This document shows positions 1 to 64,000 of a stretch of DNA of 64,000 bases, piece by piece (the stretch's first letter is position 1; the number at the start of each line of letters is the position of its first letter). Both the position numbers and the translations under genes were made by a program. Source of the DNA: Devosia faecipullorum (GTDB lineage: Bacteria; Pseudomonadota; Alphaproteobacteria; Rhizobiales; Devosiaceae); the NCBI RefSeq assembly GCF_015158295.1, contig NZ_JACDXV010000004.1, positions 124,001 through 188,000 on the forward strand, given 5' to 3'. The notes below the pieces were generated by a model. The model did not search any database. It worked only from the letters and a program-made list of their open reading frames with translations, and was not told the DNA's origin.

Positions 1-1271
1 TCGTCATCGTGGGTGGCGGGTTCGGCGGCTTGGCGGCGGCAAAGGCGCTGCGGCACGCGGATGCCGACATCGTGCTCATCGACCGGCGCAATCATCACCT
101 CTTCCAGCCCCTGCTCTATCAGGTCGCCACCGCCGCGCTCGGCCCCTCGGAAATCGCCTGGCCCATCCGCCATCTGCTGCGCAAGCAGAGCAATGTCCGC
201 GTATTGATGGCAACAATCGTTGGCGTGGATACGGACAAGCAGGACGTATTGCTCGAAGACGGCAGCGCCGAGCCCTATGACAGCCTCGTCCTCGCCACCG
301 GCGCCCAGCACGCCTATTTCGGTCACGACGAATGGGAAGCCTTCGCGCCCGGCCTCAAGACGGTGGAGGACGCCACTGCCATTCGCCGCAAATTGCTGCT
401 GGCGCTGGAGGCCGCCGAGCGCGAGGCCGACCCGGCGCGGCGGCGGGCCCTGCTCACCTTCGCCATTATCGGGGCGGGCCCGACCGGCGTCGAAATGGCT
501 GGGGCTATTGTTGAACTGGGCCATGCCAGCATCAGGGGCCAGTTCAACACCATTGCCCCCCACGACCTGCGCGTGGTGCTGATCGAGGGCGGCGAGCGGG
601 TCTTGCCCAATTTCGACCCCGAACTGTCCCGGTACACGCTCGAAGCGCTCCGCCGCACCGGCATCGAGGTGGAAATGGGCCGGATGGTGTCGTCCATCGA
701 CGCCGATGGGGTGAGTTTCGGCGACCGGCGCGTGGACGCCAGAACCATCATCTGGGCCGCCGGAGTTGCTGCCTCGCCGGTGGCACGCTGGCTCGGCATC
801 GAGGGTGACCGGGCGGGGCGCATCAGGGTCGCGCCGGATCTTTCAGTGCCCGGTCTTCCGAATATTTTCGTCATCGGCGATGTGGCCAGCATCATTCAGG
901 CCAATGGCAGGCCGGTGCCCGGCGTCGCACCCGCCGCCAAGCAGGCGGGCCGGCATGTCGCCCACGTCCTCCGGGACCGGCTCGCAGGCAAGGACGCATC
1001 CCTGCCCTTCCGCTACCAGCATGCCGGCGATCTGGCCACGATCGGCAGGAGTTCGGCGGTGATCGATTTCGGCCGCGTCAAGCTCAAAGGCTGGATCGCC
1101 TGGTGGGTCTGGGGCTTTGCCCATATCTATTTTCTGGTCGAGACGCGCACCCGCATCTTCATCACCCTGAGCTGGCTCTGGATTTACCTCACCGGCCAGC
1201 GCAGCGCCCGGCTGATCACCCATGGCATGGTGCCCGAGAACAAGCCGCTCGAAGCGGGCGATGAGACCTGA
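1..1271 (+). CDS. ndh: Type II NADH dehydrogenase-like NAD(P)/FAD oxidoreductase (5' partial)
   Basis: Likely single-subunit NADH:quinone oxidoreductase (NDH-2), which passes electrons from NADH through FAD to membrane quinone without pumping protons. The frame is open to the left edge, so the true start lies outside the window; a GTG at 9 is an internal valine. Visible are the FAD-binding glycine motif GGGFGGLAAA at the very start, the second nucleotide-binding motif IIGAGPTGVEMAG about 150 residues later, the FAD-contacting VIGDVA segment, and a C-terminal hydrophobic stretch rich in Trp (WIAWWVWGFAHIYFL) that matches the membrane-anchoring tail of NDH-2. A sulfide:quinone reductase is less likely because no redox cysteines are seen. 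The function is family knowledge; only the motifs are seen directly. Confidence 0.85.
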   Translation, partial: VIVGGGFGGLAAAKALRHADADIVLIDRRNHHLFQPLLYQVATAALGPSEIAWPIRHLLRKQSNVRVLMATIVGVDTDKQDVLLEDGSAEPYDSLVLATGAQHAYFGHDEWEAFAPGLKTVEDATAIRRKLLLALEAAEREADPARRRALLTFAIIGAGPTGVEMAGAIVELGHASIRGQFNTIAPHDLRVVLIEGGERVLPNFDPELSRYTLEALRRTGIEVEMGRMVSSIDADGVSFGDRRVDARTIIWAAGVAASPVARWLGIEGDRAGRIRVAPDLSVPGLPNIFVIGDVASIIQANGRPVPGVAPAAKQAGRHVAHVLRDRLAGKDASLPFRYQHAGDLATIGRSSAVIDFGRVKLKGWIAWWVWGFAHIYFLVETRTRIFITLSWLWIYLTGQRSARLITHGMVPENKPLEAGDET

Positions 1272-1314
1272 CGATCATCGGGTTTGATTGGAGACCGCTC
1301 TCTCCCCTTGCGTC

Positions 1315-1384
1315 ACCACCCGGCTCGTTCGGGTGGTCCATACGATTTACCGGCACACTGGATTGCCCCGACAAGCCGGGCAAT
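1315..1384. repeat. Pair of REP-like palindromes
   Basis: Between two convergent genes. The first palindrome has arms ACCACCCG / CGGGTGGT (1315-1322 and 1330-1337). The second has arms ATTGCCC / GGGCAAT (1362-1368 and 1378-1384). Close relatives occur near 11.7-11.9, 44.1 and 51.3 kb. No T-run follows, so these look like a dispersed palindromic repeat, not a classical terminator. Confidence 0.7.
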
Positions 1385-1433
1385 GAAGATGGAGTGAAGG
1401 CCCGTCGCGGCCCCTTCGAATAGCCGAAACCGC

Positions 1434-2348
1434 CTAGTGCTCAGTCGCAACTGCGTTGAGGGGCCGGGCCAATTGCCGCTCGCGCAGCCAGATATAGAGG
1501 CCGCTGGCGATGACGATGGGCGCACCGATATAGAGCCACATATCGGGCGGCTGGTTGAAGATCAGCCAGCTTGAGCCGGCGAGGAAGAAGATCTGGAAAT
1601 AGGCGAAGGGGGCCAGCACCGTGGCCGGGGCGAAACCGGCGGCGACGGTGATCAATTGGTGGCCGACAAAGCCGAACAGACCGACGGCGAAAAACGCGAT
1701 CCAGCCATCCGTGCTGCTCGGCCAGGACCAGAAGAACGGCACGATGGGCAAAAGGCAGATCGTGGCGAAGATGCCGACATAGAACTGGCTGGTCGCGGCG
1801 CTGTCGATGCCAGAGACACGCCGTGTCAGCAGCATGTAGAAAGCGGTGCTCAGCGCCGCCAGCAGGCAGAGCAGCGTGGCGGGATGGAAGGCGTCGGTGC
1901 CGGGCCGCACGATGACGAGGATGCCGATCAGCCCAACGCCGATCGCCACCCAGCGCCGCCAGCCGACATGTTCGCCCAGCAGCGGCACCGACAGCGCACA
2001 GATCAGCAGCGGCACAGTAAAACCTATCGCCCCGGTGACGGTCAGCGGCAGATATTGCACGGCGAGGAAATTGCAGGCCGTCGCCCCCATCAGCGCCAAT
2101 GCCCGCAGTGCCTGCAATTTGACATTGCCGCTGCGCACCAGCGCCCGCCCATGGCGCGGCAGATGAATGGCCGCGACCAGCAGCAGGTGGAGAAAATAGC
2201 GCAGGAAAACGATCTGGATGAAGGAAATGCCGACCAGACCCAGCCATTTGGCGGAGCTGTCGATGCCCGTAAACATGAAATAGCCGATAAGCGTCAGGCC
2301 GATGCCGAGAAGGCGGCGTTCGGCCGGCGGAACGAAAGGAGCAGGCAT
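1434..2348 (-). CDS. EamA/DMT-family transporter
   Basis: Inner-membrane permease of the drug/metabolite transporter superfamily, 304 residues, the usual length for ten-helix EamA proteins. Hydrophobic segments alternate along the whole chain and the two EamA repeats are visible, roughly residues 15-140 and 160-290. The Pro/Gly-rich segment YLPLTVTGAIGFTVPLLICA in the first half and FAPATVLAPFAYFQIFFLAG in the second are typical. The substrate cannot be read from the sequence; relatives export amino acids, metabolites or drugs. The ATG at 2348 is taken as the start because MPAPFVPPAERR leads straight into helix 1. It stands alone, convergent with the NADH dehydrogenase gene. Confidence 0.85.
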   Translation of the reverse strand: MPAPFVPPAERRLLGIGLTLIGYFMFTGIDSSAKWLGLVGISFIQIVFLRYFLHLLLVAAIHLPRHGRALVRSGNVKLQALRALALMGATACNFLAVQYLPLTVTGAIGFTVPLLICALSVPLLGEHVGWRRWVAIGVGLIGILVIVRPGTDAFHPATLLCLLAALSTAFYMLLTRRVSGIDSAATSQFYVGIFATICLLPIVPFFWSWPSSTDGWIAFFAVGLFGFVGHQLITVAAGFAPATVLAPFAYFQIFFLAGSSWLIFNQPPDMWLYIGAPIVIASGLYIWLRERQLARPLNAVATEH

Positions 2349-2494
2349 TGACGATCCACAACCACAGGGACGAGCGGCCCGATGAGGGTCGGGGAAAGCC
2401 GGGCCGAAGTCAACACTTGTATGGAAGCTGGACCGCTATCAGGCTTCGCCTCGCCGCATCGCGATCTTTCAGCTTCGCCCCCTGCGCGTAACCC

Positions 2495-2556
2495 CTTGTT
2501 TTGGCGCCGGTCTTTGTCCCGAAACCGGGGCCACTTTCGGAAGACAAGCGCTAGAA
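2495..2556. repeat. Hyphomicrobiales-type intergenic repeat element
   Basis: This stretch carries the inverted repeat CCGAAA...TTTCGG around CCGGGG, flanked by CTTGT...ACAAG and ending in GCGCTAG, where the final CTAG overlaps the mannosidase stop. The layout (TTTGTCCCGAAACCGG, then CCACTTTCGG, then a closing CTAG) matches from memory a small repeat common between genes in Rhizobiales genomes. Family membership is recalled, not searched. Confidence 0.5.
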
Positions 2557-5025
2557 TGTCTCCGCCAGATGCCGCAGGGTCAGTGAATCCGCCAATGCCG
2601 CCACGCTCACCTCGGCGCCATGCCGGGGCTGGAATGTCAGTTCCACCGGCCGGCCCGGCAAGAGGGTCAGCGCATTGTCCGAGAAATAGCCCGGCACATC
2701 GACTGAAGCCGTCGCGAAGAAGACCGGCTTGTCCGTCTCCAGCTTCAGCACCGCCTGCCCGCCCCGCTCCGACCAGCTGGTCGAAATCCGCGCGTCCACC
2801 AATTCATAGGCCTTGTAGGGTTTCGGGAAATAATCATTCTCGCCCAGAGCATTGCCGCTCATATCGGTCCAGGCGAAGAACAGGAATTCATCGGGCGCAA
2901 GATCGGCGACTGCAATTTCGGTCGCCGTCAATGCCGCGTCCGGGCCCACATCGGCATGTCCTGAAAACAGCACCCGGCTTCCGCCCGCGACCTTCACCGC
3001 CTTCACCTCCAGGGTGATGGCTACCTGACTGCCTGTATCGTTGATGGCCCGGAGCGCGATGGTGGAATTCTCCACATCGGGCACGGCGACCACATTGACC
3101 AGCTTATAGAAGCGTCGCGCCATGTAATGCATCAGCTTCCACTGCCCGCCATAGTCGAGGCTCGACCAGCTCGCCACCGGCCAGATGTCATTGATCTGCC
3201 AATATAGGGTGCCCATGCAGCGCGGCTTGGTCGAGCGCCAATATTCGATGGCGGTCTTGATGGCCAGCCCCTGCTGGATCTGGCTGAGAAAGACCATCTG
3301 GTCGAAATCGCGCGGGAAGCGGAAATAGCGGTTCATCGTCTCGATGATGCGCGCATTGCCGCCATTGTTGCGCTGGTGGTTTTCCATTACCGGCGATGAG
3401 GGATTGCGGTCCTTTTCCTCGGTAAAAGTCTCGATGACATTCATCGAGGTGAAAGACTGGAAACCGAATTCGGAGGCGAAGCGCGGATTGATGCTGCGAT
3501 AGGCGTCAAAGCTCTTGGCCGAATGCCAGACGTCCCAATAATGCAGGTCGCCGCGCGTATCCGAATGCCAGCCATCGGAAAAATCGAGATAGCCGAGCGA
3601 TGGCGAGGACGGCCAGAAGCGGCGCACCGGGTCTTCGTCTTCCACGATGCGCTGCAGCAGGGAATTGAGGCGGTCGTAATTGGCGATATAGCGTCCCATA
3701 TCGGCCCGCGTCTCGGGATACCAGGTGAGCGAGCCGATGACCTCGTTATCGCCGCACCACAGGGCGATCGAGGCATGGTGGCTGAGGCGGCGCACCTGCT
3801 GGGTGATTTCGGTCTCGACGGAAGCCAGGAATTTCCGGTCCGAAGGATAGCTCATGCACGAGAACATGAAATCGTGCCAAATCAGGATGCCCAGCTCGTC
3901 GCAGAGGTCATAGAACCAGTCCGGCTCATATTGGCCGCCGCCCCAGATGCGCAGCATGTTCATATTGGCGGCCTTGGCGCTTTCCAGCAGGTCGCGGACG
4001 ATCGCGGGCGTCGCGCGCGAGGGAATGGCGTCGGCGGGAATCCAGTTGGCGCCCATCATGGTAATGTCGCGGCCATTGATCCGGCATTTGAAGGAATGGT
4101 CGATCTCGTCCTTTTCGATCACCCATTCCAGCTTGCGCAGCCCGATCTTGCGGGTCGTGACCTCGCCGTCGAGATTGGTGATCAGTTCATAGAGCGGCTG
4201 CGCCCCCTGCCCCGATGGCCACCAGATTTGCGGATCGCTAATGGTGATGGAATGGGTGACGACATTTTCGCCCTTCTGCACTTCGATCCGCTCGCCGACG
4301 ACCTGCCCGCCGATCCGGTGCTCAAGCGCCACCTCGCCGACAGCAAAGGCGAACAGCCTTGTCCTGATCGAAAGCTCGACCCCATTTTCACCGTGAACCT
4401 GATCGACCTGCACGCTGTCCTGCCGGGCGATCCGCGACCTGCGCAGGCGCATCGTGCCATAGATGCCGATGGGCATGGTGCAGATGCCCCAGTCCCAGCC
4501 CGCATGGCAGGCCGCTTTGCGGATGAAGTTCATATGGATGCCCTTCAGCCCATTGGTCTGGTAATTATAGGTGAAGGGAATGGGGAATGGATGGGCCTCG
4601 GCGCGGGCCTTGGCCACGTCCGGCGCAATGTCGAAGTCCACGCGCAGCGAATTCTCGCCCACGCGCACTTTGCCGGTCACGTCGATATCGTTGCGCACGA
4701 AACTGTTGTCGGTGCTCGCGACCTCCTCGCCATTGAGGAAAATAGTGGCGATGCAATCCACTTCGGCAAGGGTCAGGGTCAGATAGCCCTCGACGTCCTG
4801 GGCACTCGCGGTGAAGCCGCGCTCCATCGTCCAGGCCGTTTCGTTCACCCACATCACCATCTTTTCGTTCTCGCCGAAATAGGGATCGGGGATCAGGTCC
4901 GCCGCCAGCAATGCGCCATGCACGTCGCCCGGGAGATCGATATTGGCGGCGAGGTCGCGGCCCGGCGCGCGAAGACTGTAGACGCCGCTCAGATCAAGGG
5001 CGGAATTGCCGGAAACATTGGCCAT
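2551..5025 (-). CDS. Beta-mannosidase, glycoside hydrolase family 2
   Basis: Predicted retaining exo-beta-mannosidase that releases mannose from the non-reducing end of beta-mannosides. At 824 residues it has the normal length for the family. An N-terminal jelly-roll domain is followed by the GH2 immunoglobulin-like domain and the TIM barrel. The acid/base glutamate is in ALWCGDNEV and the nucleophile is probably in ASEFGFQSF; the barrel strand WGGGQYEPDWFYDLCDE is also typical. No signal peptide is seen, so it is probably cytoplasmic and acts on imported oligosaccharides. The start has a good ribosome site (GAGGAG, 8 nt before ATG). A CG-centred palindrome 56 bp upstream suggests LacI-family control. 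No transporter or regulator lies beside it. Confidence 0.92.
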   Translation of the reverse strand: MANVSGNSALDLSGVYSLRAPGRDLAANIDLPGDVHGALLAADLIPDPYFGENEKMVMWVNETAWTMERGFTASAQDVEGYLTLTLAEVDCIATIFLNGEEVASTDNSFVRNDIDVTGKVRVGENSLRVDFDIAPDVAKARAEAHPFPIPFTYNYQTNGLKGIHMNFIRKAACHAGWDWGICTMPIGIYGTMRLRRSRIARQDSVQVDQVHGENGVELSIRTRLFAFAVGEVALEHRIGGQVVGERIEVQKGENVVTHSITISDPQIWWPSGQGAQPLYELITNLDGEVTTRKIGLRKLEWVIEKDEIDHSFKCRINGRDITMMGANWIPADAIPSRATPAIVRDLLESAKAANMNMLRIWGGGQYEPDWFYDLCDELGILIWHDFMFSCMSYPSDRKFLASVETEITQQVRRLSHHASIALWCGDNEVIGSLTWYPETRADMGRYIANYDRLNSLLQRIVEDEDPVRRFWPSSPSLGYLDFSDGWHSDTRGDLHYWDVWHSAKSFDAYRSINPRFASEFGFQSFTSMNVIETFTEEKDRNPSSPVMENHQRNNGGNARIIETMNRYFRFPRDFDQMVFLSQIQQGLAIKTAIEYWRSTKPRCMGTLYWQINDIWPVASWSSLDYGGQWKLMHYMARRFYKLVNVVAVPDVENSTIALRAINDTGSQVAITLEVKAVKVAGGSRVLFSGHADVGPDAALTATEIAVADLAPDEFLFFAWTDMSGNALGENDYFPKPYKAYELVDARISTSWSERGGQAVLKLETDKPVFFATASVDVPGYFSDNALTLLPGRPVELTFQPRHGAEVSVAALADSLTLRHLAETF

Positions 5026-5080
5026 GAATACTTCTCCTCAGCCGGATCCCTCCGGCGCACCTGATCCGAAAAGAACCAGC

Positions 5081-5092
5081 GAAATCGATTTC
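5081..5092. promoter_or_regulatory. LacI-type operator candidate upstream of the beta-mannosidase
   Basis: A perfect 12-bp palindrome GAAATCGATTTC centred on CG lies 56 bp upstream of the mannosidase ATG. CG-centred palindromes of this kind are typical LacI-family operators for carbohydrate genes. A related partial sequence TTGAAATCGTTGCC lies near 5151. No LacI gene is in the window, so the cognate regulator is unknown. Confidence 0.5.
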
Positions 5093-5263
5093 AATGCTCC
5101 TTCTAGCGGGAATGAGCGACACTTCCAATGGGTAGGAGCCGCTTGAAATCGTTGCCCGGAGGCAAATTCATCGTGTCAAAAGGCTAGAGAAAGCCGAAAA
5201 TCTTTTACGACTCTATTAGTGTATTTGCCCCTACGGTCGCTTGGGGGAAGGAGTCCGCGTTGC

Positions 5264-7234
5264 ATGTCTGTGCGCCGGTACATTCGGGACTTGTTTACGC
5301 GCCAGCCAGACGGGCCCGAACTGGCAATGGCACAATGGCGCGCGCTCAGCCGGCAGATACCGCTGCTTTACGCCATGCTGGTCGCGAACACGCTGATCGT
5401 GGCCTGGACCCATGTGCATGTCGCGCCGGCAGAGCTCACCATCTATATTCCGGCCGTGCTGACCTTTCTCTGCGTGGTGCGCACCATAGGCTGGTGGCGC
5501 AGCCGCAACGCACAACTCTCGGTGGGCCAGGCGCGCAGCCGCCTTCTCGCCATGGTATGGATGGCGGCGGGTCTGGCGGTAGGCTTCACCGCCTGGAGCC
5601 TCAGCCTCTTCCCCTTCGGCGATGCCTATATGCGGTCTCAGATCGCGTTCTACATGGGCATTACCACCATTGGTTGCATGTTCTGCCTCATGCATGTGCG
5701 CGCTGCCGCACTGGTCGTGGGCATTTTGGTTTTGTTCCCCTTCACCCTGTTCTTCATCACGTCAGGCCAGCCGACCTTTATCGCCATAGCGATCAATATG
5801 GCGCTGGTGATCACGGCGCTGCTCATCATCCTCTTGGGAAACAACAAGGATTTCGCCGAATTGGTGGAATCGCGCAATGCGATGGTGCAGCGCCAGCTCG
5901 AAACGCAGCGCCTGCTCGACGAGAACCATCGCCTCGCCAATATTGACAGCCTGACCGGCCTGCCCAATCGGCGCAACTTCGATCAGCGCCTGGCTGCCGC
6001 CCTGGCCGAAGCGGAAATCACCCATTGCCCCATTGCAGTAGCCCGGTTCGATCTCGATGACTTCAAATCGGTGAACCAGATTTTCGGACATTCTACCGGC
6101 GACCGCGTGTTGATCGAAGTGGCACGGCGCATCAATGCTCTGCGCCGGCCCGACACATTCGTCGCCCGTCTCGACAGCAATAGTTTCGCGCTGGTCATGC
6201 AGGGACCGGTCGATGAGACCAGCATGGCCGATTGTGGGGAGAAATTGTGCGCCGCGATGCGCAAGCCCTTCGACATGCCCGCCGGGCCGATCCGGCTGTC
6301 CGCTTCGGCGGGCTTTGCCGCCTCCTGCCCGGGAGACACCGCTCATAGTCTTTTCGACCGCGCCGATTACGCAAATTCGGCAGCCAAACGCAATGCACGG
6401 GGCGATGCGGTAGTATTTCTGGATCAGCATGCCAGCGAGATCACCAAGGTGCGCCGCATGGAGCATCTGCTGCACACGGCAAAGCTGGACGACGAAATCT
6501 ATATCCTGCTGCAACCGCAATTCGATGTGGCGCTGGGCGTTACGACCGGCTTCGAGGCTCTGGCGCGCTGGCGCAGCCCGGTTCTGGGCGAGGTTTCGCC
6601 CGCCGAATTCATCCCCATGGCCGAGCGGACCGGGCAGATTTGCAGGATCACCCAGATCGTTCTGGGCAAGGCCCTCGCCGTCAGCGAGCTGTTGCCGGCA
6701 AAAATGCGGCTATCGGTCAATCTCTCGGCCAATGATATCGGCTCGGCCACCGCCATCGAACAGATCGTCGCGCGGGTCAGTGCGCATTCCAAGCCCTGCC
6801 GGCTCGATTTCGAGATCACCGAAACCGCCGTCATGCGCGATCTGGACCAGGCCAATCGGTCGCTGCTGGCGCTCTTGAACCTCGGTGCGCGCATCGCGCT
6901 CGACGATTTCGGCACCGGCCATTCCAGTCTCACCCATGTGCAGAAACTGCCGCTGCACCGGATCAAGATCGACCGCTCCTTCGTCATGGAGGTCACCAGC
7001 GATCCGGCCAGCCGCGCCATCGTCAAGACCATGGTGGACCTGTGCCGGAACCTGGGCATTTCCTGCGTCTTCGAAGGCATCGAGACCGAGCAGCAATTGG
7101 AGGCCCTGGTCTCGCTCGGCGGGCAGGTCATGCAGGGTTATCTGTTCGGCCGCCCGATGCCGCCCGAGGAGATCGAGGCCTATCTCGCCCGCGAAACCAA
7201 GCTTCGCCAGCTCGAAGCCCGCGCGGTGGGCTGA
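5264..7234 (+). CDS. Membrane protein with degenerate GGDEF and intact EAL domain
   Basis: Predicted cyclic-di-GMP phosphodiesterase anchored in the inner membrane, 656 residues. The N-terminal 200 residues hold about six hydrophobic helices. A GGDEF domain begins near residue 225 (DSLTGLPNRRNF), but its signature loop near residue 300 reads RLDSNSFAL where RxGGDEFA is expected, so cyclase activity is unlikely. The EAL domain from about residue 410 keeps GFEALARW, DFEITETAV, the metal-binding ALDDFGTG and the EGIET motif, so hydrolysis is plausible. A longer frame opens at a GTG at 5219, but AAGGAG at 5248-5253 is placed for the ATG at 5264. It stands alone, diverging from the mannosidase. 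Confidence 0.88.
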   Translation: MSVRRYIRDLFTRQPDGPELAMAQWRALSRQIPLLYAMLVANTLIVAWTHVHVAPAELTIYIPAVLTFLCVVRTIGWWRSRNAQLSVGQARSRLLAMVWMAAGLAVGFTAWSLSLFPFGDAYMRSQIAFYMGITTIGCMFCLMHVRAAALVVGILVLFPFTLFFITSGQPTFIAIAINMALVITALLIILLGNNKDFAELVESRNAMVQRQLETQRLLDENHRLANIDSLTGLPNRRNFDQRLAAALAEAEITHCPIAVARFDLDDFKSVNQIFGHSTGDRVLIEVARRINALRRPDTFVARLDSNSFALVMQGPVDETSMADCGEKLCAAMRKPFDMPAGPIRLSASAGFAASCPGDTAHSLFDRADYANSAAKRNARGDAVVFLDQHASEITKVRRMEHLLHTAKLDDEIYILLQPQFDVALGVTTGFEALARWRSPVLGEVSPAEFIPMAERTGQICRITQIVLGKALAVSELLPAKMRLSVNLSANDIGSATAIEQIVARVSAHSKPCRLDFEITETAVMRDLDQANRSLLALLNLGARIALDDFGTGHSSLTHVQKLPLHRIKIDRSFVMEVTSDPASRAIVKTMVDLCRNLGISCVFEGIETEQQLEALVSLGGQVMQGYLFGRPMPPEEIEAYLARETKLRQLEARAVG

Positions 7235-7300
7235 GGCCGGCGCGCGTCGCCGGGCCGTCACCCCAAACCTGCCTTCGTCCCCCAAATTCACTGCCCGTCC

Positions 7301-7372
7301 CCCTCGGGCTCGACCCGAGGGTGTTTGCGACAAATGCCATAAACAAGGAACCCTCGGGGCTTGCCCCGAGGG
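7301..7372. repeat. Pair of GC-rich palindromes between convergent genes
   Basis: Two hairpins about 30 bp apart: arms CCCTCGGG / CCCGAGGG (7301-7308 and 7314-7321) and arms CCCTCGGGGC / GCCCCGAGGG (7351-7360 and 7363-7372). Neither is followed by a T-run. The paired layout is the same as the repeats near 1.3 and 44.1 kb, with different arms. Confidence 0.65.
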
Positions 7373-7424
7373 TGACGACTTGTTGGCGATGAAAGGGCAG
7401 ACCGCTCGGTCCGCCTCCCCTTGA

Positions 7425-9281
7425 TCAATGCGCGGATTCAAGATCGAGGAAACCGCCGGACTGGCGTTCCCAGAGCATGGCGTAATGCCCGCCCGTGGCG
7501 AGGAGCTGGGCATGGGTGCCCTCTTCCACGATCCGGCCTTTTTCCAGCACGACCAGCCGGTCCATCGCTGCGATGGTGGAGAGACGGTGAGCGATGGCGA
7601 TCACCGTTTTGCCGGCCATCAATTGCGTCAATTGCTCCTGAATGGCCGCCTCGACCTCCGAATCCAGCGCCGACGTCGCTTCGTCCAGCACCAGGATCGG
7701 CGCATTCTTGAGCAGCACCCTGGCGATGGCGACGCGCTGGCGCTGGCCGCCGGAAAGCTTCACGCCCCGCTCGCCGACATGGGCATCGTAGCCCCTGCGG
7801 CCCTGCGGGTCGGAAAGCCCCATGATGACGTCATGGATATTGGCCTGTTCGGCGGCGCGGATCATCTCCGCATCCGTCGCGTCATGGCGGCCATATTTGA
7901 GGTTTTCCCGCACCGAGCGGTGCAGGAGCGAGGTATCCTGGCTGACCAGCCCGATAGCGGCCCGCAGGCTTTCCTGCGTCACCTCCCTTACATCGTGCCC
8001 GTCGATGCGGATCGATCCTTCCTGCACGTCGAACATGCGCAGGGCCAGGTTCACCAGCGTCGATTTGCCGGAGCCGGACCGTCCGACCAGCCCGATCTTC
8101 TCGCCCGGCCGGATCGCCAGGCTGAACTCGTCGATGACCGAGCCCTCTTGGCCGCGCCAGTAATTGAAGCTGACCTTGTCATAGTCCAGCGCACCGGCCT
8201 TGACCGGCAAGGGCTCGGCGCCCGGTGCATCGAGCATGGTGAGGGGCTGGGCGATCGTATCCATCGAATCCCGCGTCGTGCCGATCTGGCGGAAGATGTT
8301 GGAGCCGATCTCGAGGATCCAGCCGCTCATATTCATGATCTGGAGGGCAAACGGAATGGCCGTCGCCACCGCCGCGGCGCTGAGCGTGCCATTGTTCCAG
8401 CCGGCCAGAGCCAGCCAGGTGACCGATACGACCAGACCCGCATTGAGCAGGAACAGCACCGACCACATCGAGGTAAAAACCCGCATCAATTTGCGGAACT
8501 CGATGGCGTGGTCCATGACGCTGTCGGCGACATATTTGTCCTCATGCCCGCCGGTGGCGAAGGTCTTGAGCGTCTGGATATTGGTGTAGCTGTCCACGAT
8601 CCGCCCGGTCATCACCGACTTGGCTTCCGAGAGCGTTTCGGAATAGCGGGCGATGAGCGGCATGGTCATGGTGAACAGCACCGCATAGAGCAGCATCCAC
8701 ACCCCAATGGGCACCAGCAGCACCGGATCGAGCCCGGCCAGCACGATCACCGCCACCACCACGAAGACCAGCGCATACCAGGCAGCGTCGATGGTCAGGT
8801 TCACCCCGATCTCGATGGCCTCGCCGGCCTGGATGATCTTGTTGGCGATGCGCCCGGCAAAGTCGTTCTGGAAGAAGGTCCAGCTTTGGCGGATCACGTG
8901 CCAATGGCTTTGCCAGCGGATGAGGTCCACCAGATTGGGCACGATGCCGTGATTGCGGATCAGCGTATCCATGAGGAAGGCCGCGGGCCGCACCAATACG
9001 ACGACGACGATCATCCAGAGCAGGGTCGTGCCGTGCTGGTCGAAAATGGCGCCGGGATTGGTCGTCGCCAGCATGCCCACGATCAGCCCGACAAAGACGG
9101 GCATCAGCGCATCGGCGACCGAGCCGATGGCGACGAGGACGATCCGCAGCGCGAAAGCGAGGCGGAACTGGCCGACAAAGTAGGAAACGAAGGCTTTGAG
9201 GCCCATTGGCGGCTGGCCGTTCTCGGCCAGTGCAACGGGCGAATAGAGATTGTCGAAATAGGAAACGACGCGGTTGAACAT
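7425..9281 (-). CDS. ABC exporter half-transporter (membrane and ATPase domains fused)
   Basis: Type I ABC exporter subunit of 618 residues: an N-terminal six-helix membrane domain and a C-terminal nucleotide-binding domain. The ATPase shows Walker A GRSGSGKST, the Q-loop region GLVSQDTSLLHRSV, the signature LSGGQRQRVAIARVLL, Walker B ILVLDEATSALD and the switch histidine in AIAHRLST, so it should be active. The frame is open back to 9359, but MFNRVVSYFDNLY (ATG at 9281) is the natural start and lines up with MLRWFESRLDPY of the neighbour. It lies downstream of a second half-transporter in the same direction. The two probably form a heterodimer. The substrate cannot be inferred. Confidence 0.88.
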   Translation of the reverse strand: MFNRVVSYFDNLYSPVALAENGQPPMGLKAFVSYFVGQFRLAFALRIVLVAIGSVADALMPVFVGLIVGMLATTNPGAIFDQHGTTLLWMIVVVVLVRPAAFLMDTLIRNHGIVPNLVDLIRWQSHWHVIRQSWTFFQNDFAGRIANKIIQAGEAIEIGVNLTIDAAWYALVFVVVAVIVLAGLDPVLLVPIGVWMLLYAVLFTMTMPLIARYSETLSEAKSVMTGRIVDSYTNIQTLKTFATGGHEDKYVADSVMDHAIEFRKLMRVFTSMWSVLFLLNAGLVVSVTWLALAGWNNGTLSAAAVATAIPFALQIMNMSGWILEIGSNIFRQIGTTRDSMDTIAQPLTMLDAPGAEPLPVKAGALDYDKVSFNYWRGQEGSVIDEFSLAIRPGEKIGLVGRSGSGKSTLVNLALRMFDVQEGSIRIDGHDVREVTQESLRAAIGLVSQDTSLLHRSVRENLKYGRHDATDAEMIRAAEQANIHDVIMGLSDPQGRRGYDAHVGERGVKLSGGQRQRVAIARVLLKNAPILVLDEATSALDSEVEAAIQEQLTQLMAGKTVIAIAHRLSTIAAMDRLVVLEKGRIVEEGTHAQLLATGGHYAMLWERQSGGFLDLESAH

Positions 9282-9447
9282 GGTTCTGCTCTTTGAGTGA
9301 GCCGCGCCTGACGCTGTCTTTTGGTTCGTCAGGTTCGGTATCGGTCCGATTGGGTGCATTTGGCGGCCATGGCGGCGCCGGGCTGGGAAGTGGTTCGGAT
9401 CGTGATGATGTCACCCATCTGGGTTCTCCTTGGTTGGTCTGTTGTTC

Positions 9448-9466
9448 CCCTCCCCCGAGGGGAGGG
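9448..9466. repeat. Palindrome between the two ABC exporter genes
   Basis: Perfect 8-bp inverted repeat CCCTCCCC / GGGGAGGG with a 3-nt loop, in the 213-bp gap between the two half-transporter genes. Its arms match those of the hairpin at 42668-42688 inside the GTA cluster. It may be a dispersed repeat or may modulate read-through between the two genes. Confidence 0.6.
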
Positions 9467-9494
9467 AATTGATCGAATAGGGGCGATGTTCGCC

Positions 9495-11354
9495 CTATTC
9501 CGCCGCGTTCTCGCTTTCGTCGGCGTCGATGAAGCCGCCGGACTGGCGGTGCCAGAGCTGGCTGTAGATGCCGCCGCTATCGACGAGCTGGGCATGGCTG
9601 CCCTGCTCCACGATCCGACCCTTGTCGAGCACCACCAGCCTGTCCATCATGGCCATGGTGGACAGGCGATGGGCGATGGCGATCACGGTCTTGCCATGCA
9701 TCAGCATCTGCAACTGGCCCTGGATGGCGGCCTCGACCTCTGAATCCAGCGCCGACGTGGCTTCGTCCAGCACCAGGATCGGCGCATTCTTGAGCAGCAC
9801 CCGCGCGATGGCGATGCGCTGCCGCTGCCCGCCCGAGAGTTTCACCCCCCGCTCGCCGACATGGGCGTCGAACCCCTTGCGGCCCTGCAGATCGGTCAGC
9901 GTCGCGATGAAATCGGACGCTTCGGCCTGCTCGGCGGCGGCAAGCATCATCGCGTCAGTCGCATCGGGGCGGCCATAGATGATGTTCTCGCGCACCGAGC
10001 GGTGGAGAAGCGAGGTATCCTGCGTCACCACGCCGATATTGGCGCGCAGGCTGTCCTGCGTCACCCCGGCAATGTCATGCCCATCGATCAGGATGCGCCC
10101 GTCGGCCCGATCATAGAAGCGCAGAAGCAGGTTGACGATAGTGGATTTGCCGGCGCCCGAACGCCCGACCAGCCCGATCTTCTCGCCCGGCTGCACATGC
10201 AGGTTGAGCCCTTCGATCACGCCCTTGTCCCTGCCATAATGGAAGGAGACGTTTTCGAACCTGATGTCGCCATTGACCTTGGGCAGCGCCTTGGCCTCGG
10301 GCTTGTCGGCGACGACACGCGGCAGCGAAATCGAGGAAATGCCGTCCTTGACGGTGCCGATATTCTCGAACAGCGAGGACATTTCCCACATCACCCACTG
10401 GCTCATGCCCTGGAAGCGCATGACCAGGCCCAGCGACACGGCGAGCGAGCCGGGGCTCATCAATCCGCCCATCCACAGCCAGATGCCGGTCGCGCCCACC
10501 GAGAACAGCAGCAGCGCATTGGACCACAGCACCAGCATGTTGAGCACGGTGAACAGCCGCATCTGCCGGTAGACCGTATCGAGGAAGCCATCCATGGCCT
10601 CCTTGGCGTAGGTTTCCTCGCGATTGGAATGGCTGAACAGCTTGACCGTGGCAATATTGGTGTACGAATCCACGATCCGCCCGGTCATCATCGAGCGGGC
10701 ATCGGCCTGTGCTTGTGAAATCCGGCCCATGCGCGGGATGAAATAGATCATCATCGACACATAGGCAGCGAGCCAGACCAGGAAGGGGATGGCCAGCCGC
10801 CAGTCCGCCGACGCCGCCAGGATCACCGCGCCGGTGAAATAGACGACGACATAGACCAGCATGTCGAGCAGCTTCATCACCACTTCGCGCACGGCGAGCG
10901 AGGTTTGCATCAGCTTGGCGCCGATGCGGCCGGCGAACTCGTCCTGGAAATAGCTCATCGACTGGCGGATCAGGTAGCGATGGGCCATCCAGCGGATGCG
11001 CTGGGGGAAATTGCCCAGCAGCGTCTGGTGCATGGTCAGCGTCGAGATCAGCGCGATGCCCGGCACGATGAAGACGATCATCGCCCCCATCATGGCGAGC
11101 TTCCAGCCGTCGGTCGCGAGGAAGGTATCGGGGTCCGCCCCTGCCAGCCAATTCACCACGTCGCCGATAAAGCCGAAGATGATGATTTCGCCAATGGCCA
11201 CGCCGGCGGCGGCGGCCGCCATCAGCCCCAGCCAGCGCTTGGCCCCGTGGCTGTAGTGCAGGCAGAAGTCCAGAAGCCCCTTGGGCGGCTCGACGGGATC
11301 GCCCTTGGGGTAAGGGTCAAGCCGGGATTCAAACCAACGCAACATTACAATCAT
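9495..11354 (-). CDS. ABC exporter half-transporter (membrane and ATPase domains fused)
   Basis: Second type I ABC exporter subunit, 619 residues, with the same architecture as its downstream neighbour. Six hydrophobic helices occupy about residues 30-330. The ATPase has Walker A GRSGAGKST, LSGGQRQRIAIARVLL, ILVLDEATSALDSEVEAAI and AIAHRLST. The signature-to-Walker B block is almost identical in the two proteins, which points to duplication. Both composite ATP sites look intact, unlike asymmetric heterodimers with one dead site. The start may be 11354 (MIVML) or the ATG at 11345 (MLRWFESR). First gene of the pair; a 720-bp non-coding region lies upstream. Confidence 0.87.
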   Translation of the reverse strand: MIVMLRWFESRLDPYPKGDPVEPPKGLLDFCLHYSHGAKRWLGLMAAAAAGVAIGEIIIFGFIGDVVNWLAGADPDTFLATDGWKLAMMGAMIVFIVPGIALISTLTMHQTLLGNFPQRIRWMAHRYLIRQSMSYFQDEFAGRIGAKLMQTSLAVREVVMKLLDMLVYVVVYFTGAVILAASADWRLAIPFLVWLAAYVSMMIYFIPRMGRISQAQADARSMMTGRIVDSYTNIATVKLFSHSNREETYAKEAMDGFLDTVYRQMRLFTVLNMLVLWSNALLLFSVGATGIWLWMGGLMSPGSLAVSLGLVMRFQGMSQWVMWEMSSLFENIGTVKDGISSISLPRVVADKPEAKALPKVNGDIRFENVSFHYGRDKGVIEGLNLHVQPGEKIGLVGRSGAGKSTIVNLLLRFYDRADGRILIDGHDIAGVTQDSLRANIGVVTQDTSLLHRSVRENIIYGRPDATDAMMLAAAEQAEASDFIATLTDLQGRKGFDAHVGERGVKLSGGQRQRIAIARVLLKNAPILVLDEATSALDSEVEAAIQGQLQMLMHGKTVIAIAHRLSTMAMMDRLVVLDKGRIVEQGSHAQLVDSGGIYSQLWHRQSGGFIDADESENAAE

Positions 11355-11743
11355 CCTTGTTCAGTCGGGCAACGGGTGCTCCGGGGCCACGACCATGCTC
11401 GCGCCCACAAGGGCGGAAAGCTGGCTTTCGGGCCGACGGGCACAGCCGTGCGGAAATTCTGGAACCGACGCTCATGCAGGCCCTTGGGGCGCAGAGGAGC
11501 ATCGCGCAGACAGCTTCACAGCGACTCCTCCCCCACACCGTCGCAAGTGACGGCAAAGAGTCAGGCCATGCAGCCAACAGCCGCACAGAATACACGAGAA
11601 CGACGAATCTGCTGTTACCGGACAGACACAGGTCGGCTTGATTGCTGCACTCGTCCCGTCCCCCAAAACTCCCCTCCTCACATACCCCCACGGCCCCCAT
11701 CCCCCACAGTCCCATCCCCCACAGCCCCACCCCCTCCATCGTC

Positions 11744-11955
11744 ATTGCCCGGCTTGTCCGGGCAATCCACCTCTCCCCGCCCGTCCCAACTCCCCGTGGA
11801 TCACCCGGACAAGCCGGGTGATGACGTTCGGGGGAGAGATCGCACGTCCAACCGCCCCCAAAGCTCCCGCCTCCCCAAATCACCTCCCCCCCACGGCCCC
11901 CTCCCCTCCACGGCCCCCTCCCCTCCATCGTCATTGCCCGGCTCGTCCGGGCAAT
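11744..11955. repeat. Cluster of three REP-like palindromes
   Basis: The non-coding stretch 11355-12078 between the ABC exporter and pepN holds three perfect 9-bp hairpins. Arms are ATTGCCCGG / CCGGGCAAT at 11744-11766 and at 11933-11955, and ATCACCCGG / CCGGGTGAT at 11800-11822; each has a 5-nt loop. C-rich low-complexity runs surround them (about 11660-11930). No gene, RNA or clear promoter was recognised in the rest of the gap. Open frames crossing it are proline-rich and are not supported. Confidence 0.75.
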
Positions 11956-12078
11956 CCATTTCCCTCCGCCATCGTGACACCGCACTTTCCGTGATAGCTT
12001 TCGCCCGCCGCGCAGGAATGGCAGTGTGGCGTCCAAATCGCTCCACGATGCGCCTAACCACTCTTATTGGACCAATTG

Positions 12079-14715
12079 ATGCGTACCGAATCCGAACAGA
12101 CCATCCACCTCAAGGACTATGCCCCGACCCCGTACAGGATCGTGTCAGTAGATCTGGATTTCCGCATCCTTGAAGAAAACACCCGCGTGCGGGCGCAATT
12201 GACCATCGAGCCGCGCGAGGGCACCGCGCCGGGCACGGCGCTGGTTCTGGACGGCGACGAACTCAAGCTCGATTCCATCGCCATCGACGGTGCGCCGCTG
12301 GCCCTTGCCGCCTATCTCGCCGATGCAGATAGCCTGACCGTGGTGGAGCCGCCGTTGCGCCGTTTCGTGCTCGACACCGAGGTGACGCTGCTGCCGGCGT
12401 CCAATACCAAGCTCATGGGCCTTTATCGCTCCAGCGGCACCTGGTGCACACAATGCGAGCCGGAGGGCTTCCGCCGCATCACCTATTATCTCGACCGGCC
12501 CGACATTCTGGCCCCCTTCACCGTGCGGATGACGGCGCCCGTGGCGCTGGCCCCGGTGCTGCTCGCCAACGGCAATCCGATCGAGAGGGGCGATGCCGGA
12601 GACGGCATGCATTATGCCGTCTGGCACGACCCCTTCCCCAAGCCGGCCTATCTCTTCGCGCTGGTCGCAGGCGATCTCGGCTCGATCAATGACCATTTCA
12701 CCACAATGAGCGGTCGCCGCATCGATCTGGCGATCTACGCGACCCATGGCAAGGAAGGCGAATGTCATTACGCCATGGACAGCCTCAAGCGCTCAATGGC
12801 CTGGGATGAGCGCCGCTTCGGGCGCGAATACGATCTCGACATCTTCAACATCGTCGCCGTTTCCGATTTCAATTTCGGCGCCATGGAGAACAAGGGCCTC
12901 AACATCTTCAATGACCGGCTGGTCTTCGCCAAGCCCGAGACCGCCACAGACGCCAATTATCACGGCATCGAGCGGGTCATCGCCCACGAATATTTCCATA
13001 ACTGGACCGGCAATCGCATCACCTGCCGCGACTGGTTCCAGCTCTGCCTCAAGGAAGGGCTGACCGTTTATCGCGATCAGGAATTCACTTCTGACGAGCG
13101 CAGCCGCCCGGTGCAGCGCATCCATGACGTACAAAATCTGCGCACCAGCCAATTTCCCGAAGATGGCGGCCCCCTGGCCCACCCGCCCCGGCCCGACCAA
13201 TATCGCGAGATCAACAACTTCTATACGACGACCATCTATGAGAAGGGCGCCGAGATCGTGCGCATGCTGGCCACGCTTCTGGGCGAAGCCGGCTTCCGCA
13301 AGGGCATGGACCTCTATTTCGAGCGCCATGACGGCGAGGCGACCACGATCGAAGCCTTCATCAAGGTGTTCGAAGACGCGAGCGGAACCGATCTCAGCCA
13401 GTTCATTACCTGGTATCTGCAAGCCGGCACGCCACAGGTCAGCGTGTCCGACCATTATGACGAAGCCAGCCAGACCTATAGCCTGACCCTCACCCAGAAA
13501 GTCGATCCCACGCCCGGCCAGACGGAGAAGCAGCCCTTGCTCATTCCGGTCCGCTTTGGCCTGATCGGCCCCAATGGCAGCCCGATGGGCTGGAGCGGCG
13601 TCACCGGCGGCAGCGTCCGGGACGATCTGATCATTCTCGATGCGCCAAGCATGACCCTCACCTTCAGCGGGGTCGCCAACCGGCCCGTGCCGTCGCTGTT
13701 CCGGGAGTTTTCCGCCCCGGTCAAGGTTTCGACCGGCCTGACCCAGGACGATCTGCTGTTCCTGGCCCGCCATGACAGCGATCCGTTCAACCGCTGGGAT
13801 GCGTTGCAGACCGTTTCCACCACCTTGATCGCCGAGGCGGCACAGGGCCGGCGCTGGGCGGAAGCCGACGCTGATGCGCTGCGTCAGGCTTTGATCGATA
13901 CGCTGAACAATCCCGATCTCGACCACGCCTTCAAGGCGCTGGCCATCGCCATGCCCAGCGAACCGGTTGTGGGCCGTCATATCGGCAAGGACGTCGATCC
14001 CGATGCAGTGGCCCGGGCCCGCCACGACCTGCTCACCACGCTGATCGGCCCCATCGTCGAACAGCTGGAACGTCATTACGACGCCCTGACCGTTCCCGAG
14101 CCCTATAGTCCCGATGCGGCGCAAGCCGGTCGCCGGTCGCTGCGCAATGGCCTGCTCAGCCTGTTGACCGCCGGTTCGGATCGCGGGGCGGCCCTGGCCG
14201 CAGCCCAATACAGTGCCGCAGCCAACATGACCGACCGTTATGCCGCCATGGCTATTTCGGCGCATTACTGGACCGACCAGGCTCAAGCCCTGCTCGGGGA
14301 CTTCCGCACCAGCTTTGCCGGCGACCCGCTGGTTTTCGACAAATGGCTCACAGCCTCGGCCCAGGCGCCCGACGATGGCATCATCGAGCGGATGCGCGCC
14401 ATCCTCGCGGCCCCGGATTTCCCCCGGACCAATCCGAACCGGCTGCGCTCCCTGCTCGGCGCCTTCGTGATGAGCAATCCAGTGCAGTTCGCCCGCAAGG
14501 ACGGCGCCGGCTTCCGTTTCGTCACCGAAGCCGTTGCGGAAATCGACAAGGTCAATCCGCAGGTCGCCTCGCGCATCCTCACCGGCTTCCGCATCCTGCC
14601 CACGCTCGAGGCCGCCCGCCGCGATACCGGCAAGGCGGCGCTCGAAGCACTCAAGTCGCAGCATCAGCTCAGCCGCAATGTGGGCGAAATTCTCGACCGT
14701 ATCCTGGCGGGCTGA
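12079..14715 (+). CDS. pepN: Aminopeptidase N (M1 metallopeptidase)
   Basis: Zinc aminopeptidase of family M1, 878 residues, the length of the E. coli PepN type. It removes N-terminal residues from peptides in the cytoplasm. The substrate-binding motif GAMENKGLNIFN and the zinc site HEYFHNWTGNR with the downstream glutamate in LKEGLTVYRDQEF are all present. The C-terminal half carries the PepN-type beta-sandwich and helical domain. The frame extends to a TTG at 12067, but the ATG at 12079 (MRTESEQTIHLKDY) is the more natural start, with GGA about 8 nt upstream. It appears monocistronic; a weak 6-bp stem (14730-14746) follows the stop without a T-run. Confidence 0.96.
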   Translation: MRTESEQTIHLKDYAPTPYRIVSVDLDFRILEENTRVRAQLTIEPREGTAPGTALVLDGDELKLDSIAIDGAPLALAAYLADADSLTVVEPPLRRFVLDTEVTLLPASNTKLMGLYRSSGTWCTQCEPEGFRRITYYLDRPDILAPFTVRMTAPVALAPVLLANGNPIERGDAGDGMHYAVWHDPFPKPAYLFALVAGDLGSINDHFTTMSGRRIDLAIYATHGKEGECHYAMDSLKRSMAWDERRFGREYDLDIFNIVAVSDFNFGAMENKGLNIFNDRLVFAKPETATDANYHGIERVIAHEYFHNWTGNRITCRDWFQLCLKEGLTVYRDQEFTSDERSRPVQRIHDVQNLRTSQFPEDGGPLAHPPRPDQYREINNFYTTTIYEKGAEIVRMLATLLGEAGFRKGMDLYFERHDGEATTIEAFIKVFEDASGTDLSQFITWYLQAGTPQVSVSDHYDEASQTYSLTLTQKVDPTPGQTEKQPLLIPVRFGLIGPNGSPMGWSGVTGGSVRDDLIILDAPSMTLTFSGVANRPVPSLFREFSAPVKVSTGLTQDDLLFLARHDSDPFNRWDALQTVSTTLIAEAAQGRRWAEADADALRQALIDTLNNPDLDHAFKALAIAMPSEPVVGRHIGKDVDPDAVARARHDLLTTLIGPIVEQLERHYDALTVPEPYSPDAAQAGRRSLRNGLLSLLTAGSDRGAALAAAQYSAAANMTDRYAAMAISAHYWTDQAQALLGDFRTSFAGDPLVFDKWLTASAQAPDDGIIERMRAILAAPDFPRTNPNRLRSLLGAFVMSNPVQFARKDGAGFRFVTEAVAEIDKVNPQVASRILTGFRILPTLEAARRDTGKAALEALKSQHQLSRNVGEILDRILAG

Positions 14716-15011
14716 TCATCTGTTCGGGGGGAGCCTGATCGGCTCCTCCCGATCCGCATTCCGGCAGCGGCAAATGTTAGCGATGCGCTGGCGAATTTGC
14801 ACGAGATGCGAACACATCGTGGACAGGGCGGCATGTCCAAAAGATTGGAAGAATTTTTCTTCACCGCTAAGTGATTCAGCCGACTCCGCTTTTTGCCGTC
14901 GCCGCCCGACCCGGCAAAAAGTGCCTATGGACAGGCGCACCCGACCTGATTCATATCTCGTTAAGAGCTGAATGGTTCGAGGCTAAACCTCTACCCAAAC
15001 TGGAGATTTTT

Positions 15012-16220
15012 ATGCGGTCGTCGGGGGCATCCGGCGCCGGCGCGCTTGGATTGCGCTCTGGCAAAGGTCACGCAATAGGGCGCTTCTCCCAGGTGAGCGT
15101 CAGTGTCGCCTTCACCGCCTTTCTCGCCGCCACCCTCTTTGTCGTTTATGACGCCGTACGCAGCTTCGAACAGGTCACGCATTTGGTGGCGGACACAAAA
15201 TTCATACCAGTCAGCGCTTTAGGTGGATTTGACCTCGTTTCACGCGCCAGCCTGATCGGTGAAAATTTTGCGGAGAGTGGCGCGGCATCCGGCGAGCAGA
15301 ATTTCATTCCCGAGGCGCATGCAGCAACGATTGCCAGCATTGCCGGGCGCGGGGCTCTCGCCTTTGCACTGGCGGGCTTCATCACCATCTCCGCCTCGCG
15401 CCGCCGTGGCAATGCCGCACCGGACGCGGACTTTCTTGAAAATATCAAGCAGGAACAAAGGCTTCTGGCTCGCCAATATCATGAAGAAAAACTCAAGGCC
15501 GAGGCGGCGAGCCGCGCCAAGACCAATTTTCTCGCTCATGTCAGCCATGACATCCGCACGCCGCTCAACCACATTATCGGTTTTGCCGAGCTCATGGAGC
15601 ATGAAGCCTACGGCGCCTTGGGCGATCCGCGCTATCGCGACTATATTCAGTCGATCAAAACCTCCGGCCAGCACCTGCTGAATTCCTTCGCCACCATTCT
15701 CGACCTCGTCGAGATGGAGAGCGGACAGAAATCCTTGAGGAATGACATAGTCTTACTGGACGAAGTCATGGAAGGCGTGGCGCAACGCTTCCGCGGCCAG
15801 ATGCAGCGCGCCGGGCTCGATTTCCGCATGGGCGCCCCCACCGGCGCCGTCCTGCGCGGCGACCGCCTGGGCCTCACCCGCATGATCGGCAACATGATGG
15901 ACAACGCCATCCGCTTCACTCATGCTGGCGGCACCATCACTTTATCGACCTATGCCGCCGACGATGGCGTGGTGATCGAGATCAGCGATACCGGCATCGG
16001 CATGAGCGAGGAGCGTCTGGCCAGCCTCAGCCAGCCCTTCGCCCTTGGCGACGCCACGTTCAGCCGCGATGGGCAAGGTCCCGGGCTCGGCATCTCCATC
16101 GCCCGCGCCATCGCGGCGTTGAGCGGGGGGGCACTGGCCATCGATTCCGCGCCTTCGCTGGGCACCACCGTCGCTATTTCGCTCCCGACCGAGCCAGCAG
16201 CGGCCGATCTGGCAGCCTGA
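15012..16220 (+). CDS. Membrane sensor histidine kinase
   Basis: Two-component sensor kinase of 402 residues. Two hydrophobic segments (about residues 30-55 and 110-130) flank a short periplasmic part. A dimerisation and phosphoacceptor domain follows (HVSHDIRTPLNHIIGF), then the ATP-binding domain with the N box NMMDNAIRF, the G1 box SDTGIGMSEE and the G2 box GPGLGISIA. No PAS or HAMP domain is evident. The frame is open from a GTG at 14871, but GGAG at 15002-15005, six bases before the ATG at 15012, marks the start. No response regulator is adjacent, so this is an orphan kinase. The preceding gap (14716-15011) shows nothing else recognised. It converges with glnE with no spacer. Confidence 0.88.
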   Translation: MRSSGASGAGALGLRSGKGHAIGRFSQVSVSVAFTAFLAATLFVVYDAVRSFEQVTHLVADTKFIPVSALGGFDLVSRASLIGENFAESGAASGEQNFIPEAHAATIASIAGRGALAFALAGFITISASRRRGNAAPDADFLENIKQEQRLLARQYHEEKLKAEAASRAKTNFLAHVSHDIRTPLNHIIGFAELMEHEAYGALGDPRYRDYIQSIKTSGQHLLNSFATILDLVEMESGQKSLRNDIVLLDEVMEGVAQRFRGQMQRAGLDFRMGAPTGAVLRGDRLGLTRMIGNMMDNAIRFTHAGGTITLSTYAADDGVVIEISDTGIGMSEERLASLSQPFALGDATFSRDGQGPGLGISIARAIAALSGGALAIDSAPSLGTTVAISLPTEPAAADLAA

Positions 16221-19100
16221 CTACATCTGGGCCAGCTTGGCATACCAATCCCGCGCCGCCGCCTCGACCTCGCCCTGCATCTGCACGACATCCAGTTCCA
16301 GTCGCGCGAAATCGGGATAGTGCGACAATTGCGCCAGCAAGTCCTTGAAGGCAGGCGTCCATGCCTCCTCCCGGAATGGGCTGATCAGCGCAGAACTCAT
16401 CACCTGCAATATCGTCGAATAGAGGCCATGGATTTCGGCGAGCCGCTGCCCGGTCGCAACCAGACCGATTTCGCCCAGACGAGAGAGCACATGCGCCGTT
16501 GACGCCTGCGGCCGCCCGATCTGCTCGCCAACGATCAATTGCGCGGACTGGGCGATGAATTCGAGATCAACAAGCCCGCCATTGGCCAGTTTGAGATCGA
16601 AGGCATGGCGCGGTTTGCGTTCACGAGCCATCAATTCGCGCATGGAAACAACGTCTTCCACCGTCTTGGCAGCATCGCGACGGCGGACCATGACTTCGGC
16701 GATTTTTGCATTCACCTTGTCGCCGAGCGATCCGGTCGCCGCCAAGACCCGCGCCCGACTGAGCGCCAGATGCTCCCAGGTCCAGGCATTGTCCTTGTGA
16801 TAGGCCTTGAAGCCCGCAAAGCTGGTTGCCAAGGGCCCGGCATTGCCCGAGGGCCGCAACCGCATGTCGGCTTCATAGAGGACGCCCTCGGCCGTAGGAG
16901 CCGAGACGGCGGCAATAAGGCGCTGCGTCAGCCGGGCGAAATAATGTGACGTGGAGAGGGGCCGCTCACCATCGGACTCGGTTTCGGGCGCATCATAGAG
17001 CAGGAAAAAGTCGAGATCGGAGGTGAAGGTCATCTCGCCGCTGGCCATCTTACCGAAGGCCAGGAGGGCCATTTCCGCGTCGGGAATGCGGCCATGCCGG
17101 AGAGCGAATTCTTCCTGAACCTTGTCGAACAGGCGGTGCAGCAGGGTTTCGGCCAGGGCGGTAAACTGCTCCCCTGCCCCGATAGCGCTGACCGTGCCCG
17201 AGAGCAGGCCTGCCGCGATGAGGAATTTCTGCTCCTGCCCGATGATGCGGGCGCGGTCGATCAGTTCTTCATAGGAGCGTGCATCGGCGAGGAAGGCATC
17301 GACCTTGGCCACCAGAATATTGCGATGGGTAACATCATTGGCAAAGGCCGGATCGATCAGGCCATCCATGACATGGGCCCGGTGGATGACCGCCTCGGCC
17401 ATGCGCGGCGCCGAAGCCATGAACTGCACCAAGAGTGTGCGCAATTGCTCATGATTGCGCAGCAGCGCGAAAAGCTGCACCCCGGCTGGCAGACGAGAGA
17501 GAAAATCATCCATGCGCGCCAGCGCTTCGTCGGCATTGCCCGCCCGGCCAAGCGTTTTCAGCAAGGATGGCAGCAATTCGGTGAGATGGGCGCGGGCGAC
17601 CGCGCTGCGGGTCGCGGCATAACTGCCGTAATGCCATTTGCGTACGGTCTCTATGACCCGATGCGCATCGGCAAAGCCCATGGCCGTCAGCGTCTCTAGG
17701 GTTCCCGGATCGTCGTCGCTGCCGGTGAAAACCAGATTGCCCTCGCCCGAGCCGAGCGTTTCGCCCTCGGTGAACAATTCGGCATAATAGCGCGCCACCA
17801 ATTCGAGCGCCGCACGGTAGTCGCGCTTGAACCGGCTCGGGTTGGACTGGCCCATCAAGCGACCGATGGCGGCCACGCCTTCCGCACTGTCGGGCATGAC
17901 ATGGGTCTGCTCGTCGCGCAGCATCTGCAGGCGATTTTCCACCGCGCGCAAATACCAATAGGTTCGCGTCAATTCTTCGGCCGTTTGCGGGCTGATCCAA
18001 TTGGCTTCGGCCAAGGCAGCGAGCGCCTGGGCAGTGGGGCGCACACGCAGCGATTTATCGCGGCCGCCGGCGATCAATTGCTGGGTCTGGGCAAAAAACT
18101 CGATCTCGCGGATACCACCGCGGCCGAGTTTGACATTGTGCCCCTCGACGCGAATATCGCCGACCTTCTTGGACACATTGATCTGCCGCTTCATCGCCTG
18201 AATATCGGCAATGGTGGCGAAATCGAGATGCTTGCGCCAGATATAGGGCGCCAGTTCCTTGATGAAGGCGTCACCAACCGCCTTGTCCCCGGCACAAGGC
18301 CGCGCCTTGATCCAGGCGGCGCGCTCCCAGTTCTGGCCACGCACTTCATAATAGGCGATGGCGGCATCGACGGACAACGCCACCGGGGTCGAGCCCGGAT
18401 CGGGGCGCAGGCGCAGATCGGTGCGAAACACATAGCCGCCCAGTTGCTGATCCTGCATCAGTCCGACCAGCTTCTGCACCAGGCGGGAATAGAACCGCGT
18501 GGCTTCGCTCGGATCGGCCAGCATGGGCTTTTGCGGATCGAAGAAGGCGACGATGTCGATGTCTGAGGAATAATTGAGCTCGCGGCCCCCATGCTTTCCG
18601 AGCGCGAAGAGGGCAAGGCCGGAATTGGCCGGGCGCGCTTCATCCAAGGGAATGCTCAATTGCCCCTTCCCGGCGGCCTGCCGCATCAGGAAGGTCACGC
18701 AGGCATCCAGCGCGGAATCGGCCAGGTCGGACAGGGCCTCGGTGGTGCGCGCGGTAGTCCAGGCGCCGCCGGTTTCTGCTATGGCCGCCAGCAGCGCCGT
18801 GCGGCCCTTGGCCATGCGAAGGGCCTGACCGATTGTGATTTCATCCTCGGCCCTGCCGGCTGCGGCCACCCCCTCCAGAAGCGCCGCGAATCCTCGGTCC
18901 ATATCGCCGCCCAGCAGGTCCGCCAGCCAGATGGAATGGTCGCGAGCCAAGCCGAGCAGATAGGGCGCGGCCTCCAGCAGCGGCCCGAGCAGCGGTGCGC
19001 CGGCCCGGAAGGTCGTGGCGGTCTCGGCGGGCAATTCCGCCAGAAGCGCATCGAAATGCGGATGATCGACACGCGGCAGGGGCGACAGAATGATGCTCAT
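16221..19100 (-). CDS. glnE: Bifunctional glutamine synthetase adenylyltransferase/deadenylylase
   Basis: Controls nitrogen assimilation by adding AMP to, and removing it from, glutamine synthetase in response to PII proteins and glutamine. At 959 residues it has the usual length. Both nucleotidyltransferase domains are visible: the N-terminal one with GKHGGRELNYSSDIDIVAFFD in two parts around residue 170, and the C-terminal one with GKMASGEMTFTSDLDF around residue 690. Each carries the DxD metal motif, so both activities look intact. A helical region links them. It is the last gene of the minus-strand run degP-regulator-kinase-glnE, an order I recall as common in rhizobia. Confidence 0.96.
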   Translation of the reverse strand: MSIILSPLPRVDHPHFDALLAELPAETATTFRAGAPLLGPLLEAAPYLLGLARDHSIWLADLLGGDMDRGFAALLEGVAAAGRAEDEITIGQALRMAKGRTALLAAIAETGGAWTTARTTEALSDLADSALDACVTFLMRQAAGKGQLSIPLDEARPANSGLALFALGKHGGRELNYSSDIDIVAFFDPQKPMLADPSEATRFYSRLVQKLVGLMQDQQLGGYVFRTDLRLRPDPGSTPVALSVDAAIAYYEVRGQNWERAAWIKARPCAGDKAVGDAFIKELAPYIWRKHLDFATIADIQAMKRQINVSKKVGDIRVEGHNVKLGRGGIREIEFFAQTQQLIAGGRDKSLRVRPTAQALAALAEANWISPQTAEELTRTYWYLRAVENRLQMLRDEQTHVMPDSAEGVAAIGRLMGQSNPSRFKRDYRAALELVARYYAELFTEGETLGSGEGNLVFTGSDDDPGTLETLTAMGFADAHRVIETVRKWHYGSYAATRSAVARAHLTELLPSLLKTLGRAGNADEALARMDDFLSRLPAGVQLFALLRNHEQLRTLLVQFMASAPRMAEAVIHRAHVMDGLIDPAFANDVTHRNILVAKVDAFLADARSYEELIDRARIIGQEQKFLIAAGLLSGTVSAIGAGEQFTALAETLLHRLFDKVQEEFALRHGRIPDAEMALLAFGKMASGEMTFTSDLDFFLLYDAPETESDGERPLSTSHYFARLTQRLIAAVSAPTAEGVLYEADMRLRPSGNAGPLATSFAGFKAYHKDNAWTWEHLALSRARVLAATGSLGDKVNAKIAEVMVRRRDAAKTVEDVVSMRELMARERKPRHAFDLKLANGGLVDLEFIAQSAQLIVGEQIGRPQASTAHVLSRLGEIGLVATGQRLAEIHGLYSTILQVMSSALISPFREEAWTPAFKDLLAQLSHYPDFARLELDVVQMQGEVEAAARDWYAKLAQM

Positions 19101-19145
19101 TTCCGAGGCATAGCTTGGCGTGGGAAGGCCCGCAAGACTCGTCCG

Positions 19146-20555
19146 CTAGGCGGCGGGAAGTTCCAGCGCGGCCCGCACACCGGGCCCATTGTCCTGGATG
19201 CGAAGCTCCCCCCCATGTAGGCGCGCCACGGCATTGACCAGCGACAGACCAAGCCCCGAACCGGGCTCGGAGCGGCTTTGTTCCAGCCGCACGAAGCGCT
19301 CAAGCACCCGTTTCCGATCCGGCTCGGGAATACCGGCGCCATTATCGGCGACAACAATGCGCACCAAATTTTTGTCGCGGCGGAGTTCGACGTCGATTCG
19401 ACCGGCACCACTTCCCTCGGGCTGCGCATATTTCACCGCATTTTCGAGAAGATTGACCATGGCCTGGCCGATCAGTTCCCGATTGGCCTTGAGCATCACA
19501 TTCGGTTCGATCGTGGTGGCAATCTCGATATTGGCATCTTCGGCCACCGGACCATAAAGCTCGGCCAGATCGGCAACGACATCACTGACATTGACTTCGG
19601 ACAGCATTCCCGAAGGCGTGCCGGCCTCGACGCGGGCGATCAGCAGCAGCGCATTGAAGGTCTGGATCAGCCGGTCGCTTTCACCGATGACGGCCTCGAG
19701 CGCATCCTTGCGCATCTCGTCGGTGGCGGTGTCGCGCAAAGCGGATTCGGCCTTGTTGCGCAGACGGGTCAGCGGGGTTTTGAGGTCGTGCGCGACATTG
19801 TCGGTCACTTCCTTGAGGCCCTGAAGCAATTGTTCGATCCGGTCGAGCATAGCGTTGAGATTGGTCGCCAGTCCGTCGAATTCATCATTGCGGCTGGTGA
19901 CGGGAACACGTTCGGACAGATTGCCCGACATGATCTTGGTCGAGGTATCACGGATCGTATCGATCCGGCGCAGCACGCGCCGCGCAGTTATGCCGCCGGC
20001 GATGACGGAGAACAGAATGATGCCCACAACGCCAGCCAGAAAACTCTGGAGAATGATGGCGGAATAGCCGCGCCGCTCGACCACGTCGCGGCCGACAACC
20101 AGCCGCATTCCATTGCTTAATTCGATTGAGCGCACCACGGCGACACCGGAGCGCTGCGGCATGTCGGCGTTGGCCTCGTCCCCTCCCCAGGGATCAGGCC
20201 GCTCATAGTCGAAGCTATAGACACCAGGATCAATCAAGACCTCAGCCGGCACGTCGTTGAGATTACCCAGCAGCATCAGCCCCGAGGAATCGCCCAGAAA
20301 ATAAAGGCCCGGCCCAGGCTGGGAGGATACGCGGTCGACGGCAAATGCCAGCGCCCTTATGCCTTGGCGCGCCTCGATGCGTTGAAACTGGGCCACTTCA
20401 CGCTCGATGTCGTTCGCCTGCTGACGCTGGATCGACAGGCTCGACTGCCAGCCGATAAAGGCAAGCAGCAGGATGGCGAAAACGACGAAGATAGCGATAA
20501 AGGTGACGGTCAGGCGAACGGTGGACGTGCGCCAGACCTGGACAAGCTGGCTCAT
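19146..20555 (-). CDS. Sensor histidine kinase with HAMP domain
   Basis: Inner-membrane kinase of 469 residues paired with the regulator immediately upstream (3 bp apart). A first transmembrane helix (about residues 15-40) and a second (about 180-205) frame a periplasmic sensor domain of about 140 residues. A HAMP linker follows, then the phosphoacceptor site VAHDLKTPLTRLRNKAE, and an ATPase domain with LLENAVKYA, DNGAGIPEPDR and GSGLGLSLV. All catalytic boxes look intact. Its place between degP and glnE hints at an envelope-related signal, but that is inference from position only. Confidence 0.9.
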   Translation of the reverse strand: MSQLVQVWRTSTVRLTVTFIAIFVVFAILLLAFIGWQSSLSIQRQQANDIEREVAQFQRIEARQGIRALAFAVDRVSSQPGPGLYFLGDSSGLMLLGNLNDVPAEVLIDPGVYSFDYERPDPWGGDEANADMPQRSGVAVVRSIELSNGMRLVVGRDVVERRGYSAIILQSFLAGVVGIILFSVIAGGITARRVLRRIDTIRDTSTKIMSGNLSERVPVTSRNDEFDGLATNLNAMLDRIEQLLQGLKEVTDNVAHDLKTPLTRLRNKAESALRDTATDEMRKDALEAVIGESDRLIQTFNALLLIARVEAGTPSGMLSEVNVSDVVADLAELYGPVAEDANIEIATTIEPNVMLKANRELIGQAMVNLLENAVKYAQPEGSGAGRIDVELRRDKNLVRIVVADNGAGIPEPDRKRVLERFVRLEQSRSEPGSGLGLSLVNAVARLHGGELRIQDNGPGVRAALELPAA

Positions 20556-20558
20556 GGC

Positions 20559-21230
20559 CTAGTCCCGGATCATATAGCCGGCGCCGCGCACCGTATGCAG
20601 GAGCGGTACGGCATAGCCCTTGTCGATCTTGGACCGCAGGCGCGACATATGCACGTCGATGACATTGGTCTGCGGATCGAAATGATAATCCCAGACATTT
20701 TCCAGCAGCATGGTGCGGGTCACCACCTTGCCTGCATGCTTCATCAGATATTCGAGCAGTCTGAATTCGCGGGGCTGTAACAGGATGTTCTCGCCATCGC
20801 GCTCCACCTTACGGCTGAGCCGGTCCAATGACAGCCCGCCCACAATGTAGCTGGTGGCCGCTTCGGAAGGGCTGGAGCGGCGAGCCAGAACCTCGACACG
20901 CGCCAGCAATTCGGTGAAGGCATAGGGCTTGGTCAGGTAGTCGTCACCGCCGGCGCGCAGGCCGGTGACGCGGTCATCCACCTCGCCCAGAGCCGACAGG
21001 ATCAGCACTGGCGTCTTGTCGCCCTCGGCTCGCAGGCTTTCGACAATCGAGAGCCCGTCGCGGCGGGGCAACATGCGATCCACGATCAGCACGTCGTAAT
21101 CCATGCCAGAGGCCATGGCATAGCCGGTCTCGCCGTCGGCAGCATGGTGGCTTATATGGCCCGCCTCATCGAGCGCCTGCACGAGATAGCTGGCCGCTTC
21201 GCGGTCGTCCTCGATCAGCAGAATTTTCAA
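20559..21230 (-). CDS. OmpR-family response regulator (TTG start proposed)
   Basis: Two-domain DNA-binding response regulator, 223 residues. The receiver domain begins KILLIEDDREAASYL and keeps the phosphoacceptor aspartate in VLIVDRMLP, the Thr/Ser and the Lys in YLTKPY. The C-terminal winged helix contains LLQPREFRLLEYL and ends HTVRGAGYMIRD. The nearest ATG (21266) sits in the loop of a perfect 10-bp hairpin and would add 12 residues before the receiver fold. A TTG at 21230 places the initiator directly before KILLIEDD, with GGAG 9 nt upstream, so the TTG is preferred. It is followed by its kinase after 3 bp and preceded by degP. Confidence 0.88.
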   Translation of the reverse strand: MKILLIEDDREAASYLVQALDEAGHISHHAADGETGYAMASGMDYDVLIVDRMLPRRDGLSIVESLRAEGDKTPVLILSALGEVDDRVTGLRAGGDDYLTKPYAFTELLARVEVLARRSSPSEAATSYIVGGLSLDRLSRKVERDGENILLQPREFRLLEYLMKHAGKVVTRTMLLENVWDYHFDPQTNVIDVHMSRLRSKIDKGYAVPLLHTVRGAGYMIRD

Positions 21231-21251
21231 TGCCGGACGCTCCAGTTGAAA

Positions 21252-21279
21252 CGGCCCCGGAACCATGGCTCCGGGGCCG
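21252..21279 (-). terminator. 10-bp hairpin between degP and the response regulator gene
   Basis: Perfect inverted repeat with arms CGGCCCCGGA / TCCGGGGCCG and an 8-nt loop, 7 bp after the degP stop. On the transcribed strand it is followed only by TTTCAA, so it is at best a weak terminator. It may attenuate, or protect the degP message from decay, while allowing some read-through into the regulator-kinase-glnE genes. Confidence 0.6.
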
Positions 21280-21286
21280 ACGCATA

Positions 21287-22822
21287 TTACTCGGTGATCG
21301 GCAGTCCGATGAAGCGGGCTTCACCGTTGCGGGCCACCTTGACCAAGGCCGTATTGAGGCCCTTTTCCTGCACTGCAGCAATGGCCTGATCGAAGTCGCC
21401 GGCGGTCTGCACCACCTTGTTGTCGACTTCCAGAACCACATCGCCGGTGGCGATGCCGCGCTGGCTGGCAGCGCTGTCGGCCTCGACATTCTGGACCAGC
21501 AGGCCGCCCGATCCGTCACCGTTTGGCACCAGGGTCAACCCGAGGCTGGTCGTGGCTTCCGGCAATACCTCAGGAGGCATCGGGGATTGCGGATTGGCCT
21601 GCGCCGTCTCATCGAGCTGGACGAGCTGCACCGAAATGGTCGTTTCGGCCCCATCACGCCACAGCGTCAGTTCCACGGTCGAGTTCGGAGCCTTGCCGGC
21701 AATAGTGCGGCTGAGATCGAGCGCATCGTCGATCTGATCGCCATCGACCTTGAGGATGATGTCGCCCGACTTGACGCCGGCAGCACCGGCAGGGCCATCT
21801 TCGGTCGGCTCACGCACAATGGCGCCACGGGCATTGGGCAGGCCGACACCAGCGGCAATGTCCTTGCTGACGTCCTGAATGGAGACGCCAAGATAGCCGC
21901 GCGTTACCGTGCCGTCCTCGATCAGCTGGCCGATGATCTGCTTGACCGTGTGGGCTGGGATGGCGAAGGCAATACCGACATTGCCGCCATTGGGCGAGTA
22001 GATGGCGGTATTCACGCCCACCACTTCACCATTGGTATTGAACGCCGGACCGCCCGAATTGCCGGTATTGACCGCCGCGTCGATCTGCAGGAAATCGCCA
22101 TAGCTGGAGCCGCCAATATTGCGGCCGGAACCGGAAATGACGCCGACAGTGACGGTGCCACCGAGACCGAATGGATTGCCGACGGCAACCACCCAATCGC
22201 CCACGCGGCTGGCTTCTTCCTCAAAGGTCACGAACGGCAGATCCTGCCCATCGATCTTGAGCACGGCCAGGTCGGTACGCTCGTCAGTGCCGACGATTTT
22301 CGCCACCTGCTCACTGCCGTCCTCGAACACCACTGTGACCTTCACCGCATCTTCGACGACGTGATTGTTAGTCACGACATAGCCGTCTTGAGATATGATG
22401 AAGCCGGAGCCCGCAGCCATGAACTGGCGCGGCTCGCGCTCACCGCCTTGCGAGCCCTGCCCGCCAGGTCCGCTATTGCCGAACTGGTCGAAGAAATCTC
22501 GGAAGGGATGATCGTCCGGCAGATCGGGAAAGTTGAACTCGAAGTTGAAATCGCGGCCGCCGCGCTGAACCGTGTTGCGCCCGGGCGCTTCGGCTTCGAC
22601 GCGGATGGAGACCACCGCGGGCTTCACGGCCTCGACAAGGTCGGCAAAGCCCTGCTGGACCGAGGTTTGCGGAACGATGATCTGCGCAGCGTTCTGCACC
22701 TGCGCATTGGCGGCCTGGCCGGTCATGACGAATGCGGTGGACACACCGCCAATGCCGACCAGCAGCGCCAGCGCCGAGGCGCCGAGCCAGCGACTTGTAC
22801 GCGAGATTAGAGTCGAACGCAT
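21287..22822 (-). CDS. degP: Do-family periplasmic serine endoprotease DegP/HtrA
   Basis: Periplasmic protease and chaperone that degrades misfolded envelope proteins. It has 511 residues. An N-terminal signal (RWLGASALALLVGIGGVSTAF) leads to an Ala-x-Ala type cleavage region near ANAQ. The trypsin-like domain shows the triad: His in VTNNHVVEDA, Asp in DERTDLAVLKI and Ser in NTGNSGGPAF. Two PDZ domains follow (about 300-390 and 410-505), as in DegP/DegQ/MucD and unlike single-PDZ DegS. A Gly/Gln-rich insert (residues about 100-125) precedes the protease core. The start has AAGGAG 10 nt upstream. It follows ccmH and precedes the two-component genes. A heat-shock-type promoter is possible in the 125-bp gap upstream. 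Confidence 0.95.
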   Translation of the reverse strand: MRSTLISRTSRWLGASALALLVGIGGVSTAFVMTGQAANAQVQNAAQIIVPQTSVQQGFADLVEAVKPAVVSIRVEAEAPGRNTVQRGGRDFNFEFNFPDLPDDHPFRDFFDQFGNSGPGGQGSQGGEREPRQFMAAGSGFIISQDGYVVTNNHVVEDAVKVTVVFEDGSEQVAKIVGTDERTDLAVLKIDGQDLPFVTFEEEASRVGDWVVAVGNPFGLGGTVTVGVISGSGRNIGGSSYGDFLQIDAAVNTGNSGGPAFNTNGEVVGVNTAIYSPNGGNVGIAFAIPAHTVKQIIGQLIEDGTVTRGYLGVSIQDVSKDIAAGVGLPNARGAIVREPTEDGPAGAAGVKSGDIILKVDGDQIDDALDLSRTIAGKAPNSTVELTLWRDGAETTISVQLVQLDETAQANPQSPMPPEVLPEATTSLGLTLVPNGDGSGGLLVQNVEADSAASQRGIATGDVVLEVDNKVVQTAGDFDQAIAAVQEKGLNTALVKVARNGEARFIGLPITE

Positions 22823-22869
22823 AGGAAAGGGTCTCCTTCGTTTAAGCTCTCAACAGCTTGTGGCCATAG

Positions 22870-22897
22870 ATATGGAACAGCGCGCCTTGCTGTGAAG
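22870..22897 (-). promoter_or_regulatory. Candidate RpoH-type promoter for degP
   Basis: On the minus strand CTTCACA (22891-22897) and TCCATAT (22870-22876) are separated by 14 nt. This resembles the heat-shock sigma consensus CTTGAAA / CCCATNT with mismatches in each box. The predicted start of transcription would lie about 40 nt before the degP ATG. A spacing and motif match by eye only. Confidence 0.35.
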
Positions 22898-22947
22898 TTG
22901 CGTCCACATTAAGCTTTGGCAATGTTGCTGGCGAGATTGCGGCTGCG

Positions 22948-23412
22948 TTATTGCCGATCTTCGCCGCGCTGCAATTCTGCCAGCGCAGCTTCTTCTTCAC
23001 CCGTCAGCGGGCGCACCGCCGATATTGCATTGCTCCGCCGCGCCACAAACAGCGCGCCGAGCCCGATCAGCAGCAGGATGGGCGCTGCTATCCACAGCAG
23101 GATCGTGTGTCCGCCGAGACGCGGATTGAGCAGCACATATTCGCCGTAGCGGTCGACGATATATTGCTCGACTTCGGCATTGCTGTCGCCGGCCACCAGG
23201 CGCTCGCGGACCAGAAGACGCAGATCGCGCGCCAGGTCGGCATCGCTGTCATCGATGGACTGATTCTGGCAGACCAGGCATCTCAGGCCCGCCGAAAGGT
23301 CGCGCGCCCGCGCTTCGAGCGCCGGGTCGGACAGAATTTCGTCCGGCCCCACGGCCAGAACCGGCGTTGAAAAAGCGAGAAGAACGCAGAGTAAAAGCGC
23401 CCGCAATCTCAT
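22948..23412 (-). CDS. ccmH: Cytochrome c maturation protein CcmH
   Basis: Periplasmic thiol-redox subunit that keeps the apocytochrome c heme-binding cysteines reduced for ligation; 154 residues. It carries an N-terminal signal (MRLRALLLCVLLAFSTPVLA), the conserved motif LRCLVCQNQSI with both redox cysteines, and one C-terminal transmembrane helix (ILLWIAAPILLLIGLGALFV). The ATG at 23412 overlaps the ccmF stop by 4 bp (ATGA), which fixes the start although the frame is open further upstream. It is the last gene of ccmI-ccmE-ccmF-ccmH, called cycHJKL in rhizobia. Confidence 0.95.
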   Translation of the reverse strand: MRLRALLLCVLLAFSTPVLAVGPDEILSDPALEARARDLSAGLRCLVCQNQSIDDSDADLARDLRLLVRERLVAGDSNAEVEQYIVDRYGEYVLLNPRLGGHTILLWIAAPILLLIGLGALFVARRSNAISAVRPLTGEEEAALAELQRGEDRQ

Positions 23413-25382
23413 TGCGCGGCCTCTGGCACCGCCTTGCGGGCCTGCTGCGGCGCACCGATGCGCAGTTTTCGGTCTGTAAGAGAGAGAACTCCCGCGCCGG
23501 CCATGACGAGGCAACCGATCCAGATGAGCAGGATATAGGGCTTGTGCCAGACGCGGATCACATGCGTGTCGTCCAGCGGCTCGCCAAGCTGGAGATAGAG
23601 CTGGGAAAGGCCATAGGTCTGTATGGCCGCTTCGGTGGTTGGCATGCCATTGGACACATAGGTGCGCCGCTCGGCTTCAAGCCGCGCAACTCCCCCACCG
23701 GGAGCGGTGACGGTGAAAATGCCGGTATCGGCGAGATAGTTCGGCCCCGCGATCTGCTCGAAGCTGGTCATGGCGATGACATAGCCGGAGAGTTCGGTGC
23801 TTTGACCGGGATTGAGCGTGGTGACCGTCTCGGTTTCCCAGGCGGAAACCGAGACGATGCCGAGAACGGTTAGGCCCAGCCCCAGATGGCCGATAGCAGT
23901 GGACCAGATGCTGCGCGGCAGGCCCGCCAGCCGCCGCAGACTGTCCCGCAAGGGAATACGGCCCAGCTTAGCGCGCTCGATCAGTTCGGCGATCGAGCCG
24001 AGGCTCACCCAGAAGCCCAGCAATAGCCCGATCGGCGCCAGCGAGATCGACACCCCGCCCAGCGCCGAAATCAGCACCGTGAGAAACACGGCGAGCGCCG
24101 CCATGCCCACGAGGCGCTGCCCCGCCGCAACCAGGTCGGCCCTTTTCCAGGCCAGCAAGGGCCCGAAGGGCAGGACCAGCAGCAGCGGCGCCATCAAGGC
24201 TCCAAATGTGAAGTCGAAAAAGGGCGCGCCGACCGAAATCGTGGTGCCGGTCAGTGCATCGAGCAGCAACGGATAGAGCGTTCCCACCAACACGGCTCCC
24301 ACGGCAGTGGCGAGGAACAGATTGTTGAGGATGAGGGCGCCTTCGCGGCTGATCGGGGCAAACAGGCCGCCCTGGCGCAGCGATGGCGCTCGCATTGCGA
24401 ACAGCAGGAAAGCGCCGCCGATCAGCACGGCGAGCATGGACAGGATGACCAGGCCGCGCGTCGGGTCGCTGGCAAAGGTATGCACCGAGGTCAGGATGCC
24501 CGAGCGCACCAGGAACGTGCCGAGCAGGGACAGCGAGAAGGTAATGATGGCGAGAAAGACGGTCCAGATTTTCAGCGCATTGCGCTTTTCCATCACAAGC
24601 GCCGAGTGCAAGAGCGCGGTGCCGGCCAGCCAGGGCATGAAACTGGCATTTTCCACCGGATCCCAGAACCACCAGCCACCCCAGCCCAACTCGTAATAGG
24701 CCCAATAGGAGCCCATGGCGATACCGAGCGTCAGGAAGGTCCAGCTCAGCATGGTCCAGGGGCGCACCCAGCGCGCCCACGTCTGGTCGATGCGGCCCGA
24801 TATCAGCGCGGCAATGGCGAAGGAGAAACAAACCGAGAAGCCGACATAGCCCGAATAAAGCAGCGGCGGATGGATGGCGAGGCCGATATCCTGAAGGATC
24901 GGGTTGAGATCGGCCCCTTCCAGCGGCGGCGGGCTCAGACGCTCGAACGGGTTGGAGGTGAGCAGCGTGAACCCGGCAAAGCAGGCGGTCAGCAGGCTCT
25001 GCGTGCCCAGAACCAGATTGGCGAGATCGGATGGCAGGCGGCGGCCGAATGCGGCAACCAGCGCTCCGAACAGCACAAGAATGAGGATCCACAGCAACAT
25101 GGACCCTTCGTGATTGCCCCAGACGCCGGAAATCTTGAAAATCAGCGGCTTGAGCGAATGGGAATGGTTGGCCGCCAGCTTGAGGCTGAAATCGGAGACG
25201 ACGAAAGCCTGCACCAGAGCCAAAAAAGCCAGCGCCACCAAAACGAATTGCAGCACCGACGCATGGCTCAAGACCCGCGCCAGTGTTTCGCCCCGCCGCC
25301 ACAGCAACAGGCCGCCCACGGCGGAAACCGAGGCGATGGCGAAAGCCAGGATCAGCGCGAAATGGCCAAGTTCGATGCTCAC
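23409..25382 (-). CDS. ccmF: Heme lyase CcmF
   Basis: Integral membrane subunit of the cytochrome c heme lyase; it receives heme from CcmE and attaches it to apocytochrome with CcmH and CcmI. It has 657 residues with about 14-15 hydrophobic helices. The tryptophan-rich heme-handling motif is visible as GWGGWWFWDPVENASFMPWL, with WGNHEGSMLLW and the PPLLYSGYVGF region upstream. The start is taken as GTG at 25382 because it overlaps the ccmE stop (GTGA, 4 bp) and begins SIELGHFALILAF as in homologues. The frame extends 8 codons further upstream, which would run into ccmE. Confidence 0.96.
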   Translation of the reverse strand: MSIELGHFALILAFAIASVSAVGGLLLWRRGETLARVLSHASVLQFVLVALAFLALVQAFVVSDFSLKLAANHSHSLKPLIFKISGVWGNHEGSMLLWILILVLFGALVAAFGRRLPSDLANLVLGTQSLLTACFAGFTLLTSNPFERLSPPPLEGADLNPILQDIGLAIHPPLLYSGYVGFSVCFSFAIAALISGRIDQTWARWVRPWTMLSWTFLTLGIAMGSYWAYYELGWGGWWFWDPVENASFMPWLAGTALLHSALVMEKRNALKIWTVFLAIITFSLSLLGTFLVRSGILTSVHTFASDPTRGLVILSMLAVLIGGAFLLFAMRAPSLRQGGLFAPISREGALILNNLFLATAVGAVLVGTLYPLLLDALTGTTISVGAPFFDFTFGALMAPLLLVLPFGPLLAWKRADLVAAGQRLVGMAALAVFLTVLISALGGVSISLAPIGLLLGFWVSLGSIAELIERAKLGRIPLRDSLRRLAGLPRSIWSTAIGHLGLGLTVLGIVSVSAWETETVTTLNPGQSTELSGYVIAMTSFEQIAGPNYLADTGIFTVTAPGGGVARLEAERRTYVSNGMPTTEAAIQTYGLSQLYLQLGEPLDDTHVIRVWHKPYILLIWIGCLVMAGAGVLSLTDRKLRIGAPQQARKAVPEAAQ

Positions 25383-25855
25383 TGGCCGCCGGCCTCCGGC
25401 CGCCATTCGCCCTGCGCCTTCAGCGCCTCAACCACTTCCTTGGGGATGTAGTTTTCGTCATGCTTGGCCAGCACATTGGTGGCGATGAAGACGCCATCCG
25501 GCCCCATGCTGCCTTCGGCGACAACGCCCTGTCCTTCGCGGAACAGGTCCGGCAGAATGCCGTCGTAGTGGGCCAATATGTCCATGCCGCCATCGGTGAT
25601 GGCGAAAGTGTTGCGCTGCCCCTCGCGGATCCAGCTTGCTTCCTTCACCAGACCGCCCAGCCTTATGGGCTGGCCGACAGCCACTTCGCGTGCCGCGACG
25701 TCGCTGGGCGAATAGAAAAACACGATCTGGTCGCGCAGCGCGACCAGAACCAGCGTGGTGGCAATGGCAAGCACCACGGCAAGGCCGGCGATGATCGCCA
25801 GGCGCTTCTGCTTGCGGGTCATGCCCTTGCGGCGAACGTTGGCCTGCATGGTCAT
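25379..25855 (-). CDS. ccmE: Periplasmic heme chaperone CcmE
   Basis: Membrane-tethered chaperone that binds heme covalently and hands it to CcmF; 158 residues. A basic N-terminus and a single helix (LAIIAGLAVVLAIATTLVLVA) are followed by the OB-fold periplasmic domain. The heme-linking histidine lies in VLAKHDENYIPKEV, the conserved C-terminal motif. The ATG at 25855 overlaps the ccmI stop by 4 bp and its own stop overlaps the ccmF GTG, so all three genes are translationally coupled. Confidence 0.96.
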   Translation of the reverse strand: MTMQANVRRKGMTRKQKRLAIIAGLAVVLAIATTLVLVALRDQIVFFYSPSDVAAREVAVGQPIRLGGLVKEASWIREGQRNTFAITDGGMDILAHYDGILPDLFREGQGVVAEGSMGPDGVFIATNVLAKHDENYIPKEVVEALKAQGEWRPEAGGQ

Positions 25856-26928
25856 GGCGCACCTCCATTGAGCTTCAATCCCGCGCCCAGCGCGAGCGTA
25901 TCGAGTTCACCGCGATCAAACGCGGCCGGATAGGCCACGACCGCCGCATCATAGGCGGTCTGGGCATTGTCCAGATCACCGAGCACGATATAGGAGCGGA
26001 GCAGTTGCATCCATTCCTCAACCGTGCCGCCCTCCTGGGCCAGACGGTCGGCTAGCCCGCCAACCATCATCTGGATCATCTCCGCCTGTTGCTCGGCGGC
26101 GGAATCGACGCCATCTGCTTCGGCGACGGCAAGACCCTGCTGTGCCGCTGGCAGCCAGGCTTCGTCGCCACTGGCCAGCGCAATGGCCTCGCGCCAATAG
26201 TCCGCGGCGATTTCATAGTCTTCCAAGCGCATCGACTCCGCCGCGAGATAGAGCCGCGAGCGGACATGAGATGGATCGCCCTCAGCCGCAGCCCGCAATT
26301 GCTCCATCGCCTCGACCGATCCGGCATTGCCGGCCTCCAGCAGCAAGGCCTCTGCCAAATTGGTCTGCAATTCCGGCGTCGCTTCGGACAGCACAATGAT
26401 CTGCCGATAGGCATTGGCCGCGTCGGTAAATCGGCCAAGTTCCAGATAGGCCGGCGCGATGACGGTCCAGCCGCGCAGATCGTCCGGCGCCTGCGCCAGT
26501 CGGGCTTCGATCTGGAGGATGGCGTCATCAAGGCTGATATTCTGGGCCGCCAATTCGGGCCGGCCGGCCAGCGGCTGGGCCGGCAGATCCGGGCTGCCTA
26601 GCATGGCGTAGAGGCCCAGCCCCACCAGCGCCACGGCGCCAAGCCCAGCAAACAGGGCGCCGCGCCCGAGTTCGGTCTGCGGCGGCGCCGATTCCTTGCG
26701 AGCGCGGATCATTTCGCGCGCCAGTTCGCCCTTGGCCGCATCGGCCTGTTCGGAATCCAGCTTGCCATTGGCCAGATCGGTTTCGATACCGGCGAGCAAC
26801 AGGCGGAAATGGTCATTGGAATCGGCCATTTCGGGGCCGCTCACGTTGACCACGCGCCCGGCAGCCGCGTAAAATAACGCAGCGCAGGCAATGGCGGTAA
26901 TGGCAATGGCGATCGACCAGAAAATCAT
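25852..26928 (-). CDS. ccmI: Cytochrome c maturation protein CcmI
   Basis: Apocytochrome c chaperone of the heme lyase complex, 358 residues. It begins with a transmembrane helix (MIFWSIAIAITAIACAALFY), has a cytoplasmic loop with a leucine-rich coiled segment (about 40-95), a second helix near 100-120, and a periplasmic domain of tetratricopeptide-like repeats (about residues 145-330). The ATG at 26928 is chosen because it puts helix 1 at the N-terminus; the frame is open 25 codons further up. First gene of the ccm operon. A 138-bp gap separates it from the divergent SoxB-like gene. Confidence 0.92.
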   Translation of the reverse strand: MIFWSIAIAITAIACAALFYAAAGRVVNVSGPEMADSNDHFRLLLAGIETDLANGKLDSEQADAAKGELAREMIRARKESAPPQTELGRGALFAGLGAVALVGLGLYAMLGSPDLPAQPLAGRPELAAQNISLDDAILQIEARLAQAPDDLRGWTVIAPAYLELGRFTDAANAYRQIIVLSEATPELQTNLAEALLLEAGNAGSVEAMEQLRAAAEGDPSHVRSRLYLAAESMRLEDYEIAADYWREAIALASGDEAWLPAAQQGLAVAEADGVDSAAEQQAEMIQMMVGGLADRLAQEGGTVEEWMQLLRSYIVLGDLDNAQTAYDAAVVAYPAAFDRGELDTLALGAGLKLNGGAP

Positions 26929-27066
26929 CGGCCCCAGATGCGTCCATGCTTGGCGTGACAAGGCTGCGTTCTCTATAAGCCGAATGCGGCGAAAAACCAC
27001 CAAAACAGCGCATCGCGGGGCGGACGCATTGCCACAGGGACCGCTCGCCGCAGGTCAGTTGGCCGC

Positions 27067-28143
27067 ATGAGCGGAACTGTCGTCGACTTCGCCGTTTTTG
27101 GTTCGACGCCGCTGGCGCGCCTGCTGGCGGGCCTGCTCGCGGACATGCATGGAAGGCAGGTCGTTCATATCGGCGACAGCCCCTCGATCTATAGGCTGAC
27201 GCGGAGTATCGACCTCTCCGTCGCTCCGATCACCCGGCCCGAAAGCTGGGCCCTATTGGGCCGATCCGTCGATGAGACCCTGAAACTCATTGCGCGCCTA
27301 GCGGGCCGAAATGCCTGGGGCCATGCCGATCCGGTCTTTTTCGCCGACGATCCGCGCGCCGAAGAGGCCCTCTCGCATATGCGCCATATGGCGCAGGGCT
27401 TCGGAATTGCGACTGAGCCGACCCCACCCTCGCTGCTCGGCGGAAACCGTAGCGGCATCTGCCTTCGAGATGCGGTTCGGCTCAATCGGGCGGTTCTGGA
27501 GCCGGGGATCGAGACGTGGCTGAAACGGGCGGGCGTATTACATCTCAAGCCCCAAACTGTGACAACAGAGCCCGGCGGCAGCGCAGAACTCGTCGCTGGC
27601 GGCTCGGTCTTTCACGCCAGGCAGGCTATTCTGGCGGATGATGACGCCATCATCGCCCATTTGCCGCGCCGCCAATGGCCTGCCTTGCTGCGCCAGCAGC
27701 AGGCTGCGTCCATCCTTGCTTTTTCGGCCCCGAAACTGGTCGCCCCAATCATGTTGAACATCCAATCCGGCCTGACGCTGATACAACAGGAAAACGGCCT
27801 CGCCGCCATCGGCCTGGGGGAAATGGCTCAGGTTTCCAGCCAGACAAGGGCGCTCCTCGATCAGAATCGCCCAGTCGAGCAGACGGGCCAGACCAATTTC
27901 GCCGTGCTCACCACCAGCGACGGCGCGCCAGCAATGGGCCGCGTAGCCGGAACTGGCGTCGACATCGTCGCCGCCATGGGCATGATTGGCGCCTTCCTCG
28001 CGCCAGCCCTGGCGCGCTGGCTCTGCGGGGAGAGCGACGGGCCCGATGAAGCGGCATGGTTCGGGGCGAGGCTGGTGTCCCGTGAGGCAAAGCCGGCTTT
28101 GGTTGGCGATTTCGTGCCCATTGCCGCGGGTGTGTCGGCATGA
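27067..28143 (+). CDS. Divergent SoxB/DAO-like FAD protein, first gene of a reduced SoxBA-like pair
   Basis: A 358-residue protein whose ends fit the D-amino-acid-oxidase/SoxB fold. The N-terminus VDFAVFGSTPLARLLAGLLA is a worn FAD-binding beta-alpha-beta motif that lacks the usual GxGxxG. Near the C-terminus SDGAPAMGRVAGTGVDIVAA and GAFLAPALARWL match the FAD-closing segment of that family. The middle is poorly conserved, and no covalent-flavin cysteine or histidine can be assigned. It overlaps the next gene by 4 bp (ATGA), so the two products probably form one complex. A role as an oxidoreductase is inferred; the substrate is unknown, and weak or lost FAD binding is possible. Confidence 0.6.
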   Translation: MSGTVVDFAVFGSTPLARLLAGLLADMHGRQVVHIGDSPSIYRLTRSIDLSVAPITRPESWALLGRSVDETLKLIARLAGRNAWGHADPVFFADDPRAEEALSHMRHMAQGFGIATEPTPPSLLGGNRSGICLRDAVRLNRAVLEPGIETWLKRAGVLHLKPQTVTTEPGGSAELVAGGSVFHARQAILADDDAIIAHLPRRQWPALLRQQQAASILAFSAPKLVAPIMLNIQSGLTLIQQENGLAAIGLGEMAQVSSQTRALLDQNRPVEQTGQTNFAVLTTSDGAPAMGRVAGTGVDIVAAMGMIGAFLAPALARWLCGESDGPDEAAWFGARLVSREAKPALVGDFVPIAAGVSA

Positions 28144-30116
28144 GGGTGCAGGTCAACCGCCTGCCGGCCGAGATTGGCGAAAGTTTCACCGACGCTCTCA
28201 TCGACCGAAATCGTCCCCTGCGCTTCCGGCTGAACGGGCGGGTGATTGCCGGATTTGTTGGAGACAGTGTGCTCAGCGCCACCATGGCGTCGGGCATCGA
28301 TACATTGGGCCGCTACGCAGGCCAACCGCTGGGGCTGACGCCGAGCGCTCACCCCGCAATCAGCCTGGCCCGCCATGAAAAAGATGCCCGCCACGCCCTC
28401 TCTATGGCCCGCATGCCGGCCATGGACGGCGCCGATTTCGTCACCCTAGGCGGACAGGTGGTCTATCCATTGGCCCGCATGCTCCGCTCCCGCCGTTCCC
28501 TGGGGATGGTTTTCGACAATTCTTCCGCGCTCGATCGCCCCTGGCGCGGTCTGGCCGGAGCCTCAAAAGATGGCGGAGACCTGGTCATTGTCGGGGGCGG
28601 CGTTGCCGGCATGGAGGCTGCATTGGCCGCCTCGGGCAGCGGACTGAGCGTCACTCTGGTGGAGTCAGGTCCGGTGTTGGGCGGGCATTCCGGCCTATTC
28701 GGTACGCAGGATGGAGAAGCGGCGCCCGAAGCGGACATGGCGCAGTTGCGCGCCGCCATAGCCGCCCAAGACGCCATCACGGTTTTCACCCATAGCCATG
28801 CCTTCGCCCTACGACCGGGTCTGGTGCGGGTCCATCGCGTCGGGATTGCGGATGGCCAGCCGGCCGCCAGCGTCATCGACCTTGCCGCCCGCTTCATCAT
28901 CATCGCCACTGGCGCACAGGAGCGGCTTCCTATCTTTTCCGGCAACCGCCTGCCGGGCGCAATCGGCACGCGCGACGCCTATGAACTGGCCAGCCGCTAC
29001 CATGTGTGGCCCGGCAGAACCGCGCTTTTCGCCACGTCCAGCAATATTGCCTATCGTCTCGCCATGCTGGCTAGCGACGCCGGCATCAAAATCGAGCGCA
29101 TTCTGGACAGCCGGTCCGGACCCAGTTCTCGCTTCATCGCCTTCAGCCGTGCCTATGGCCTGATCCAGACGCAGGGCGCGATTCCAGAGCGGGTCAGCAT
29201 GACCAGTTCGGGTCTCGCGATGCGAACCAATGAGACCATTGACCAAGCCTTGGAGACCGAACGGCTGCTAGTCTGCGGCGGCTGGCAGCCCGATCTGACC
29301 CTCTGGCACATTGCCGGCGGGCGCAGCCGCTGGAGCAGCGAACGCCATAGGCTTGAGCCCGAAGGCGTGGTTGAAGGCATTGCGCTGGCTGGCAGCACCG
29401 CCGGCTATCTGACCCGGCGCGGCTGCATTGGGAGCGGACGGGACGCGGTCAACCTGCTGCTGGGCCGCCCACGCAAACCCGTGCCGGACTCGCTGATCGA
29501 CCCCTTGCACGAAACTCCCGACGCGCCGCCCGGCATCGGCACTGCGCACCAGAATGCGGCGTCTGCTTTTCTCGATGCAGGCCCGGAATTTCAGGCCCGC
29601 CCCGCGCCCGCCGGCCGTTCTTGGAGCACCATCTTCCGGGGGCCAACAAAGGGCGAATTGCCGGCTCTCTCCGAAGCATCCCAGCCCCTCACCATCGGCG
29701 CCGTGGCCGCCGGAGTGGAACTTGGGCTCATACCCGCCGACGCTGCCGGGATCGTGGCGCAGGAGCGCGTTGCGCTGGTCGGCCTCGCCCATGCCGAGCC
29801 TGAACGTCCGCCTTTGGAGGATAACATGCCCGGCCCAGAGGAGGTCCCCTCCTATTTGGAAGGCCGTTTTGGCATCGATGCGAAACTGGTCAGTCTCGTG
29901 CCGGAAGAGCCCCGCCAATTCAGCAGCGGCGCACTGATCTATCGCAATTCAGATCCGGCCAGCCCGCTGGACGCGATCGGAATCGTGCTGCGTCCTGCCG
30001 GCGCGACCGCCCTGGCGCTGACACGAGGAAATATCGCTCACGGACTCATCGTCAGCGTCCGCGATCAGGGCCGCCCGATTGCCGCACGGGTCGATACCGG
30101 GGTCACGCCGAACTAG
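28140..30116 (+). CDS. Reduced SoxA-like FAD/NAD oxidoreductase lacking [2Fe-2S] cysteines and folate domain
   Basis: A 658-residue protein whose segments follow sarcosine oxidase alpha subunit (SoxA) order but with losses. Residues 25-60 (LRFRLNGRVIAGFVGDSVLS) resemble its N-terminal ferredoxin-like domain, yet no cysteine occurs in the first 130 residues, so no Fe-S cluster can bind. A strong dinucleotide site follows (DLVIVGGGVAGMEAALAASG, then GGHSG). ALFATSSNIAYRLAMLASDA and LVCGGWQPDLTLWHIAGG also match SoxA. The roughly 270-residue folate-binding aminomethyltransferase domain is missing; a final segment (SSGALIYRN to the end) resembles only its last barrel. SoxA is about 1000 residues. 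It may act with the upstream SoxB-like protein as a heterodimeric dehydrogenase or oxidase. Its stop overlaps the convergent next gene by 4 bp. Confidence 0.72.
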   Translation: MRVQVNRLPAEIGESFTDALIDRNRPLRFRLNGRVIAGFVGDSVLSATMASGIDTLGRYAGQPLGLTPSAHPAISLARHEKDARHALSMARMPAMDGADFVTLGGQVVYPLARMLRSRRSLGMVFDNSSALDRPWRGLAGASKDGGDLVIVGGGVAGMEAALAASGSGLSVTLVESGPVLGGHSGLFGTQDGEAAPEADMAQLRAAIAAQDAITVFTHSHAFALRPGLVRVHRVGIADGQPAASVIDLAARFIIIATGAQERLPIFSGNRLPGAIGTRDAYELASRYHVWPGRTALFATSSNIAYRLAMLASDAGIKIERILDSRSGPSSRFIAFSRAYGLIQTQGAIPERVSMTSSGLAMRTNETIDQALETERLLVCGGWQPDLTLWHIAGGRSRWSSERHRLEPEGVVEGIALAGSTAGYLTRRGCIGSGRDAVNLLLGRPRKPVPDSLIDPLHETPDAPPGIGTAHQNAASAFLDAGPEFQARPAPAGRSWSTIFRGPTKGELPALSEASQPLTIGAVAAGVELGLIPADAAGIVAQERVALVGLAHAEPERPPLEDNMPGPEEVPSYLEGRFGIDAKLVSLVPEEPRQFSSGALIYRNSDPASPLDAIGIVLRPAGATALALTRGNIAHGLIVSVRDQGRPIAARVDTGVTPN

Positions 30117-31330
30117 CCACGACGCTCTGCGGCGATACGGGCGCGCTTGAGTGTTTCGGCATATTCGGCGTTGAAGCGAATTTCCGCCATCTTGATCGCG
30201 GCATCGAGCCGCAATCCGGTTGCCGCGTCGCCCGGCATCTGGCGCATCACGTCCAGATTGCGCTGGATATGCAATTCCAGCGCCTGACCGGTCTGGCTCC
30301 AGGCCTGGTCGAAAACCGCGTTGAGTGCCAGAGAATCCCGGCAATCCCGCACGGCGGACAAGAGATAGACGCCGTTGATGGCGGCGAGCATGCGGTCATT
30401 GTCGATGCGGTCTGCGCCTTCGCGAGGCCGGCGCATCGCCTGGTTGAGATCGGTCACCACTTCCTTGAGGCGCGGCTCGACACGGTCGGAGACCAATTTG
30501 GTCACATTGGACAGAACCTGCGTGGCGCGGCTGCCCCGCTCGAATTCGACATAACCGCTCAGCGCCCGCACCAGGCGATGGAAACGGTCCAGGCTCCGGC
30601 ACACCAGATCAATATCGGCAAAAGGCCCGGCCATTTGCAGATTATGCAACTGGTTCTGCGCATGGGCGAGGCAGGCATCGATCAGCGGCGAAAAGCCGTT
30701 GCGGGCGAGACTGGCTTCCTTGGCATTGCCTGAGAGCTTGACGACGGCGACGATCAGGCGGGTCGGGTTGGCTATCTGCCCCACGGCCGCATGAAACATC
30801 AGCGCGGCCATTTGCGGGTCGCCCAAGGGCATGGATTGCAGCGCCACCCCGAGCGCCCCATCCTCGCCAATGGCGTTGACCGCCTTGCCGAAGCTCTGCG
30901 CCTTGCCGAGCAGGGCGCGGGCGCGCAATGCCGCCATCACCACATTGAGTTCTTCGCGGGCATGCTCGCGGCCAAGTTGGGCGCGGAAACGGCGCATGGC
31001 CTCATTATCCGCATCGATTTTGTCCAGCGCCCTTTTGGCGCGGAGCAGGATTTCAGCCATGACAAGTTCGAGATCAGCGGCCCTGAGCGTGCCGTTCTCG
31101 ATGGCCTGCGCAGAAATCAGGTCGGGGCAAAGATCGCGCGACACCCAGGTCCAGGCCGCCATGGCGCCGTCGCGCACCACCGAACCGGCAAAAGCAAAAT
31201 GCACTGGCTCTTCAACCAGCACGGCATCGATCAGGCCGCAAAAGGGCGTCCGTGCCGCCGCGCCGGTCCGGTTGGACGGTCGCGGGGCATGGTCAGCGGC
31301 GGCTTTGCTTTGTGCAGGCTGGCTCATCAA
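30113..31330 (-). CDS. Conserved hypothetical protein, about 405 residues
   Basis: No family is recognised with confidence. The protein is soluble, mostly predicted helical and rich in Ala, Arg and Leu, with no signal peptide or membrane helix. The first 30 residues are polar and probably disordered (MMSQPAQSKAAADHAPRPSN), followed by a compact part with TPFCGLIDAVLVEEPVHFAF. Several repeated helical stretches resemble a superhelical scaffold, but no clear tetratricopeptide consensus is seen. Long conserved-looking acidic and basic patches argue that it is a real gene. It sits alone between the SoxA-like gene, whose stop it overlaps by 4 bp, and the lipoprotein gene. Confidence 0.65.
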   Translation of the reverse strand: MMSQPAQSKAAADHAPRPSNRTGAAARTPFCGLIDAVLVEEPVHFAFAGSVVRDGAMAAWTWVSRDLCPDLISAQAIENGTLRAADLELVMAEILLRAKRALDKIDADNEAMRRFRAQLGREHAREELNVVMAALRARALLGKAQSFGKAVNAIGEDGALGVALQSMPLGDPQMAALMFHAAVGQIANPTRLIVAVVKLSGNAKEASLARNGFSPLIDACLAHAQNQLHNLQMAGPFADIDLVCRSLDRFHRLVRALSGYVEFERGSRATQVLSNVTKLVSDRVEPRLKEVVTDLNQAMRRPREGADRIDNDRMLAAINGVYLLSAVRDCRDSLALNAVFDQAWSQTGQALELHIQRNLDVMRQMPGDAATGLRLDAAIKMAEIRFNAEYAETLKRARIAAERRG

Positions 31331-31409
31331 GGCTCAAAACAGGGTCAGTTCAGAACCAATCCTATTACGACCCTGTTAAACAATCCTTGTCAGGAGCGCG
31401 GGAAAAGGC

Positions 31410-31883
31410 TCAGGCCGCGCCCTGAACCACGTTCCAATTGCCGTTCTGCTCGCGACAGGCCGTGCCCTTGCGGACATAATCGGTGCCATTGAGCTTCACG
31501 GTGTGGGTAAAGTCCCGGCAATCGAGATTGTTGACCCGGACATAGGGCCCAACGGCGACCGAGCCGGTCGTGCCCTTGTCGCCGGCCCATTGGCGCGGCG
31601 CGCCGGGACGGCCGAATTGCAGCGCGTAGAACTGCGCGCTGTTGGCTTCGGTGGAATCCTTGGCGGTCATCAGCGCCAGGGCCGCCGGATCGACGAAGCC
31701 ATTGGCGATGGACGTGGTCAGCCGCGCCGTCTGCACCGTCTGGGCCGAGGTCGGCACCAAGGGCTGGACCACGACCGGCTGGGCCTGCACCGGAGCCTGA
31801 ACCGTACGCGTCGTGCCGGTGCTGGAGCAACCGGCCAGCGCCAGGGCAAGAAGCGGGAGAGCGAGAAGCGTCGAACGATTCAT
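31410..31883 (-). CDS. Outer-membrane-type lipoprotein, RT0821/Lpp0805 surface-protein-like
   Basis: A 157-residue lipoprotein. The signal MNRSTLLALPLLALALAGC ends in a lipobox (LAGC) with serine at +2, which favours the outer membrane by the Lol rule known from enterobacteria. A Gln/Val/Pro-rich linker (about 25-50) leads to a C-terminal domain with two cysteines (NNLDCRDFTHTV and GTACREQNGNWNV). That ending is typical of the surface antigen family annotated RT0821/Lpp0805 in Rhizobiales. It lies 60 bp downstream of the FeuQ-like kinase gene on the same strand and may share its transcript. Confidence 0.8.
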   Translation of the reverse strand: MNRSTLLALPLLALALAGCSSTGTTRTVQAPVQAQPVVVQPLVPTSAQTVQTARLTTSIANGFVDPAALALMTAKDSTEANSAQFYALQFGRPGAPRQWAGDKGTTGSVAVGPYVRVNNLDCRDFTHTVKLNGTDYVRKGTACREQNGNWNVVQGAA

Positions 31884-31943
31884 CTGTGTGGCCTTATCCG
31901 TGCATTCAAGTTGTACTTGTTGGCGTATTGCGGCGAAAGTGCG

Positions 31944-33323
31944 TCAAGGCCCGGAGGGGCGGGCGATACTGCCCAGCCGCGCGGTGGGAAGGCGCAATTC
32001 CACGAGCAGCCCGCCCAATTGCGATCGCTTGAGGTCGAGGCTACCGCCATAGACATCGACCAGTTCCTTGACAATATCCAGTCCCAAGCCGGTTCCGGGC
32101 GTTTTCTCGTCCAATCTGACGCCACGGCGCAACACTTTCTCGGCGTCGCTTTCCGACAGGCCCGGTCCATTGTCGTCGATGCACAAGAGCAATTGGGTGC
32201 TCTTGGAGCCTGGCTCCGCCGAAAGGCGAACGTCCACCTGGCCCTTGGACCATTTGCAGGCATTATCGAGCAGATTGCCTGCCATTTCCTCGAGGTCCGC
32301 CTCGTCGCCTCGGAACCAGGGCAGCGTCGCATCGGGCTGGTGGAAGGCGAGATTCACGTCGGGATGGATCTTGCCCATCACCCGGGTCAGCCGCTGCATG
32401 ATCGAATTGGCGTCGGCCTTTTTGCCCACCACCGAAGTGCGCGCCGCCAGCCGCGCCCGCTCGAGATAGGTCGAGACCATATTGCTCATTTTCTCGGTTT
32501 CGCCGGCGACCACATCGGCCAGCGCGCCCTTGCGCGTCCCGGCCTCGTTGCGCAGCACAGCAAGGGGTGTCTTGAGGCCATGGGCGAGGTTGCCGACCTG
32601 ATTGCGCGCGCGCTCGATGATCTGCGCGTTGGAACGCAGCAATTCGTTGACCTCCTCGGCCAGCGGCGCGATTTCCGTGGGATAGGTGCCCGAAACCTCG
32701 GCACTGTCGCCTTCGCGCACGGCCTCCACAGCGACGCGCAATTGCGCGATTGGCCGAAGGGCGATGCGTGCGAGAATGGCGCTCATCCCCGCCAGCATGA
32801 CGCCCACCGCCCCCAGCACGATGAAGGCCTGGCCGCGAAATTCGTCCACCAGTTCGAGGATTTCCGTGAGATTGCCGGCAACGGTGATGCGATAATTGTC
32901 CGCGCCCAGCGTCACGCTGCGCTCCACCAGCCGCATCGTGGTGCCGAAAGGATCGTCGATCACTTCCGTGCTGCGGCCCAGCGCATCGGCGGTCGCGACG
33001 ACGCCCCGCAAGTCGATCCCGACTACCGAGGTGGAAAGATTGACCAGATTCCCCTCGCCGTCGCGGATGATCCAGTACCAGCCCGAGCGCGGCCGCTCGA
33101 AACGCGGGTCCGCCAGGGCGATGTCGGGGTCCTGCGGGTCGCGGGTGTCCAGCAGCGCGCCAGCCAGGCTTTCGACGTGAAAATCCAGCGTCTGGGTCAA
33201 GGTGGTGTCGAGCGCGCGGGAATAGAGGTCGGTCAGCAGGAAACCGGTCGTCACCAGCGCCACGACCAGCCATCCGGCGGAGAGCCAGAACAAAGATGCG
33301 GAAATGGAGCCCTTACGCAGCAT
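31944..33323 (-). CDS. feuQ: Sensor histidine kinase, FeuQ-like
   Basis: Inner-membrane kinase of 459 residues, partner of the regulator 32 bp upstream. Two helices (about residues 10-32 and 170-192) flank a periplasmic domain of about 135 residues. A HAMP-like linker follows, then the phosphoacceptor site NLAHGLKTPLAVLRNEAG and an ATPase domain with LLDNACKWS, DDNGPGLSESD and GTGLGLDIV. The AHGLKTPL form of the H box is typical of the PhoQ-like rhizobial kinases that include FeuQ, which in Sinorhizobium responds to low osmolarity and controls cyclic glucan export. Assignment to FeuQ rests on recall of the regulator sequence and gene order, not on a search. Confidence 0.75.
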   Translation of the reverse strand: MLRKGSISASLFWLSAGWLVVALVTTGFLLTDLYSRALDTTLTQTLDFHVESLAGALLDTRDPQDPDIALADPRFERPRSGWYWIIRDGEGNLVNLSTSVVGIDLRGVVATADALGRSTEVIDDPFGTTMRLVERSVTLGADNYRITVAGNLTEILELVDEFRGQAFIVLGAVGVMLAGMSAILARIALRPIAQLRVAVEAVREGDSAEVSGTYPTEIAPLAEEVNELLRSNAQIIERARNQVGNLAHGLKTPLAVLRNEAGTRKGALADVVAGETEKMSNMVSTYLERARLAARTSVVGKKADANSIMQRLTRVMGKIHPDVNLAFHQPDATLPWFRGDEADLEEMAGNLLDNACKWSKGQVDVRLSAEPGSKSTQLLLCIDDNGPGLSESDAEKVLRRGVRLDEKTPGTGLGLDIVKELVDVYGGSLDLKRSQLGGLLVELRLPTARLGSIARPSGP

Positions 33324-33355
33324 GCCCCAACCTTACGAAATGCCGCGCCGGCGCA

Positions 33356-34015
33356 TCAATCCTCGAGGATCTGATAGCCCAGCCCCCGCACGGTCTGGAT
33401 GCAGGTATCGGGCAGCTTCTTGCGCAGCCGGCCGACGAAAACCTCGATCGTATTGCTGTCGCGGTCGAAATCCTGATCGTAAAGATGTTCGGTCAGCTCG
33501 GTGCGCGAGATCACCTTGCCCTTGTGGTGCATGAGGTAGCTCAACAGGCGCAGTTCGTGGCTGGTCAGCTTGATCGCCTGTCCGTCCACGGTCACCTTGC
33601 CCGAACGGGCGTCGAGCCGCACGGAGCCGGCAACAATCTCGTTGCTGGCGTGGCCGGCGGCGCGACGCACCAAAGCGCGCAGCCGGGCCAGCACTTCTTC
33701 CATATGGAACGGCTTGGCGACATAATCGTCGGCGCCGGCATCTATGCCCTGCACCTTGTCGCTCCAGCGGTCGCGGGCCGTCAGCAGCAGCACCGGCGTG
33801 GTCTTGCCGGCGCGCCGCCATTCCTCCAGCACCGAAAGCCCGTCCATCTGCGGTAGGCCGATATCGAGGATGATTGCATCATAGGGCTCGGTATCGCCCA
33901 GGAAATGGCCTTCCTCGCCATCAAAGGCCACATCGACCGCGTAACCGGCCTCGCTCAAGGCTTCCTTGAGCTGCCGATTGAGATTGGCATCGTCTTCCAC
34001 AATCAGAATACGCAT
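33356..34015 (-). CDS. feuP: OmpR-family response regulator, FeuP-like
   Basis: Two-domain response regulator, 219 residues. The receiver starts MRILIVEDDANLNRQL, with the phosphoacceptor Asp in AIILDIGLP, the Thr in LLLTARDRWSDKV and the Lys in YVAKPFHMEEVLARL. The winged-helix domain includes LTSHELRLLSYLMHHKGKV and DFDRDSNTIEVFVGRLRKK, then TVRGLGYQI. The stretches DGEEGHFLGDTEPYDAIILD and DRWSDKVQGIDAGADDYVAK agree with rhizobial FeuP as remembered. It lies between a PepSY protein gene (25 bp upstream) and its kinase (32 bp downstream), presumably as one operon. Confidence 0.82.
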   Translation of the reverse strand: MRILIVEDDANLNRQLKEALSEAGYAVDVAFDGEEGHFLGDTEPYDAIILDIGLPQMDGLSVLEEWRRAGKTTPVLLLTARDRWSDKVQGIDAGADDYVAKPFHMEEVLARLRALVRRAAGHASNEIVAGSVRLDARSGKVTVDGQAIKLTSHELRLLSYLMHHKGKVISRTELTEHLYDQDFDRDSNTIEVFVGRLRKKLPDTCIQTVRGLGYQILED

Positions 34016-34040
34016 CGCTGTGCCCCCCGCAAGGCTCTCG

Positions 34041-34340
34041 TTATCGTGCGTTCAAAGTCAGATTCCGGGCCGCGCCATCCGGCGCCAGCACACCGATGAC
34101 ATATACCAACGTTCCGCCTTGATCACAGACCTGAACATTGAGAATTTCGGCATTGGCATCGACGCCGGCCGACGCCAGCACGGCGTCGAGCGACAATATC
34201 TGGCCGGAAGCAACGGCTTCCTGAATCTGCCGCTTGTCGAGGCAGGCCTGCGCCTGTGCGGCGCCGGTGCCCGAGACGGCAAGCATCAGGGCCAGCGCCA
34301 GGGCAATGGAGGCAGGGGGGTTGGGGGCGTTCGTTTTCAT
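34041..34340 (-). CDS. Small secreted PepSY-domain protein
   Basis: A 99-residue exported protein. MKTNAPNPPASIALALALML is a signal peptide with a likely cut after AAQAQA. The mature part (RQIQEAVASGQILSLDAVLA, then VLAPDGAARNLTLNAR) has the pattern of a single PepSY domain, a family that inhibits proteases or modulates periplasmic sensors. One cysteine pair (ACLDKR and VQVCDQ) could form a disulfide. The ATG at 34340 is preferred over the longer frame (to 34439) because it places the signal peptide at the N-terminus. As first gene before the FeuP/FeuQ-like pair it may tune the kinase; this is inference from gene order. Confidence 0.75.
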   Translation of the reverse strand: MKTNAPNPPASIALALALMLAVSGTGAAQAQACLDKRQIQEAVASGQILSLDAVLASAGVDANAEILNVQVCDQGGTLVYVIGVLAPDGAARNLTLNAR

Positions 34341-34441
34341 ATCCGGATCAATATGCGGTGCTTGCTGAATGGGACATGAATGAGGCAGGTGTCCATGTTT
34401 TTTAGTGGGTCGATCCGCGACCGGGCACGAAATCGGCACCT

Positions 34442-34627
34442 TCAGGCCTTGCCGATATCGCCCTTCAAGCCCCGCCGCAGGAAGAGGATGGCCAGCGCCT
34501 CCAGCATCAGGCCACCGCCCGAATTGCCTTCCATGGCAGGGAGATCGATCCCCAGCATCTGCGCGATGGCGGCCAGCAGCATCATGGCGGCGACGATATA
34601 GGTCTTGTAGCCCGACAGAATGTCCAT
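34442..34627 (-). CDS. Possible nested holin-like protein from an internal in-frame start
   Basis: Inside the endolysin gene and in the same frame, an ATG at 34627 is preceded by AGGAG with an 8-nt spacer (AGGAGAAACGAAAATG), the best ribosome site seen in this part of the operon. It would give a 61-residue protein with a hydrophobic helix (YIVAAMMLLAAIAQML), a Gly-rich turn and an amphipathic end (EALAILFLRRGLK), the size and layout of a small holin. The sequence shows the site; production of the separate protein is inferred. Confidence 0.5.
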   Translation of the reverse strand: MDILSGYKTYIVAAMMLLAAIAQMLGIDLPAMEGNSGGGLMLEALAILFLRRGLKGDIGKA

Positions 34628-35185
34628 TTTCGTTTCTCCTGCTTGTGATGAGGTGGATTTGGGGGCGGCGGCGAGCGCCACTGCCCTGATCGAAGCGACC
34701 CGGCTGGTCCAGCCGTTCCCGAAAGTGGCGAAGGTTGAAAGCCCTCGCAGAAAGCCCAGCCGCCGGTCGCAGATTGCATTGATCACCGCCCGCGCATCGG
34801 CCTTGGCCGCCGCGCCGATGGTCAGAGGCCCGACCAGCCCGTCCACCACCACGCCCAAAACGGCCTGCAAGGTGCGGATCGCCCTTTCGGGGCCGGAATT
34901 AACGGCATAGTCGAATATTGCCAGATCGATTCCGGGCGGCAGATTTTCCGCCCGGCAGAGGTTCCAATAGCCGGCGCGATAGATCCGCGCCGCTTCCGTC
35001 CGCGTGAGGCTCCGCACCGCGCTCTTGGGCAGGTTCCACCAGGGCGAGACCTCGCGCCAGCGGGCCAGCGTCTTGTGGGTTATGCCCATATTGGTGGCCC
35101 CGCCGGGATCGGCGGGATGATCGGCATAACCCCCTTCGTGCCGCAAGATCTCGGCCAAGCAAAGTTCGAACCGCGTCTCAGCCAT
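34442..35185 (-). CDS. GTA-linked GH108 endolysin fused to a holin-like membrane segment
   Basis: A 247-residue protein. Residues 1-165 are a GH108 muramidase (ZliS type): FELCLAEILRHEGGYADHPADPGGATNMGIT holds the catalytic Glu in HEGGY, quoted here only as its key piece, and the peptidoglycan-binding part FDYAVNSGPERAIRTLQAVL follows. Residues 187-247 are a separate module: MDILSGYKTYIVAAMMLLAA forms a membrane helix, and LMLEALAILFLRRGLK ends it. In other rhizobial genomes I recall such a module as an independent small holin-like protein. The start (ATG 35185) overlaps the end of the megatron gene by 8 bp, tying lysis to the GTA operon. The frame is open to 35206. Confidence 0.85.
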   Translation of the reverse strand: MAETRFELCLAEILRHEGGYADHPADPGGATNMGITHKTLARWREVSPWWNLPKSAVRSLTRTEAARIYRAGYWNLCRAENLPPGIDLAIFDYAVNSGPERAIRTLQAVLGVVVDGLVGPLTIGAAAKADARAVINAICDRRLGFLRGLSTFATFGNGWTSRVASIRAVALAAAPKSTSSQAGETKMDILSGYKTYIVAAMMLLAAIAQMLGIDLPAMEGNSGGGLMLEALAILFLRRGLKGDIGKA

Positions 35186-38100
35186 GACATTCTCCCTTTG
35201 CTTCATGGCCGGGTCCGAGAACCGGGCTCATCTGCGCGATGGTGAAGGTGAAGGCGTCCGCAGGGCCGCCAAAATCGGCGATTTGCTCACCCGGGCCATA
35301 GGTGGCGGAAGCGCTGCCGGTCTCGATCGTCCGTATCGGCGTTGCGCCGTCGAACAGCCGCAGGCGCCAGCGCTCCTGTGCATATTCCAGCGGCGGTTCG
35401 GCGAGACCCCAGCCATCGCCATCGGCGCGGCTGCGGCGCGTCCAGCCGAACAGGATGGCTCCATCCGCCTGAAGCGAAGCGCGCAGATGCACCGGGGCGA
35501 GCGGCAAAGCCGGACTGGCATCGGGCGAGACCATCTTGGCCTGCCCAGAAGCATCATTCGGCCCGGCATGAAAGCGCAGCATGCGGCTTTCGCCGATCCG
35601 GTGTGCATCGATGGGCAGCACCGCCGCGCGTCCATCCAGCACCAGAACCCGCCGCCCGCTGGCGACGGGCCCCATTGCCGCGTCGGTGCCGTCGAGCCCG
35701 CGCAGCAATCCGGTCAATCGGTAGCTTTTAGGAGCAATCAGTTCCGCTCCCGCAAACCCGATCACCTCCCAAAACCCGGCGTCACTCTCCACCGCGATCC
35801 TGTTGCTGCCGGCCAATGCCGATTGATCGGACACATCGGCCAGATGGCCGGAGACCAGTTCGACCACCAGGACATTGCCGCGATCCCACACCGCCAATGG
35901 TCCCGCACCAAGCGGAGCGATGGTTTCGCCCATCACCACCGGCCGGGTCAGATGCACCAGTGCGCTGCCGCTGCTTTCTTCGCTGATCCGCACCGATCCC
36001 GGCCAGGGCTTGGTATAGGCGCCGATCAGCAAGCGGCTCCGTCCCGGATCGTCCGGCACGGGCGGCAGATGCGCGCTTACCAGAACTGGCGTCACCAGCA
36101 GCATTGGCGTTCCCGCCCCGCCTCGCGGGCGATCGACGCCCGTCGCCACCGCGTCCCGTCGCGGCAAGGCCGTGGCGGCGATACGCCGCGTAGCGCCATC
36201 GCGGATTTCGGTGATTTCGAATGGCCCCTCCACCAGTTCGGGAAGGGCGATGCGGTCGCCCGGTTCCAGCTCCACCCGTCCCGGCGGCAATGCCAGTTCC
36301 ACCCGATCCGCCGCCATGACGCGGTGATCGAGCAGCCGCTCGGCGGCCCGCCGCGCCCCGGCGCCATCCAACACGACAGGCAGGGTTTCGGACAGGAACG
36401 GGCCGTCGCCCGGTCGCATGGCAGTGGCATTGGCCGAGAGGTAATCGCGCTCGCGGTCGAAATGGCCGAGAGAAAGCCGCCCCGGCTTTTCGGCTGCATC
36501 GCCGCGCCGGCGCGACAGAACCGGCCCCTCGCCGGCGGCCAGCTCTTCGGTTTGCAGCGCCGTGACCGGCCCCCGCCCCTGCACCAGTGCCACCAGTTCG
36601 CCATTGCGTGCCGTCAACACCTGCCCGGACATGTTCAGCACCGGCTCGATGGCCTGTCGCGCCGTGCCCGGACCGTTGAGCAGCAATCCCGCGATCAATG
36701 GCCCGGCGCTCGCCGCCTCCATCACGCAGCCATGGTCCGTGGCGATGGCTTTGATCAATTCATCGCTGGCCAGCGCCCCGAGCCGACCGGTCAGCCAATG
36801 GCCGTTGCGGTGATTGGGGCCATCGGCCCAGACATCGTCCAGCGCCGGAAAGCTGGGGAAGGGCCGCGCGTCCCAGGTCCAGCAATAGAGCCGATCCGGG
36901 TCCACCATTCCGGGGGGATTGCGCGCCGGATCGCGCCAGTAATTGTGATGCGCCCGCAGGAATTGCCGCTGGATCAATCCATCTGGCGTACCGCTGGAAA
37001 AATAGGGCCGCCCACCCTCGGCGCTCTTGTCGTCGCCGAAAATATTGGGCTGGTTAGCCCCCTTGTCCACCGCGCCGCAGCCCAGTTCGGTCAGCCAGAT
37101 CGGCTTCGATCCCGGCACCCAGGGCGTCGGCGTCGCGTTGCGCACCCCGCCGGGGCGATCATGATGCGGCTGGCTCCAGAAGGCATGCAAATCCTTGTGG
37201 CGCCAGATCCAGGGCTCGCCATGCGCGCCATCGGTGATGGCTTTGCGAAGCTGCGCACGCCGGTCGGCATCGCTGACATAGTACCAGTCGAAGCCCTCGC
37301 CGCCGGCAATATTGGCTTCGAGATAATCCAGCGCATATTCCGATGCCGCCAGGGCCGCATCGTCATGGTTTTCGCCATCGCGCCAGTCGCTGAGCGGCAT
37401 GTAATTGTCGATGCCGATGGCGTCGATATGCGGCGAGGCCCAGAGCGGATCGAGATGAAAGAACTTCTCGCCCCCGGCCTGAAGACCGGAATACTCGCTC
37501 CAATCGGCCGCATAGGTGAGCTTGGTGCCGGGGCCGGTTATGGCCCGCACATCCCCCGCCAACGCCACCAGCGCAGAAACGAAGGGAAAGCTGTTGCCTG
37601 CCCCGCGCACCTGGGTCAGCCCGCGCATTTCCGAACCGATCAGCAGCGCATCGACGCCGCCCGCCGCCTGCGCCAGATTGGCATAATGCAGCACCATGGC
37701 GCGATAGCCCGGCACGAACGCAGCCACCTGCGCCGCGGCGCCCGCGCTGCCATCGGGCGAGCCCGGCTGGCCGGGGGCGGGATGGCAGGTGATGCGCCCG
37801 CGCCAGGGATAAGCTCCCTGCTCCGCCCCGCCATGGGGATCGGCCATTCCATTGCCGGCAGGCACGTCCATCAGCATCAGCGGATAGAGCGTCACCTTGA
37901 GCCCACGCACCTTGAGATCGGCGATCGCCGCCAGCACCGAAGCATCGGACGGCGTGCCGCCATAGGCCGGGCCGCCGCCATGGCTGGATACAACGGGCAC
38001 GCTGCCGCGCCCCAGCCCGGCGACACTCCAGATGGTCCCTTCGATGACCCGTCCCGCACCCTCGACACGCGGCGAGATTGCACAGGAGCCGCAGCGCAAG

Positions 38101-38924
38101 TCATTGCCGAACCAGCTCACCACCAGCGCCACATGCTTGAGATTGGGGCAAAGCGCCACGAGCTCGTCGATGGACCAGGTCCAGTTGCTGACGCCGGCCA
38201 TCAAGTGGGCATTTTCGCTCACTCCCTCGCCCGCGCCGAGCACGCGGACGCGCGGCGTCGGGTCATAGCCAAATTCGGTGGCGCCGGGGATCACCGTAAC
38301 CGCCCTGATCGCCGGTTCCAGCTCGCCGGCCAGCCGGCACACTTCCACCGACAATTGCGGAAGGCGATTGCCGAAGCGGCTGAGCGGCAGGTTCTCGACC
38401 ACGAGATAGCACAGCCCGCGATAGGCCGGGGCATTGCCAACGCCCTGCACCGCCTCGATCAGGCTATCGGGAAGTTGATCCTCGTCGCCAGCATAAAAGC
38501 GCAGATTGAGCCCGCGCGTATCGAGCAATTGCCCGTCGGCCCAGATGCGCCCCATGCGCGCCACCTGTCCTTCGCAGAGCCCGATGGCGAAGCTGGCGAG
38601 GATTTCCTCTTCCTGTTCCGGCGGGGGCGCAAATCCTTTCGAACCCGCCGTTTCGGTGACGTGGCGGAGCAATTCCCGCGCCCAGATGATATTGCCCGAA
38701 AGCCGGCCCCAGCCATAGAGCCGGGGAATGGGCGCGCCTTCGCTCGATCCGCCCAGCCGCACGTCGAACAAGGGAGCTTCGACGCTGCGTTTTTCGCTGA
38801 ACAGCATATTGTCCAGCGCATTGCCCGCCAGCGCCCCCAATGCCCGCCCGATGGTCGCGCCGATTGGCCCGCCGACCAGTCCGCCCGCGAACTGTCCGGC
38901 CACCGAAAGTGCCAGAGTGGCCAT
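35178..38924 (-). CDS. GTA megatron / host-specificity tail-tip protein (RcGTA g15-like)
   Basis: Baseplate multidomain protein at the tail tip of the gene transfer agent, 1248 residues, close to the roughly 1300 of RcGTA g15. An Ala/Gly-rich membrane-active N-terminus (residues 1-45, QFAGGLVGGPIGATIGRALG) is followed by phage-tail hub-like domains. The middle holds the GTA TIM-barrel glycosidase-like domain (about 390-720), with YAADWSEYSG, IDAIGIDNYMPLSDWRDGE and WLTELGCGAVDKG. The rest is the tail-protein and receptor-binding region. The start at ATG 38924, 4 bp after the NlpC/P60 gene, is chosen over an open frame reaching 39116, which would run through that gene. Confidence 0.93.
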   Translation of the reverse strand: MATLALSVAGQFAGGLVGGPIGATIGRALGALAGNALDNMLFSEKRSVEAPLFDVRLGGSSEGAPIPRLYGWGRLSGNIIWARELLRHVTETAGSKGFAPPPEQEEEILASFAIGLCEGQVARMGRIWADGQLLDTRGLNLRFYAGDEDQLPDSLIEAVQGVGNAPAYRGLCYLVVENLPLSRFGNRLPQLSVEVCRLAGELEPAIRAVTVIPGATEFGYDPTPRVRVLGAGEGVSENAHLMAGVSNWTWSIDELVALCPNLKHVALVVSWFGNDLRCGSCAISPRVEGAGRVIEGTIWSVAGLGRGSVPVVSSHGGGPAYGGTPSDASVLAAIADLKVRGLKVTLYPLMLMDVPAGNGMADPHGGAEQGAYPWRGRITCHPAPGQPGSPDGSAGAAAQVAAFVPGYRAMVLHYANLAQAAGGVDALLIGSEMRGLTQVRGAGNSFPFVSALVALAGDVRAITGPGTKLTYAADWSEYSGLQAGGEKFFHLDPLWASPHIDAIGIDNYMPLSDWRDGENHDDAALAASEYALDYLEANIAGGEGFDWYYVSDADRRAQLRKAITDGAHGEPWIWRHKDLHAFWSQPHHDRPGGVRNATPTPWVPGSKPIWLTELGCGAVDKGANQPNIFGDDKSAEGGRPYFSSGTPDGLIQRQFLRAHHNYWRDPARNPPGMVDPDRLYCWTWDARPFPSFPALDDVWADGPNHRNGHWLTGRLGALASDELIKAIATDHGCVMEAASAGPLIAGLLLNGPGTARQAIEPVLNMSGQVLTARNGELVALVQGRGPVTALQTEELAAGEGPVLSRRRGDAAEKPGRLSLGHFDRERDYLSANATAMRPGDGPFLSETLPVVLDGAGARRAAERLLDHRVMAADRVELALPPGRVELEPGDRIALPELVEGPFEITEIRDGATRRIAATALPRRDAVATGVDRPRGGAGTPMLLVTPVLVSAHLPPVPDDPGRSRLLIGAYTKPWPGSVRISEESSGSALVHLTRPVVMGETIAPLGAGPLAVWDRGNVLVVELVSGHLADVSDQSALAGSNRIAVESDAGFWEVIGFAGAELIAPKSYRLTGLLRGLDGTDAAMGPVASGRRVLVLDGRAAVLPIDAHRIGESRMLRFHAGPNDASGQAKMVSPDASPALPLAPVHLRASLQADGAILFGWTRRSRADGDGWGLAEPPLEYAQERWRLRLFDGATPIRTIETGSASATYGPGEQIADFGGPADAFTFTIAQMSPVLGPGHEAKGECHG

Positions 38925-38928
38925 GGAT

Positions 38929-39357
38929 TTATCCTTGTTTGTCGGGGAACCGGAACCGCCCGCTGACCCGTCGGGCCCAGCCGGCGCTGAAATTGGCCTC
39001 GACCACGCCCAGATGTTCCTGCGCGTGGATGAAGCGGTGCGGGCTGACCATGATGCCGCAATGGCGCGCCTCTTCCAGCCCGCCGAGCCGGAACAGCACC
39101 ACCTGCCCCGCCGCAACCGGCCCCGTTTCCGGCAACAAGAAGCTTTGCGCCGCTTCGTTCAGCGCCCCGTCATGGCCGCCATGGCGCCAGTCGGCGCGAT
39201 AGGGCGGCACCCTGACCGGTTCGGCGCCGTAAAGCGCCCGCCACACGCCGCGCAGCAGGCCCAGGCAATCGCAACCGGCGCCCGGCGTCGAGGCCAGGTG
39301 CCGATAGGGCGTGCCCAGCCATTGCCGCGCCGCTTCGACCACGCTGTCGGGGTTCAT
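38929..39357 (-). CDS. GTA NlpC/P60 cell-wall peptidase (RcGTA g14-like)
   Basis: Tail-associated peptidoglycan peptidase of 142 residues. The catalytic cysteine is in AGCDCLGLL (second Cys, near residue 31), with the histidine in ARHCGIMV and a polar third residue after it in HRFIHAQ. The family order Cys-His-polar and its length match the GTA peptidase that helps the tail cross the recipient cell wall. The ATG at 39357 overlaps the DUF2163 stop by 4 bp and is preferred over the long open frame to 39636. Confidence 0.92.
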   Translation of the reverse strand: MNPDSVVEAARQWLGTPYRHLASTPGAGCDCLGLLRGVWRALYGAEPVRVPPYRADWRHGGHDGALNEAAQSFLLPETGPVAAGQVVLFRLGGLEEARHCGIMVSPHRFIHAQEHLGVVEANFSAGWARRVSGRFRFPDKQG

Positions 39358-40244
39358 TTCACCACCGCCCTGCCATCCATGGCGTCGCCGCGCCGTGGAT
39401 GGCGCAATAGATAATCGCTGCCCGGCACATGCGGAAAACCGCGGAAATTGGCGGCATTGGCGAAGCGCGCCTTGCAGGTGGAAAAACGCCGGTCGCAACC
39501 GACGCTCACTTCGAGCACGTCGTCGGCGTCGACCCATTCTCCCACCTGTTCGGCGAAGCCGAGCACGTCGCCCTCCGGCACCCGCCGATGGGTCAGCACG
39601 GCGTCGGCGAGGCCGTCGCGCCGGCCGCTGCCCCAATGCGCCATGCCGAAGGCGAACCAGCCCTCGTCGAACCCGGACAGCCCGCTGACCAGCACCTGAA
39701 ACGGATCGACAATAGCCAATATTGTCGCCGCGCCCCTATGCGCAGGCCGGTCGAGTTTCACCCCGCAGCGCCCGTCCCCGACCTGAGCGTCGCACAATCC
39801 CTGATAGAGCCGGCCGCGCGTCACGTTCAGCGCCTGTTGCGGCGAGCGCAATTCGGCGCGGAAAACCCCGTCCTCGCGGACAATTTCGCCGATAATATCC
39901 ACCCGCAGCAGCAGGCATTGCTCCGGCTCGGCCCAGTTGACCAGCCAGGTTTCCACCCGCGCCCCGTCATAGCGCCCGAGCAGGATGTCATCCTCGCTGA
40001 TTGCGGCGCTGTCGAGAATGCCCAGCACCTCGCCGGTTTCCACCTGTGCGCCCAGCCGCGCCGGCACGTCGCCGCCATCCAGCCCGAAAGCGGGACTGCA
40101 TGCCGTACCCGCCACGTCCAGAACGCGATCATGCTCGGTAAAGCCCAGAACCTGCCCATCGCGCCGCAGCACACGCCAGCAATGGGCGATAGTGGTCTCG
40201 CCCTGCGCCAGATGCGCCGCCAAAGCCTCCGGCACCGCCTTCAT
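39354..40244 (-). CDS. GTA tail hub protein, DUF2163 / BR0599 family (RcGTA g13-like)
   Basis: Baseplate hub component of 296 residues. The N-terminal DUF2163 part (HCWRVLRRDGQVLGFTEHDR) is followed by a C-terminal BR0599-type region with four cysteines in two pairs (GLCDAQVGDGRCGV and VGCDRRFSTCKARF). These could bind a metal or Fe-S cluster, which I recall being reported for the RcGTA hub. The ending FANAANFRGFPHVPGSDYLL is a hallmark of this family. Start and stop both overlap neighbours by 4 bp (ATGA), so g12-g13-g14 are coupled. Confidence 0.92.
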   Translation of the reverse strand: MKAVPEALAAHLAQGETTIAHCWRVLRRDGQVLGFTEHDRVLDVAGTACSPAFGLDGGDVPARLGAQVETGEVLGILDSAAISEDDILLGRYDGARVETWLVNWAEPEQCLLLRVDIIGEIVREDGVFRAELRSPQQALNVTRGRLYQGLCDAQVGDGRCGVKLDRPAHRGAATILAIVDPFQVLVSGLSGFDEGWFAFGMAHWGSGRRDGLADAVLTHRRVPEGDVLGFAEQVGEWVDADDVLEVSVGCDRRFSTCKARFANAANFRGFPHVPGSDYLLRHPRRGDAMDGRAVVK

Positions 40245-40861
40245 GGCAGGATCTCCAGCAGGGGAATAGAGGGGATTTCAGCGCCGTCGAAGCCATTGAG
40301 CTCGACATCGAGCCGGTCAGTGTCGAAGCGCACCGGCACGTCGAACAAAAATCCCGCGCTGACGCTTGCCCCCAGCGCCGGGGCCGCCGAAAAGCCGATC
40401 ATGCCCGTGGTGACATCCACGCTCCAACCGGTCAGCACTTCGCTGCCATTGACGGCAACCCGCACACTGCCGGCAATTGGCTTGGCGATGATCCTCAGAT
40501 AGGGATCGAAGGCCGCGCCATAGCGCTTGGTCAGCTGAAACTGTGTCCTTACACCATCACCAGTGCCAATGGCCTGATCAGTGGGTCCGGGCGCGATTCC
40601 GCCCGAGGAATGGTCCAGCCCGTCACGCCACAAAAAGCCATGCAGCCGGCCGCGCCTTTCCTCGAAAAAGGCCAGCACCGCCTGCATGTCGGCGCGCGAT
40701 TTGACACCATAGCCGGCATTGTAGCGCCGCCGCGACTGCGCCCAGCGCCCATTGCGGCTTTCGCCGCCGCCCGCCAGCGTCACGACATCGGTCCTGCGCT
40801 CCGGCCCGCCCCGCGCCCCCAGCGCAATGTCGAGCGGAAAGCGGATATGATGAAAAGCCAT
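40241..40861 (-). CDS. GTA distal tail protein, DUF2460 (RcGTA g12-like)
   Basis: A 206-residue DUF2460 protein, the distal tail component that joins tube and baseplate. It begins MAFHHIRFPLDIALGARGGP and shows the family pattern RRYNAGYGVKSRADMQAVLA and FFEERRGRLHGFLWRD; the C-terminal half is an all-beta region ending IPSIPLLEILP. The start is set at ATG 40861; the frame stays open to 40993 through a palindromic intergenic element, but MAFHHIRFP is the recognised N-terminus. The stop overlaps the hub gene by 4 bp. Confidence 0.9.
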   Translation of the reverse strand: MAFHHIRFPLDIALGARGGPERRTDVVTLAGGGESRNGRWAQSRRRYNAGYGVKSRADMQAVLAFFEERRGRLHGFLWRDGLDHSSGGIAPGPTDQAIGTGDGVRTQFQLTKRYGAAFDPYLRIIAKPIAGSVRVAVNGSEVLTGWSVDVTTGMIGFSAAPALGASVSAGFLFDVPVRFDTDRLDVELNGFDGAEIPSIPLLEILP

Positions 40862-40935
40862 TTTTGATCTTTCGTTGTGGCACCACAGCGCGTGGAGATT
40901 CAGGTCAGGCCGAGCCGAAAGGGGTAGGCTTCGAG

Positions 40936-41000
40936 AACCGGAGCGCAGCGTACGTTCGGGTACGTGAGCACCGGAAGCGCAGAAACCTGCCACTTGCAGG
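40936..41000. repeat. Palindromic element between tape measure and DUF2460 genes
   Basis: The 156-bp gap 40862-41017 breaks the otherwise tight tail operon. It holds CGTAC / GTACG (40949-40953 and 40960-40964), set inside the imperfect repeat CCGGAGCGCAGCG ... GTGAGCACCGG, and a second hairpin CCTGC / GCAGG (40986-40990 and 40996-41000). The element resembles from memory an intergenic sequence found in other Rhizobiales, but no search was possible. Confidence 0.5.
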
Positions 41001-41017
41001 CCGGCATCACCTGAATA

Positions 41018-41566
41018 TCAAGCGCTGCGTGTGCCGCGCCGCACCGCCCGGAGCAGCATGGCGCTCACCTCCGCCTCGCTGGCGGCAAAACTGCGGGCAT
41101 CGCTGGCGGTGACGTTGAAGGTCACGTTGACACTGCCGCCAGCGCCGCCCACGCCCAGCCGCCCGTCGGGCCCGCGCTGCAGCGGCATGATGGCTTCCGG
41201 TCCGGCCTCTCCGGCGAGGCCCATGCCGCGCCCGAGCGGAAAATAGGCGGGGCTGGCGATCACCCCGCCCTTGGCGAAAGGCGTCACCCCGCCAAGGGCC
41301 GGATTGGTCGCGGTAAATATGTTCTCGACCAGCCCGCCGACCAGCGAGCCCAAAGGCTTGAACGCGGCCTTGAGCGCAATATCGGCGAAGGAGCGGGCAA
41401 TATCGCCCAATACCGCGCGGAAGCTCTTTCCATCGAGCACCGCGCCGCGAAAGGCCCGGCTGACCGAAGTGGCGACGCCATCGGCCAGATCGCCGATGCG
41501 CCGCAATTCCACCGAGACATCGCTCAATTCACCGCGAAATTCCTCGCCGAACAGATCACTGGCCAT
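41018..41566 (-). CDS. GTA tape measure protein (RcGTA g11-like)
   Basis: Short tape measure protein of 182 residues, similar to the small GTA tape measures (about 220) and far shorter than those of siphophages. This fits a short tail, since tape length sets tail length. It begins ASDLFGEEFRGELSDVSVEL, has a helical middle (FRAVLGDIARSFADIALKAA), the Gly-rich GGVIASPAYFPLGRGMGLAG and EAGPEAIMPLQR, which are the family signature. Its start overlaps the chaperone gene end by 11 bp. The downstream gap carries a palindromic element. Confidence 0.87.
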   Translation of the reverse strand: MASDLFGEEFRGELSDVSVELRRIGDLADGVATSVSRAFRGAVLDGKSFRAVLGDIARSFADIALKAAFKPLGSLVGGLVENIFTATNPALGGVTPFAKGGVIASPAYFPLGRGMGLAGEAGPEAIMPLQRGPDGRLGVGGAGGSVNVTFNVTASDARSFAASEAEVSAMLLRAVRRGTRSA

Positions 41567-41747
41567 CGGGGAAATGCTCCATGAGATTTTCGAGACCGCG
41601 CCGGTCCAGCGGCCCGCTGCGCTCCCCCATCACCGCCCCCCAGGCCGAAGCCAGTTCGCGCGGCGTCATCTTCCAGAACGCCTCGGGCGAGAGGCGCAGC
41701 ACGCCCAGCCCGAAACGCATGGCATCCTTCCAGGGAAAGGGGTTCAT
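41556..41747 (-). CDS. GTA tail assembly chaperone (RcGTA g10.1-like)
   Basis: A 63-residue protein with the compact helical pattern of rcc01693-type tail chaperones: PFPWKDAMRFGLGVLRLSPE, then FWKMTPRELASAW. Such proteins coat the tape measure before tube assembly. ATG 41747 overlaps the stop of the gp10 gene by 4 bp, and its end overlaps the tape measure gene, the normal GTA order. Small, but context makes it convincing. Confidence 0.87.
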   Translation of the reverse strand: MNPFPWKDAMRFGLGVLRLSPEAFWKMTPRELASAWGAVMGERSGPLDRRGLENLMEHFPDGQ

Positions 41748-42058
41748 TGCGCCTCTCCGAAGGTCGCGCGGAGCAGGCGCACCGCAATATCGGCAGCGCC
41801 ACGCAGCCCGCCCTCGACGCTCATCCGCGCAAGATCGTCATCGCTGATCTCATTGCCGCCCCCGCGCAAACCCGCGCCCAAAATGGCCGTCAGATCCCGC
41901 GCCGACACCCGTCCCTCGCCGAAGCGCTCGGCCAGCCCGGCGAGGTCACCCGCCCCCAGCCGCGCCTCCAGCTCCGCCAGCGCCCCCAGCGTCAGGCACA
42001 AAACCCGCGTCTCGCCCCCGATCTCGGCGGCGATCTCACCACGATGAATGTTTGTCAT
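41744..42058 (-). CDS. Gene transfer agent gp10-family protein
   Basis: A 104-residue protein with the pattern of the GTA gp10 family: NIHRGEIAAEIGGETRVLCL, then TLGALAELEARLGAGDLAGL. It is probably a tail assembly factor acting with the following chaperone. The ATG at 42058 is preferred to a TTG at 42070. It is coupled by a 4-bp overlap to the chaperone gene. The gap before it (42059-42212) holds GC-rich palindromes. Confidence 0.87.
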   Translation of the reverse strand: MTNIHRGEIAAEIGGETRVLCLTLGALAELEARLGAGDLAGLAERFGEGRVSARDLTAILGAGLRGGGNEISDDDLARMSVEGGLRGAADIAVRLLRATFGEAQ

Positions 42059-42083
42059 GATTGTCCTCAAGACCCCTCCCCCT

Positions 42084-42186
42084 CCCCAGAGGGGCGAGAG
42101 TGCGCAGGAGCCGATGTTTTAGTTTGAGTGACGAGCCCGTGCCCATCGTCCCCTCGCCCCTCCGGGGAGAGGGCCAGGGTGAGGGG
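42084..42186. repeat. GC-rich palindromic region between tail tube and gp10 genes
   Basis: CCCC AGA GGGG (42084-42094) and an imperfect hairpin CCCTCGCCCC TCC GGGGAGAGGG (42151-42173), followed by GGTGAGGGG. The style matches dispersed repeats found elsewhere in the window (9.4 and 42.7 kb). Confidence 0.5.
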
Positions 42187-42212
42187 TGCTGCTCTAATGG
42201 AGACAGCGACGC

Positions 42213-42626
42213 CTACACCGCCGTGAACGTCACCTCCCCCGCGCTTTCCAGCGCCAGATCAAACGTCACTTCCCCGGCATGATCAGCGGAAAACTCCAGC
42301 GCCACGATCTGGAACGGCCCCTGCACCTCGCCGAAATGTGGCAGGATCAATTGCCAGTTGCAGATGGTGCCGGCGAAGAACAGGCTGCGGATCGTGGCGT
42401 CCGAGGACTGGTCCTTGAACACGCCCGAACCGGCGACCGAGGCGCGTTTCACCCCGCCGCCCGCCAGCAATTCCCGCCAGCGCCCGGCGCTTTCCTGGTC
42501 GGTCGTATCGACGCTGGCCGCATTGAAATTGAGGCTCCGCGTGCGCAGCCCCGCCACCGTCAGAAAACTGCCCGACCCGGTCTGGTCGAGCTTCAAAAGC
42601 ATATCCTTGCCGCTCTGGGCTGCCAT
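42213..42626 (-). CDS. GTA major tail (tube) protein, TP901-1 family (RcGTA g9-like)
   Basis: Tail tube subunit of 137 residues, the building block of the flexible GTA tail. Typical features are AAQSGKDMLLKLDQTGSGSF at the N-terminus, then VAGLRTRSLNFNAASVDTTD with the conserved D-T-T-D, and the end FDLALESAGEVTFTAV. The length agrees with GTA major tail proteins. It lies between two palindrome-bearing gaps, unlike most GTA genes here. Extra transcript stability or separate dosage control for this highly expressed protein is possible, but that is inference. Confidence 0.93.
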   Translation of the reverse strand: MAAQSGKDMLLKLDQTGSGSFLTVAGLRTRSLNFNAASVDTTDQESAGRWRELLAGGGVKRASVAGSGVFKDQSSDATIRSLFFAGTICNWQLILPHFGEVQGPFQIVALEFSADHAGEVTFDLALESAGEVTFTAV

Positions 42627-42653
42627 TCAAATTCTCCTGTTGGGCGTGCGTGA

Positions 42654-42772
42654 GCACCCCTCCCCAGCCCTCCCCGTCAAGGGGAGGGTGCCGCATCCAG
42701 TTCGTCGCACTACCCTGCTCCAAGCACCGGCCAGACACCTCCCCCTTGACGGGGGAGGCTGGGAGGGGGTGC
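42654..42772. repeat. Nested palindromes between tail terminator and tail tube genes
   Basis: Two perfect hairpins, CCCTCCCC / GGGGAGGG (42668-42688) and CCTCCCCC / GGGGGAGG (42738-42758), sit inside a larger imperfect inverted repeat: GCACCCCTCCCCAGCC on the left (from 42654) and GGCTGGGAGGGGGTGC on the right (to 42772). The whole could fold into one long cruciform. No T-run follows. Confidence 0.65.
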
Positions 42773-42792
42773 GCAAAGCGCACGAAGACAAG

Positions 42793-43185
42793 TCACTCAC
42801 TCAAAAACCGCAGCAGGACCGCCGCCCGCGCCTGCCCGGTCGCATTGTCGATCAATGTCTCGGTGCGCAGATGCTCGGCATGGGTCACCACCAGCCCAGA
42901 AGGCGCAGGGTCCAATCCCACCGCCACCACGCGCGCGGCGATGTCCAGCGCCGCCTTGCGGCTGGGCTGGTCGCTCCAGCAATGGAGCAGCACGCGATGC
43001 TCCTGTCCCGGCGTGTCGTCGCCGTCGCGCTGGCGCATGTCATGCCGGTCGATCACCACATAGGGCGCGGGGCGGCTGCGGGGCGGCGCGTCGAATATGC
43101 CGCCTGCCCCGATCAGCGCCGAAAGCGCGCCATCGGCGCCCAGCGCCTCGACCAAGGCCGCCTGCAAAGCTGCAATCGGGTGCAT
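42793..43185 (-). CDS. GTA tail terminator, DUF3168 (RcGTA g8-like)
   Basis: A 130-residue DUF3168 protein that caps the tail tube where it meets the head. HPIAALQAALVEALGADGAL leads into the conserved GGIFDAPPRSRPAPYVVID, with HRVLLHCWSDQPSRKAALDI after it and RAAVLLRFLSE at the end. It follows the stopper gene after 3 bp. Length and order fit RcGTA. Confidence 0.92.
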   Translation of the reverse strand: MHPIAALQAALVEALGADGALSALIGAGGIFDAPPRSRPAPYVVIDRHDMRQRDGDDTPGQEHRVLLHCWSDQPSRKAALDIAARVVAVGLDPAPSGLVVTHAEHLRTETLIDNATGQARAAVLLRFLSE

Positions 43186-43188
43186 CGC

Positions 43189-43530
43189 CTACCCCGTGAC
43201 GCTGGTTTCGCTACAGGCGCAGGCCAGATAGGCCCGCCGCCCGTTGATGTCGGCCGTGCTCACCACGTCGAGATTGCGGCCGCGATAGACGATACGGTCG
43301 CCCGGCGAGATGTCGCTGCGAAAGCGCAGCACCACCGAATGCGAAATCGCCACCGCGCGGCCATCGGCATTATTGCCCTGCCGCCCGGTGAGGCTGCGCA
43401 CCCGCGCCCAGACGCTGCTCATCGGCACATAGACCCGTTCATGCCCGCCCCCGCCATCGCCCAGGCTGTCGCGGCGGCGTAGCTGCACCCTATCGGTCAG
43501 CGTGCCGATTGGTGGAATACGCTCGCTCAC
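43189..43530 (-). CDS. GTA head closure / stopper protein (RcGTA g7-like)
   Basis: A 113-residue phage head closure protein. It shows the family opening IGTLTDRVQLRRRDS, then VWARVRSLTGRQGN and the barrel segment RFRSDISPGDRIVYRGRNLD. It sits between adaptor and tail terminator in the neck. The ATG overlaps the adaptor gene stop by 4 bp. Confidence 0.9.
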   Translation of the reverse strand: MSERIPPIGTLTDRVQLRRRDSLGDGGGGHERVYVPMSSVWARVRSLTGRQGNNADGRAVAISHSVVLRFRSDISPGDRIVYRGRNLDVVSTADINGRRAYLACACSETSVTG

Positions 43531-44093
43531 AGCCGCACCCTCTTATAGCCCGCCAAGGCCCGGTCGAAGCCGGAGGGGACCACGGAGCCCGATCCGGCGA
43601 TCAGCACCGCGTCGCGATGCTCATACCAATGCGCCACCAGCCCCAGCAGCGCCTGCCGGAGATCGGCGGGGACGTTGTCGGGCTCGCTGCCGTACCCGGC
43701 GACATAGTCGATTTCGATGCCGCCCAACTCCCGCAGCAGTGGCATGCCGATGACGGTGCGCGGCACGATCAGCCGGTCCGGTTCGGAGCGGAACTGACCG
43801 AGGCCGATATCGTGGCTGCCGCCATTATCGTCGCTGGCGGCGATGGCTGTCACCGAGATCAGCGGCGCAACCGGCAGCTTCACCACGCCGCTTTCCGGCC
43901 AATGATCGAGCACGATGCGCCAGCTCTGCGCCAGAAGCGCCCTGCCGGTGACGCTTTCCACATGCAGCCTGGCCGCGCCGATCAGCGTCGTGATCAAACC
44001 GTCCTCGGCATTGTCGTCCACCTTGAGAAACGCCTTGGCCTCGGCAAGCGAAACCGGCTCCTCGGCGGGGCCCGCCAGAAGATAGGAGGTCAT
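43527..44093 (-). CDS. GTA head-tail adaptor (gp6-like connector; RcGTA g6-like)
   Basis: A 188-residue helical head-tail connector that binds below the portal. Family signs are EEPVSLAEAKAFLKVDDNAE, LIGAARLHVESVTGRALLAQ and a C-terminal VPADLRQALLGLVAHWYEHR. It is the first gene of the coupled group adaptor-stopper-terminator. A gap with REP-like palindromes separates it from the capsid gene. Confidence 0.92.
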   Translation of the reverse strand: MTSYLLAGPAEEPVSLAEAKAFLKVDDNAEDGLITTLIGAARLHVESVTGRALLAQSWRIVLDHWPESGVVKLPVAPLISVTAIAASDDNGGSHDIGLGQFRSEPDRLIVPRTVIGMPLLRELGGIEIDYVAGYGSEPDNVPADLRQALLGLVAHWYEHRDAVLIAGSGSVVPSGFDRALAGYKRVRL

Positions 44094-44142
44094 TGTTGAT
44101 GTCCTTATGTTCGCGTTTGACGCCTATCCGCCCACCATCGTC

Positions 44143-44208
44143 ATTGCCCGGCCTGTCCGGGCAATCCATCCCGCCACGGGCATGGACCACCGGGCCAAGC
44201 CGGGTGGT
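44143..44208. repeat. REP-like palindrome pair between capsid and adaptor genes
   Basis: Arms ATTGCCCGG / CCGGGCAAT (44143-44151 and 44157-44165), followed by the weaker ACCACC / GGTGGT (44186-44208). The first hairpin is the same family as at 11.7, 11.9 and 51.3 kb; the pairing of the two arm types is as near 1.3 kb. It lies in the 135-bp gap downstream of the capsid gene. Confidence 0.75.
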
Positions 44209-44228
44209 GACGACGGCGAGGAAATGGC

Positions 44229-45449
44229 TCAGCTGGCGCCGAATTTCAGCAACTTGATCGCGTCATAGTCGGCAATGCCGCCGCCGACGCGCTTGGTGGT
44301 GTAGAACAGCACATAGGGCTTGGAGCTGAACGGGTCGCGCAGTACCGAGACGCCCTGACGGTCGACAATCAGATAGCCGCGCTTGAAATCGCCGAAAGCG
44401 ATGGAGAAGGAATTGGCCGCGATATTGGGCATGTCCTCGGCCTCGACCAGCGGGAAACCCATGAAGCTGGCGCGGCCATCGGCGCTGGCCGCCGGCTGCC
44501 AGAGATAATTGCCGTCGATATCCTTGAGCTTGCGCAGCGCGCCCTGCGTCCTGCGGTTCATCACCCAATTGGCGTTCTGACGGTACCCGGCCTTGAGCGC
44601 ATAGACGAGGTCGATGAGGATGTCGGAGGCATGGCTGGCGGGCAGAGCCGCCGAGGTGCCGGTGGCGAGATAGCCCAGGCTGCCCCAGGCCCAGCTGGTC
44701 TCGGCCACCTTGGTGCCGTTGAGAAAGCCGCTGGGCTTGTTGACGCCATCGCCATTGACAAAGGCCGTGGTTTCCTGCGCCGCGAAGGCCGCATTGACCT
44801 CGTCGGCGATCCACTGGCCCACATCCACCGCCGCATCGTCGAGAAAGGCGGTGGTGGCTGCTGGCATGGCATAGAGTTCGGTCGTGGGATAGCTCAGCTC
44901 GGCCAGTACCTGGCTGCTGGTGGTGGGCCGGGCCGCCGTCTCGCCGACCCAGCCGGTCTGCGGCCCGGTCACCGTGATCGGGCGCTTGTAGACCGCGCCC
45001 GAAACCTGCCGCAGCCCGGCAATGGCACGGATGGGCGAGATATGGGTCATGAGCCTCGTGATCTCGGTCTCGACCTCGGCCGGCACCACATAGCCGCCAT
45101 CGGCGGGCACGCCGATCTGCAGGGTCTTTTCCTCGCCGCGCTTCACATAGGCGGAGAAGGCTTCCTTGTATTCGCTCTCGGCGATCTGCCCCTTGCCCTC
45201 GATGGCGGGGCGGGCGCGTTCGGCCTTGGCGCGGTCCAGCGCCGCCTTCTGGCCGTCCAGCACGGCGTTGAGGCGGTCCAGCTTGCCTTCGAGCAGCCCG
45301 TCGGCCGTGCCGCGCTTTTCAATTTCGCCCAGGCGCTGGTCATTGGTGCGCTTGAATTCCTCGAACGCGGTGGAAAATTCAGCGAAGAGCGCGGCAATAT
45401 CGCTCCCCGCGCCTGCCTTGGTTTCGAGGCCGTCGGTCATCCGATCCAT
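44229..45449 (-). CDS. GTA major capsid protein, HK97 fold (RcGTA g5-like)
   Basis: Capsid subunit of 406 residues. Residues 1-110 form a coiled-coil scaffold segment (FAEFSTAFEEFKRTNDQRLG) that the prohead protease should remove. The HK97-fold body follows with the family signatures GYVVPAEVETEITRL, FVNGDGVNKPSGFLNG and ANWVMNRRTQGALRKLKD, and the end YDAIKLLKFGAS. It lies 12 bp after the protease gene, the standard order. The start is ATG 45449; an ATG three codons later is an alternative. Confidence 0.95.
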   Translation of the reverse strand: MDRMTDGLETKAGAGSDIAALFAEFSTAFEEFKRTNDQRLGEIEKRGTADGLLEGKLDRLNAVLDGQKAALDRAKAERARPAIEGKGQIAESEYKEAFSAYVKRGEEKTLQIGVPADGGYVVPAEVETEITRLMTHISPIRAIAGLRQVSGAVYKRPITVTGPQTGWVGETAARPTTSSQVLAELSYPTTELYAMPAATTAFLDDAAVDVGQWIADEVNAAFAAQETTAFVNGDGVNKPSGFLNGTKVAETSWAWGSLGYLATGTSAALPASHASDILIDLVYALKAGYRQNANWVMNRRTQGALRKLKDIDGNYLWQPAASADGRASFMGFPLVEAEDMPNIAANSFSIAFGDFKRGYLIVDRQGVSVLRDPFSSKPYVLFYTTKRVGGGIADYDAIKLLKFGAS

Positions 45450-45461
45450 GTCGGTATCCTT

Positions 45462-45938
45462 CTATCGGTTGCGGATTTGTCTCGTGGCCGCGGCAATGGC
45501 CGCGCCGGCGGTGAGGGGGGAGGCGATGCGCGCATCCTCCATCATCGGAAAGGTGACGATGGAAATCTCGTAGAGGTCGATTTCACTGAGGCGGCGATGC
45601 CCGGTTCCCGCTTCGCGGCTGGCCTTGACGGTGCGAAAGCCGATGGACAGGCCATCGAGCGCCCGGTTTTCGATCAGCCGCCGCAGTGCCTCGGCGCGCG
45701 GCACGCCGGGCACAAGCCGTCCGGCGACGAACAGGCCATGGCCGTCCTCACCAAGACTTTCCCATATGCCTACCGGCTCCTTGGGGTCGTGCTGAAATAA
45801 CAGCCGAATGCGCCCGCGCCTCTTGGCGAGCGATTTGACGAACGCCCCGGGCAGGACGATGTCGCCGCCGCTATCGAGCCGGTTGAAGACGCTGGCATAG
45901 CCGGCGAACCGGCCCTCCGCGTCGATGGGAATGGCACT
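45462..45938 (-). CDS. GTA HK97-type prohead protease (RcGTA g4-like)
   Basis: Serine protease that matures the capsid; the product has 159 residues, beginning at the ATG at 45939-45941. The catalytic His lies in LLFQHDPKEPVG and the Ser in LDGLSIGFRTVKA, as in the HK97 family U35. The opening DAEGRFAGYASVFNRLDSGG is a standard signature. The start codon overlaps the stop of the unlisted 43-residue gene upstream by 4 bp (ATGA). Confidence 0.93.
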   Translation of the reverse strand, partial: SAIPIDAEGRFAGYASVFNRLDSGGDIVLPGAFVKSLAKRRGRIRLLFQHDPKEPVGIWESLGEDGHGLFVAGRLVPGVPRAEALRRLIENRALDGLSIGFRTVKASREAGTGHRRLSEIDLYEISIVTFPMMEDARIASPLTAGAAIAAATRQIRNR

Positions 45939-46069
45939 CATCGGCGTTTGGCTCCGCCGGTCTTCGGCGGCGTCGGCCCGCGCTGCTTGTCGGCAAGCGT
46001 TCCCGCCAGGTTCCAGGCGAATTGCCGAAACGTCTGCTGCGCGCTCTCCCGGTTCTGCTTGTTTGCCAT
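45938..46069 (-). CDS. 43-residue protein gene inside the GTA head module
   Basis: A short gene missed by ordinary length cut-offs. It begins MANKQNRESAQQTFRQFAWN and ends KTGGAKRR, a basic, soluble peptide with a helical start. AAGGAGG lies inside the last codons of the upstream 62-residue gene, with 8 nt to the ATG at 46069, and the stop overlaps the protease ATG by 4 bp. The strong ribosome site and coupling on both sides support real translation. The function is unknown; a head-assembly accessory role is inferred from position. Confidence 0.7.
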   Translation of the reverse strand: MANKQNRESAQQTFRQFAWNLAGTLADKQRGPTPPKTGGAKRR

Positions 46070-46073
46070 AGGC

Positions 46074-46262
46074 TCAATCCTCCTTGCGGAACAATCGGTT
46101 CAGCGCGGCGATCTCCCGCACGAAATCGTTGAAGTGCTGGTTCGCCCTCGCCATTTCCTTGAGGCTCCACACCAGCAAAGCACTCGCACCGCTGGCCCAG
46201 AGAAACAGCGCCAGATGAGCGAGATCGCCCCGCTCGATAATGGTCGTGGTCAGGTTGTCCAT
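46074..46262 (-). CDS. Small membrane protein in the position of RcGTA g3.5
   Basis: A 62-residue protein with one hydrophobic helix (LAHLALFLWASGASALLVWS) followed by a charged helical tail (MARANQHFNDFVREIAALNR). It lies between portal and prohead protease, where RcGTA carries g3.5, a head-formation gene. Sequence kinship to g3.5 is not certain; position is the main argument. A single membrane helix is odd for a particle protein and may indicate assembly at the inner membrane. Confidence 0.72.
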   Translation of the reverse strand: MDNLTTTIIERGDLAHLALFLWASGASALLVWSLKEMARANQHFNDFVREIAALNRLFRKED

Positions 46263-46313
46263 GCCGGTGCTCCTTGCCGTCGGCTGACGATGCTTTGCCC
46301 CCAGACGAAGGCG

Positions 46314-47468
46314 CTAAAGCCCCACCATTGCCCGCTTTTCCTCGTCGCAGAGGAAACCGGCATTGCCCACCCGCTCCCAGAGTGCGGCGCGGTCCTCCGC
46401 CAGGGCCTCGACCTTGTCGAAGTCCGGCACGATCTCAGCCCCTTCGAAGGCTGGTCCCAGCCAGAGGCTCAGTTCCTGGGCCACCCGCACCACCAGCGGC
46501 ACCAGCGTCTGCCGCCACAGGATCCGATTGGCTTCGGCGAGATTGGCATAGGTATTGTCGCCGGGAATGCCGAGCAGCATGGGGGGCACGCCGAAGGCCA
46601 GCGCAATGTCGCGCGCCGCCGCATGGCGGGATTCGATGAAGTCCATGTCGCGCGGGCTCATGGCCAGCGCCTTCCAGTCGAGCCCGCCATCGAGCACCAT
46701 GGGCCGGCCGGCATTGCCGGAGCCGGAAAACTGCTCTTCCAGCTCCGCCTTGAGCCGGCTGAACTGGTCTTCGGTGAGGCTCCCATTGCCTGCCGAATAA
46801 ACCAGTGCTCCGCTGGGCCGAGCCGCATTGTCGAGCAAGGCCTTGTTCCATTGGGCGCTGGCATTGTGAATATCGAGACTGGTCTGGGCGGCCTCCAGCG
46901 GCGCCATGCCGTAATGATCGTCCAGCGGATGGAACAGGGCCATATGCAGGACGGATGGAATGGGCAGCGCCTCCTGGCTCAGCCGCACCGCCTTGCCCCC
47001 GGCCTTGTAGTCATAGGCTAGTGGCCAGCCATCGCGCCCGGCGACCACGCTCATGCGGTCGGGCCGCAGCACGAACAAAGTGCGCACCGCGCCATCGACG
47101 ATGCCGGCCTGCACATAGGCATTGCCGGAGGTTTGCAGATAGGCATAGACCGCTTCCAGCAATTCCGGTCCCGATTGCCGTCCATTGGGCTGGGCCAGCA
47201 ATTGCGCCAGCGGATGACTGCTCGCCGCCTTGCCATCCACCAGCACATTGAGCGGCACCCTGTTCGCCGTTTCCGCGATCAGCCGCACACAGCGATAGAC
47301 GACCGGATTGCGCATGAAACCCTGATTGACCAGGCTGGCATAGCCCCGCCCGCTCCATTGCGCCGGCCCGAGCTGGCTGAGGGTCAGCATGGTCTGCCCG
47401 GCAAAGCTCTTGGTTTCGCCGGGCGTGTTCGTCCGCCCGCCAAGCAGACGGTTCATCCAATTGGGCAT
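46314..47468 (-). CDS. GTA portal protein, HK97 family (RcGTA g3-like)
   Basis: Dodecameric portal through which DNA is packaged, 384 residues. It opens MPNWMNRLLGG and shows the family marks RNPVVYRCVRLIAETANRVP, YLQTSGNAYVQAG and the stem-region IESRHAAARDIALAFGVPP, then LLGIPGDNTYANLAEANRI. The ATG at 47468 is taken as the start; the frame remains open to 47852, overlapping the terminase gene, but that part is low-complexity shadow. A 13-bp hairpin sits just upstream. Confidence 0.94.
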   Translation of the reverse strand: MPNWMNRLLGGRTNTPGETKSFAGQTMLTLSQLGPAQWSGRGYASLVNQGFMRNPVVYRCVRLIAETANRVPLNVLVDGKAASSHPLAQLLAQPNGRQSGPELLEAVYAYLQTSGNAYVQAGIVDGAVRTLFVLRPDRMSVVAGRDGWPLAYDYKAGGKAVRLSQEALPIPSVLHMALFHPLDDHYGMAPLEAAQTSLDIHNASAQWNKALLDNAARPSGALVYSAGNGSLTEDQFSRLKAELEEQFSGSGNAGRPMVLDGGLDWKALAMSPRDMDFIESRHAAARDIALAFGVPPMLLGIPGDNTYANLAEANRILWRQTLVPLVVRVAQELSLWLGPAFEGAEIVPDFDKVEALAEDRAALWERVGNAGFLCDEEKRAMVGL

Positions 47469-47496
47469 GTGTTCCTGTCCTCGTTCCGGCTCGGTT

Positions 47497-47527
47497 CGCC
47501 ACCCTCGCGCTCGACGCGAGGGTGGCG
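47497..47527 (-). repeat. 13-bp perfect hairpin between terminase and portal genes
   Basis: Arms of 13 bp, CGCCACCCTCGCG / CGCGAGGGTGGCG (47497-47509 and 47515-47527), with loop CTCGA. It begins 29 bp before the portal ATG, just downstream of the large terminase stop. The loop CTCGA also occurs in the 7.3-kb hairpin. No T-run follows on the transcribed strand, so it is either a weak terminator, an RNA-stability hairpin or a repeat. Confidence 0.75.
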
Positions 47528-47539
47528 AAGGGTGGATAT

Positions 47540-48796
47540 TCAGAGCCCCCTCACCCTCGGCCGCATCTCGTTCAGCACCAGCTCGGTCAGCGCCCAGACC
47601 AGCGCATCCACCCGGTCGGGTGAATGGCCGTCGGCCTTGCCGTCCGGCCCGAAGGCGCAGAGTTCGTCTTCCAGTGCCGTCAATCCGGGCGCATGGCGCA
47701 CCAATCCGCGTGCATATAGCGCCGCAGCCGGTTCGGCGCGCACCCATTTGCCCCGATTGGCGCGGACGCTGCGCACCGGCACCGAGGCATCCACCTGCGC
47801 CAGCACCTGGCGCACCAGATCGCCGCCCTGATTGACCTCCACCAATATGCAATCGGCCTCATGCGCCCGATAGGCCGCCACCGCCCGCCGGGCCCAGACA
47901 TGAGGGGCAATGCCCTGCAGCGTTGCGTCCTCGAGCACGACGACGCCCTCGCCCTGCCGTCCTGCCACCACGATGCCGCAGGCATCGGAGCGCGCCGTTC
48001 CGGTCACGGGCGGGTCCACCGCCACGACGATGCGCCCGTCCGGTCCGCCCTCGGCGGGGCGAAACATGGCCCGCTGCCAGAGCGCATCGATCCGGTCTTC
48101 GATCAATTCGCCATCCAGTTCCTGCCGGCCCAGCAAGGTGCCCTGATAGCGCGCCACCACCGCATCGAAGAAGTTCGGCGCCAGATTGCGATAATTGTCC
48201 TGCGTCGCCATTCTGACGACGCGCGTATGCCGGTCCTCGACCAGCCGTTTTATCAGGCGCGTCGGGCGCGGCGTCGTGGTCGCCAATTGCCGCGGATGTT
48301 CGCCGAGCCGCAGCCCGAATTGCAGCATGTCCCACGCCTCCTCGGCATGGGGCCATTTGCCGACCTCGTCGCACCAGGCGGCGGCGAATTGCGGGCCGCG
48401 AAAGCGTTCGGGATCCGAGGCGGTCAGGATGCTGGCTTCCACCCCATTGGGCCAGACCAGCCGGTTCTTGCCCTTGAGGACGGGCCGCTCATGGTCGGGA
48501 TGGACGGCGATCAATCCGCTTTCGCCCCGCACCATGATCTCGACCGCCTCGCTCATGGTTTCGCCCACCAGCGCAATCGGGGAAATGCGCCGCCGCGCCA
48601 GCCGGCGGACCCATTCGGCCCCTGCCCTGGTCTTGCCCGAGCCGCGCCCGCCCATCAACAGCCAGGTGGTCCAGTCGCCCGGTGGCGGCTTCTGCTGCCG
48701 CCGCGCCCATTTGGGCCAGCAATAGAAGGTACGCATCACCTGCTCATCGCCCATCGCCGCCACGGCGGCGATGGGGCTAGCGGGCAGATTGCTCAA
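47540..48796 (-). CDS. GTA large terminase subunit (RcGTA g2-like)
   Basis: DNA-packaging motor ATPase and nuclease, 418 residues. The ATPase shows Walker A GGRGSGKTRAG (about residue 50) and an acidic Walker B-type WCDEVGKW. The RNase H-like nuclease has the acidic residues in VVAVDPPVTG, ILVEVNQGGDLV and DRVDALVWAL. In GTAs this motor packages host DNA by the headful and shows no pac-site preference. The long start is a TTG at 48796 that overlaps the small terminase gene by 20 bp; GTG or ATG codons at 48763 and 48754 are alternatives, none with a clear ribosome site. Confidence 0.94.
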   Translation of the reverse strand: MSNLPASPIAAVAAMGDEQVMRTFYCWPKWARRQQKPPPGDWTTWLLMGGRGSGKTRAGAEWVRRLARRRISPIALVGETMSEAVEIMVRGESGLIAVHPDHERPVLKGKNRLVWPNGVEASILTASDPERFRGPQFAAAWCDEVGKWPHAEEAWDMLQFGLRLGEHPRQLATTTPRPTRLIKRLVEDRHTRVVRMATQDNYRNLAPNFFDAVVARYQGTLLGRQELDGELIEDRIDALWQRAMFRPAEGGPDGRIVVAVDPPVTGTARSDACGIVVAGRQGEGVVVLEDATLQGIAPHVWARRAVAAYRAHEADCILVEVNQGGDLVRQVLAQVDASVPVRSVRANRGKWVRAEPAAALYARGLVRHAPGLTALEDELCAFGPDGKADGHSPDRVDALVWALTELVLNEMRPRVRGL

Positions 48797-49256
48797 GGCG
48801 CTTGACCAGCTTGGCGCGCAGATCGGTCATGTCCTTGCGCGTCGGCGGCTCCACATTGCGTTCGGTCGCGCCCAGTTCGATCAGCTTGTCCATGGTCTTG
48901 ACCTGATCGGCCAGCATTTTCGCTCTTCTGTCGATGGGCATGTCCGTAGCGTTCTCCAATTCCCTGATCTGGCCGTCCAGCACGCGCAGCATGCGCGCCA
49001 CCAGGTGCATCCTGCTCGGCGGATGCGCCCTCAGGCTCAGCCAGTCCTCTTTTTCGCGCCGGTAGCGCAATTGCGACAAGGTGATGCCGTGGCGTCGGCA
49101 GATCATTTCGGGGACGAACATCCGGCCCTCATATTCGCCCCGGATGGTCGCCCAGTCGGGCGGCTGCTTGCGGCCTGCCCTCCCCGCTCCGTCCATTCGA
49201 TCCATCTCCCGCAAATTTGCCGGGCTTGCCCGCCGCCGACCCAATTTGTCGACCAT
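48777..49256 (-). CDS. GTA small terminase-like protein (RcGTA g1-like)
   Basis: A 159-residue protein at the head of the cluster. A DNA-binding helix-turn-helix is likely in PEMICRRHGITLSQLRYRRE, followed by a long helical oligomerisation part (MHLVARMLRVLDGQIRELEN, DQVKTMDKLIELGATE) and a basic end. This layout is that of small terminases. In RcGTA the small subunit has lost sequence-specific recognition; whether that holds here cannot be seen. Start 49256 is the outermost ATG; Met18 and Met21 are alternatives. The operon promoter should lie in 49257-49382, where nothing clear was recognised. Confidence 0.8.
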   Translation of the reverse strand: MVDKLGRRRASPANLREMDRMDGAGRAGRKQPPDWATIRGEYEGRMFVPEMICRRHGITLSQLRYRREKEDWLSLRAHPPSRMHLVARMLRVLDGQIRELENATDMPIDRRAKMLADQVKTMDKLIELGATERNVEPPTRKDMTDLRAKLVKRLEQSAR

Positions 49257-49382
49257 GCCATAAACATAGCTGACCAGCGTGACGCGGGGATTAGTTGGAT
49301 AAGTCGGGCCGGAAGATCACAGCGGCGATCCCGCCGACCCCCGCACTTCCGGGCCGGCGTCTGGCGATTGTGTGAGGGGGCT

Positions 49383-49883
49383 TCAGTGCTCGATATCTGC
49401 GTCCGGCATGGCCACGAAAATCAGCACGCCGACAATGGTGATGAACACGCGAAACGCCGATTGCAGGCTATTCCAGCTGCTCGACATCCACATGCCAAAC
49501 CATTCGCCACCGATGGTCATGAAGCCCACCTGCCAGACCAGGAACCCCAATGTCAGCCCCGCCACCGCCCAGCCTTTGGAGCGGTTGAACGTGAGAGCCG
49601 CTGCGTTTCGCACCGCAAACATTTTTCCGGCACCGCCCCAGGAGGCCAGAGCCGTGGCGATTTGCGCCGCGATCAACAGCATATAGGCAGCATGATGCAG
49701 GACGGGGTTATCAATGGCGCGATAGGAAATGGTAGCGTCGGGAAAGATCGTGTCCATGCTCAGCACGTGCTGCATGAAGACGAAATTGCTGCCGTAATCG
49801 GTCACGTTCCCGAAGGCGACAAGCGTTGCATAAAGTGCGATGGCCGCAACGAGAATGATCTTGCTGACGCGCGTGACGAGCAT
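49383..49883 (-). CDS. DUF2165-family small membrane protein
   Basis: A 166-residue membrane protein with four hydrophobic segments, near residues 8-28, 65-85, 105-125 and 140-158. The family pattern is clear in VAFGNVTDYGSNFVFMQHVL, then MDTIFPD, and WQVGFMTIGGEWFGMWMSS. No biochemical role is known for DUF2165. It stands alone between the GTA promoter side and the Hsp70-like gene, same strand as both. Confidence 0.82.
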   Translation of the reverse strand: MLVTRVSKIILVAAIALYATLVAFGNVTDYGSNFVFMQHVLSMDTIFPDATISYRAIDNPVLHHAAYMLLIAAQIATALASWGGAGKMFAVRNAAALTFNRSKGWAVAGLTLGFLVWQVGFMTIGGEWFGMWMSSSWNSLQSAFRVFITIVGVLIFVAMPDADIEH

Positions 49884-49935
49884 GGCCCCTCCTCCACGCC
49901 GCCGATACTAGGCGCAATCGGACGAACGCGCCATG

Positions 49936-51195
49936 TCAGGGCCCGAAGACCCGCCGGGCCTCCAGCGCCAGACCCAGCCCGACGCTGCCCAGCACATCCG
50001 TGCGCACAATTTCGGCCTCGGGGAACAGAACCTGCAAGCGCCCGGCAACGGCCGGCACCAAGGTCGAGCCGCCGGTCATGATCAGGCTGTTCACCGCTTC
50101 GGCCCCGATGCCGGCCCGCCGCAGCGTTTCGGCAATCGTCGCGTCCAGCCTCGCCACCGAATCGGCCAGCGCCGCGCTCAAATGCGCCGCGGTGATCGGC
50201 GTGGCGATGACCCGCTCGCGCACTGGAAAGACGAAGTCGGTCAGGTGGACGTCGGACAGCGCAATCTTTGCCGCTTCCACCGCCCCGATCAGCCGGTGCC
50301 CCAGCCGGTCTTCCACCAGCATGGTCATTGTCTCCACCCGCTCCGTCTCGATGGCTTCGCGCATGGTCGAGCGCAGGTCGCGCAGGGCCTGCGCGTCATA
50401 GAGTCTATTGATGCGATGCCAGGTGGAGAGATCATGATAGGGCGCGACTGGCAGGTGCCGCTTGCCGTCCCTCGTGCGCGAGCCCAGGCCCAGTTCGGGC
50501 ATGATCCTCGACATGGCCAATAGCCGGTCGAAATCGGTGCCCCCGATATGAACGCCAGCCGTCGCCAGAATATCGGCGCTGCGATCGGCCGCACCGGCAC
50601 GCTCCGGCGACACCCGCACCAGCGAAAAATCCGATGTGCCGCCGCCCAGATCGACGATCAGCGCCAGTTTCTCGCTCGCCACCTGCCGTTCATAGTCGAG
50701 CGCCGCCGCGATGGGTTCGAACTGAAAAGCGATGTCCCTGAAGCCCTGCGCCTGCACCGCCGCTTCCAGTTGCATCTGGGCCGCCCGGTCAGCCGCCGCG
50801 TCGTCGTCAACGAATTGCACCGGGCGTCCCATGACCACCTGTGTCAGCTCGCCGCCAAGCTGGGTCTCCGCACGCCGTTTCAGCTCACCCACATAGGTTC
50901 CGATGATTTCGCCGAACCCGAGGCGCCGCGCCTTCACCCGCGTTTTGTCGGCGAAAAGTGCTGTGCCCAGCACGCTTTTGAGCGAGCGCATCAGCCGCCC
51001 ATCGGCGCCGGTCACATATTCGGCCACTGCGTCGCGCCCGAAATGCACCCTGTCGTCCTCGAAGCCGAAGAACAGCACGCTGGGCATGGTGGAATGGCCG
51101 TTTTCGAGCGGCAGCAATTGCGGCTGGCCATCGGCGCCGAGCCGCCCAAGCGTCGAATTGGACGTGCCGAAATCGAGGCCACAAGCCAGGGTCAT
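49936..51195 (-). CDS. Hsp70-family protein, YegD-like
   Basis: An Hsp70 ATPase-domain protein of 419 residues. It has the phosphate loops CGLDFGTSNSTLG and LALIVDLGGGTSDFSLV and the adenosine motif LIMTGGSTLVPAV. The peptide-binding domain and lid of DnaK are absent: the protein ends 70 residues after the last ATPase motif (SVGLGLALEARRVF). This matches YegD, a stand-alone actin-like ATPase whose client is unknown. It is not beside dnaJ or grpE. Confidence 0.88.
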   Translation of the reverse strand: MTLACGLDFGTSNSTLGRLGADGQPQLLPLENGHSTMPSVLFFGFEDDRVHFGRDAVAEYVTGADGRLMRSLKSVLGTALFADKTRVKARRLGFGEIIGTYVGELKRRAETQLGGELTQVVMGRPVQFVDDDAAADRAAQMQLEAAVQAQGFRDIAFQFEPIAAALDYERQVASEKLALIVDLGGGTSDFSLVRVSPERAGAADRSADILATAGVHIGGTDFDRLLAMSRIMPELGLGSRTRDGKRHLPVAPYHDLSTWHRINRLYDAQALRDLRSTMREAIETERVETMTMLVEDRLGHRLIGAVEAAKIALSDVHLTDFVFPVRERVIATPITAAHLSAALADSVARLDATIAETLRRAGIGAEAVNSLIMTGGSTLVPAVAGRLQVLFPEAEIVRTDVLGSVGLGLALEARRVFGP

Positions 51196-51305
51196 GGGAA
51201 GCCGTCCGTCTTGTGAAATCGCGCCGGGCGCGAAGGGACGGGCGTTCTAGGGAAGATGGGCGAGGATGGCAATGGGATACATCGCATTGCCGCCCGGCCA
51301 TCGTC

Positions 51306-51328
51306 ATTGCCCGGCTCGTCCGGGCAAT
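51306..51328. repeat. REP-like palindrome copy
   Basis: Arms ATTGCCCGG / CCGGGCAAT with loop CTCGT, within a 159-bp gap between two minus-strand genes. Identical in arms and loop to the copy at 11933-11955. Confidence 0.8.
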
Positions 51329-51354
51329 CCAGCGCCGCCGCAAAGATGTAGGGG

Positions 51355-51987
51355 CTATGCGGCCTTGCTGCGCCGCTCCGGCTTGCCGCGCATATCGGTC
51401 ACTTCCAGCCTTGCCAGTCCGCGGCGCTGGGCGCGTTTGACCGCCTGATTGGCATTGTGCAGCACGGTGCGATCAAGGCCGCCCTGGGGATTGGTGACGG
51501 CAAGGCCCATGCTCAGCGTCACCTGCCCGGCATGGCTTTCCCGATTGGGCATGGCTTCCTGGCGCACCGCCTTGGCGATCCGGCTCGCCAGTTCGCGCGC
51601 CATCAGCACCGGCATGTCCGGCATGATCAGCACGAACCCGGCACGTCCCTGGCGCAGGCAGCGCAGATTGTCGCGCGGCAACAGGGGCTGGATTGTTTCC
51701 ATCAGTCGGTCGAGGCTCAGCTCGACGGCATCGCGCCCATAGGCGGCGAAATATTCGGTATAGCGGTCCATTTCCATGGCCAGGATGCAGAGCGAGACAT
51801 TGCGCTGCCCCGCTTCGGTCCAGCCGCGTCGCAATTCCTCGTCGATGCGCTGCGCCGGCCGGGTCTTCTTCTGGGGATTGCTGATGGCGGATTGGCCATA
51901 GGCGGGCACGGCATCGCTGCGGCCGAGTACCGAACGGACCCGTGCCCAGAAGCCGTCTTTACCGCTCATGGTCACCCTGTTCATCAA
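51355..51987 (-). CDS. Soluble protein with a degenerate GGDEF domain
   Basis: A 210-residue protein whose C-terminal two thirds fit the GGDEF fold: SLCILAMEMDRYTEYFAAYG, then VELSLDRLMETIQPLL, and SHAGQVTLSMGLAV. The active-site loop reads LRQGRAGFVLIM where RxGGDEFxLL is expected, so cyclase activity is lost while a c-di-GMP or GTP sensing role is possible. No membrane helix or N-terminal sensor domain is seen; residues 1-55 are polar. Start 51987 (MMNRVTMSGKDGFW) has alternatives at Met2 and Met7. Confidence 0.72.
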   Translation of the reverse strand: MMNRVTMSGKDGFWARVRSVLGRSDAVPAYGQSAISNPQKKTRPAQRIDEELRRGWTEAGQRNVSLCILAMEMDRYTEYFAAYGRDAVELSLDRLMETIQPLLPRDNLRCLRQGRAGFVLIMPDMPVLMARELASRIAKAVRQEAMPNRESHAGQVTLSMGLAVTNPQGGLDRTVLHNANQAVKRAQRRGLARLEVTDMRGKPERRSKAA

Positions 51988-52059
51988 GCCTGTCCTGGGC
52001 CGCTTTCCATTGCCCTGATCTGGCCACAGAATGGTTAACAGGAGGTAAGTGTCTATGCG

Positions 52060-52515
52060 TCAGAGGTGCTCCGGCGGCTCATATTCCGGCCAGTCCACGG
52101 CATGTTCTTCCCACTCGTCCGGGTCCACTTCGCTTTCCAGAAAAGTGCGGCCGGCAATGGAAACGCCGACATCGATCACCGTCTGCGGATCGCCCGAAAC
52201 CAGCGGATGCCACCAGGCCAGCCCCTTGCCTTCCGCCAGCCGCCGATAGGCGCAGGTGGTCGGAATCCAGGGAATTTCCCGCAGGTTTTCCGGGGTCAGC
52301 TTGATGCAGTCGGGCACCTTTTGCTGCCGATTGGGATAATCGGTGCAGCCGCAGCCATCGCCATCGAGCAATTGGCAGCGCACGTCGGAGGTGATGATCG
52401 TGCCGGTATCCTCATCCTCGAGCTTGAGCAGGCAGCAGCGCCCGCAGCCGTCGCAGAGCGCTTCCCACTCTGCCGTCGACATTTCCTCCAGCGATTTTTC
52501 TTCCCAAAAGGCCAT
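52060..52515 (-). CDS. YcgN-family cysteine cluster protein (UPF0260)
   Basis: A 151-residue protein with the Fe/Zn cysteine pattern of Ycg[15 protein letters not shown] near the N-terminus, then [19 protein letters not shown] and [12 protein letters not shown]. The conserved [17 protein letters not shown]-type block follows with [12 protein letters not shown]. The family is widespread but uncharacterised; metal binding is expected. The ATG at 52515 ([12 protein letters not shown]) is preferred to that at 52530 because AAGAG lies close upstream and MAFWE matches the family start. Confidence 0.9.
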
Positions 52516-52608
52516 GTTTACTCTTGGCATTCCATATTAGGGCCGGTTTGCGCTTGCCGGACGGCAAAGGCAATCATATTCCAGCGATTGTGTTGCATTG
52601 GCGGCGCA

Positions 52609-54813
52609 ATGGCGAAACGATGCGGCCAGTGGGCACCGGGGATCGGCGTGCAGGATCCGTTCTATACCAAGGAAAAGAAGCGCAGGCCAATTGGCGGGAT
52701 GCTGGCCGCCGATGCGTGGCTGGATTCCTCTCTTTATGAGTTCTGGCAGGCGCTTGGTCGTGCCTATACGCGCTACCAGGATTTCATGAGCCTGTTCCAC
52801 GTCACCGGCTTCCGGCGCTTCCTCGTCGAAATCCTCAGCGACGCCTTCACCTTCGCCGCCATCGGCGTGGTGCTGGTGACGGCACTGGCCATGCCCGCCT
52901 TCGACATCATCGATCGCGGCGTCCTCAACAAGGCCGAGGATTATTCGGTGGTCTTTCTGGACCGCTTCGGCAACGAAATCGGCCGGCGCGGCATCCGCTC
53001 GGACGATTCGGTCGCCCTCGACCAGATGCCCGACTATTTGATCAAGGCCACGCTCGCCACCGAGGACCGGCGCTTCTACGAGCATTTCGGCGTCGACATC
53101 ATGGGCACGCTGCGAGCGCTGGCCACCAATGCCACCGGCGACACCTCCTTGCATGGGGGCTCCTCGATCACCCAGCAATTGGCCAAGCAATTGTTCCTCT
53201 CCTCGGAGCGGACCATCGAGCGCAAGATCGTCGAGGCCTTTCTCTCGGTCTGGCTGGAATGGCATTATACCAAGGACCAGATCCTCAAGCTCTATCTCGA
53301 CCGCGCCTATATGGGGGGCGGCAATTTCGGGGTCGTGGCCGCTGCCGATTATTATTTCGGCAAGCGCATCGAGGATATTTCGCTGGCGGAAGCCGCCATG
53401 CTGGCCGGGCTCTACAAGGCGCCGGGCCGCTGGGCGCCTCATATCGACCTGGCCGCGGCACGCGGCCGCGCCAATGTGGTGCTGACCAATCTGGTGGCCG
53501 CCGGCATGCTGACCGAGGGCCAGGTCACCGCCGCGCGTCGCCATCCCGCCTCGCCCATCGACCGCACCGCCGACATCAATTCCCCCAATTATTTCCTCGA
53601 CTACGCCTTCGAGGAAGCCAAACGGCTGATCGCCGACACCAATCCGCCGGGCAATAATTTCATCGTCCGCACCACCATCGACACCACGCTCCAGGCCTAT
53701 GCCGAGGAAGCGATCAATTCAGTGATCCGCGAACAGGGCGAGCAATATCGCGTCGAACAGGGCGCCATGGTGGTCACCGACACCGAAGGGGCCATCCGCG
53801 CCATGGTGGGCGGCACCGACTACGCCAAGAGCCAGTTCAACCGCACCATCATCTCCAATCGTCAGCCGGGCTCGTCCTACAAGCCCTTCGTCTATGCCGA
53901 GGCGTTCGAGCAATTGGGCCTCACGCCCAATGACACCATTTCGGACCGCCCGGTCTGTATCGGCAATTGGTGTCCGCAGAATTACGGCCGCTCCTATCGC
54001 GGCCAGACCACGATGATCAGCGCCTTCGCCGCATCCATCAATACTGTGCCGGTGACGCTCTCGATCAAGACCGGACGCCAGCCCATCGCCGAATTGAGTT
54101 ATCGCATGGGCCTGCGCCAGGAATATCCGGTCACTGCCTCGCTGGCCCTGGGCGTTGCCCCGGTCTCGGTGCTGGACATGACCTCATCCTACGCGGTCTT
54201 TGCCAATCATGGCCTCAAGACGCCTGCCTATGGCCTGACCCGCATGACCGATCTCAACGGCAATCTGGTCTGGGAACATGATGTGGACGAGGAAAAGCCG
54301 CGCGTCCTCTCCGAACAGACCGTGGCCTATATGAACCAGATGATGCGCGCCGTCGTCACCTCCGGCACCGGCCGCCGCGCCGAGATCGAGGGTGTGCCGA
54401 CCCTGGGCAAGACCGGTACCACCACCTCCTATCGCGACGCCTGGTTCGCCGGCTTTACCGGCAATTACGTCGCCGCCGTCTGGCTGGGCAATGACGATTA
54501 CCGTCCCACCAACAATTTGACCGGGGGCCTGCTCCCGACCGTCGCCTGGCAGAAATTCATGGCCTATGCCCATACCAATATCGATGTGGAGCCGGTCTTT
54601 GGCGTCGATTTCGTCCCGCCCAGGCGCATCGTCGCCGAAACCGATCTGGAGGATGCGGAAGACCCCGCCCCTGCCCGCCCGCCAAGCCTCAAGCCTGCCG
54701 CCGCCCGCAAGCTGCTGGAACTGTCGGCGCGTTTTGAAGCCAGCCTCGCCCATACGCGCACGCCCAGCGACACGGCCAATGCTCCGGCCGCCAGCGCCAC
54801 GACCGGGCTATAA
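52609..54813 (+). CDS. Class A penicillin-binding protein (transglycosylase/transpeptidase)
   Basis: Bifunctional peptidoglycan synthase of PBP1a type, 734 residues. A membrane helix near residues 80-105 (FTFAAIGVVLVTALAMPAF) precedes the GT51 glycosyltransferase, with the catalytic Glu in ATEDRRFYEHFGVD and the GGSSITQQLAKQLF motif. The transpeptidase has the serine motif PGSSYKPF (SxxK), SIN in FAASINTVPV (SxN) and KTGT in GKTGTTTSY, so both activities look intact. The open frame begins at 52066 but overlaps the divergent YcgN gene; ATG 52609 is the first plausible start. The final 60 residues are Ala/Pro-rich. Confidence 0.93.
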   Translation: MAKRCGQWAPGIGVQDPFYTKEKKRRPIGGMLAADAWLDSSLYEFWQALGRAYTRYQDFMSLFHVTGFRRFLVEILSDAFTFAAIGVVLVTALAMPAFDIIDRGVLNKAEDYSVVFLDRFGNEIGRRGIRSDDSVALDQMPDYLIKATLATEDRRFYEHFGVDIMGTLRALATNATGDTSLHGGSSITQQLAKQLFLSSERTIERKIVEAFLSVWLEWHYTKDQILKLYLDRAYMGGGNFGVVAAADYYFGKRIEDISLAEAAMLAGLYKAPGRWAPHIDLAAARGRANVVLTNLVAAGMLTEGQVTAARRHPASPIDRTADINSPNYFLDYAFEEAKRLIADTNPPGNNFIVRTTIDTTLQAYAEEAINSVIREQGEQYRVEQGAMVVTDTEGAIRAMVGGTDYAKSQFNRTIISNRQPGSSYKPFVYAEAFEQLGLTPNDTISDRPVCIGNWCPQNYGRSYRGQTTMISAFAASINTVPVTLSIKTGRQPIAELSYRMGLRQEYPVTASLALGVAPVSVLDMTSSYAVFANHGLKTPAYGLTRMTDLNGNLVWEHDVDEEKPRVLSEQTVAYMNQMMRAVVTSGTGRRAEIEGVPTLGKTGTTTSYRDAWFAGFTGNYVAAVWLGNDDYRPTNNLTGGLLPTVAWQKFMAYAHTNIDVEPVFGVDFVPPRRIVAETDLEDAEDPAPARPPSLKPAAARKLLELSARFEASLAHTRTPSDTANAPAASATTGL

Positions 54814-54816
54814 TCC

Positions 54817-55392
54817 GTGCGGTTCGTGTTGCGCCTGCTCATGTCGATCGCCGTATCCCTCTCAATTGGGCTGGGGCTGAGCTATTACGCGCTGAATGAT
54901 GGTCGCATCTTCGGCGGCGTGCAGATCGGGCCCTGGATCGCCTGGCCCGATAGCGGCACGCCCGCTCCCAATCCCTACACGCGCGGCCATATTGCCCGCC
55001 AGGCGGCGCTACAGCTCGGGCGCAGCGAGGGCCTGCAATTCATCGCCAGAACCGACAGCGCCGGCGACCCGCTGGATCTGGCCTGCTCCTACCGGCTCGA
55101 CGGGCGGGTGCCGGTCTCCAGCTTCTGGACCCTTGCGGCGGTGGACGAGCAATGGGTCAATCTGGCCGCCCCCGGCACCGACGCCGCCTTGCGCTCCAGC
55201 GAGATCACCCGCGAGAACAGCGGCGCGCTGCGCATTCACGTCGGCGCCCGGCTCAGCCCCGGCAATTGGCTGGAACTGGCCGGGAGCGGTCCGTTCAGCC
55301 TGGTGCTGACGCTCTACGACACCACCGCCTTTTCCGGCTTCAGTTCCGCCGACAACGTCATGCCCGCAATTGCCCGAGGGGATTGCCGATGA
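54817..55392 (+). CDS. DUF1214-type membrane-anchored protein
   Basis: A 191-residue protein with an N-terminal helix (LMSIAVSLSIGLGLSYYAL) and a periplasmic domain resembling DUF1214: WIAWPDSGTPAPNPYTRGHI, then ACSYRLDGRVPVSSFWTLAA and NWLELAGSGPFSLVLTLYDT. Tyr/Trp-rich blocks of this kind mark the family. The GTG at 54817 is 3 bp after the penicillin-binding protein stop, and the next gene overlaps by 4 bp, so all three are co-transcribed. Its role is unknown. Confidence 0.78.
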   Translation: MRFVLRLLMSIAVSLSIGLGLSYYALNDGRIFGGVQIGPWIAWPDSGTPAPNPYTRGHIARQAALQLGRSEGLQFIARTDSAGDPLDLACSYRLDGRVPVSSFWTLAAVDEQWVNLAAPGTDAALRSSEITRENSGALRIHVGARLSPGNWLELAGSGPFSLVLTLYDTTAFSGFSSADNVMPAIARGDCR

Positions 55393-55940
55393 TCCGCACC
55401 CTGTTCTGGCTGATGGGCGGCCTGCTGCTGGGCGGCATCATCCACCTCGTTACCATTCTCACCCTGCCATTGCTGGCCGAGGACACGACCTGGAGCCGCG
55501 TGGCGGCGCTCGACGCCGCCAATCGCGTCGCGGTTCTGCCGGCCATCCGGCCCGGCGAGGCCAATCCGCTCCAGCTCGATCCCGAACTGAGCCACGGCGT
55601 CTGCCGCATCGATCTGGCGCAAGGCCCGGCCTATCTCAGCGGCATCCTGCCGGACGGGTTCTGGTCGCTGGCCGTCTATGACAGCGCCGGCATCGTCACC
55701 TATTCGACCACCAATCGCGACGGCATCGGCCAGAATGTCGAATTGGGCATTTTCAACGATGCGCAGACCCGCCTGCTCGCCCAGCAGCAGATCGACATTC
55801 CCGATGGGCTGCTGGTGGTGGAATCGCGCACCGACGATTTGTTCGTCCTGATCCGCCTCGCCCCGCCCCACGAAATCATGCGCCCCCGCTTCGAACAGGC
55901 CCTCGCCGCCCTGCGCTGCGGCCCCCGTCCGGTCCCATGA
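55389..55940 (+). CDS. DUF1254-type membrane-anchored protein
   Basis: A 183-residue protein, N-terminally anchored (LFWLMGGLLLGGIIHLVTIL), with a periplasmic part: VAVLPAIRPGEANPLQLDPE, CRIDLAQGPAYLSGILPDGF and WSLAVYDSAGIVTYSTTNRD. I recall this partner of DUF1214 as DUF1254. Its ATG overlaps the previous stop by 4 bp. Its own stop lies in the first copy of the ATGAGCTATAGAA repeat. The tandem pair behind a class A penicillin-binding protein suggests a link to cell-envelope work; that is inference. Confidence 0.72.
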   Translation: MIRTLFWLMGGLLLGGIIHLVTILTLPLLAEDTTWSRVAALDAANRVAVLPAIRPGEANPLQLDPELSHGVCRIDLAQGPAYLSGILPDGFWSLAVYDSAGIVTYSTTNRDGIGQNVELGIFNDAQTRLLAQQQIDIPDGLLVVESRTDDLFVLIRLAPPHEIMRPRFEQALAALRCGPRPVP

Positions 55941-55994
55941 GCTATAGAAAGCGGTTCTATAACTCATAAATCGAGTGTTTCATGAGCTATAGAA
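55937..55994. repeat. Three copies of ATGAGCTATAGAA before the NUDIX gene (possible operator)
   Basis: ATGAGCTATAGAA occurs at 55937-55949 and again at 55982-55994, 45 bp apart. Between them, TTCTATAACTCAT (55955-55967) is its reverse complement with one mismatch and makes a 13-bp palindrome with the first copy around a 5-nt centre. The region lies just upstream of the NUDIX gene start (56011). No T-run follows, which argues for an operator or attenuator and against a terminator. Confidence 0.65.
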
Positions 55995-56010
55995 CCCGCC
56001 TCCACACCTC

Positions 56011-56589
56011 ATGAAGTCGCCAATCATGTCCCCCGACACCTTCGCCCAAAGCCTCGCCGCCATCGTCGCCCGCTATCGCTCCGAGATAGCCGCGCCCGGA
56101 GAACATCTCGCGCTCTTGCGCTGGCAGATGGCCGAGGGACACAGGCTGGACGAGCGCAGCACTTTTCCGGGTCACGTGACCACCAGCGCCATCATCCTCT
56201 CGCCCGATCACCGGCAAACCCTGCTCATCGACCACGTCACCATCGGCCGCTGGCTGCAACCCGGCGGCCATTACGAGAAGGCCAGCCATTTCCACCTTTC
56301 GGCCATGCGTGAAGCGCTGGAGGAGACGGGCGTCACCGGCCTGGCGCTGCATTCCTGGCACCAGGGCGGCGACCTGCCATTCGTCATCGACAGCCACGAC
56401 GTTCCCGGCAAACCGTCGCGCAACGAGCCGGACCACGTCCATCACGATCTGCAATATCTCTTCATCGCCGATCCGGCGCTGCCGCTCGTCGCCCAATTGG
56501 ACGAAGTCCATGCAGCGCAATGGGCGCCGGTCGAGCGCTTGGCGGACATTTCGCCAAAGGCGGCGAAACGTCTGGCCTTCAAAGGCTGA
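56011..56589 (+). CDS. NUDIX hydrolase with an altered Nudix box
   Basis: A 192-residue NUDIX-fold protein. The catalytic helix MREALEETGV is intact, but the Glu expected nine residues before it (GxxxxxE of the box) is Ser here: GHYEKAS then HFHLSAMRE. The preceding strand LLIDHVTIGRWLQPGGH and the C-terminal AAQWAPVERLAD are normal. Metal binding by the REALEE core may persist. The substrate is not readable. An ATG at 56026 (MSPDTFAQ) is an alternative start. It converges with chrA with an 11-bp overlap. Confidence 0.85.
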   Translation: MKSPIMSPDTFAQSLAAIVARYRSEIAAPGEHLALLRWQMAEGHRLDERSTFPGHVTTSAIILSPDHRQTLLIDHVTIGRWLQPGGHYEKASHFHLSAMREALEETGVTGLALHSWHQGGDLPFVIDSHDVPGKPSRNEPDHVHHDLQYLFIADPALPLVAQLDEVHAAQWAPVERLADISPKAAKRLAFKG

Positions 56590-57778
56590 ATGACAGCCCT
56601 CCCGCCGCCGCCAGCAGGATCACCACCATCCAGCTTGGCGTCTTCCAGGCCACCAGCGTCACGAAACCGGCCAATGCCAGGGCAAAATCCAGCGGCGTCA
56701 GCACAGCGCTGGTAAAGACCGGATCATAAAGCGCTGCCCCCAGCAGGCCGACCACTGCCGCATTGGCGCCGCGCATGCAGGCCCGGGCGTCTGGCCAGCG
56801 GCGGAGCCGGTTCCAGAATGGCAATACGCCGAGCACCAGCAACAGGCCGGGCAGGAAGATGGCGACGAGCGCGATCCCGGCTCCGGCAAGACCATTGGGC
56901 GGCTGGTTTCCGACCGCGCCGAGATAGGCGGCGAGGGTAAAAAGCGGGCCGGGCACGGCCTGCGCCGCGCCATAACCGGCAAGAAACACGTCCGGCGTCA
57001 TTGCCCGGCGCCCGACCGTTTCCGCGTCCAGCAGCGGCAGCACGACATGGCCGCCGCCAAAGACCAGCGCTCCGGCGCGATAAAAACCATCGAACAAGGA
57101 CAGCCCCGGACCGAGGCCCGCCAATAGCGGCAATCCGAACAGCAGGATCGCAAAAGCGACCAGCGCCACGACGCCCGTCCGGCGCGATATGGCGGAAAGG
57201 GTTTCGCCGGCCTCGGGCCGGTCCTCGTTTCGGCAAAGGAAGAGACCGATCAGACCACCAAGGGCGATGGCGGCCACTTGTCCCAGGGCTCCCTCGATCA
57301 ATATGACCACAAAGACGGCGATGACCGCAATCGCCGCCCGCATCCGATCCGGCGTCAGGCTTTTCGCCATACCGAAAACCGCCTGCGCCACGATGGATAC
57401 GGCCACCAGTTTCAGGCCATGCAGCATGCCTTGCGCCAATGGCCCGTCGAGCATGGCCGCGCCATAGGCGAACAGCACCAGCAAGAGAGCCGATGGCAGG
57501 GTGAAGCCGATCCAGGCCGCCAGCGCCCCCAATGGGCCGGCCCGTATCAGGCCGAGCGCGAAGCCCACCTGGCTGGATGCCGGACCCGGCAGGAACTGGC
57601 AGAGCGCCACCAGTTCGGCATAGACCGCGGCGCCGATCCAGCGGCGGCGAACGACGAATTCCTCGTGGAAATAGCCCAGATGCGCCACCGGCCCGCCAAA
57701 ACTGGTGAGGCCCAGCTTGAGAAAGGCGAGAAAGACCTCCACCTTGGCCCCGGCGCCATTCGGTTTCGTCTCGGTCAC
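56579..57778 (-). CDS. chrA: Chromate efflux transporter ChrA
   Basis: Chromate/sulfate antiporter of the long CHR type, 399 residues with about ten to twelve hydrophobic helices in two homologous halves. The first half has FGGPVAHLGYFHEEFVVRRR and the motif QFLPGPASSQVGFALG; the second has FGGGHVVLPLLDAE and AQAVPGPLFTLAAYLG. These are the repeated CHR signatures. No ChrB regulator is adjacent. It stands alone between convergent NUDIX and a lipoprotein gene. Confidence 0.93.
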   Translation of the reverse strand: MTETKPNGAGAKVEVFLAFLKLGLTSFGGPVAHLGYFHEEFVVRRRWIGAAVYAELVALCQFLPGPASSQVGFALGLIRAGPLGALAAWIGFTLPSALLLVLFAYGAAMLDGPLAQGMLHGLKLVAVSIVAQAVFGMAKSLTPDRMRAAIAVIAVFVVILIEGALGQVAAIALGGLIGLFLCRNEDRPEAGETLSAISRRTGVVALVAFAILLFGLPLLAGLGPGLSLFDGFYRAGALVFGGGHVVLPLLDAETVGRRAMTPDVFLAGYGAAQAVPGPLFTLAAYLGAVGNQPPNGLAGAGIALVAIFLPGLLLVLGVLPFWNRLRRWPDARACMRGANAAVVGLLGAALYDPVFTSAVLTPLDFALALAGFVTLVAWKTPSWMVVILLAAAGGLSFSL

Positions 57779-57793
57779 TTATGTCCCGGGATG

Positions 57794-58597
57794 CTATTTT
57801 TGCGCGATGATCTCATTGTCGGGCACCATGGTCTGGAAGCGTGACAGTATGGTGACGCTGCCGCCCCCGCCGCCCCCTGCCCCGCCAGAGCAGAAATCGC
57901 CGCGATTGGCGCGATCCACGAAGGGGCGCAACCGTTGCAAGGTTTCATCCACCTGCATGGATTGCTCATGCGGGGTTTCCACCAGCAGATGGTCCAGCGC
58001 ATAGAGATAGCTCTGGTAGCGATAATTCAGCGCCCGCACGAACCAGTCGATATGCCATTGGTTCTCCGTCCGCCGCGCCGCGACATTGGCGGCCACGTCC
58101 GGCTCGATGCCCGGCACCTCGGCCAAAGCCACCCGCCTTTGCCGGTCCACTTCCAGAACCGCGCAGACCGAAAGGAATGTCGTGGGCAATGTATCGAGAT
58201 CAGCCAGGACATGCCGTCCCACTGTCGAATAGCGGGTGGGCGAGGACTGGTATTGCGTGGTCCGCAGCCAATTATAATAGCGCTCGGGGGTATATTTGTA
58301 GTCCTTGGCCGGGCCGATCCGGGTCCGCTGCAATTCGGCTGTGGTGTCGAACATCCAGTCACGGCTATGGGCAGCCACCAGAAAGCGCCAGGTGCGGTCG
58401 TGCATTTCGCGTTCCTGGTCAGTCTGGTTCAGATTGGAAACGGGCTCACCGCGGTTGGCCGCGATCTTGCTCCCGATATAGGGCATGACCTGATCGTGCT
58501 TGACGCTTGGCTGCGCCCGCCCGAAATCGCCGACCGGCCGCGACACGCAGGCGGTGGCCAGGCTCGCGACGATAACCAGGATCACGAATCGGATCAT
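57794..58597 (-). CDS. Putative lipoprotein of unknown function
   Basis: A 267-residue protein. The signal MIRFVILVIVASLATAC ends in a lipobox-like ATAC; the ATG at 58597 is chosen for that reason, since the frame is open to 58681. The mature part is hydrophilic and helical, with EREMHDRTWRFLVAAHSRDW, WHIDWFVRALNYRYQSYLYA and a Gly-run (GGAGGGGGGS) before the end. Six or more Trp/Tyr-rich helical segments are seen but no known domain. It follows the 61-residue basic protein gene by 13 bp, probably in one operon. Confidence 0.68.
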   Translation of the reverse strand: MIRFVILVIVASLATACVSRPVGDFGRAQPSVKHDQVMPYIGSKIAANRGEPVSNLNQTDQEREMHDRTWRFLVAAHSRDWMFDTTAELQRTRIGPAKDYKYTPERYYNWLRTTQYQSSPTRYSTVGRHVLADLDTLPTTFLSVCAVLEVDRQRRVALAEVPGIEPDVAANVAARRTENQWHIDWFVRALNYRYQSYLYALDHLLVETPHEQSMQVDETLQRLRPFVDRANRGDFCSGGAGGGGGGSVTILSRFQTMVPDNEIIAQK

Positions 58598-58610
58598 CGG
58601 CCCGATAGCG

Positions 58611-58796
58611 TCAGCCACGCTTGCGCTTGCGCCGCTTGGCGTGTTCGAGCGATTTTGGTGGCGGCGGCGTACCGCGTTCATAACGCACCCCGGTGAACAT
58701 CAATATCTGGGCGTCTCCGTTCGGCCCCCCCCCGTCGCTGACGGGTTTGGTCCGAAGGACAAATCTTAGCAGCTTTCCCAAGCCGGCCTCCTTCAA
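58611..58796 (-). CDS. Small basic protein (61 residues)
   Basis: A short protein beginning MKEAGLGKLLRFVLRTKPVS with a conserved-looking core AQILMFTGVRYERG and a strongly basic end (HAKRRKRKRG). I recall the core MFTGVRYER in short hypothetical proteins of Rhizobiales. A DNA, RNA or ribosome-binding role is possible from the charge. It precedes the lipoprotein gene by 13 bp. Confidence 0.6.
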   Translation of the reverse strand: MKEAGLGKLLRFVLRTKPVSDGGGPNGDAQILMFTGVRYERGTPPPPKSLEHAKRRKRKRG

Positions 58797-58892
58797 TACG
58801 CCGCTCCCCCGTCCCTAATGGAGGCAGCAGGTCGTCTCTGGCAGTTTGCGCGTCGCCCCACGCGCCTGTTCCGCATTAAGAGATCGTCAAGG

Positions 58893-58908
58893 TTAACAGT
58901 CTGCTAAC
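58893..58908 (+). promoter_or_regulatory. Possible CtrA-type site upstream of the DUF2336 gene
   Basis: TTAA-CAGTCTG-CTAAC has the TTAA-N7-TTAAC layout of the alphaproteobacterial cell-cycle regulator CtrA, with one mismatch in the second half. It lies 52 bp before the DUF2336 ATG. Short AT motifs can arise by chance. Confidence 0.35.
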
Positions 58909-58959
58909 GAATTGCCGGCAAGAGTCGTCCGGCATCGCTTTCGATGCAAAAGCGAGTCG

Positions 58960-60117
58960 ATGGTTCCTGCAAAAATGCTTGGTTTTCAGCCTTACGAGAC
59001 CTTTCAGCTTCTGATCGAGACGGGCGGCGTTGATCGCACCAACACGCTGCTGATCGCTGCCTGCGACGCTTATACGCGGCGCGGCAAGCCGACGATTCCT
59101 GAAATGGAACAGTTCGAAACGCTGGCCACCCGCCTGTTTCCCACCGCCGGCCCGCAGGCCCGCGCCAAGGGTGCGGCAATCCTGGGTCGTGCCGAATTAT
59201 TGTCGCCGAAACTCGAGCAATTGGTCATCGAGAATATCGGGGAAGACCTCATCGCCTTTCTCGAAAGCGCGCCCGAACTTTCGGACCAGTCCATGCTCGA
59301 AATCATCGGGCGTTATGACGTTCCAGCCTGCGCGACCCTGGCCGGGCGTCCGGGCCTGTCCAATGTCGTGTTGGCGAAACTCTTCCAGATGAATTCGCGC
59401 AAGGTCTATCGGGCGCTTGCCGGGAACAAGCATGTCGCCCCGCGCGGCGCCTATCTCAGCGCCCTGGCGCGGTCGGCGCAGATGGATCACCTGGTTGCCG
59501 AAGCGCTCGGCCATCGCGACGATTTCGACGCCGCCCTGCTGGCTCCAGCCTTTTTCGATCTCTCCGACGACCACCGGATCAAGGTCATTCACGCCTTCGC
59601 CAATCGCGCGACGCCGACTGCGCCCATCTCGCGCACCATCGAGCAATTGTCGGTGGCGAGCGGGGAACTCACCAAGGCGCTGATGAAACTGTTCTCGGAA
59701 AATCGCCGCCCGGAAGTCACCCGGCTATTGGCGCAGATCACCGGGCTCGATGAAGTGCGTTGCGGCCAGATCGCCCATGACGTTACCGGCGCTTCGCTGT
59801 TCGTCATCCTGCGCGCCTTCGGCGCCACTGCCTATGACGGGCTCAAGGTGCTGATCCACGCCACCAGCCACGACAGCGAACGCTCCAAGGCGCTGGCCGA
59901 TTTCGCCAGCCTGTTCAGCGGCGTATCGTCCGAATCCATGGCTTATCTGATGAGCGCCTGGCGCGGCGAGGTGAACCTGCTCGAACTGAGCAAGCCGCAA
60001 TACCGGCCATTCACGGAAACCAGCCGCCGCACGCCCGGCCTGGCGCCCGCCCACAATCCGGTGGTCGAGCAGGCCATCGAGGCCCTGGCCCGCATCGGCG
60101 CCCGCCGCGCCAGCTAA
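58960..60117 (+). CDS. DUF2336-family helical repeat protein
   Basis: A 385-residue soluble, all-helical protein. The DUF2336 region spans about residues 60-300: RLFPTAGPQARAKGAAILGR, LLSPKLEQLVIENIGEDLIA and a ladder of leucine-rich helices typical of HEAT-like repeats, including FFDLSDDHRIKVIHAFANRA. The family is found mainly in Alphaproteobacteria and has no assigned reaction; the shape suggests protein binding. The frame opens at 58912 but ATG 58960 is the better start. It is followed by a clear terminator. Confidence 0.85.
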   Translation: MVPAKMLGFQPYETFQLLIETGGVDRTNTLLIAACDAYTRRGKPTIPEMEQFETLATRLFPTAGPQARAKGAAILGRAELLSPKLEQLVIENIGEDLIAFLESAPELSDQSMLEIIGRYDVPACATLAGRPGLSNVVLAKLFQMNSRKVYRALAGNKHVAPRGAYLSALARSAQMDHLVAEALGHRDDFDAALLAPAFFDLSDDHRIKVIHAFANRATPTAPISRTIEQLSVASGELTKALMKLFSENRRPEVTRLLAQITGLDEVRCGQIAHDVTGASLFVILRAFGATAYDGLKVLIHATSHDSERSKALADFASLFSGVSSESMAYLMSAWRGEVNLLELSKPQYRPFTETSRRTPGLAPAHNPVVEQAIEALARIGARRAS

Positions 60118-60135
60118 GCACTACCAGATACAAAG

Positions 60136-60158
60136 GCCCCGCCGCCGCGGGGCTTTTT
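60136..60158 (+). terminator. Rho-independent terminator of the DUF2336 gene
   Basis: Perfect 7-bp stem GCCCCGC / GCGGGGC with loop CGCC (60136-60153), immediately followed by TTTTT. It lies 19 bp after the DUF2336 stop. The clearest intrinsic terminator in the window. Confidence 0.9.
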
Positions 60159-60499
60159 CATGGCTTGTCCCGCGTCACCTCGATGCCCGGATCCTCGCCG
60201 CGCATGTCGAGACTTAGCACCCAGAGGTCCGGGTCGAAATCCACTTCCCGCTCGATCCGCTCACGGATTTTCGCCGGCTCGGCGTGGTTGAAGCGGCGCT
60301 GGAATACGAGGCCCGCCCCCTCATCGCGACTGAGCATCGGGGCCGGCGTATAAAGCGAATTGGTGCCGTCGAGGTGATCGACCGCAATGAAGATCTGACC
60401 GGCGATCGGGTCGCCGCGACGAGCGACGACGCACATATTGCCCAGATCATTGTGACGCCGCACGAAGGCCATGCACCAGATGTCGCTGCGCAGGCTCAC
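60158..60499 (-). CDS. DUF1491-family protein
   Basis: A 113-residue protein matching DUF1491: CMAFVRRHNDLGNMCVVARR, GDPIAGQIFIAVDHLDGTNS and RERIEREVDFDPDLWVLSLD. No function is known. The start is a GTG (60499) directly abutting the stop of the peptidoglycan-binding gene upstream (TAG then GTG), so translation is probably coupled. Last gene of the three-gene minus-strand operon. Confidence 0.87.
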   Translation of the reverse strand: MSLRSDIWCMAFVRRHNDLGNMCVVARRGDPIAGQIFIAVDHLDGTNSLYTPAPMLSRDEGAGLVFQRRFNHAEPAKIRERIEREVDFDPDLWVLSLDMRGEDPGIEVTRDKP

Positions 60500-61660
60500 C
60501 TAGATGATCGCGCCCGCCTTGACGAGCAGCTCCACCAGGTCCGGCTGCACCTGACCTGTCATCTTGTAGCGATGGAAGCTCTCGAATTCGCGGATCGCCC
60601 TGGCGGTTTCCGGGCCGGGCTTGCCATCGACCTGCGACTGGAAGAAGCCGAGACTGGCGAGGCCCCGCTGAATCTGCGTAACCAATTCGGTGTCATTGGC
60701 TGGGGGCGTGCGGGCAATAGCGGTGGTCACCAATGGCTGCGGCGCGGGTCCGGTCGTGGCAGCGGCCTGCGCTACCGGGGCCGGCATGGCCTGCGTCGCG
60801 GCGACATTAACCGTGGGAAGTGGTGGATTGGCCATGGCCTGAGGCGGCGTGCGCGACGTGTCAACGGCGGCGATAATCGAATCGATGGTATTTGCCGCCG
60901 TTTGCGCCACGTCGTCAAAGACCTGCTCGGCAGGCGACAATTCGGGCAAACGCGCCACGGCCGGATTCTGCTGCGGCAAAGTCGTGGCTGCGGGGGCGGG
61001 CTGTGGCGTCGGCACCAATGCGGCCTGGGGCTGAACCGGAGCCGGAGCCGGCGTTGAGGCTGGCCGCAATATCCGTCCCGAGGGATCGGAGGCCAGAATC
61101 GCTTCCATGACTGCATCATCCGTGCTGCCGGTCAGCTTCATACCGTTACGCTGCTCGAAGGCCCGGATCGCGTCGGCGGTCTTGGGGCCGTAATAGCCAT
61201 CGATGGTGCCGGAAAAGAGATTGAGCTCGAACAGCTTTTTCTGCACCGCGAACATCCGGGCATTGCCCACCGGCGCATCGGGCACGATTGCCGCGCTGGT
61301 TACGCTGCCCGTGGTTTCGGCCGCTAAGGGCGCGGTCGCTTGCGGTGCGGCGATGGCAGGCAGGCTCGGTGCCGGCCGGTCGAGCGCGGGCGTCGGCAGG
61401 GCCGCGATGTGTTCGCGCGCCGGAGCAAAGAACGGCGATGGATGCTCGGCGGTTTGGAAATAAAGCGCATTGCTGCCCGCCAGCGCAGTCAGCGTCACCA
61501 TGACCAGAAGCCCGGTGGAGGCGAGTGGCGCCCGCATATAGCGCTCCAGCGTCCATTGCCCCGCGCGAGCGAGGGAGCCAAGCAGGGCGCCGCTGGCCAT
61601 GATCAGCGGCTGGGAAAGGGTCGCGGCGTTCATTGCGCTTTTCTTTTTTCGTTTTGCCAT
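60500..61660 (-). CDS. Membrane-anchored protein with two peptidoglycan-binding domains
   Basis: A 386-residue protein. A basic start (MAKRKKKS) and one helix (ASTGLLVMVTLTALAGSNAL, about 45-65) leave a periplasmic part with two PG_binding_1 domains: LFELNLFSGTIDGYYGPKTA (about 150-200) and GLASLGFFQSQVDGKPGPET (about 325-385). A Pro/Ala-rich linker joins them, spanning the periplasm. It probably tethers the inner membrane to the cell wall. The frame overlaps the end of the kinase gene by 31 bp; an ATG at 61633 (MNAATLSQ) would instead give a 4-bp ATGA overlap and cannot be excluded as the start. Confidence 0.85.
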   Translation of the reverse strand: MAKRKKKSAMNAATLSQPLIMASGALLGSLARAGQWTLERYMRAPLASTGLLVMVTLTALAGSNALYFQTAEHPSPFFAPAREHIAALPTPALDRPAPSLPAIAAPQATAPLAAETTGSVTSAAIVPDAPVGNARMFAVQKKLFELNLFSGTIDGYYGPKTADAIRAFEQRNGMKLTGSTDDAVMEAILASDPSGRILRPASTPAPAPVQPQAALVPTPQPAPAATTLPQQNPAVARLPELSPAEQVFDDVAQTAANTIDSIIAAVDTSRTPPQAMANPPLPTVNVAATQAMPAPVAQAAATTGPAPQPLVTTAIARTPPANDTELVTQIQRGLASLGFFQSQVDGKPGPETARAIREFESFHRYKMTGQVQPDLVELLVKAGAII

Positions 61661-63444
61661 GAAGGGATAGTGTTGGCCAGCGGCTCTCGATGCAGATGGA
61701 CGATGTCGGCAGTTTCGCCGGGTTTGGTTTCCGGACCGTTTATAGGCAGCAGAACCGTGATGGTTGTCCCCGCTCCAATTTCGGACATGGCCCGCAGCGT
61801 GCCGCCATGCAGTTCCACCAAGCCCTTGACGATAGACAGGCCCAGTCCGGTGCCTTCATATTTCCGGCTGAGCCCTTCCTGAACCTGGAAGAAAGGCTCC
61901 CCGATTCGGGCCAGTGCCGCCGGGGCCATGCCGATACCCCGGTCGCGGACCGAGAAATTGACCGATTGCCCCTGCCGCTTGACCGCAATGCTCACCAGGC
62001 CACCCTCGTGGCTGAACTTGATGGCGTTGGACAAAAGATTGATCAGGATCTGCCGGCACAAGCGCTCATCGGCGGTCAGCAAGGGCAGGTCCGCTTCCAC
62101 TTCAGGCGCGAGTTGCACCTTCCGGTCGGCAGCCATGGTCTCAACCATGGAGAGGCAGGACGGCACGATACCACCCGGGTCCATCGGCGCGGCCTGAATC
62201 TCGAACTTGCCCGCCTCGATGCGCGACATGTCGAGCAGCATGCTGACCACTTCGAGCAGATGCCGGCCGCTCTGATGAATGAGACCTGCATATTCCTTGT
62301 GCGTCGTCGACAGCTCGCCGCCAATGCCGCTGGTCATCATTTCCGAGAAGCCGACAACGGCATTGAGCGGGGTACGCAATTCATGGCCGATCGTGGCCAG
62401 GAAACGCGACTTGGCCAGCGAGGCGTCCTCGGCGGCGCGCCGCGCTTCCGCCATGGCCGCTTCAGCATCCTTGCGGCTGGTAATGTCGCGCAACAGGGCA
62501 ATCACTTCATTGCGTCCACCGCGTCCGGCATCCTCGAGAATGGGCGAAAGTTGCATTTCGACCCAAACGAAGCGCGGCACATTGCTGGCTGCATGCGGAT
62601 CGTCGCGACGGAGGCGCAACTCGATGGTCCGACTGCGCCCGCCCTGATTGGCATCGGCAAAGGCGGTGAGGAAAGCAGGCCGGTCCAGCACATGCAGCCG
62701 ATTGCCGAGATTATCGCCGGAAAGCTGGTAGCGCGGGCAGCCGAACAAGGCTTCCGACGACGGCGAGGCCAGCAGGATCGTGCCATCGCTGCCAAAGCGC
62801 AGCACCGCATCCTGCACATGATCGATCAGGTGCCGATATGCGCTGATCTGCGCCTTGTCATGCACTTCATAGCCCCCGCTGATACGGTGGGCGCTATGGG
62901 CCACGACCGCGAAGGCGGCGAGAAATCCAAAGGTTGAAGCCATCGGCATCTGGCTATCGCCCAGCGGCACGGCGCCAATTCCCGCAATGCTGGCTGTCGC
63001 CCCCATCAATATCAGCAGTGCCAAAGCGCACCAGCTTGCACGCCTATGGTCGGGGCGGGTTGTCAATGCAGCAAGGACGGGACCCATCAGCGCCATGCCC
63101 AAGCCGGCATCGCCGACTCGCGGATCGGCCATGGTCAGCACCAGCCCCGTCGCCATGAGAGTGGCGACCTGGATGGCGCTGGCACTATCGAAATGGGCGC
63201 TCTGATGGCTTGAAAGGCTGATCATGCCACCGGCCAGCAAGATGCTGGCGATCATGAAAGGCAGCGCCGCGCCGCCCATGAGCAGATACATGGCGGGCAG
63301 CATGGCCAGCGCCGCGATCCCGATCAGCAGGCGTGCATTATTGGCGATGGTCTTGCGGCGCAGCATTTCGGGGCGGTTGTCGATCCCGACCGGGACCACG
63401 CCTTCCGCCTTGCTGGTTCCGAACACCTTGAGGCTAACCATCAA
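61630..63444 (-). CDS. PAS-domain sensor histidine kinase
   Basis: A 604-residue membrane kinase. Residues 35-195 hold about six hydrophobic helices; a PAS domain follows (about 215-330, DAVLRFGSDGTILLASPSSE), then the phosphoacceptor site TIGHELRTPLNAVVGFSEMM and an ATPase domain with LLSNAIKFS, DRGIGMAPA and GTGLGLSIV. All boxes look intact. The H box TIGHELRTPLNAVVGF resembles PleC/PdhS-type cell-cycle kinases; that assignment is tentative. It overlaps the peptidoglycan-binding gene by at least 4 bp, so sensing and wall tethering are co-expressed. Confidence 0.88.
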   Translation of the reverse strand: MMVSLKVFGTSKAEGVVPVGIDNRPEMLRRKTIANNARLLIGIAALAMLPAMYLLMGGAALPFMIASILLAGGMISLSSHQSAHFDSASAIQVATLMATGLVLTMADPRVGDAGLGMALMGPVLAALTTRPDHRRASWCALALLILMGATASIAGIGAVPLGDSQMPMASTFGFLAAFAVVAHSAHRISGGYEVHDKAQISAYRHLIDHVQDAVLRFGSDGTILLASPSSEALFGCPRYQLSGDNLGNRLHVLDRPAFLTAFADANQGGRSRTIELRLRRDDPHAASNVPRFVWVEMQLSPILEDAGRGGRNEVIALLRDITSRKDAEAAMAEARRAAEDASLAKSRFLATIGHELRTPLNAVVGFSEMMTSGIGGELSTTHKEYAGLIHQSGRHLLEVVSMLLDMSRIEAGKFEIQAAPMDPGGIVPSCLSMVETMAADRKVQLAPEVEADLPLLTADERLCRQILINLLSNAIKFSHEGGLVSIAVKRQGQSVNFSVRDRGIGMAPAALARIGEPFFQVQEGLSRKYEGTGLGLSIVKGLVELHGGTLRAMSEIGAGTTITVLLPINGPETKPGETADIVHLHREPLANTIPSWQNEKRKAQ

Positions 63445-63512
63445 CTCAACTCACTAAACCGACGCCATTGCCGGAGCCACTGCTCCGATTCGCCCCGTTT
63501 CCGGGCCGGGTG

Positions 63513-63695
63513 CCCGCTTTCATGCGGGTCATAGGCGTCAGCCTCGCGCGCCAACATCTAAGACAGGCTTAAATGCCCGGCCCTGAGCGGGCTTGCCGGG
63601 GCGCTTTCGAAAGTTAGCGTAAACAAGGGGTTGCAATGGTGAGCGGCAATGGCGGCATTTATCTCAAATTTTATCGAAACGCCCCAGCAGCGTTT
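63513..63695. other. Divergent intergenic region with two small hairpins
   Basis: The 313-bp gap 63445-63757 separates divergent genes and must hold both promoters; no -10/-35 pair is clear. Seen are a 5-bp hairpin CCCGC / GCGGG (63513-63528) and a 6-bp inverted repeat AAACGC / GCGTTT (63677-63695) 63 bp before the next gene. No RNA gene was recognised. Confidence 0.4.
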
Positions 63696-63757
63696 AAGGC
63701 GCGGCGCCTAGTCTCGGCTGCAGCAAGGCGGAAGCAAACCGCCAAATTGGATGAACG

Positions 63758-64000
63758 ATGTTTCTTCTGCGCTCCGCATTCTGGCTCACGATAGCTTTTC
63801 TGGTCATCCGGCCGGGACTGGACGTCGATCTGGGCGCCTCGGCCACGGCCCTGTCGAATCAGGCGATGGCCCAGGGCAGCCAGTTCATCGCTGAACAGAT
63901 CGAAGCCATCGAATGTGACAATTTTACCTGCATTGGCGGCAAGGCCATGGCCAGCGCCGCTCTCCAGACTAACCTGCTGGCCGCCGATCCCATGCACAGG
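63758..64000 (+). CDS. Secreted or anchored protein, DUF5330-like (3' partial)
   Basis: The frame starts at ATG 63758 and runs open to the right edge (81 codons). MFLLRSAFWLTIAFLVIRPG is a signal or anchor helix; then FIAEQIEAIECDNFTCIGGK has a Cys pair. The pattern resembles DUF5330 proteins of Rhizobiales as recalled, with moderate certainty. The C-terminus is outside the window. Confidence 0.6.
   Translation, partial: MFLLRSAFWLTIAFLVIRPGLDVDLGASATALSNQAMAQGSQFIAEQIEAIECDNFTCIGGKAMASAALQTNLLAADPMHR

Follow-up and report, generated by a model that had tools for sequence, protein, structure and literature searches.

The Devosiaceae host Devosia faecipullorum carries a locus that the evidence supports as a complete RcGTA-like gene transfer agent (GTA). 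We consider it likely that this is a vertically inherited GTA with lysis as the last gene of the operon, in which two products arise from one frame and a C-terminal membrane module acts as the holin. Three features go beyond the initial annotation of the locus: a start codon nested within the lysis gene lys, the retention of lys after structural deletions in relatives, and a recurrent fusion between the large terminase (TerL) and g15.

A gene series in RcGTA order

Within the window (the whole 64,000-nucleotide stretch that was analysed), positions 34442–49256 of the minus strand hold 18 genes in RcGTA order followed by a GH108 muramidase gene, lys. The series runs g1, g2, g3, g3.5, a 43-codon gene (gX), g4–g9, g10, g10.1 and g11–g15, a succession that we take to be the order of the RcGTA head–tail cluster. 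The start codon of lys (35183–35185) and the stop codon of g15 (35178–35180) give an 8-bp overlap. The coordinates bear out the gene count, order and overlap given in the initial annotation, and all frames are open, as expected from its report of a cluster free of frameshifts. A profile search that it had proposed named the expected functions, with matches to Peptidase_S78, Phage_capsid, Phage_portal, Terminase_6N/6C, NLPC_P60, GTA_TIM and Rcc01698_C, and with GTA-named profiles for g10, g10.1, g12 and g13.

All genes described below lie on the minus strand. The first, g1 (48777–49256), is small terminase-like (PHROG 1206 terminase small subunit, E 2e-4), and g2 (47540–48796) is the large terminase, which matches Terminase_6N and 6C and in which GGRGSGKT and WCDE were assigned by eye to Walker A and Walker B. 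The portal gene g3 (46314–47468; Phage_portal, E 1.7e-88) is followed by g3.5 (46074–46262), a small protein that is membrane-like by eye, has no match in Pfam or PHROG and remains intact in 67 of the 79 regions from relatives. Of the 62 near-complete clusters in relatives, 54 have a match to the extra gene gX (45938–46069). Next come the prohead protease g4 (45462–45941; Peptidase_S78, E 1.5e-31), the major capsid protein g5 (44229–45449), the head–tail connector g6 (43527–44093; TIGR02215, E 7e-50), the head completion protein g7 (43189–43530; Phage_HCP) and the tail completion protein g8 (42793–43185; Tail_completion_gp17, E 3.9e-17). The tail tube g9 (42213–42626) precedes g10 (41744–42058; Phage_TAC_11 ‘GTA-gp10’, E 3.2e-31), the tail assembly chaperone g10.1 (41571–41747; Phage_TAC_6 and TIGR02216 ‘rcc01693 family’) and g11 (41018–41566), a short tape measure by its PHROG tape-measure families. 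The series ends with the distal tail protein g12 (40241–40861; TIGR02217 ‘Rcc01695 family’), the baseplate hub g13 (39354–40244; TIGR02218 ‘phage/gene transfer agent baseplate hub’), the NlpC/P60 peptidase g14 (38932–39357; NLPC_P60 and TIGR02219) and the tail tip or megatron g15 (35178–38924; GTA_TIM, Phage-tail_3 and Rcc01698_C). Among solved structures in the PDB, the top matches for g5, g9 and g15 are all RcGTA proteins, namely the capsid 6tb9 (E 6.5e-90), Rcc01691 (E 5e-46) and g15 6tba (E 9e-256). The host is predicted to be able to form GTA particles, as the initial annotation proposed.

A probable nested gene within lys

The lys gene (34442–35185) encodes 247 residues comprising a GH108 muramidase (Glyco_hydro_108, E 1.7e-28), a PG_binding_3 domain and a C-terminal two-helix module. 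AlphaFold models the protein with a mean pLDDT of 81.7 and places helices at residues 189–210 and 223–237, where its confidence is moderate (about 62–78). The holin-like module occupies 34442–34627 (61 codons and a stop) with its own ATG at 34625–34627, and a ribosome-binding-like sequence, GGAGAA, lies at 34634–34639. When queried without its first three residues, the module had no holin match in Pfam, the top hits being sub-threshold ones to CorC_HlyC and Alginate_lyase. PF11351 (GTA_holin_3TM), the canonical separate RcGTA holin, had no match in the genome or in any control genome, so that this search is uninformative.

A start codon stands at the module position in 98 of 101 loci (91 ATG, 4 GTG and 3 TTG), and in the remaining three one lies at most two codons away. 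Upstream of it, GGAG is found in 77 of 101 loci. The controls, 827 further start-like codons lying in frame within these genes, have it in 11 cases, a contrast assessed by Fisher test on loci that are related rather than independent. This GGAG occurs in two main reading frames, coding GE or WR/RR, and the linker residues vary while the start-codon identity stays. In the genus labelled g5, all six loci read carry the module without GH108; GTA clusters can thus lack GH108, a point that weighs against the favoured reading. The start-codon, GGAG and module-only patterns indicate that lys is probably two nested genes in one frame. Among phage records, none of the 467 matching ones reaches 80% cover of lys.

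The initial annotation held that lysis is wired into the structural operon. As anatomy this stands, since 65 of 66 loci from the same genus show the overlap of lys with g15. The arrangement is not confined to the host: GH108 lies behind g15 in 16 of 22 loci read from other Hyphomicrobiales families (the top of a list of 105 matching genomes among 376 searched, with G171 and G210 skipped and G147 cut by a contig end). In four of the other-family loci (L153, L161, L163 and L165) the membrane gene stands as an ORF of its own that overlaps the stop codon of GH108, and in five loci of one other family the membrane part is fused to GH108 with an internal start codon present.

We propose that translation of the operon would enter lys via the overlapping g15 stop. 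The full-length product would be a muramidase whose two C-terminal helices anchor it on the inner side of the membrane, a topology that is predicted, while a second ribosome start would yield the 61-residue module alone as a putative holin. Once the module reached a critical level, the membrane would open and the tethered muramidase could cut the wall. Translation would then determine the timing, in contrast to Rhodobacter, where a separate lysis promoter does so. A pattern scan gave 3 promoter-like sites in 16 kb versus 2.3 in shuffles, and therefore carries no information on a separate lys promoter.

Retention of lys in collapsed clusters

In 23 relatives, internal deletions took much of the structural cluster, and yet the full lys frame is present in 19 of them and the membrane module in 22. 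Three collapsed loci have lost or broken GH108 and retain the module with its start. Because g1, at the opposite operon end, is also retained in most collapsed loci, the pattern is partly positional. The count leaves aside G011 and G061 (no gene absent, though several are frameshifted), G081 (pseudogenes), G050 (uncertain upstream partner) and G055, G007 and G065 (contig ends); G065 is labelled a fusion in the lys tree and not in the g15 tree. G084, G096 and G104 have the module and no g5 match at the genome level. As the 100 regions were sampled for near-full-length lys, its intactness in 79 of 79 long regions holds by construction and has no evidential weight.

Upstream of intact lys, seven of nine junction types are in frame (P 0.008 against a one-third expectation, each type counted once in a test conceived after the junctions had been seen and omitting G121, G126, G027, G077 and G122, in which the deletion has a different end point). 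In G076, one of the types in frame, a stop codon occurs earlier, within the g5 part, and leaving this case out gives six of eight (P 0.02). In most cases the deletions thus preserve the reading frame that leads into g15 and lys, which suggests that lys expression may be worth keeping even without particles. Seven near-complete genomes are without the capsid gene, the module and full lys alike, so lys is dispensable.

It is nearly an even chance that the clusters just collapsed recently, the rest of each locus being intact by inertia with no selection for lys. In keeping with this, the DUF2793 tail-fibre family is still present in 19 of the 23 collapsed relatives, all nine C610 rows and both C81 loci have open fusion frames, the C-terminal g15 part of the fusions (g15C) has no consistent rate change, and fusion dN/dS overlaps that of full pairs. 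The in-frame excess argues against it, as do the three loci in which the module and its start outlast GH108. G048 and G051 keep lys although the fibre family is gone, a case that is weak because the full-cluster genomes G037, G080, G116 and G117 are without the family as well.

A recurrent TerL–g15 fusion

The same in-frame fusion, joining TerL residues 1–146 to g15 residues 610–1248, is found in 9 of 136 genomes. By the tree, the fusion arose on at least six occasions, in lineages of Devosia and of the genus to which Pelagibacterium belongs. Two other explanations for this recurrence were considered. A homology hot spot is rejected as the sole cause of the deletion, since it does not fit a longest exact junction run of 3–9 bp (21 full clusters), nor the at least 13,000 in-frame g2–g15 position pairs per genome that are equally similar (18-bp window, 12 genomes scored). 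Spread of an old fusion allele by recombination, which can be assessed where a close full sister exists, does not agree with G028 and G022, in which the first 100 bases on each side of the junction are 84–95% identical to the full sister (G118 was compared on the right flank only); central-gene distances give it no support either. It may still apply to lineages that have no close full sister.

The same fusion in at least six lineages without special DNA homology would imply that the fusion protein, or the expression secured by the fusion, was selected. This belongs to a broader reading that we regard as doubtful, namely that the GTA has been repeatedly dismantled in Devosiaceae to the upstream end of the operon, an in-frame fusion of a TerL ATPase half with the rear half of g15, and lys. 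Such a remnant would provide regulated cell lysis and might interfere with related phages or GTAs, with no particles made.

Alternative roles for the lys product

The closest solved fold to the GH108 part is Brucella SagA, with Salmonella Sen1395 and TtsA further down, all of which we take to be secretion-associated GH108 enzymes. A muramidase that remodels the wall without lysis, like these enzymes, could have a host role that explains how it outlasts the GTA, in line with the lys frame in 19 of 23 collapsed loci. We judge this unlikely, given its place after g15 throughout the family and in most other-family loci read, the coupled membrane module typical of lysis cassettes, and the absence of the full gene from the seven near-complete genomes that have neither GTA capsid gene nor module.

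It is improbable that lys makes a single tail-anchored endolysin, with the internal Met a feature of the protein and GGAG a by-product of its codons. The unbroken frame across GH108 and module in full-lys loci would suit this, as would the match of the GH108 part to single-domain solved enzymes. However, the start codon is kept though the linker changes, GGAG recurs in both frames and is scarce at the control codons, and the module exists as separate ORFs in other families and in module-only loci. We favour a lysis gene with two products.

Inheritance, flanks and a candidate regulator

Pairwise distances of the cluster genes intercorrelate (Spearman 0.78–0.95 in 49 loci) in a comparison that took in the C-terminal part of g2, g3–g6, g9, g12, g13, g15, lys and the downstream host gene. 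The exceptions are the N-terminal part of g2, and g1, which has a high dN in several pairs. Apart from these two, the distances support vertical inheritance of the cluster with its host. The gene downstream of the cluster is the same in relatives, and the host genome has a single g5 match.

Pfam turned up neither an integrase nor a phage repressor nor a replication protein among 23 flanking proteins (19146–34015 and 49383–63441, about 15 kb per side; genes called by a rough script, 3 of the 23 without a Pfam match), in agreement with the initial annotation. At 16.5 kb from the cluster, between mucR and sufE, lie a Bac_DnaA_C-like and a DUF6456 gene, which by synteny and domain type are candidate gafA-like activator genes. 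The pair resembles the split gafA that has been described for Hyphomicrobiales (PMC9638019). That the locus is a GTA and not a prophage, as first proposed, is upheld by the RcGTA top matches, the vertical signal in Devosiaceae, the flanks and this split pair. A defective prophage, to which the phage-type character of every gene would point, is highly implausible in view of these flanks, gene distances and structure matches, the one g5 match in the host genome and the shared downstream gene.

Comparison with known systems

The Devosia locus resembles RcGTA of Rhodobacter capsulatus in its g1–g15 order, in the nearest solved proteins of capsid, tube and g15, and in having gafA-like regulator genes, which are split in two in the Devosia host. 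Whereas the RcGTA holin and endolysin are described as coded outside the cluster (PMC6209664), and their genes as served by a separate promoter that GafA binds and as dependent on CtrA (PMC6363796), the Devosia locus has one gene at the operon end.

Same-frame internal starts are reported for phage lysis genes. In the endolysin gene of phage phi2638A, a second start is reported to yield a short C-terminal form that takes part in lysis (PMC12203907); this short form consists of enzyme and wall-binding part, unlike the predicted membrane module of Devosia. Mycobacteriophage Ms6 is described as having a second lysis product wholly embedded in frame within lysA (PMC3111421). Both Ms6 products are endolysins, whereas the embedded Devosia product is predicted to be holin-like.

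How GTAs persist despite the death of producers by lysis is an open question in the field, and modelling work puts the cost of lysis above its benefit for GTA producers (PMC6209664; also PMC9836097). A costly lysis gene that often outlasts the particle genes, together with a recurring deletion, makes this question testable in Devosiaceae. The nested start also offers a simple model for delaying lysis until particles are ready when the lysis gene shares the structural operon; in R. capsulatus, the delay is thought to be CtrA-controlled (PMC6363796).

CcGTA of Caulobacter crescentus shares with the Devosia locus an RcGTA-type cluster, separate GafYZ proteins and GC-rich repeats within the operon (PMC11150451). 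It differs in lysis, for which its authors report LypABC as the factors and no holin–endolysin homologues found (PMC13236601), while the Devosia locus has a GH108 gene. The long GC-rich inverted repeats in the intergenic gaps of the Devosia cluster had not figured in the initial annotation. They lie between g8 and g9 (42651–42775; 40-nt arms, 83% complementary) and between g9 and g10 (42078–42173; 21-nt arms, 90% complementary), and the g2/g3 gap holds a hairpin (47495–47529) with fully complementary (100%) 15-nt arms.

Identity of the gene transfer agent cluster

The genome carrying the window measures 3.40 Mb, and the window forms part of its contig C4. On the minus strand, from 49256 to 34442, lie g1, g2, g3, g3.5, a 43-codon gene, g4–g9, g10, g10.1, g11–g15 and a GH108 gene, here termed lys. 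The initial annotation had described a complete RcGTA-like cluster with an attached lysis gene, and this description holds: all genes are present in open frames, and profiles returned the expected functions for the products. The best solved-structure match is an RcGTA protein for g5 (E 6.5e-90), g15 (E 9e-256) and g9 (E 5e-46). Equally borne out is the proposed lack of a phage integrase or repressor beside the cluster, as a Pfam scan of 23 flanking proteins returned neither; these proteins have host functions such as cytochrome c maturation, two-component systems, a serine protease and a penicillin-binding protein. The cluster appears on each testable feature to belong to the RcGTA-like GTAs. 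The GTA itself is of a known kind; the novelty lies in its probable two-in-one lysis gene and the persistence of that gene.

A probable pair of genes in one reading frame

The closest named matches of lys (34442–35185, minus strand) are from Devosia and Pelagibacterium, and on this basis we assign the host to the Devosiaceae (Hyphomicrobiales). In its product, a GH108 domain (residues 11–98) and a PG_binding_3 domain (101–162) are followed by a linker that is not conserved and a two-helix C-terminal module, the helices lying at 189–210 and 223–237 in the predicted structure. The module opens with a methionine (ATG 34625–34627). Across 101 loci, comprising 100 relatives and the window, the codon at this position is ATG in 91, GTG in four and TTG in three, and the remaining three have a start codon at most two codons away. 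A GGAG motif lies 5–16 bases 5' of the module start in 77 of the 101 loci, compared with 11 of 827 other in-frame ATG, GTG or TTG codons of the same genes (Fisher test; the loci are related, and the P value serves only as a guide). This motif falls in frame 1 in 53 loci, frame 0 in 23 and frame 2 in one, and thus the DNA is conserved rather than the peptide. We conclude from these sequence features that the lys frame probably encodes both a membrane-tethered endolysin and, from the internal start, a predicted holin-like protein.

Other arrangements occur among relatives. In five loci of family f42, an unlike membrane module is fused to GH108 in the same way, with an ATG start in four and GTG in one, and four loci from two further families encode the membrane protein in a gene of its own that overlaps the GH108 stop. 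In the genus labelled g5, the module stands alone behind g15, with no GH108 match, in all six loci read (L136–L141); two other genomes of this genus, G089 and G092, carry full lys. None of the 467 phage records matching lys covers 80% of it. In-frame short lysis products have phage precedents (PMC12203907, PMC3111421), but their short parts differ from the module here.

Distribution of the attached lysis gene

Matches to lys occur in 124 of 136 Devosiaceae genomes (E 1e-10) and to the g5 gene in 106 (E 1e-20), both counts including prophage relatives. In an order-wide sample, lys matches were found in 126 of 397 genomes; of the 376 genomes that do not belong to the Devosiaceae, 105 match. We read 22 loci taken nearly from the top of this 105-genome list. 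In 16, from six family groups, g15 of a GTA cluster is followed by a GH108 gene at most 5.8 kb away; the other six have no g15 within the stretch read, which in one case ends at a contig end. A lysis gene attached to the GTA cluster is not peculiar to this host. In a search of open-licence PMC papers, no description of a lysis gene at this position was found.

Persistence of lys in collapsed clusters

Of 100 regions fetched around near-full-length lys matches, 79 reach 19 kb. At least nine of 11 core genes are intact in 62 of these, at least five were lost by deletion in 15, and two more (G011, G061) carry only frameshifts. Together with eight further genomes (G010, G017, G057, G075, G029, G027, G077, G122), the 15 make up a set of 23 collapsed clusters. 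The full lys frame is kept in 19 of them and the membrane module with its start codon in 22, the exception being G122; GH108 is frameshifted in G010 and lost in G027 and G077, all of which keep the module. Because lys served to find the collapsed regions, they are fairly compared only with genomes lacking all of these genes, of which there are seven that are near-complete and have no match to the g5 gene, the module or full lys (G030, G054, G064, G085, G087, G088, G091). The module is present in 121 of the 136 Devosiaceae genomes, more than the g5 gene. L144 derives from a genome (G081) of 2.0 Mb within the same genus; it contains the GTA genes g6 to lys, interrupted by stops and frame breaks, in contrast to the clean deletions elsewhere.

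Many deletions fuse an upstream gene to g15 in frame, and therefore translation still reaches the overlapping lys start. Upstream of intact lys, seven of nine distinct junction types are in frame (two TerL–g15, g4–g15 twice, g5–g15, g6–g15 and g5–lys; P = 0.008 against one in three expected), whereas those of G041 and G051 are not. The g5–lys junction has an earlier stop within g5; leaving it out, six of eight are in frame (P = 0.02). This excess is the main hint of selection on lys expression. Against such selection counts the retention of g1, at the opposite cluster end, in most of the same collapsed loci, since internal deletions would spare the ends by position alone.

For lys, dN/dS is 0.08–0.30 between collapsed clusters and full relatives and 0.07–0.16 between full pairs; the corresponding g15C values are 0.14–0.38 and 0.17–0.23. 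These ratios are indecisive on selection because part of the divergence in each pair predates the collapse. A DUF2793 fibre-like gene is retained in 19 of the 23 collapsed genomes, with no match in G048, G051, G122 and G126 (the last an assembly 84% complete); full-cluster genomes without it exist too (G037, G080, G116, G117). Its retention favours young collapses. Selection on lys without particles is at best about evenly balanced against its absence.

In the window's genome, the fibre-like protein (DUF2793 and Peptidase_S74; L178:805–1827) is encoded on another contig, unlinked to the cluster. Pelagibacterium and some other genera have an ORF of about 310–450 codons between g15 and lys, and the one tested (L125, Pelagibacterium) is DUF2793.

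A recurrent TerL–g15 fusion

The strangest part of the data is an identical fusion in nine of 136 genomes (G010, G014, G017, G028, G048, G057, G058, G118, G119), in which TerL residues 1–146, with WCDE as the last four, continue into g15 at residue 610. A second fusion joins the same TerL residue to g15 residue 81 (G022, G074). Across the order sample, three of 21 Devosiaceae reach fusion-strength scores (E < 1e-22), and no such score appeared for the 376 genomes outside the family among the matches listed, sorted by E-value. On a tree of g15 610–1248, six changes are required to explain the eight usable fusion rows, and well-supported branches force every one of them; on the lys tree the number is seven, of which five are forced, with G065 still counted there as a fusion.

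Codons at each junction are those typical of the clade concerned. The flanking DNA in G028 and G022 remains near that of the full sister right up to the junction; these two fusions therefore formed in place. DNA similarity local to the junction is unremarkable. Possible sources of the recurrence are a sequence-tolerant nuclease acting on the conserved W..E codons, selection on the fusion protein, and an old polymorphism followed by recombination.

Regulators, repeats and the packaging genes

About 16.5 kb from g1, past the window end (L180:5771–7189 on C4), a split gafA-like pair, one gene Bac_DnaA_C-like and the other DUF6456, lies between mucR and sufE, with one more gene between DUF6456 and sufE. 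The pair resembles the split gafA arrangement reported for Hyphomicrobiales (PMC9638019).

GC-rich inverted repeats lie between GTA genes at 42651–42775, 42078–42173 and 47495–47529. They may be antitermination points, because the Caulobacter GTA operon contains a GC-rich repeat terminator that is read through with GafZ (PMC11150451). Elsewhere in the genome, the repeat at 42651–42775 recurs only as two short, partial copies.

Within 47540–49256 and in relatives, the opening part of g2 has a history different from the rest of the cluster. Its distances correlate weakly with those of other cluster genes (0.53–0.71), and g2 identity steps near residue 205 in the pairs G036–G013, G046–G045 and G046–G021. 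In several pairs, g1 shows high dN. The packaging cassette seems to have been exchanged.
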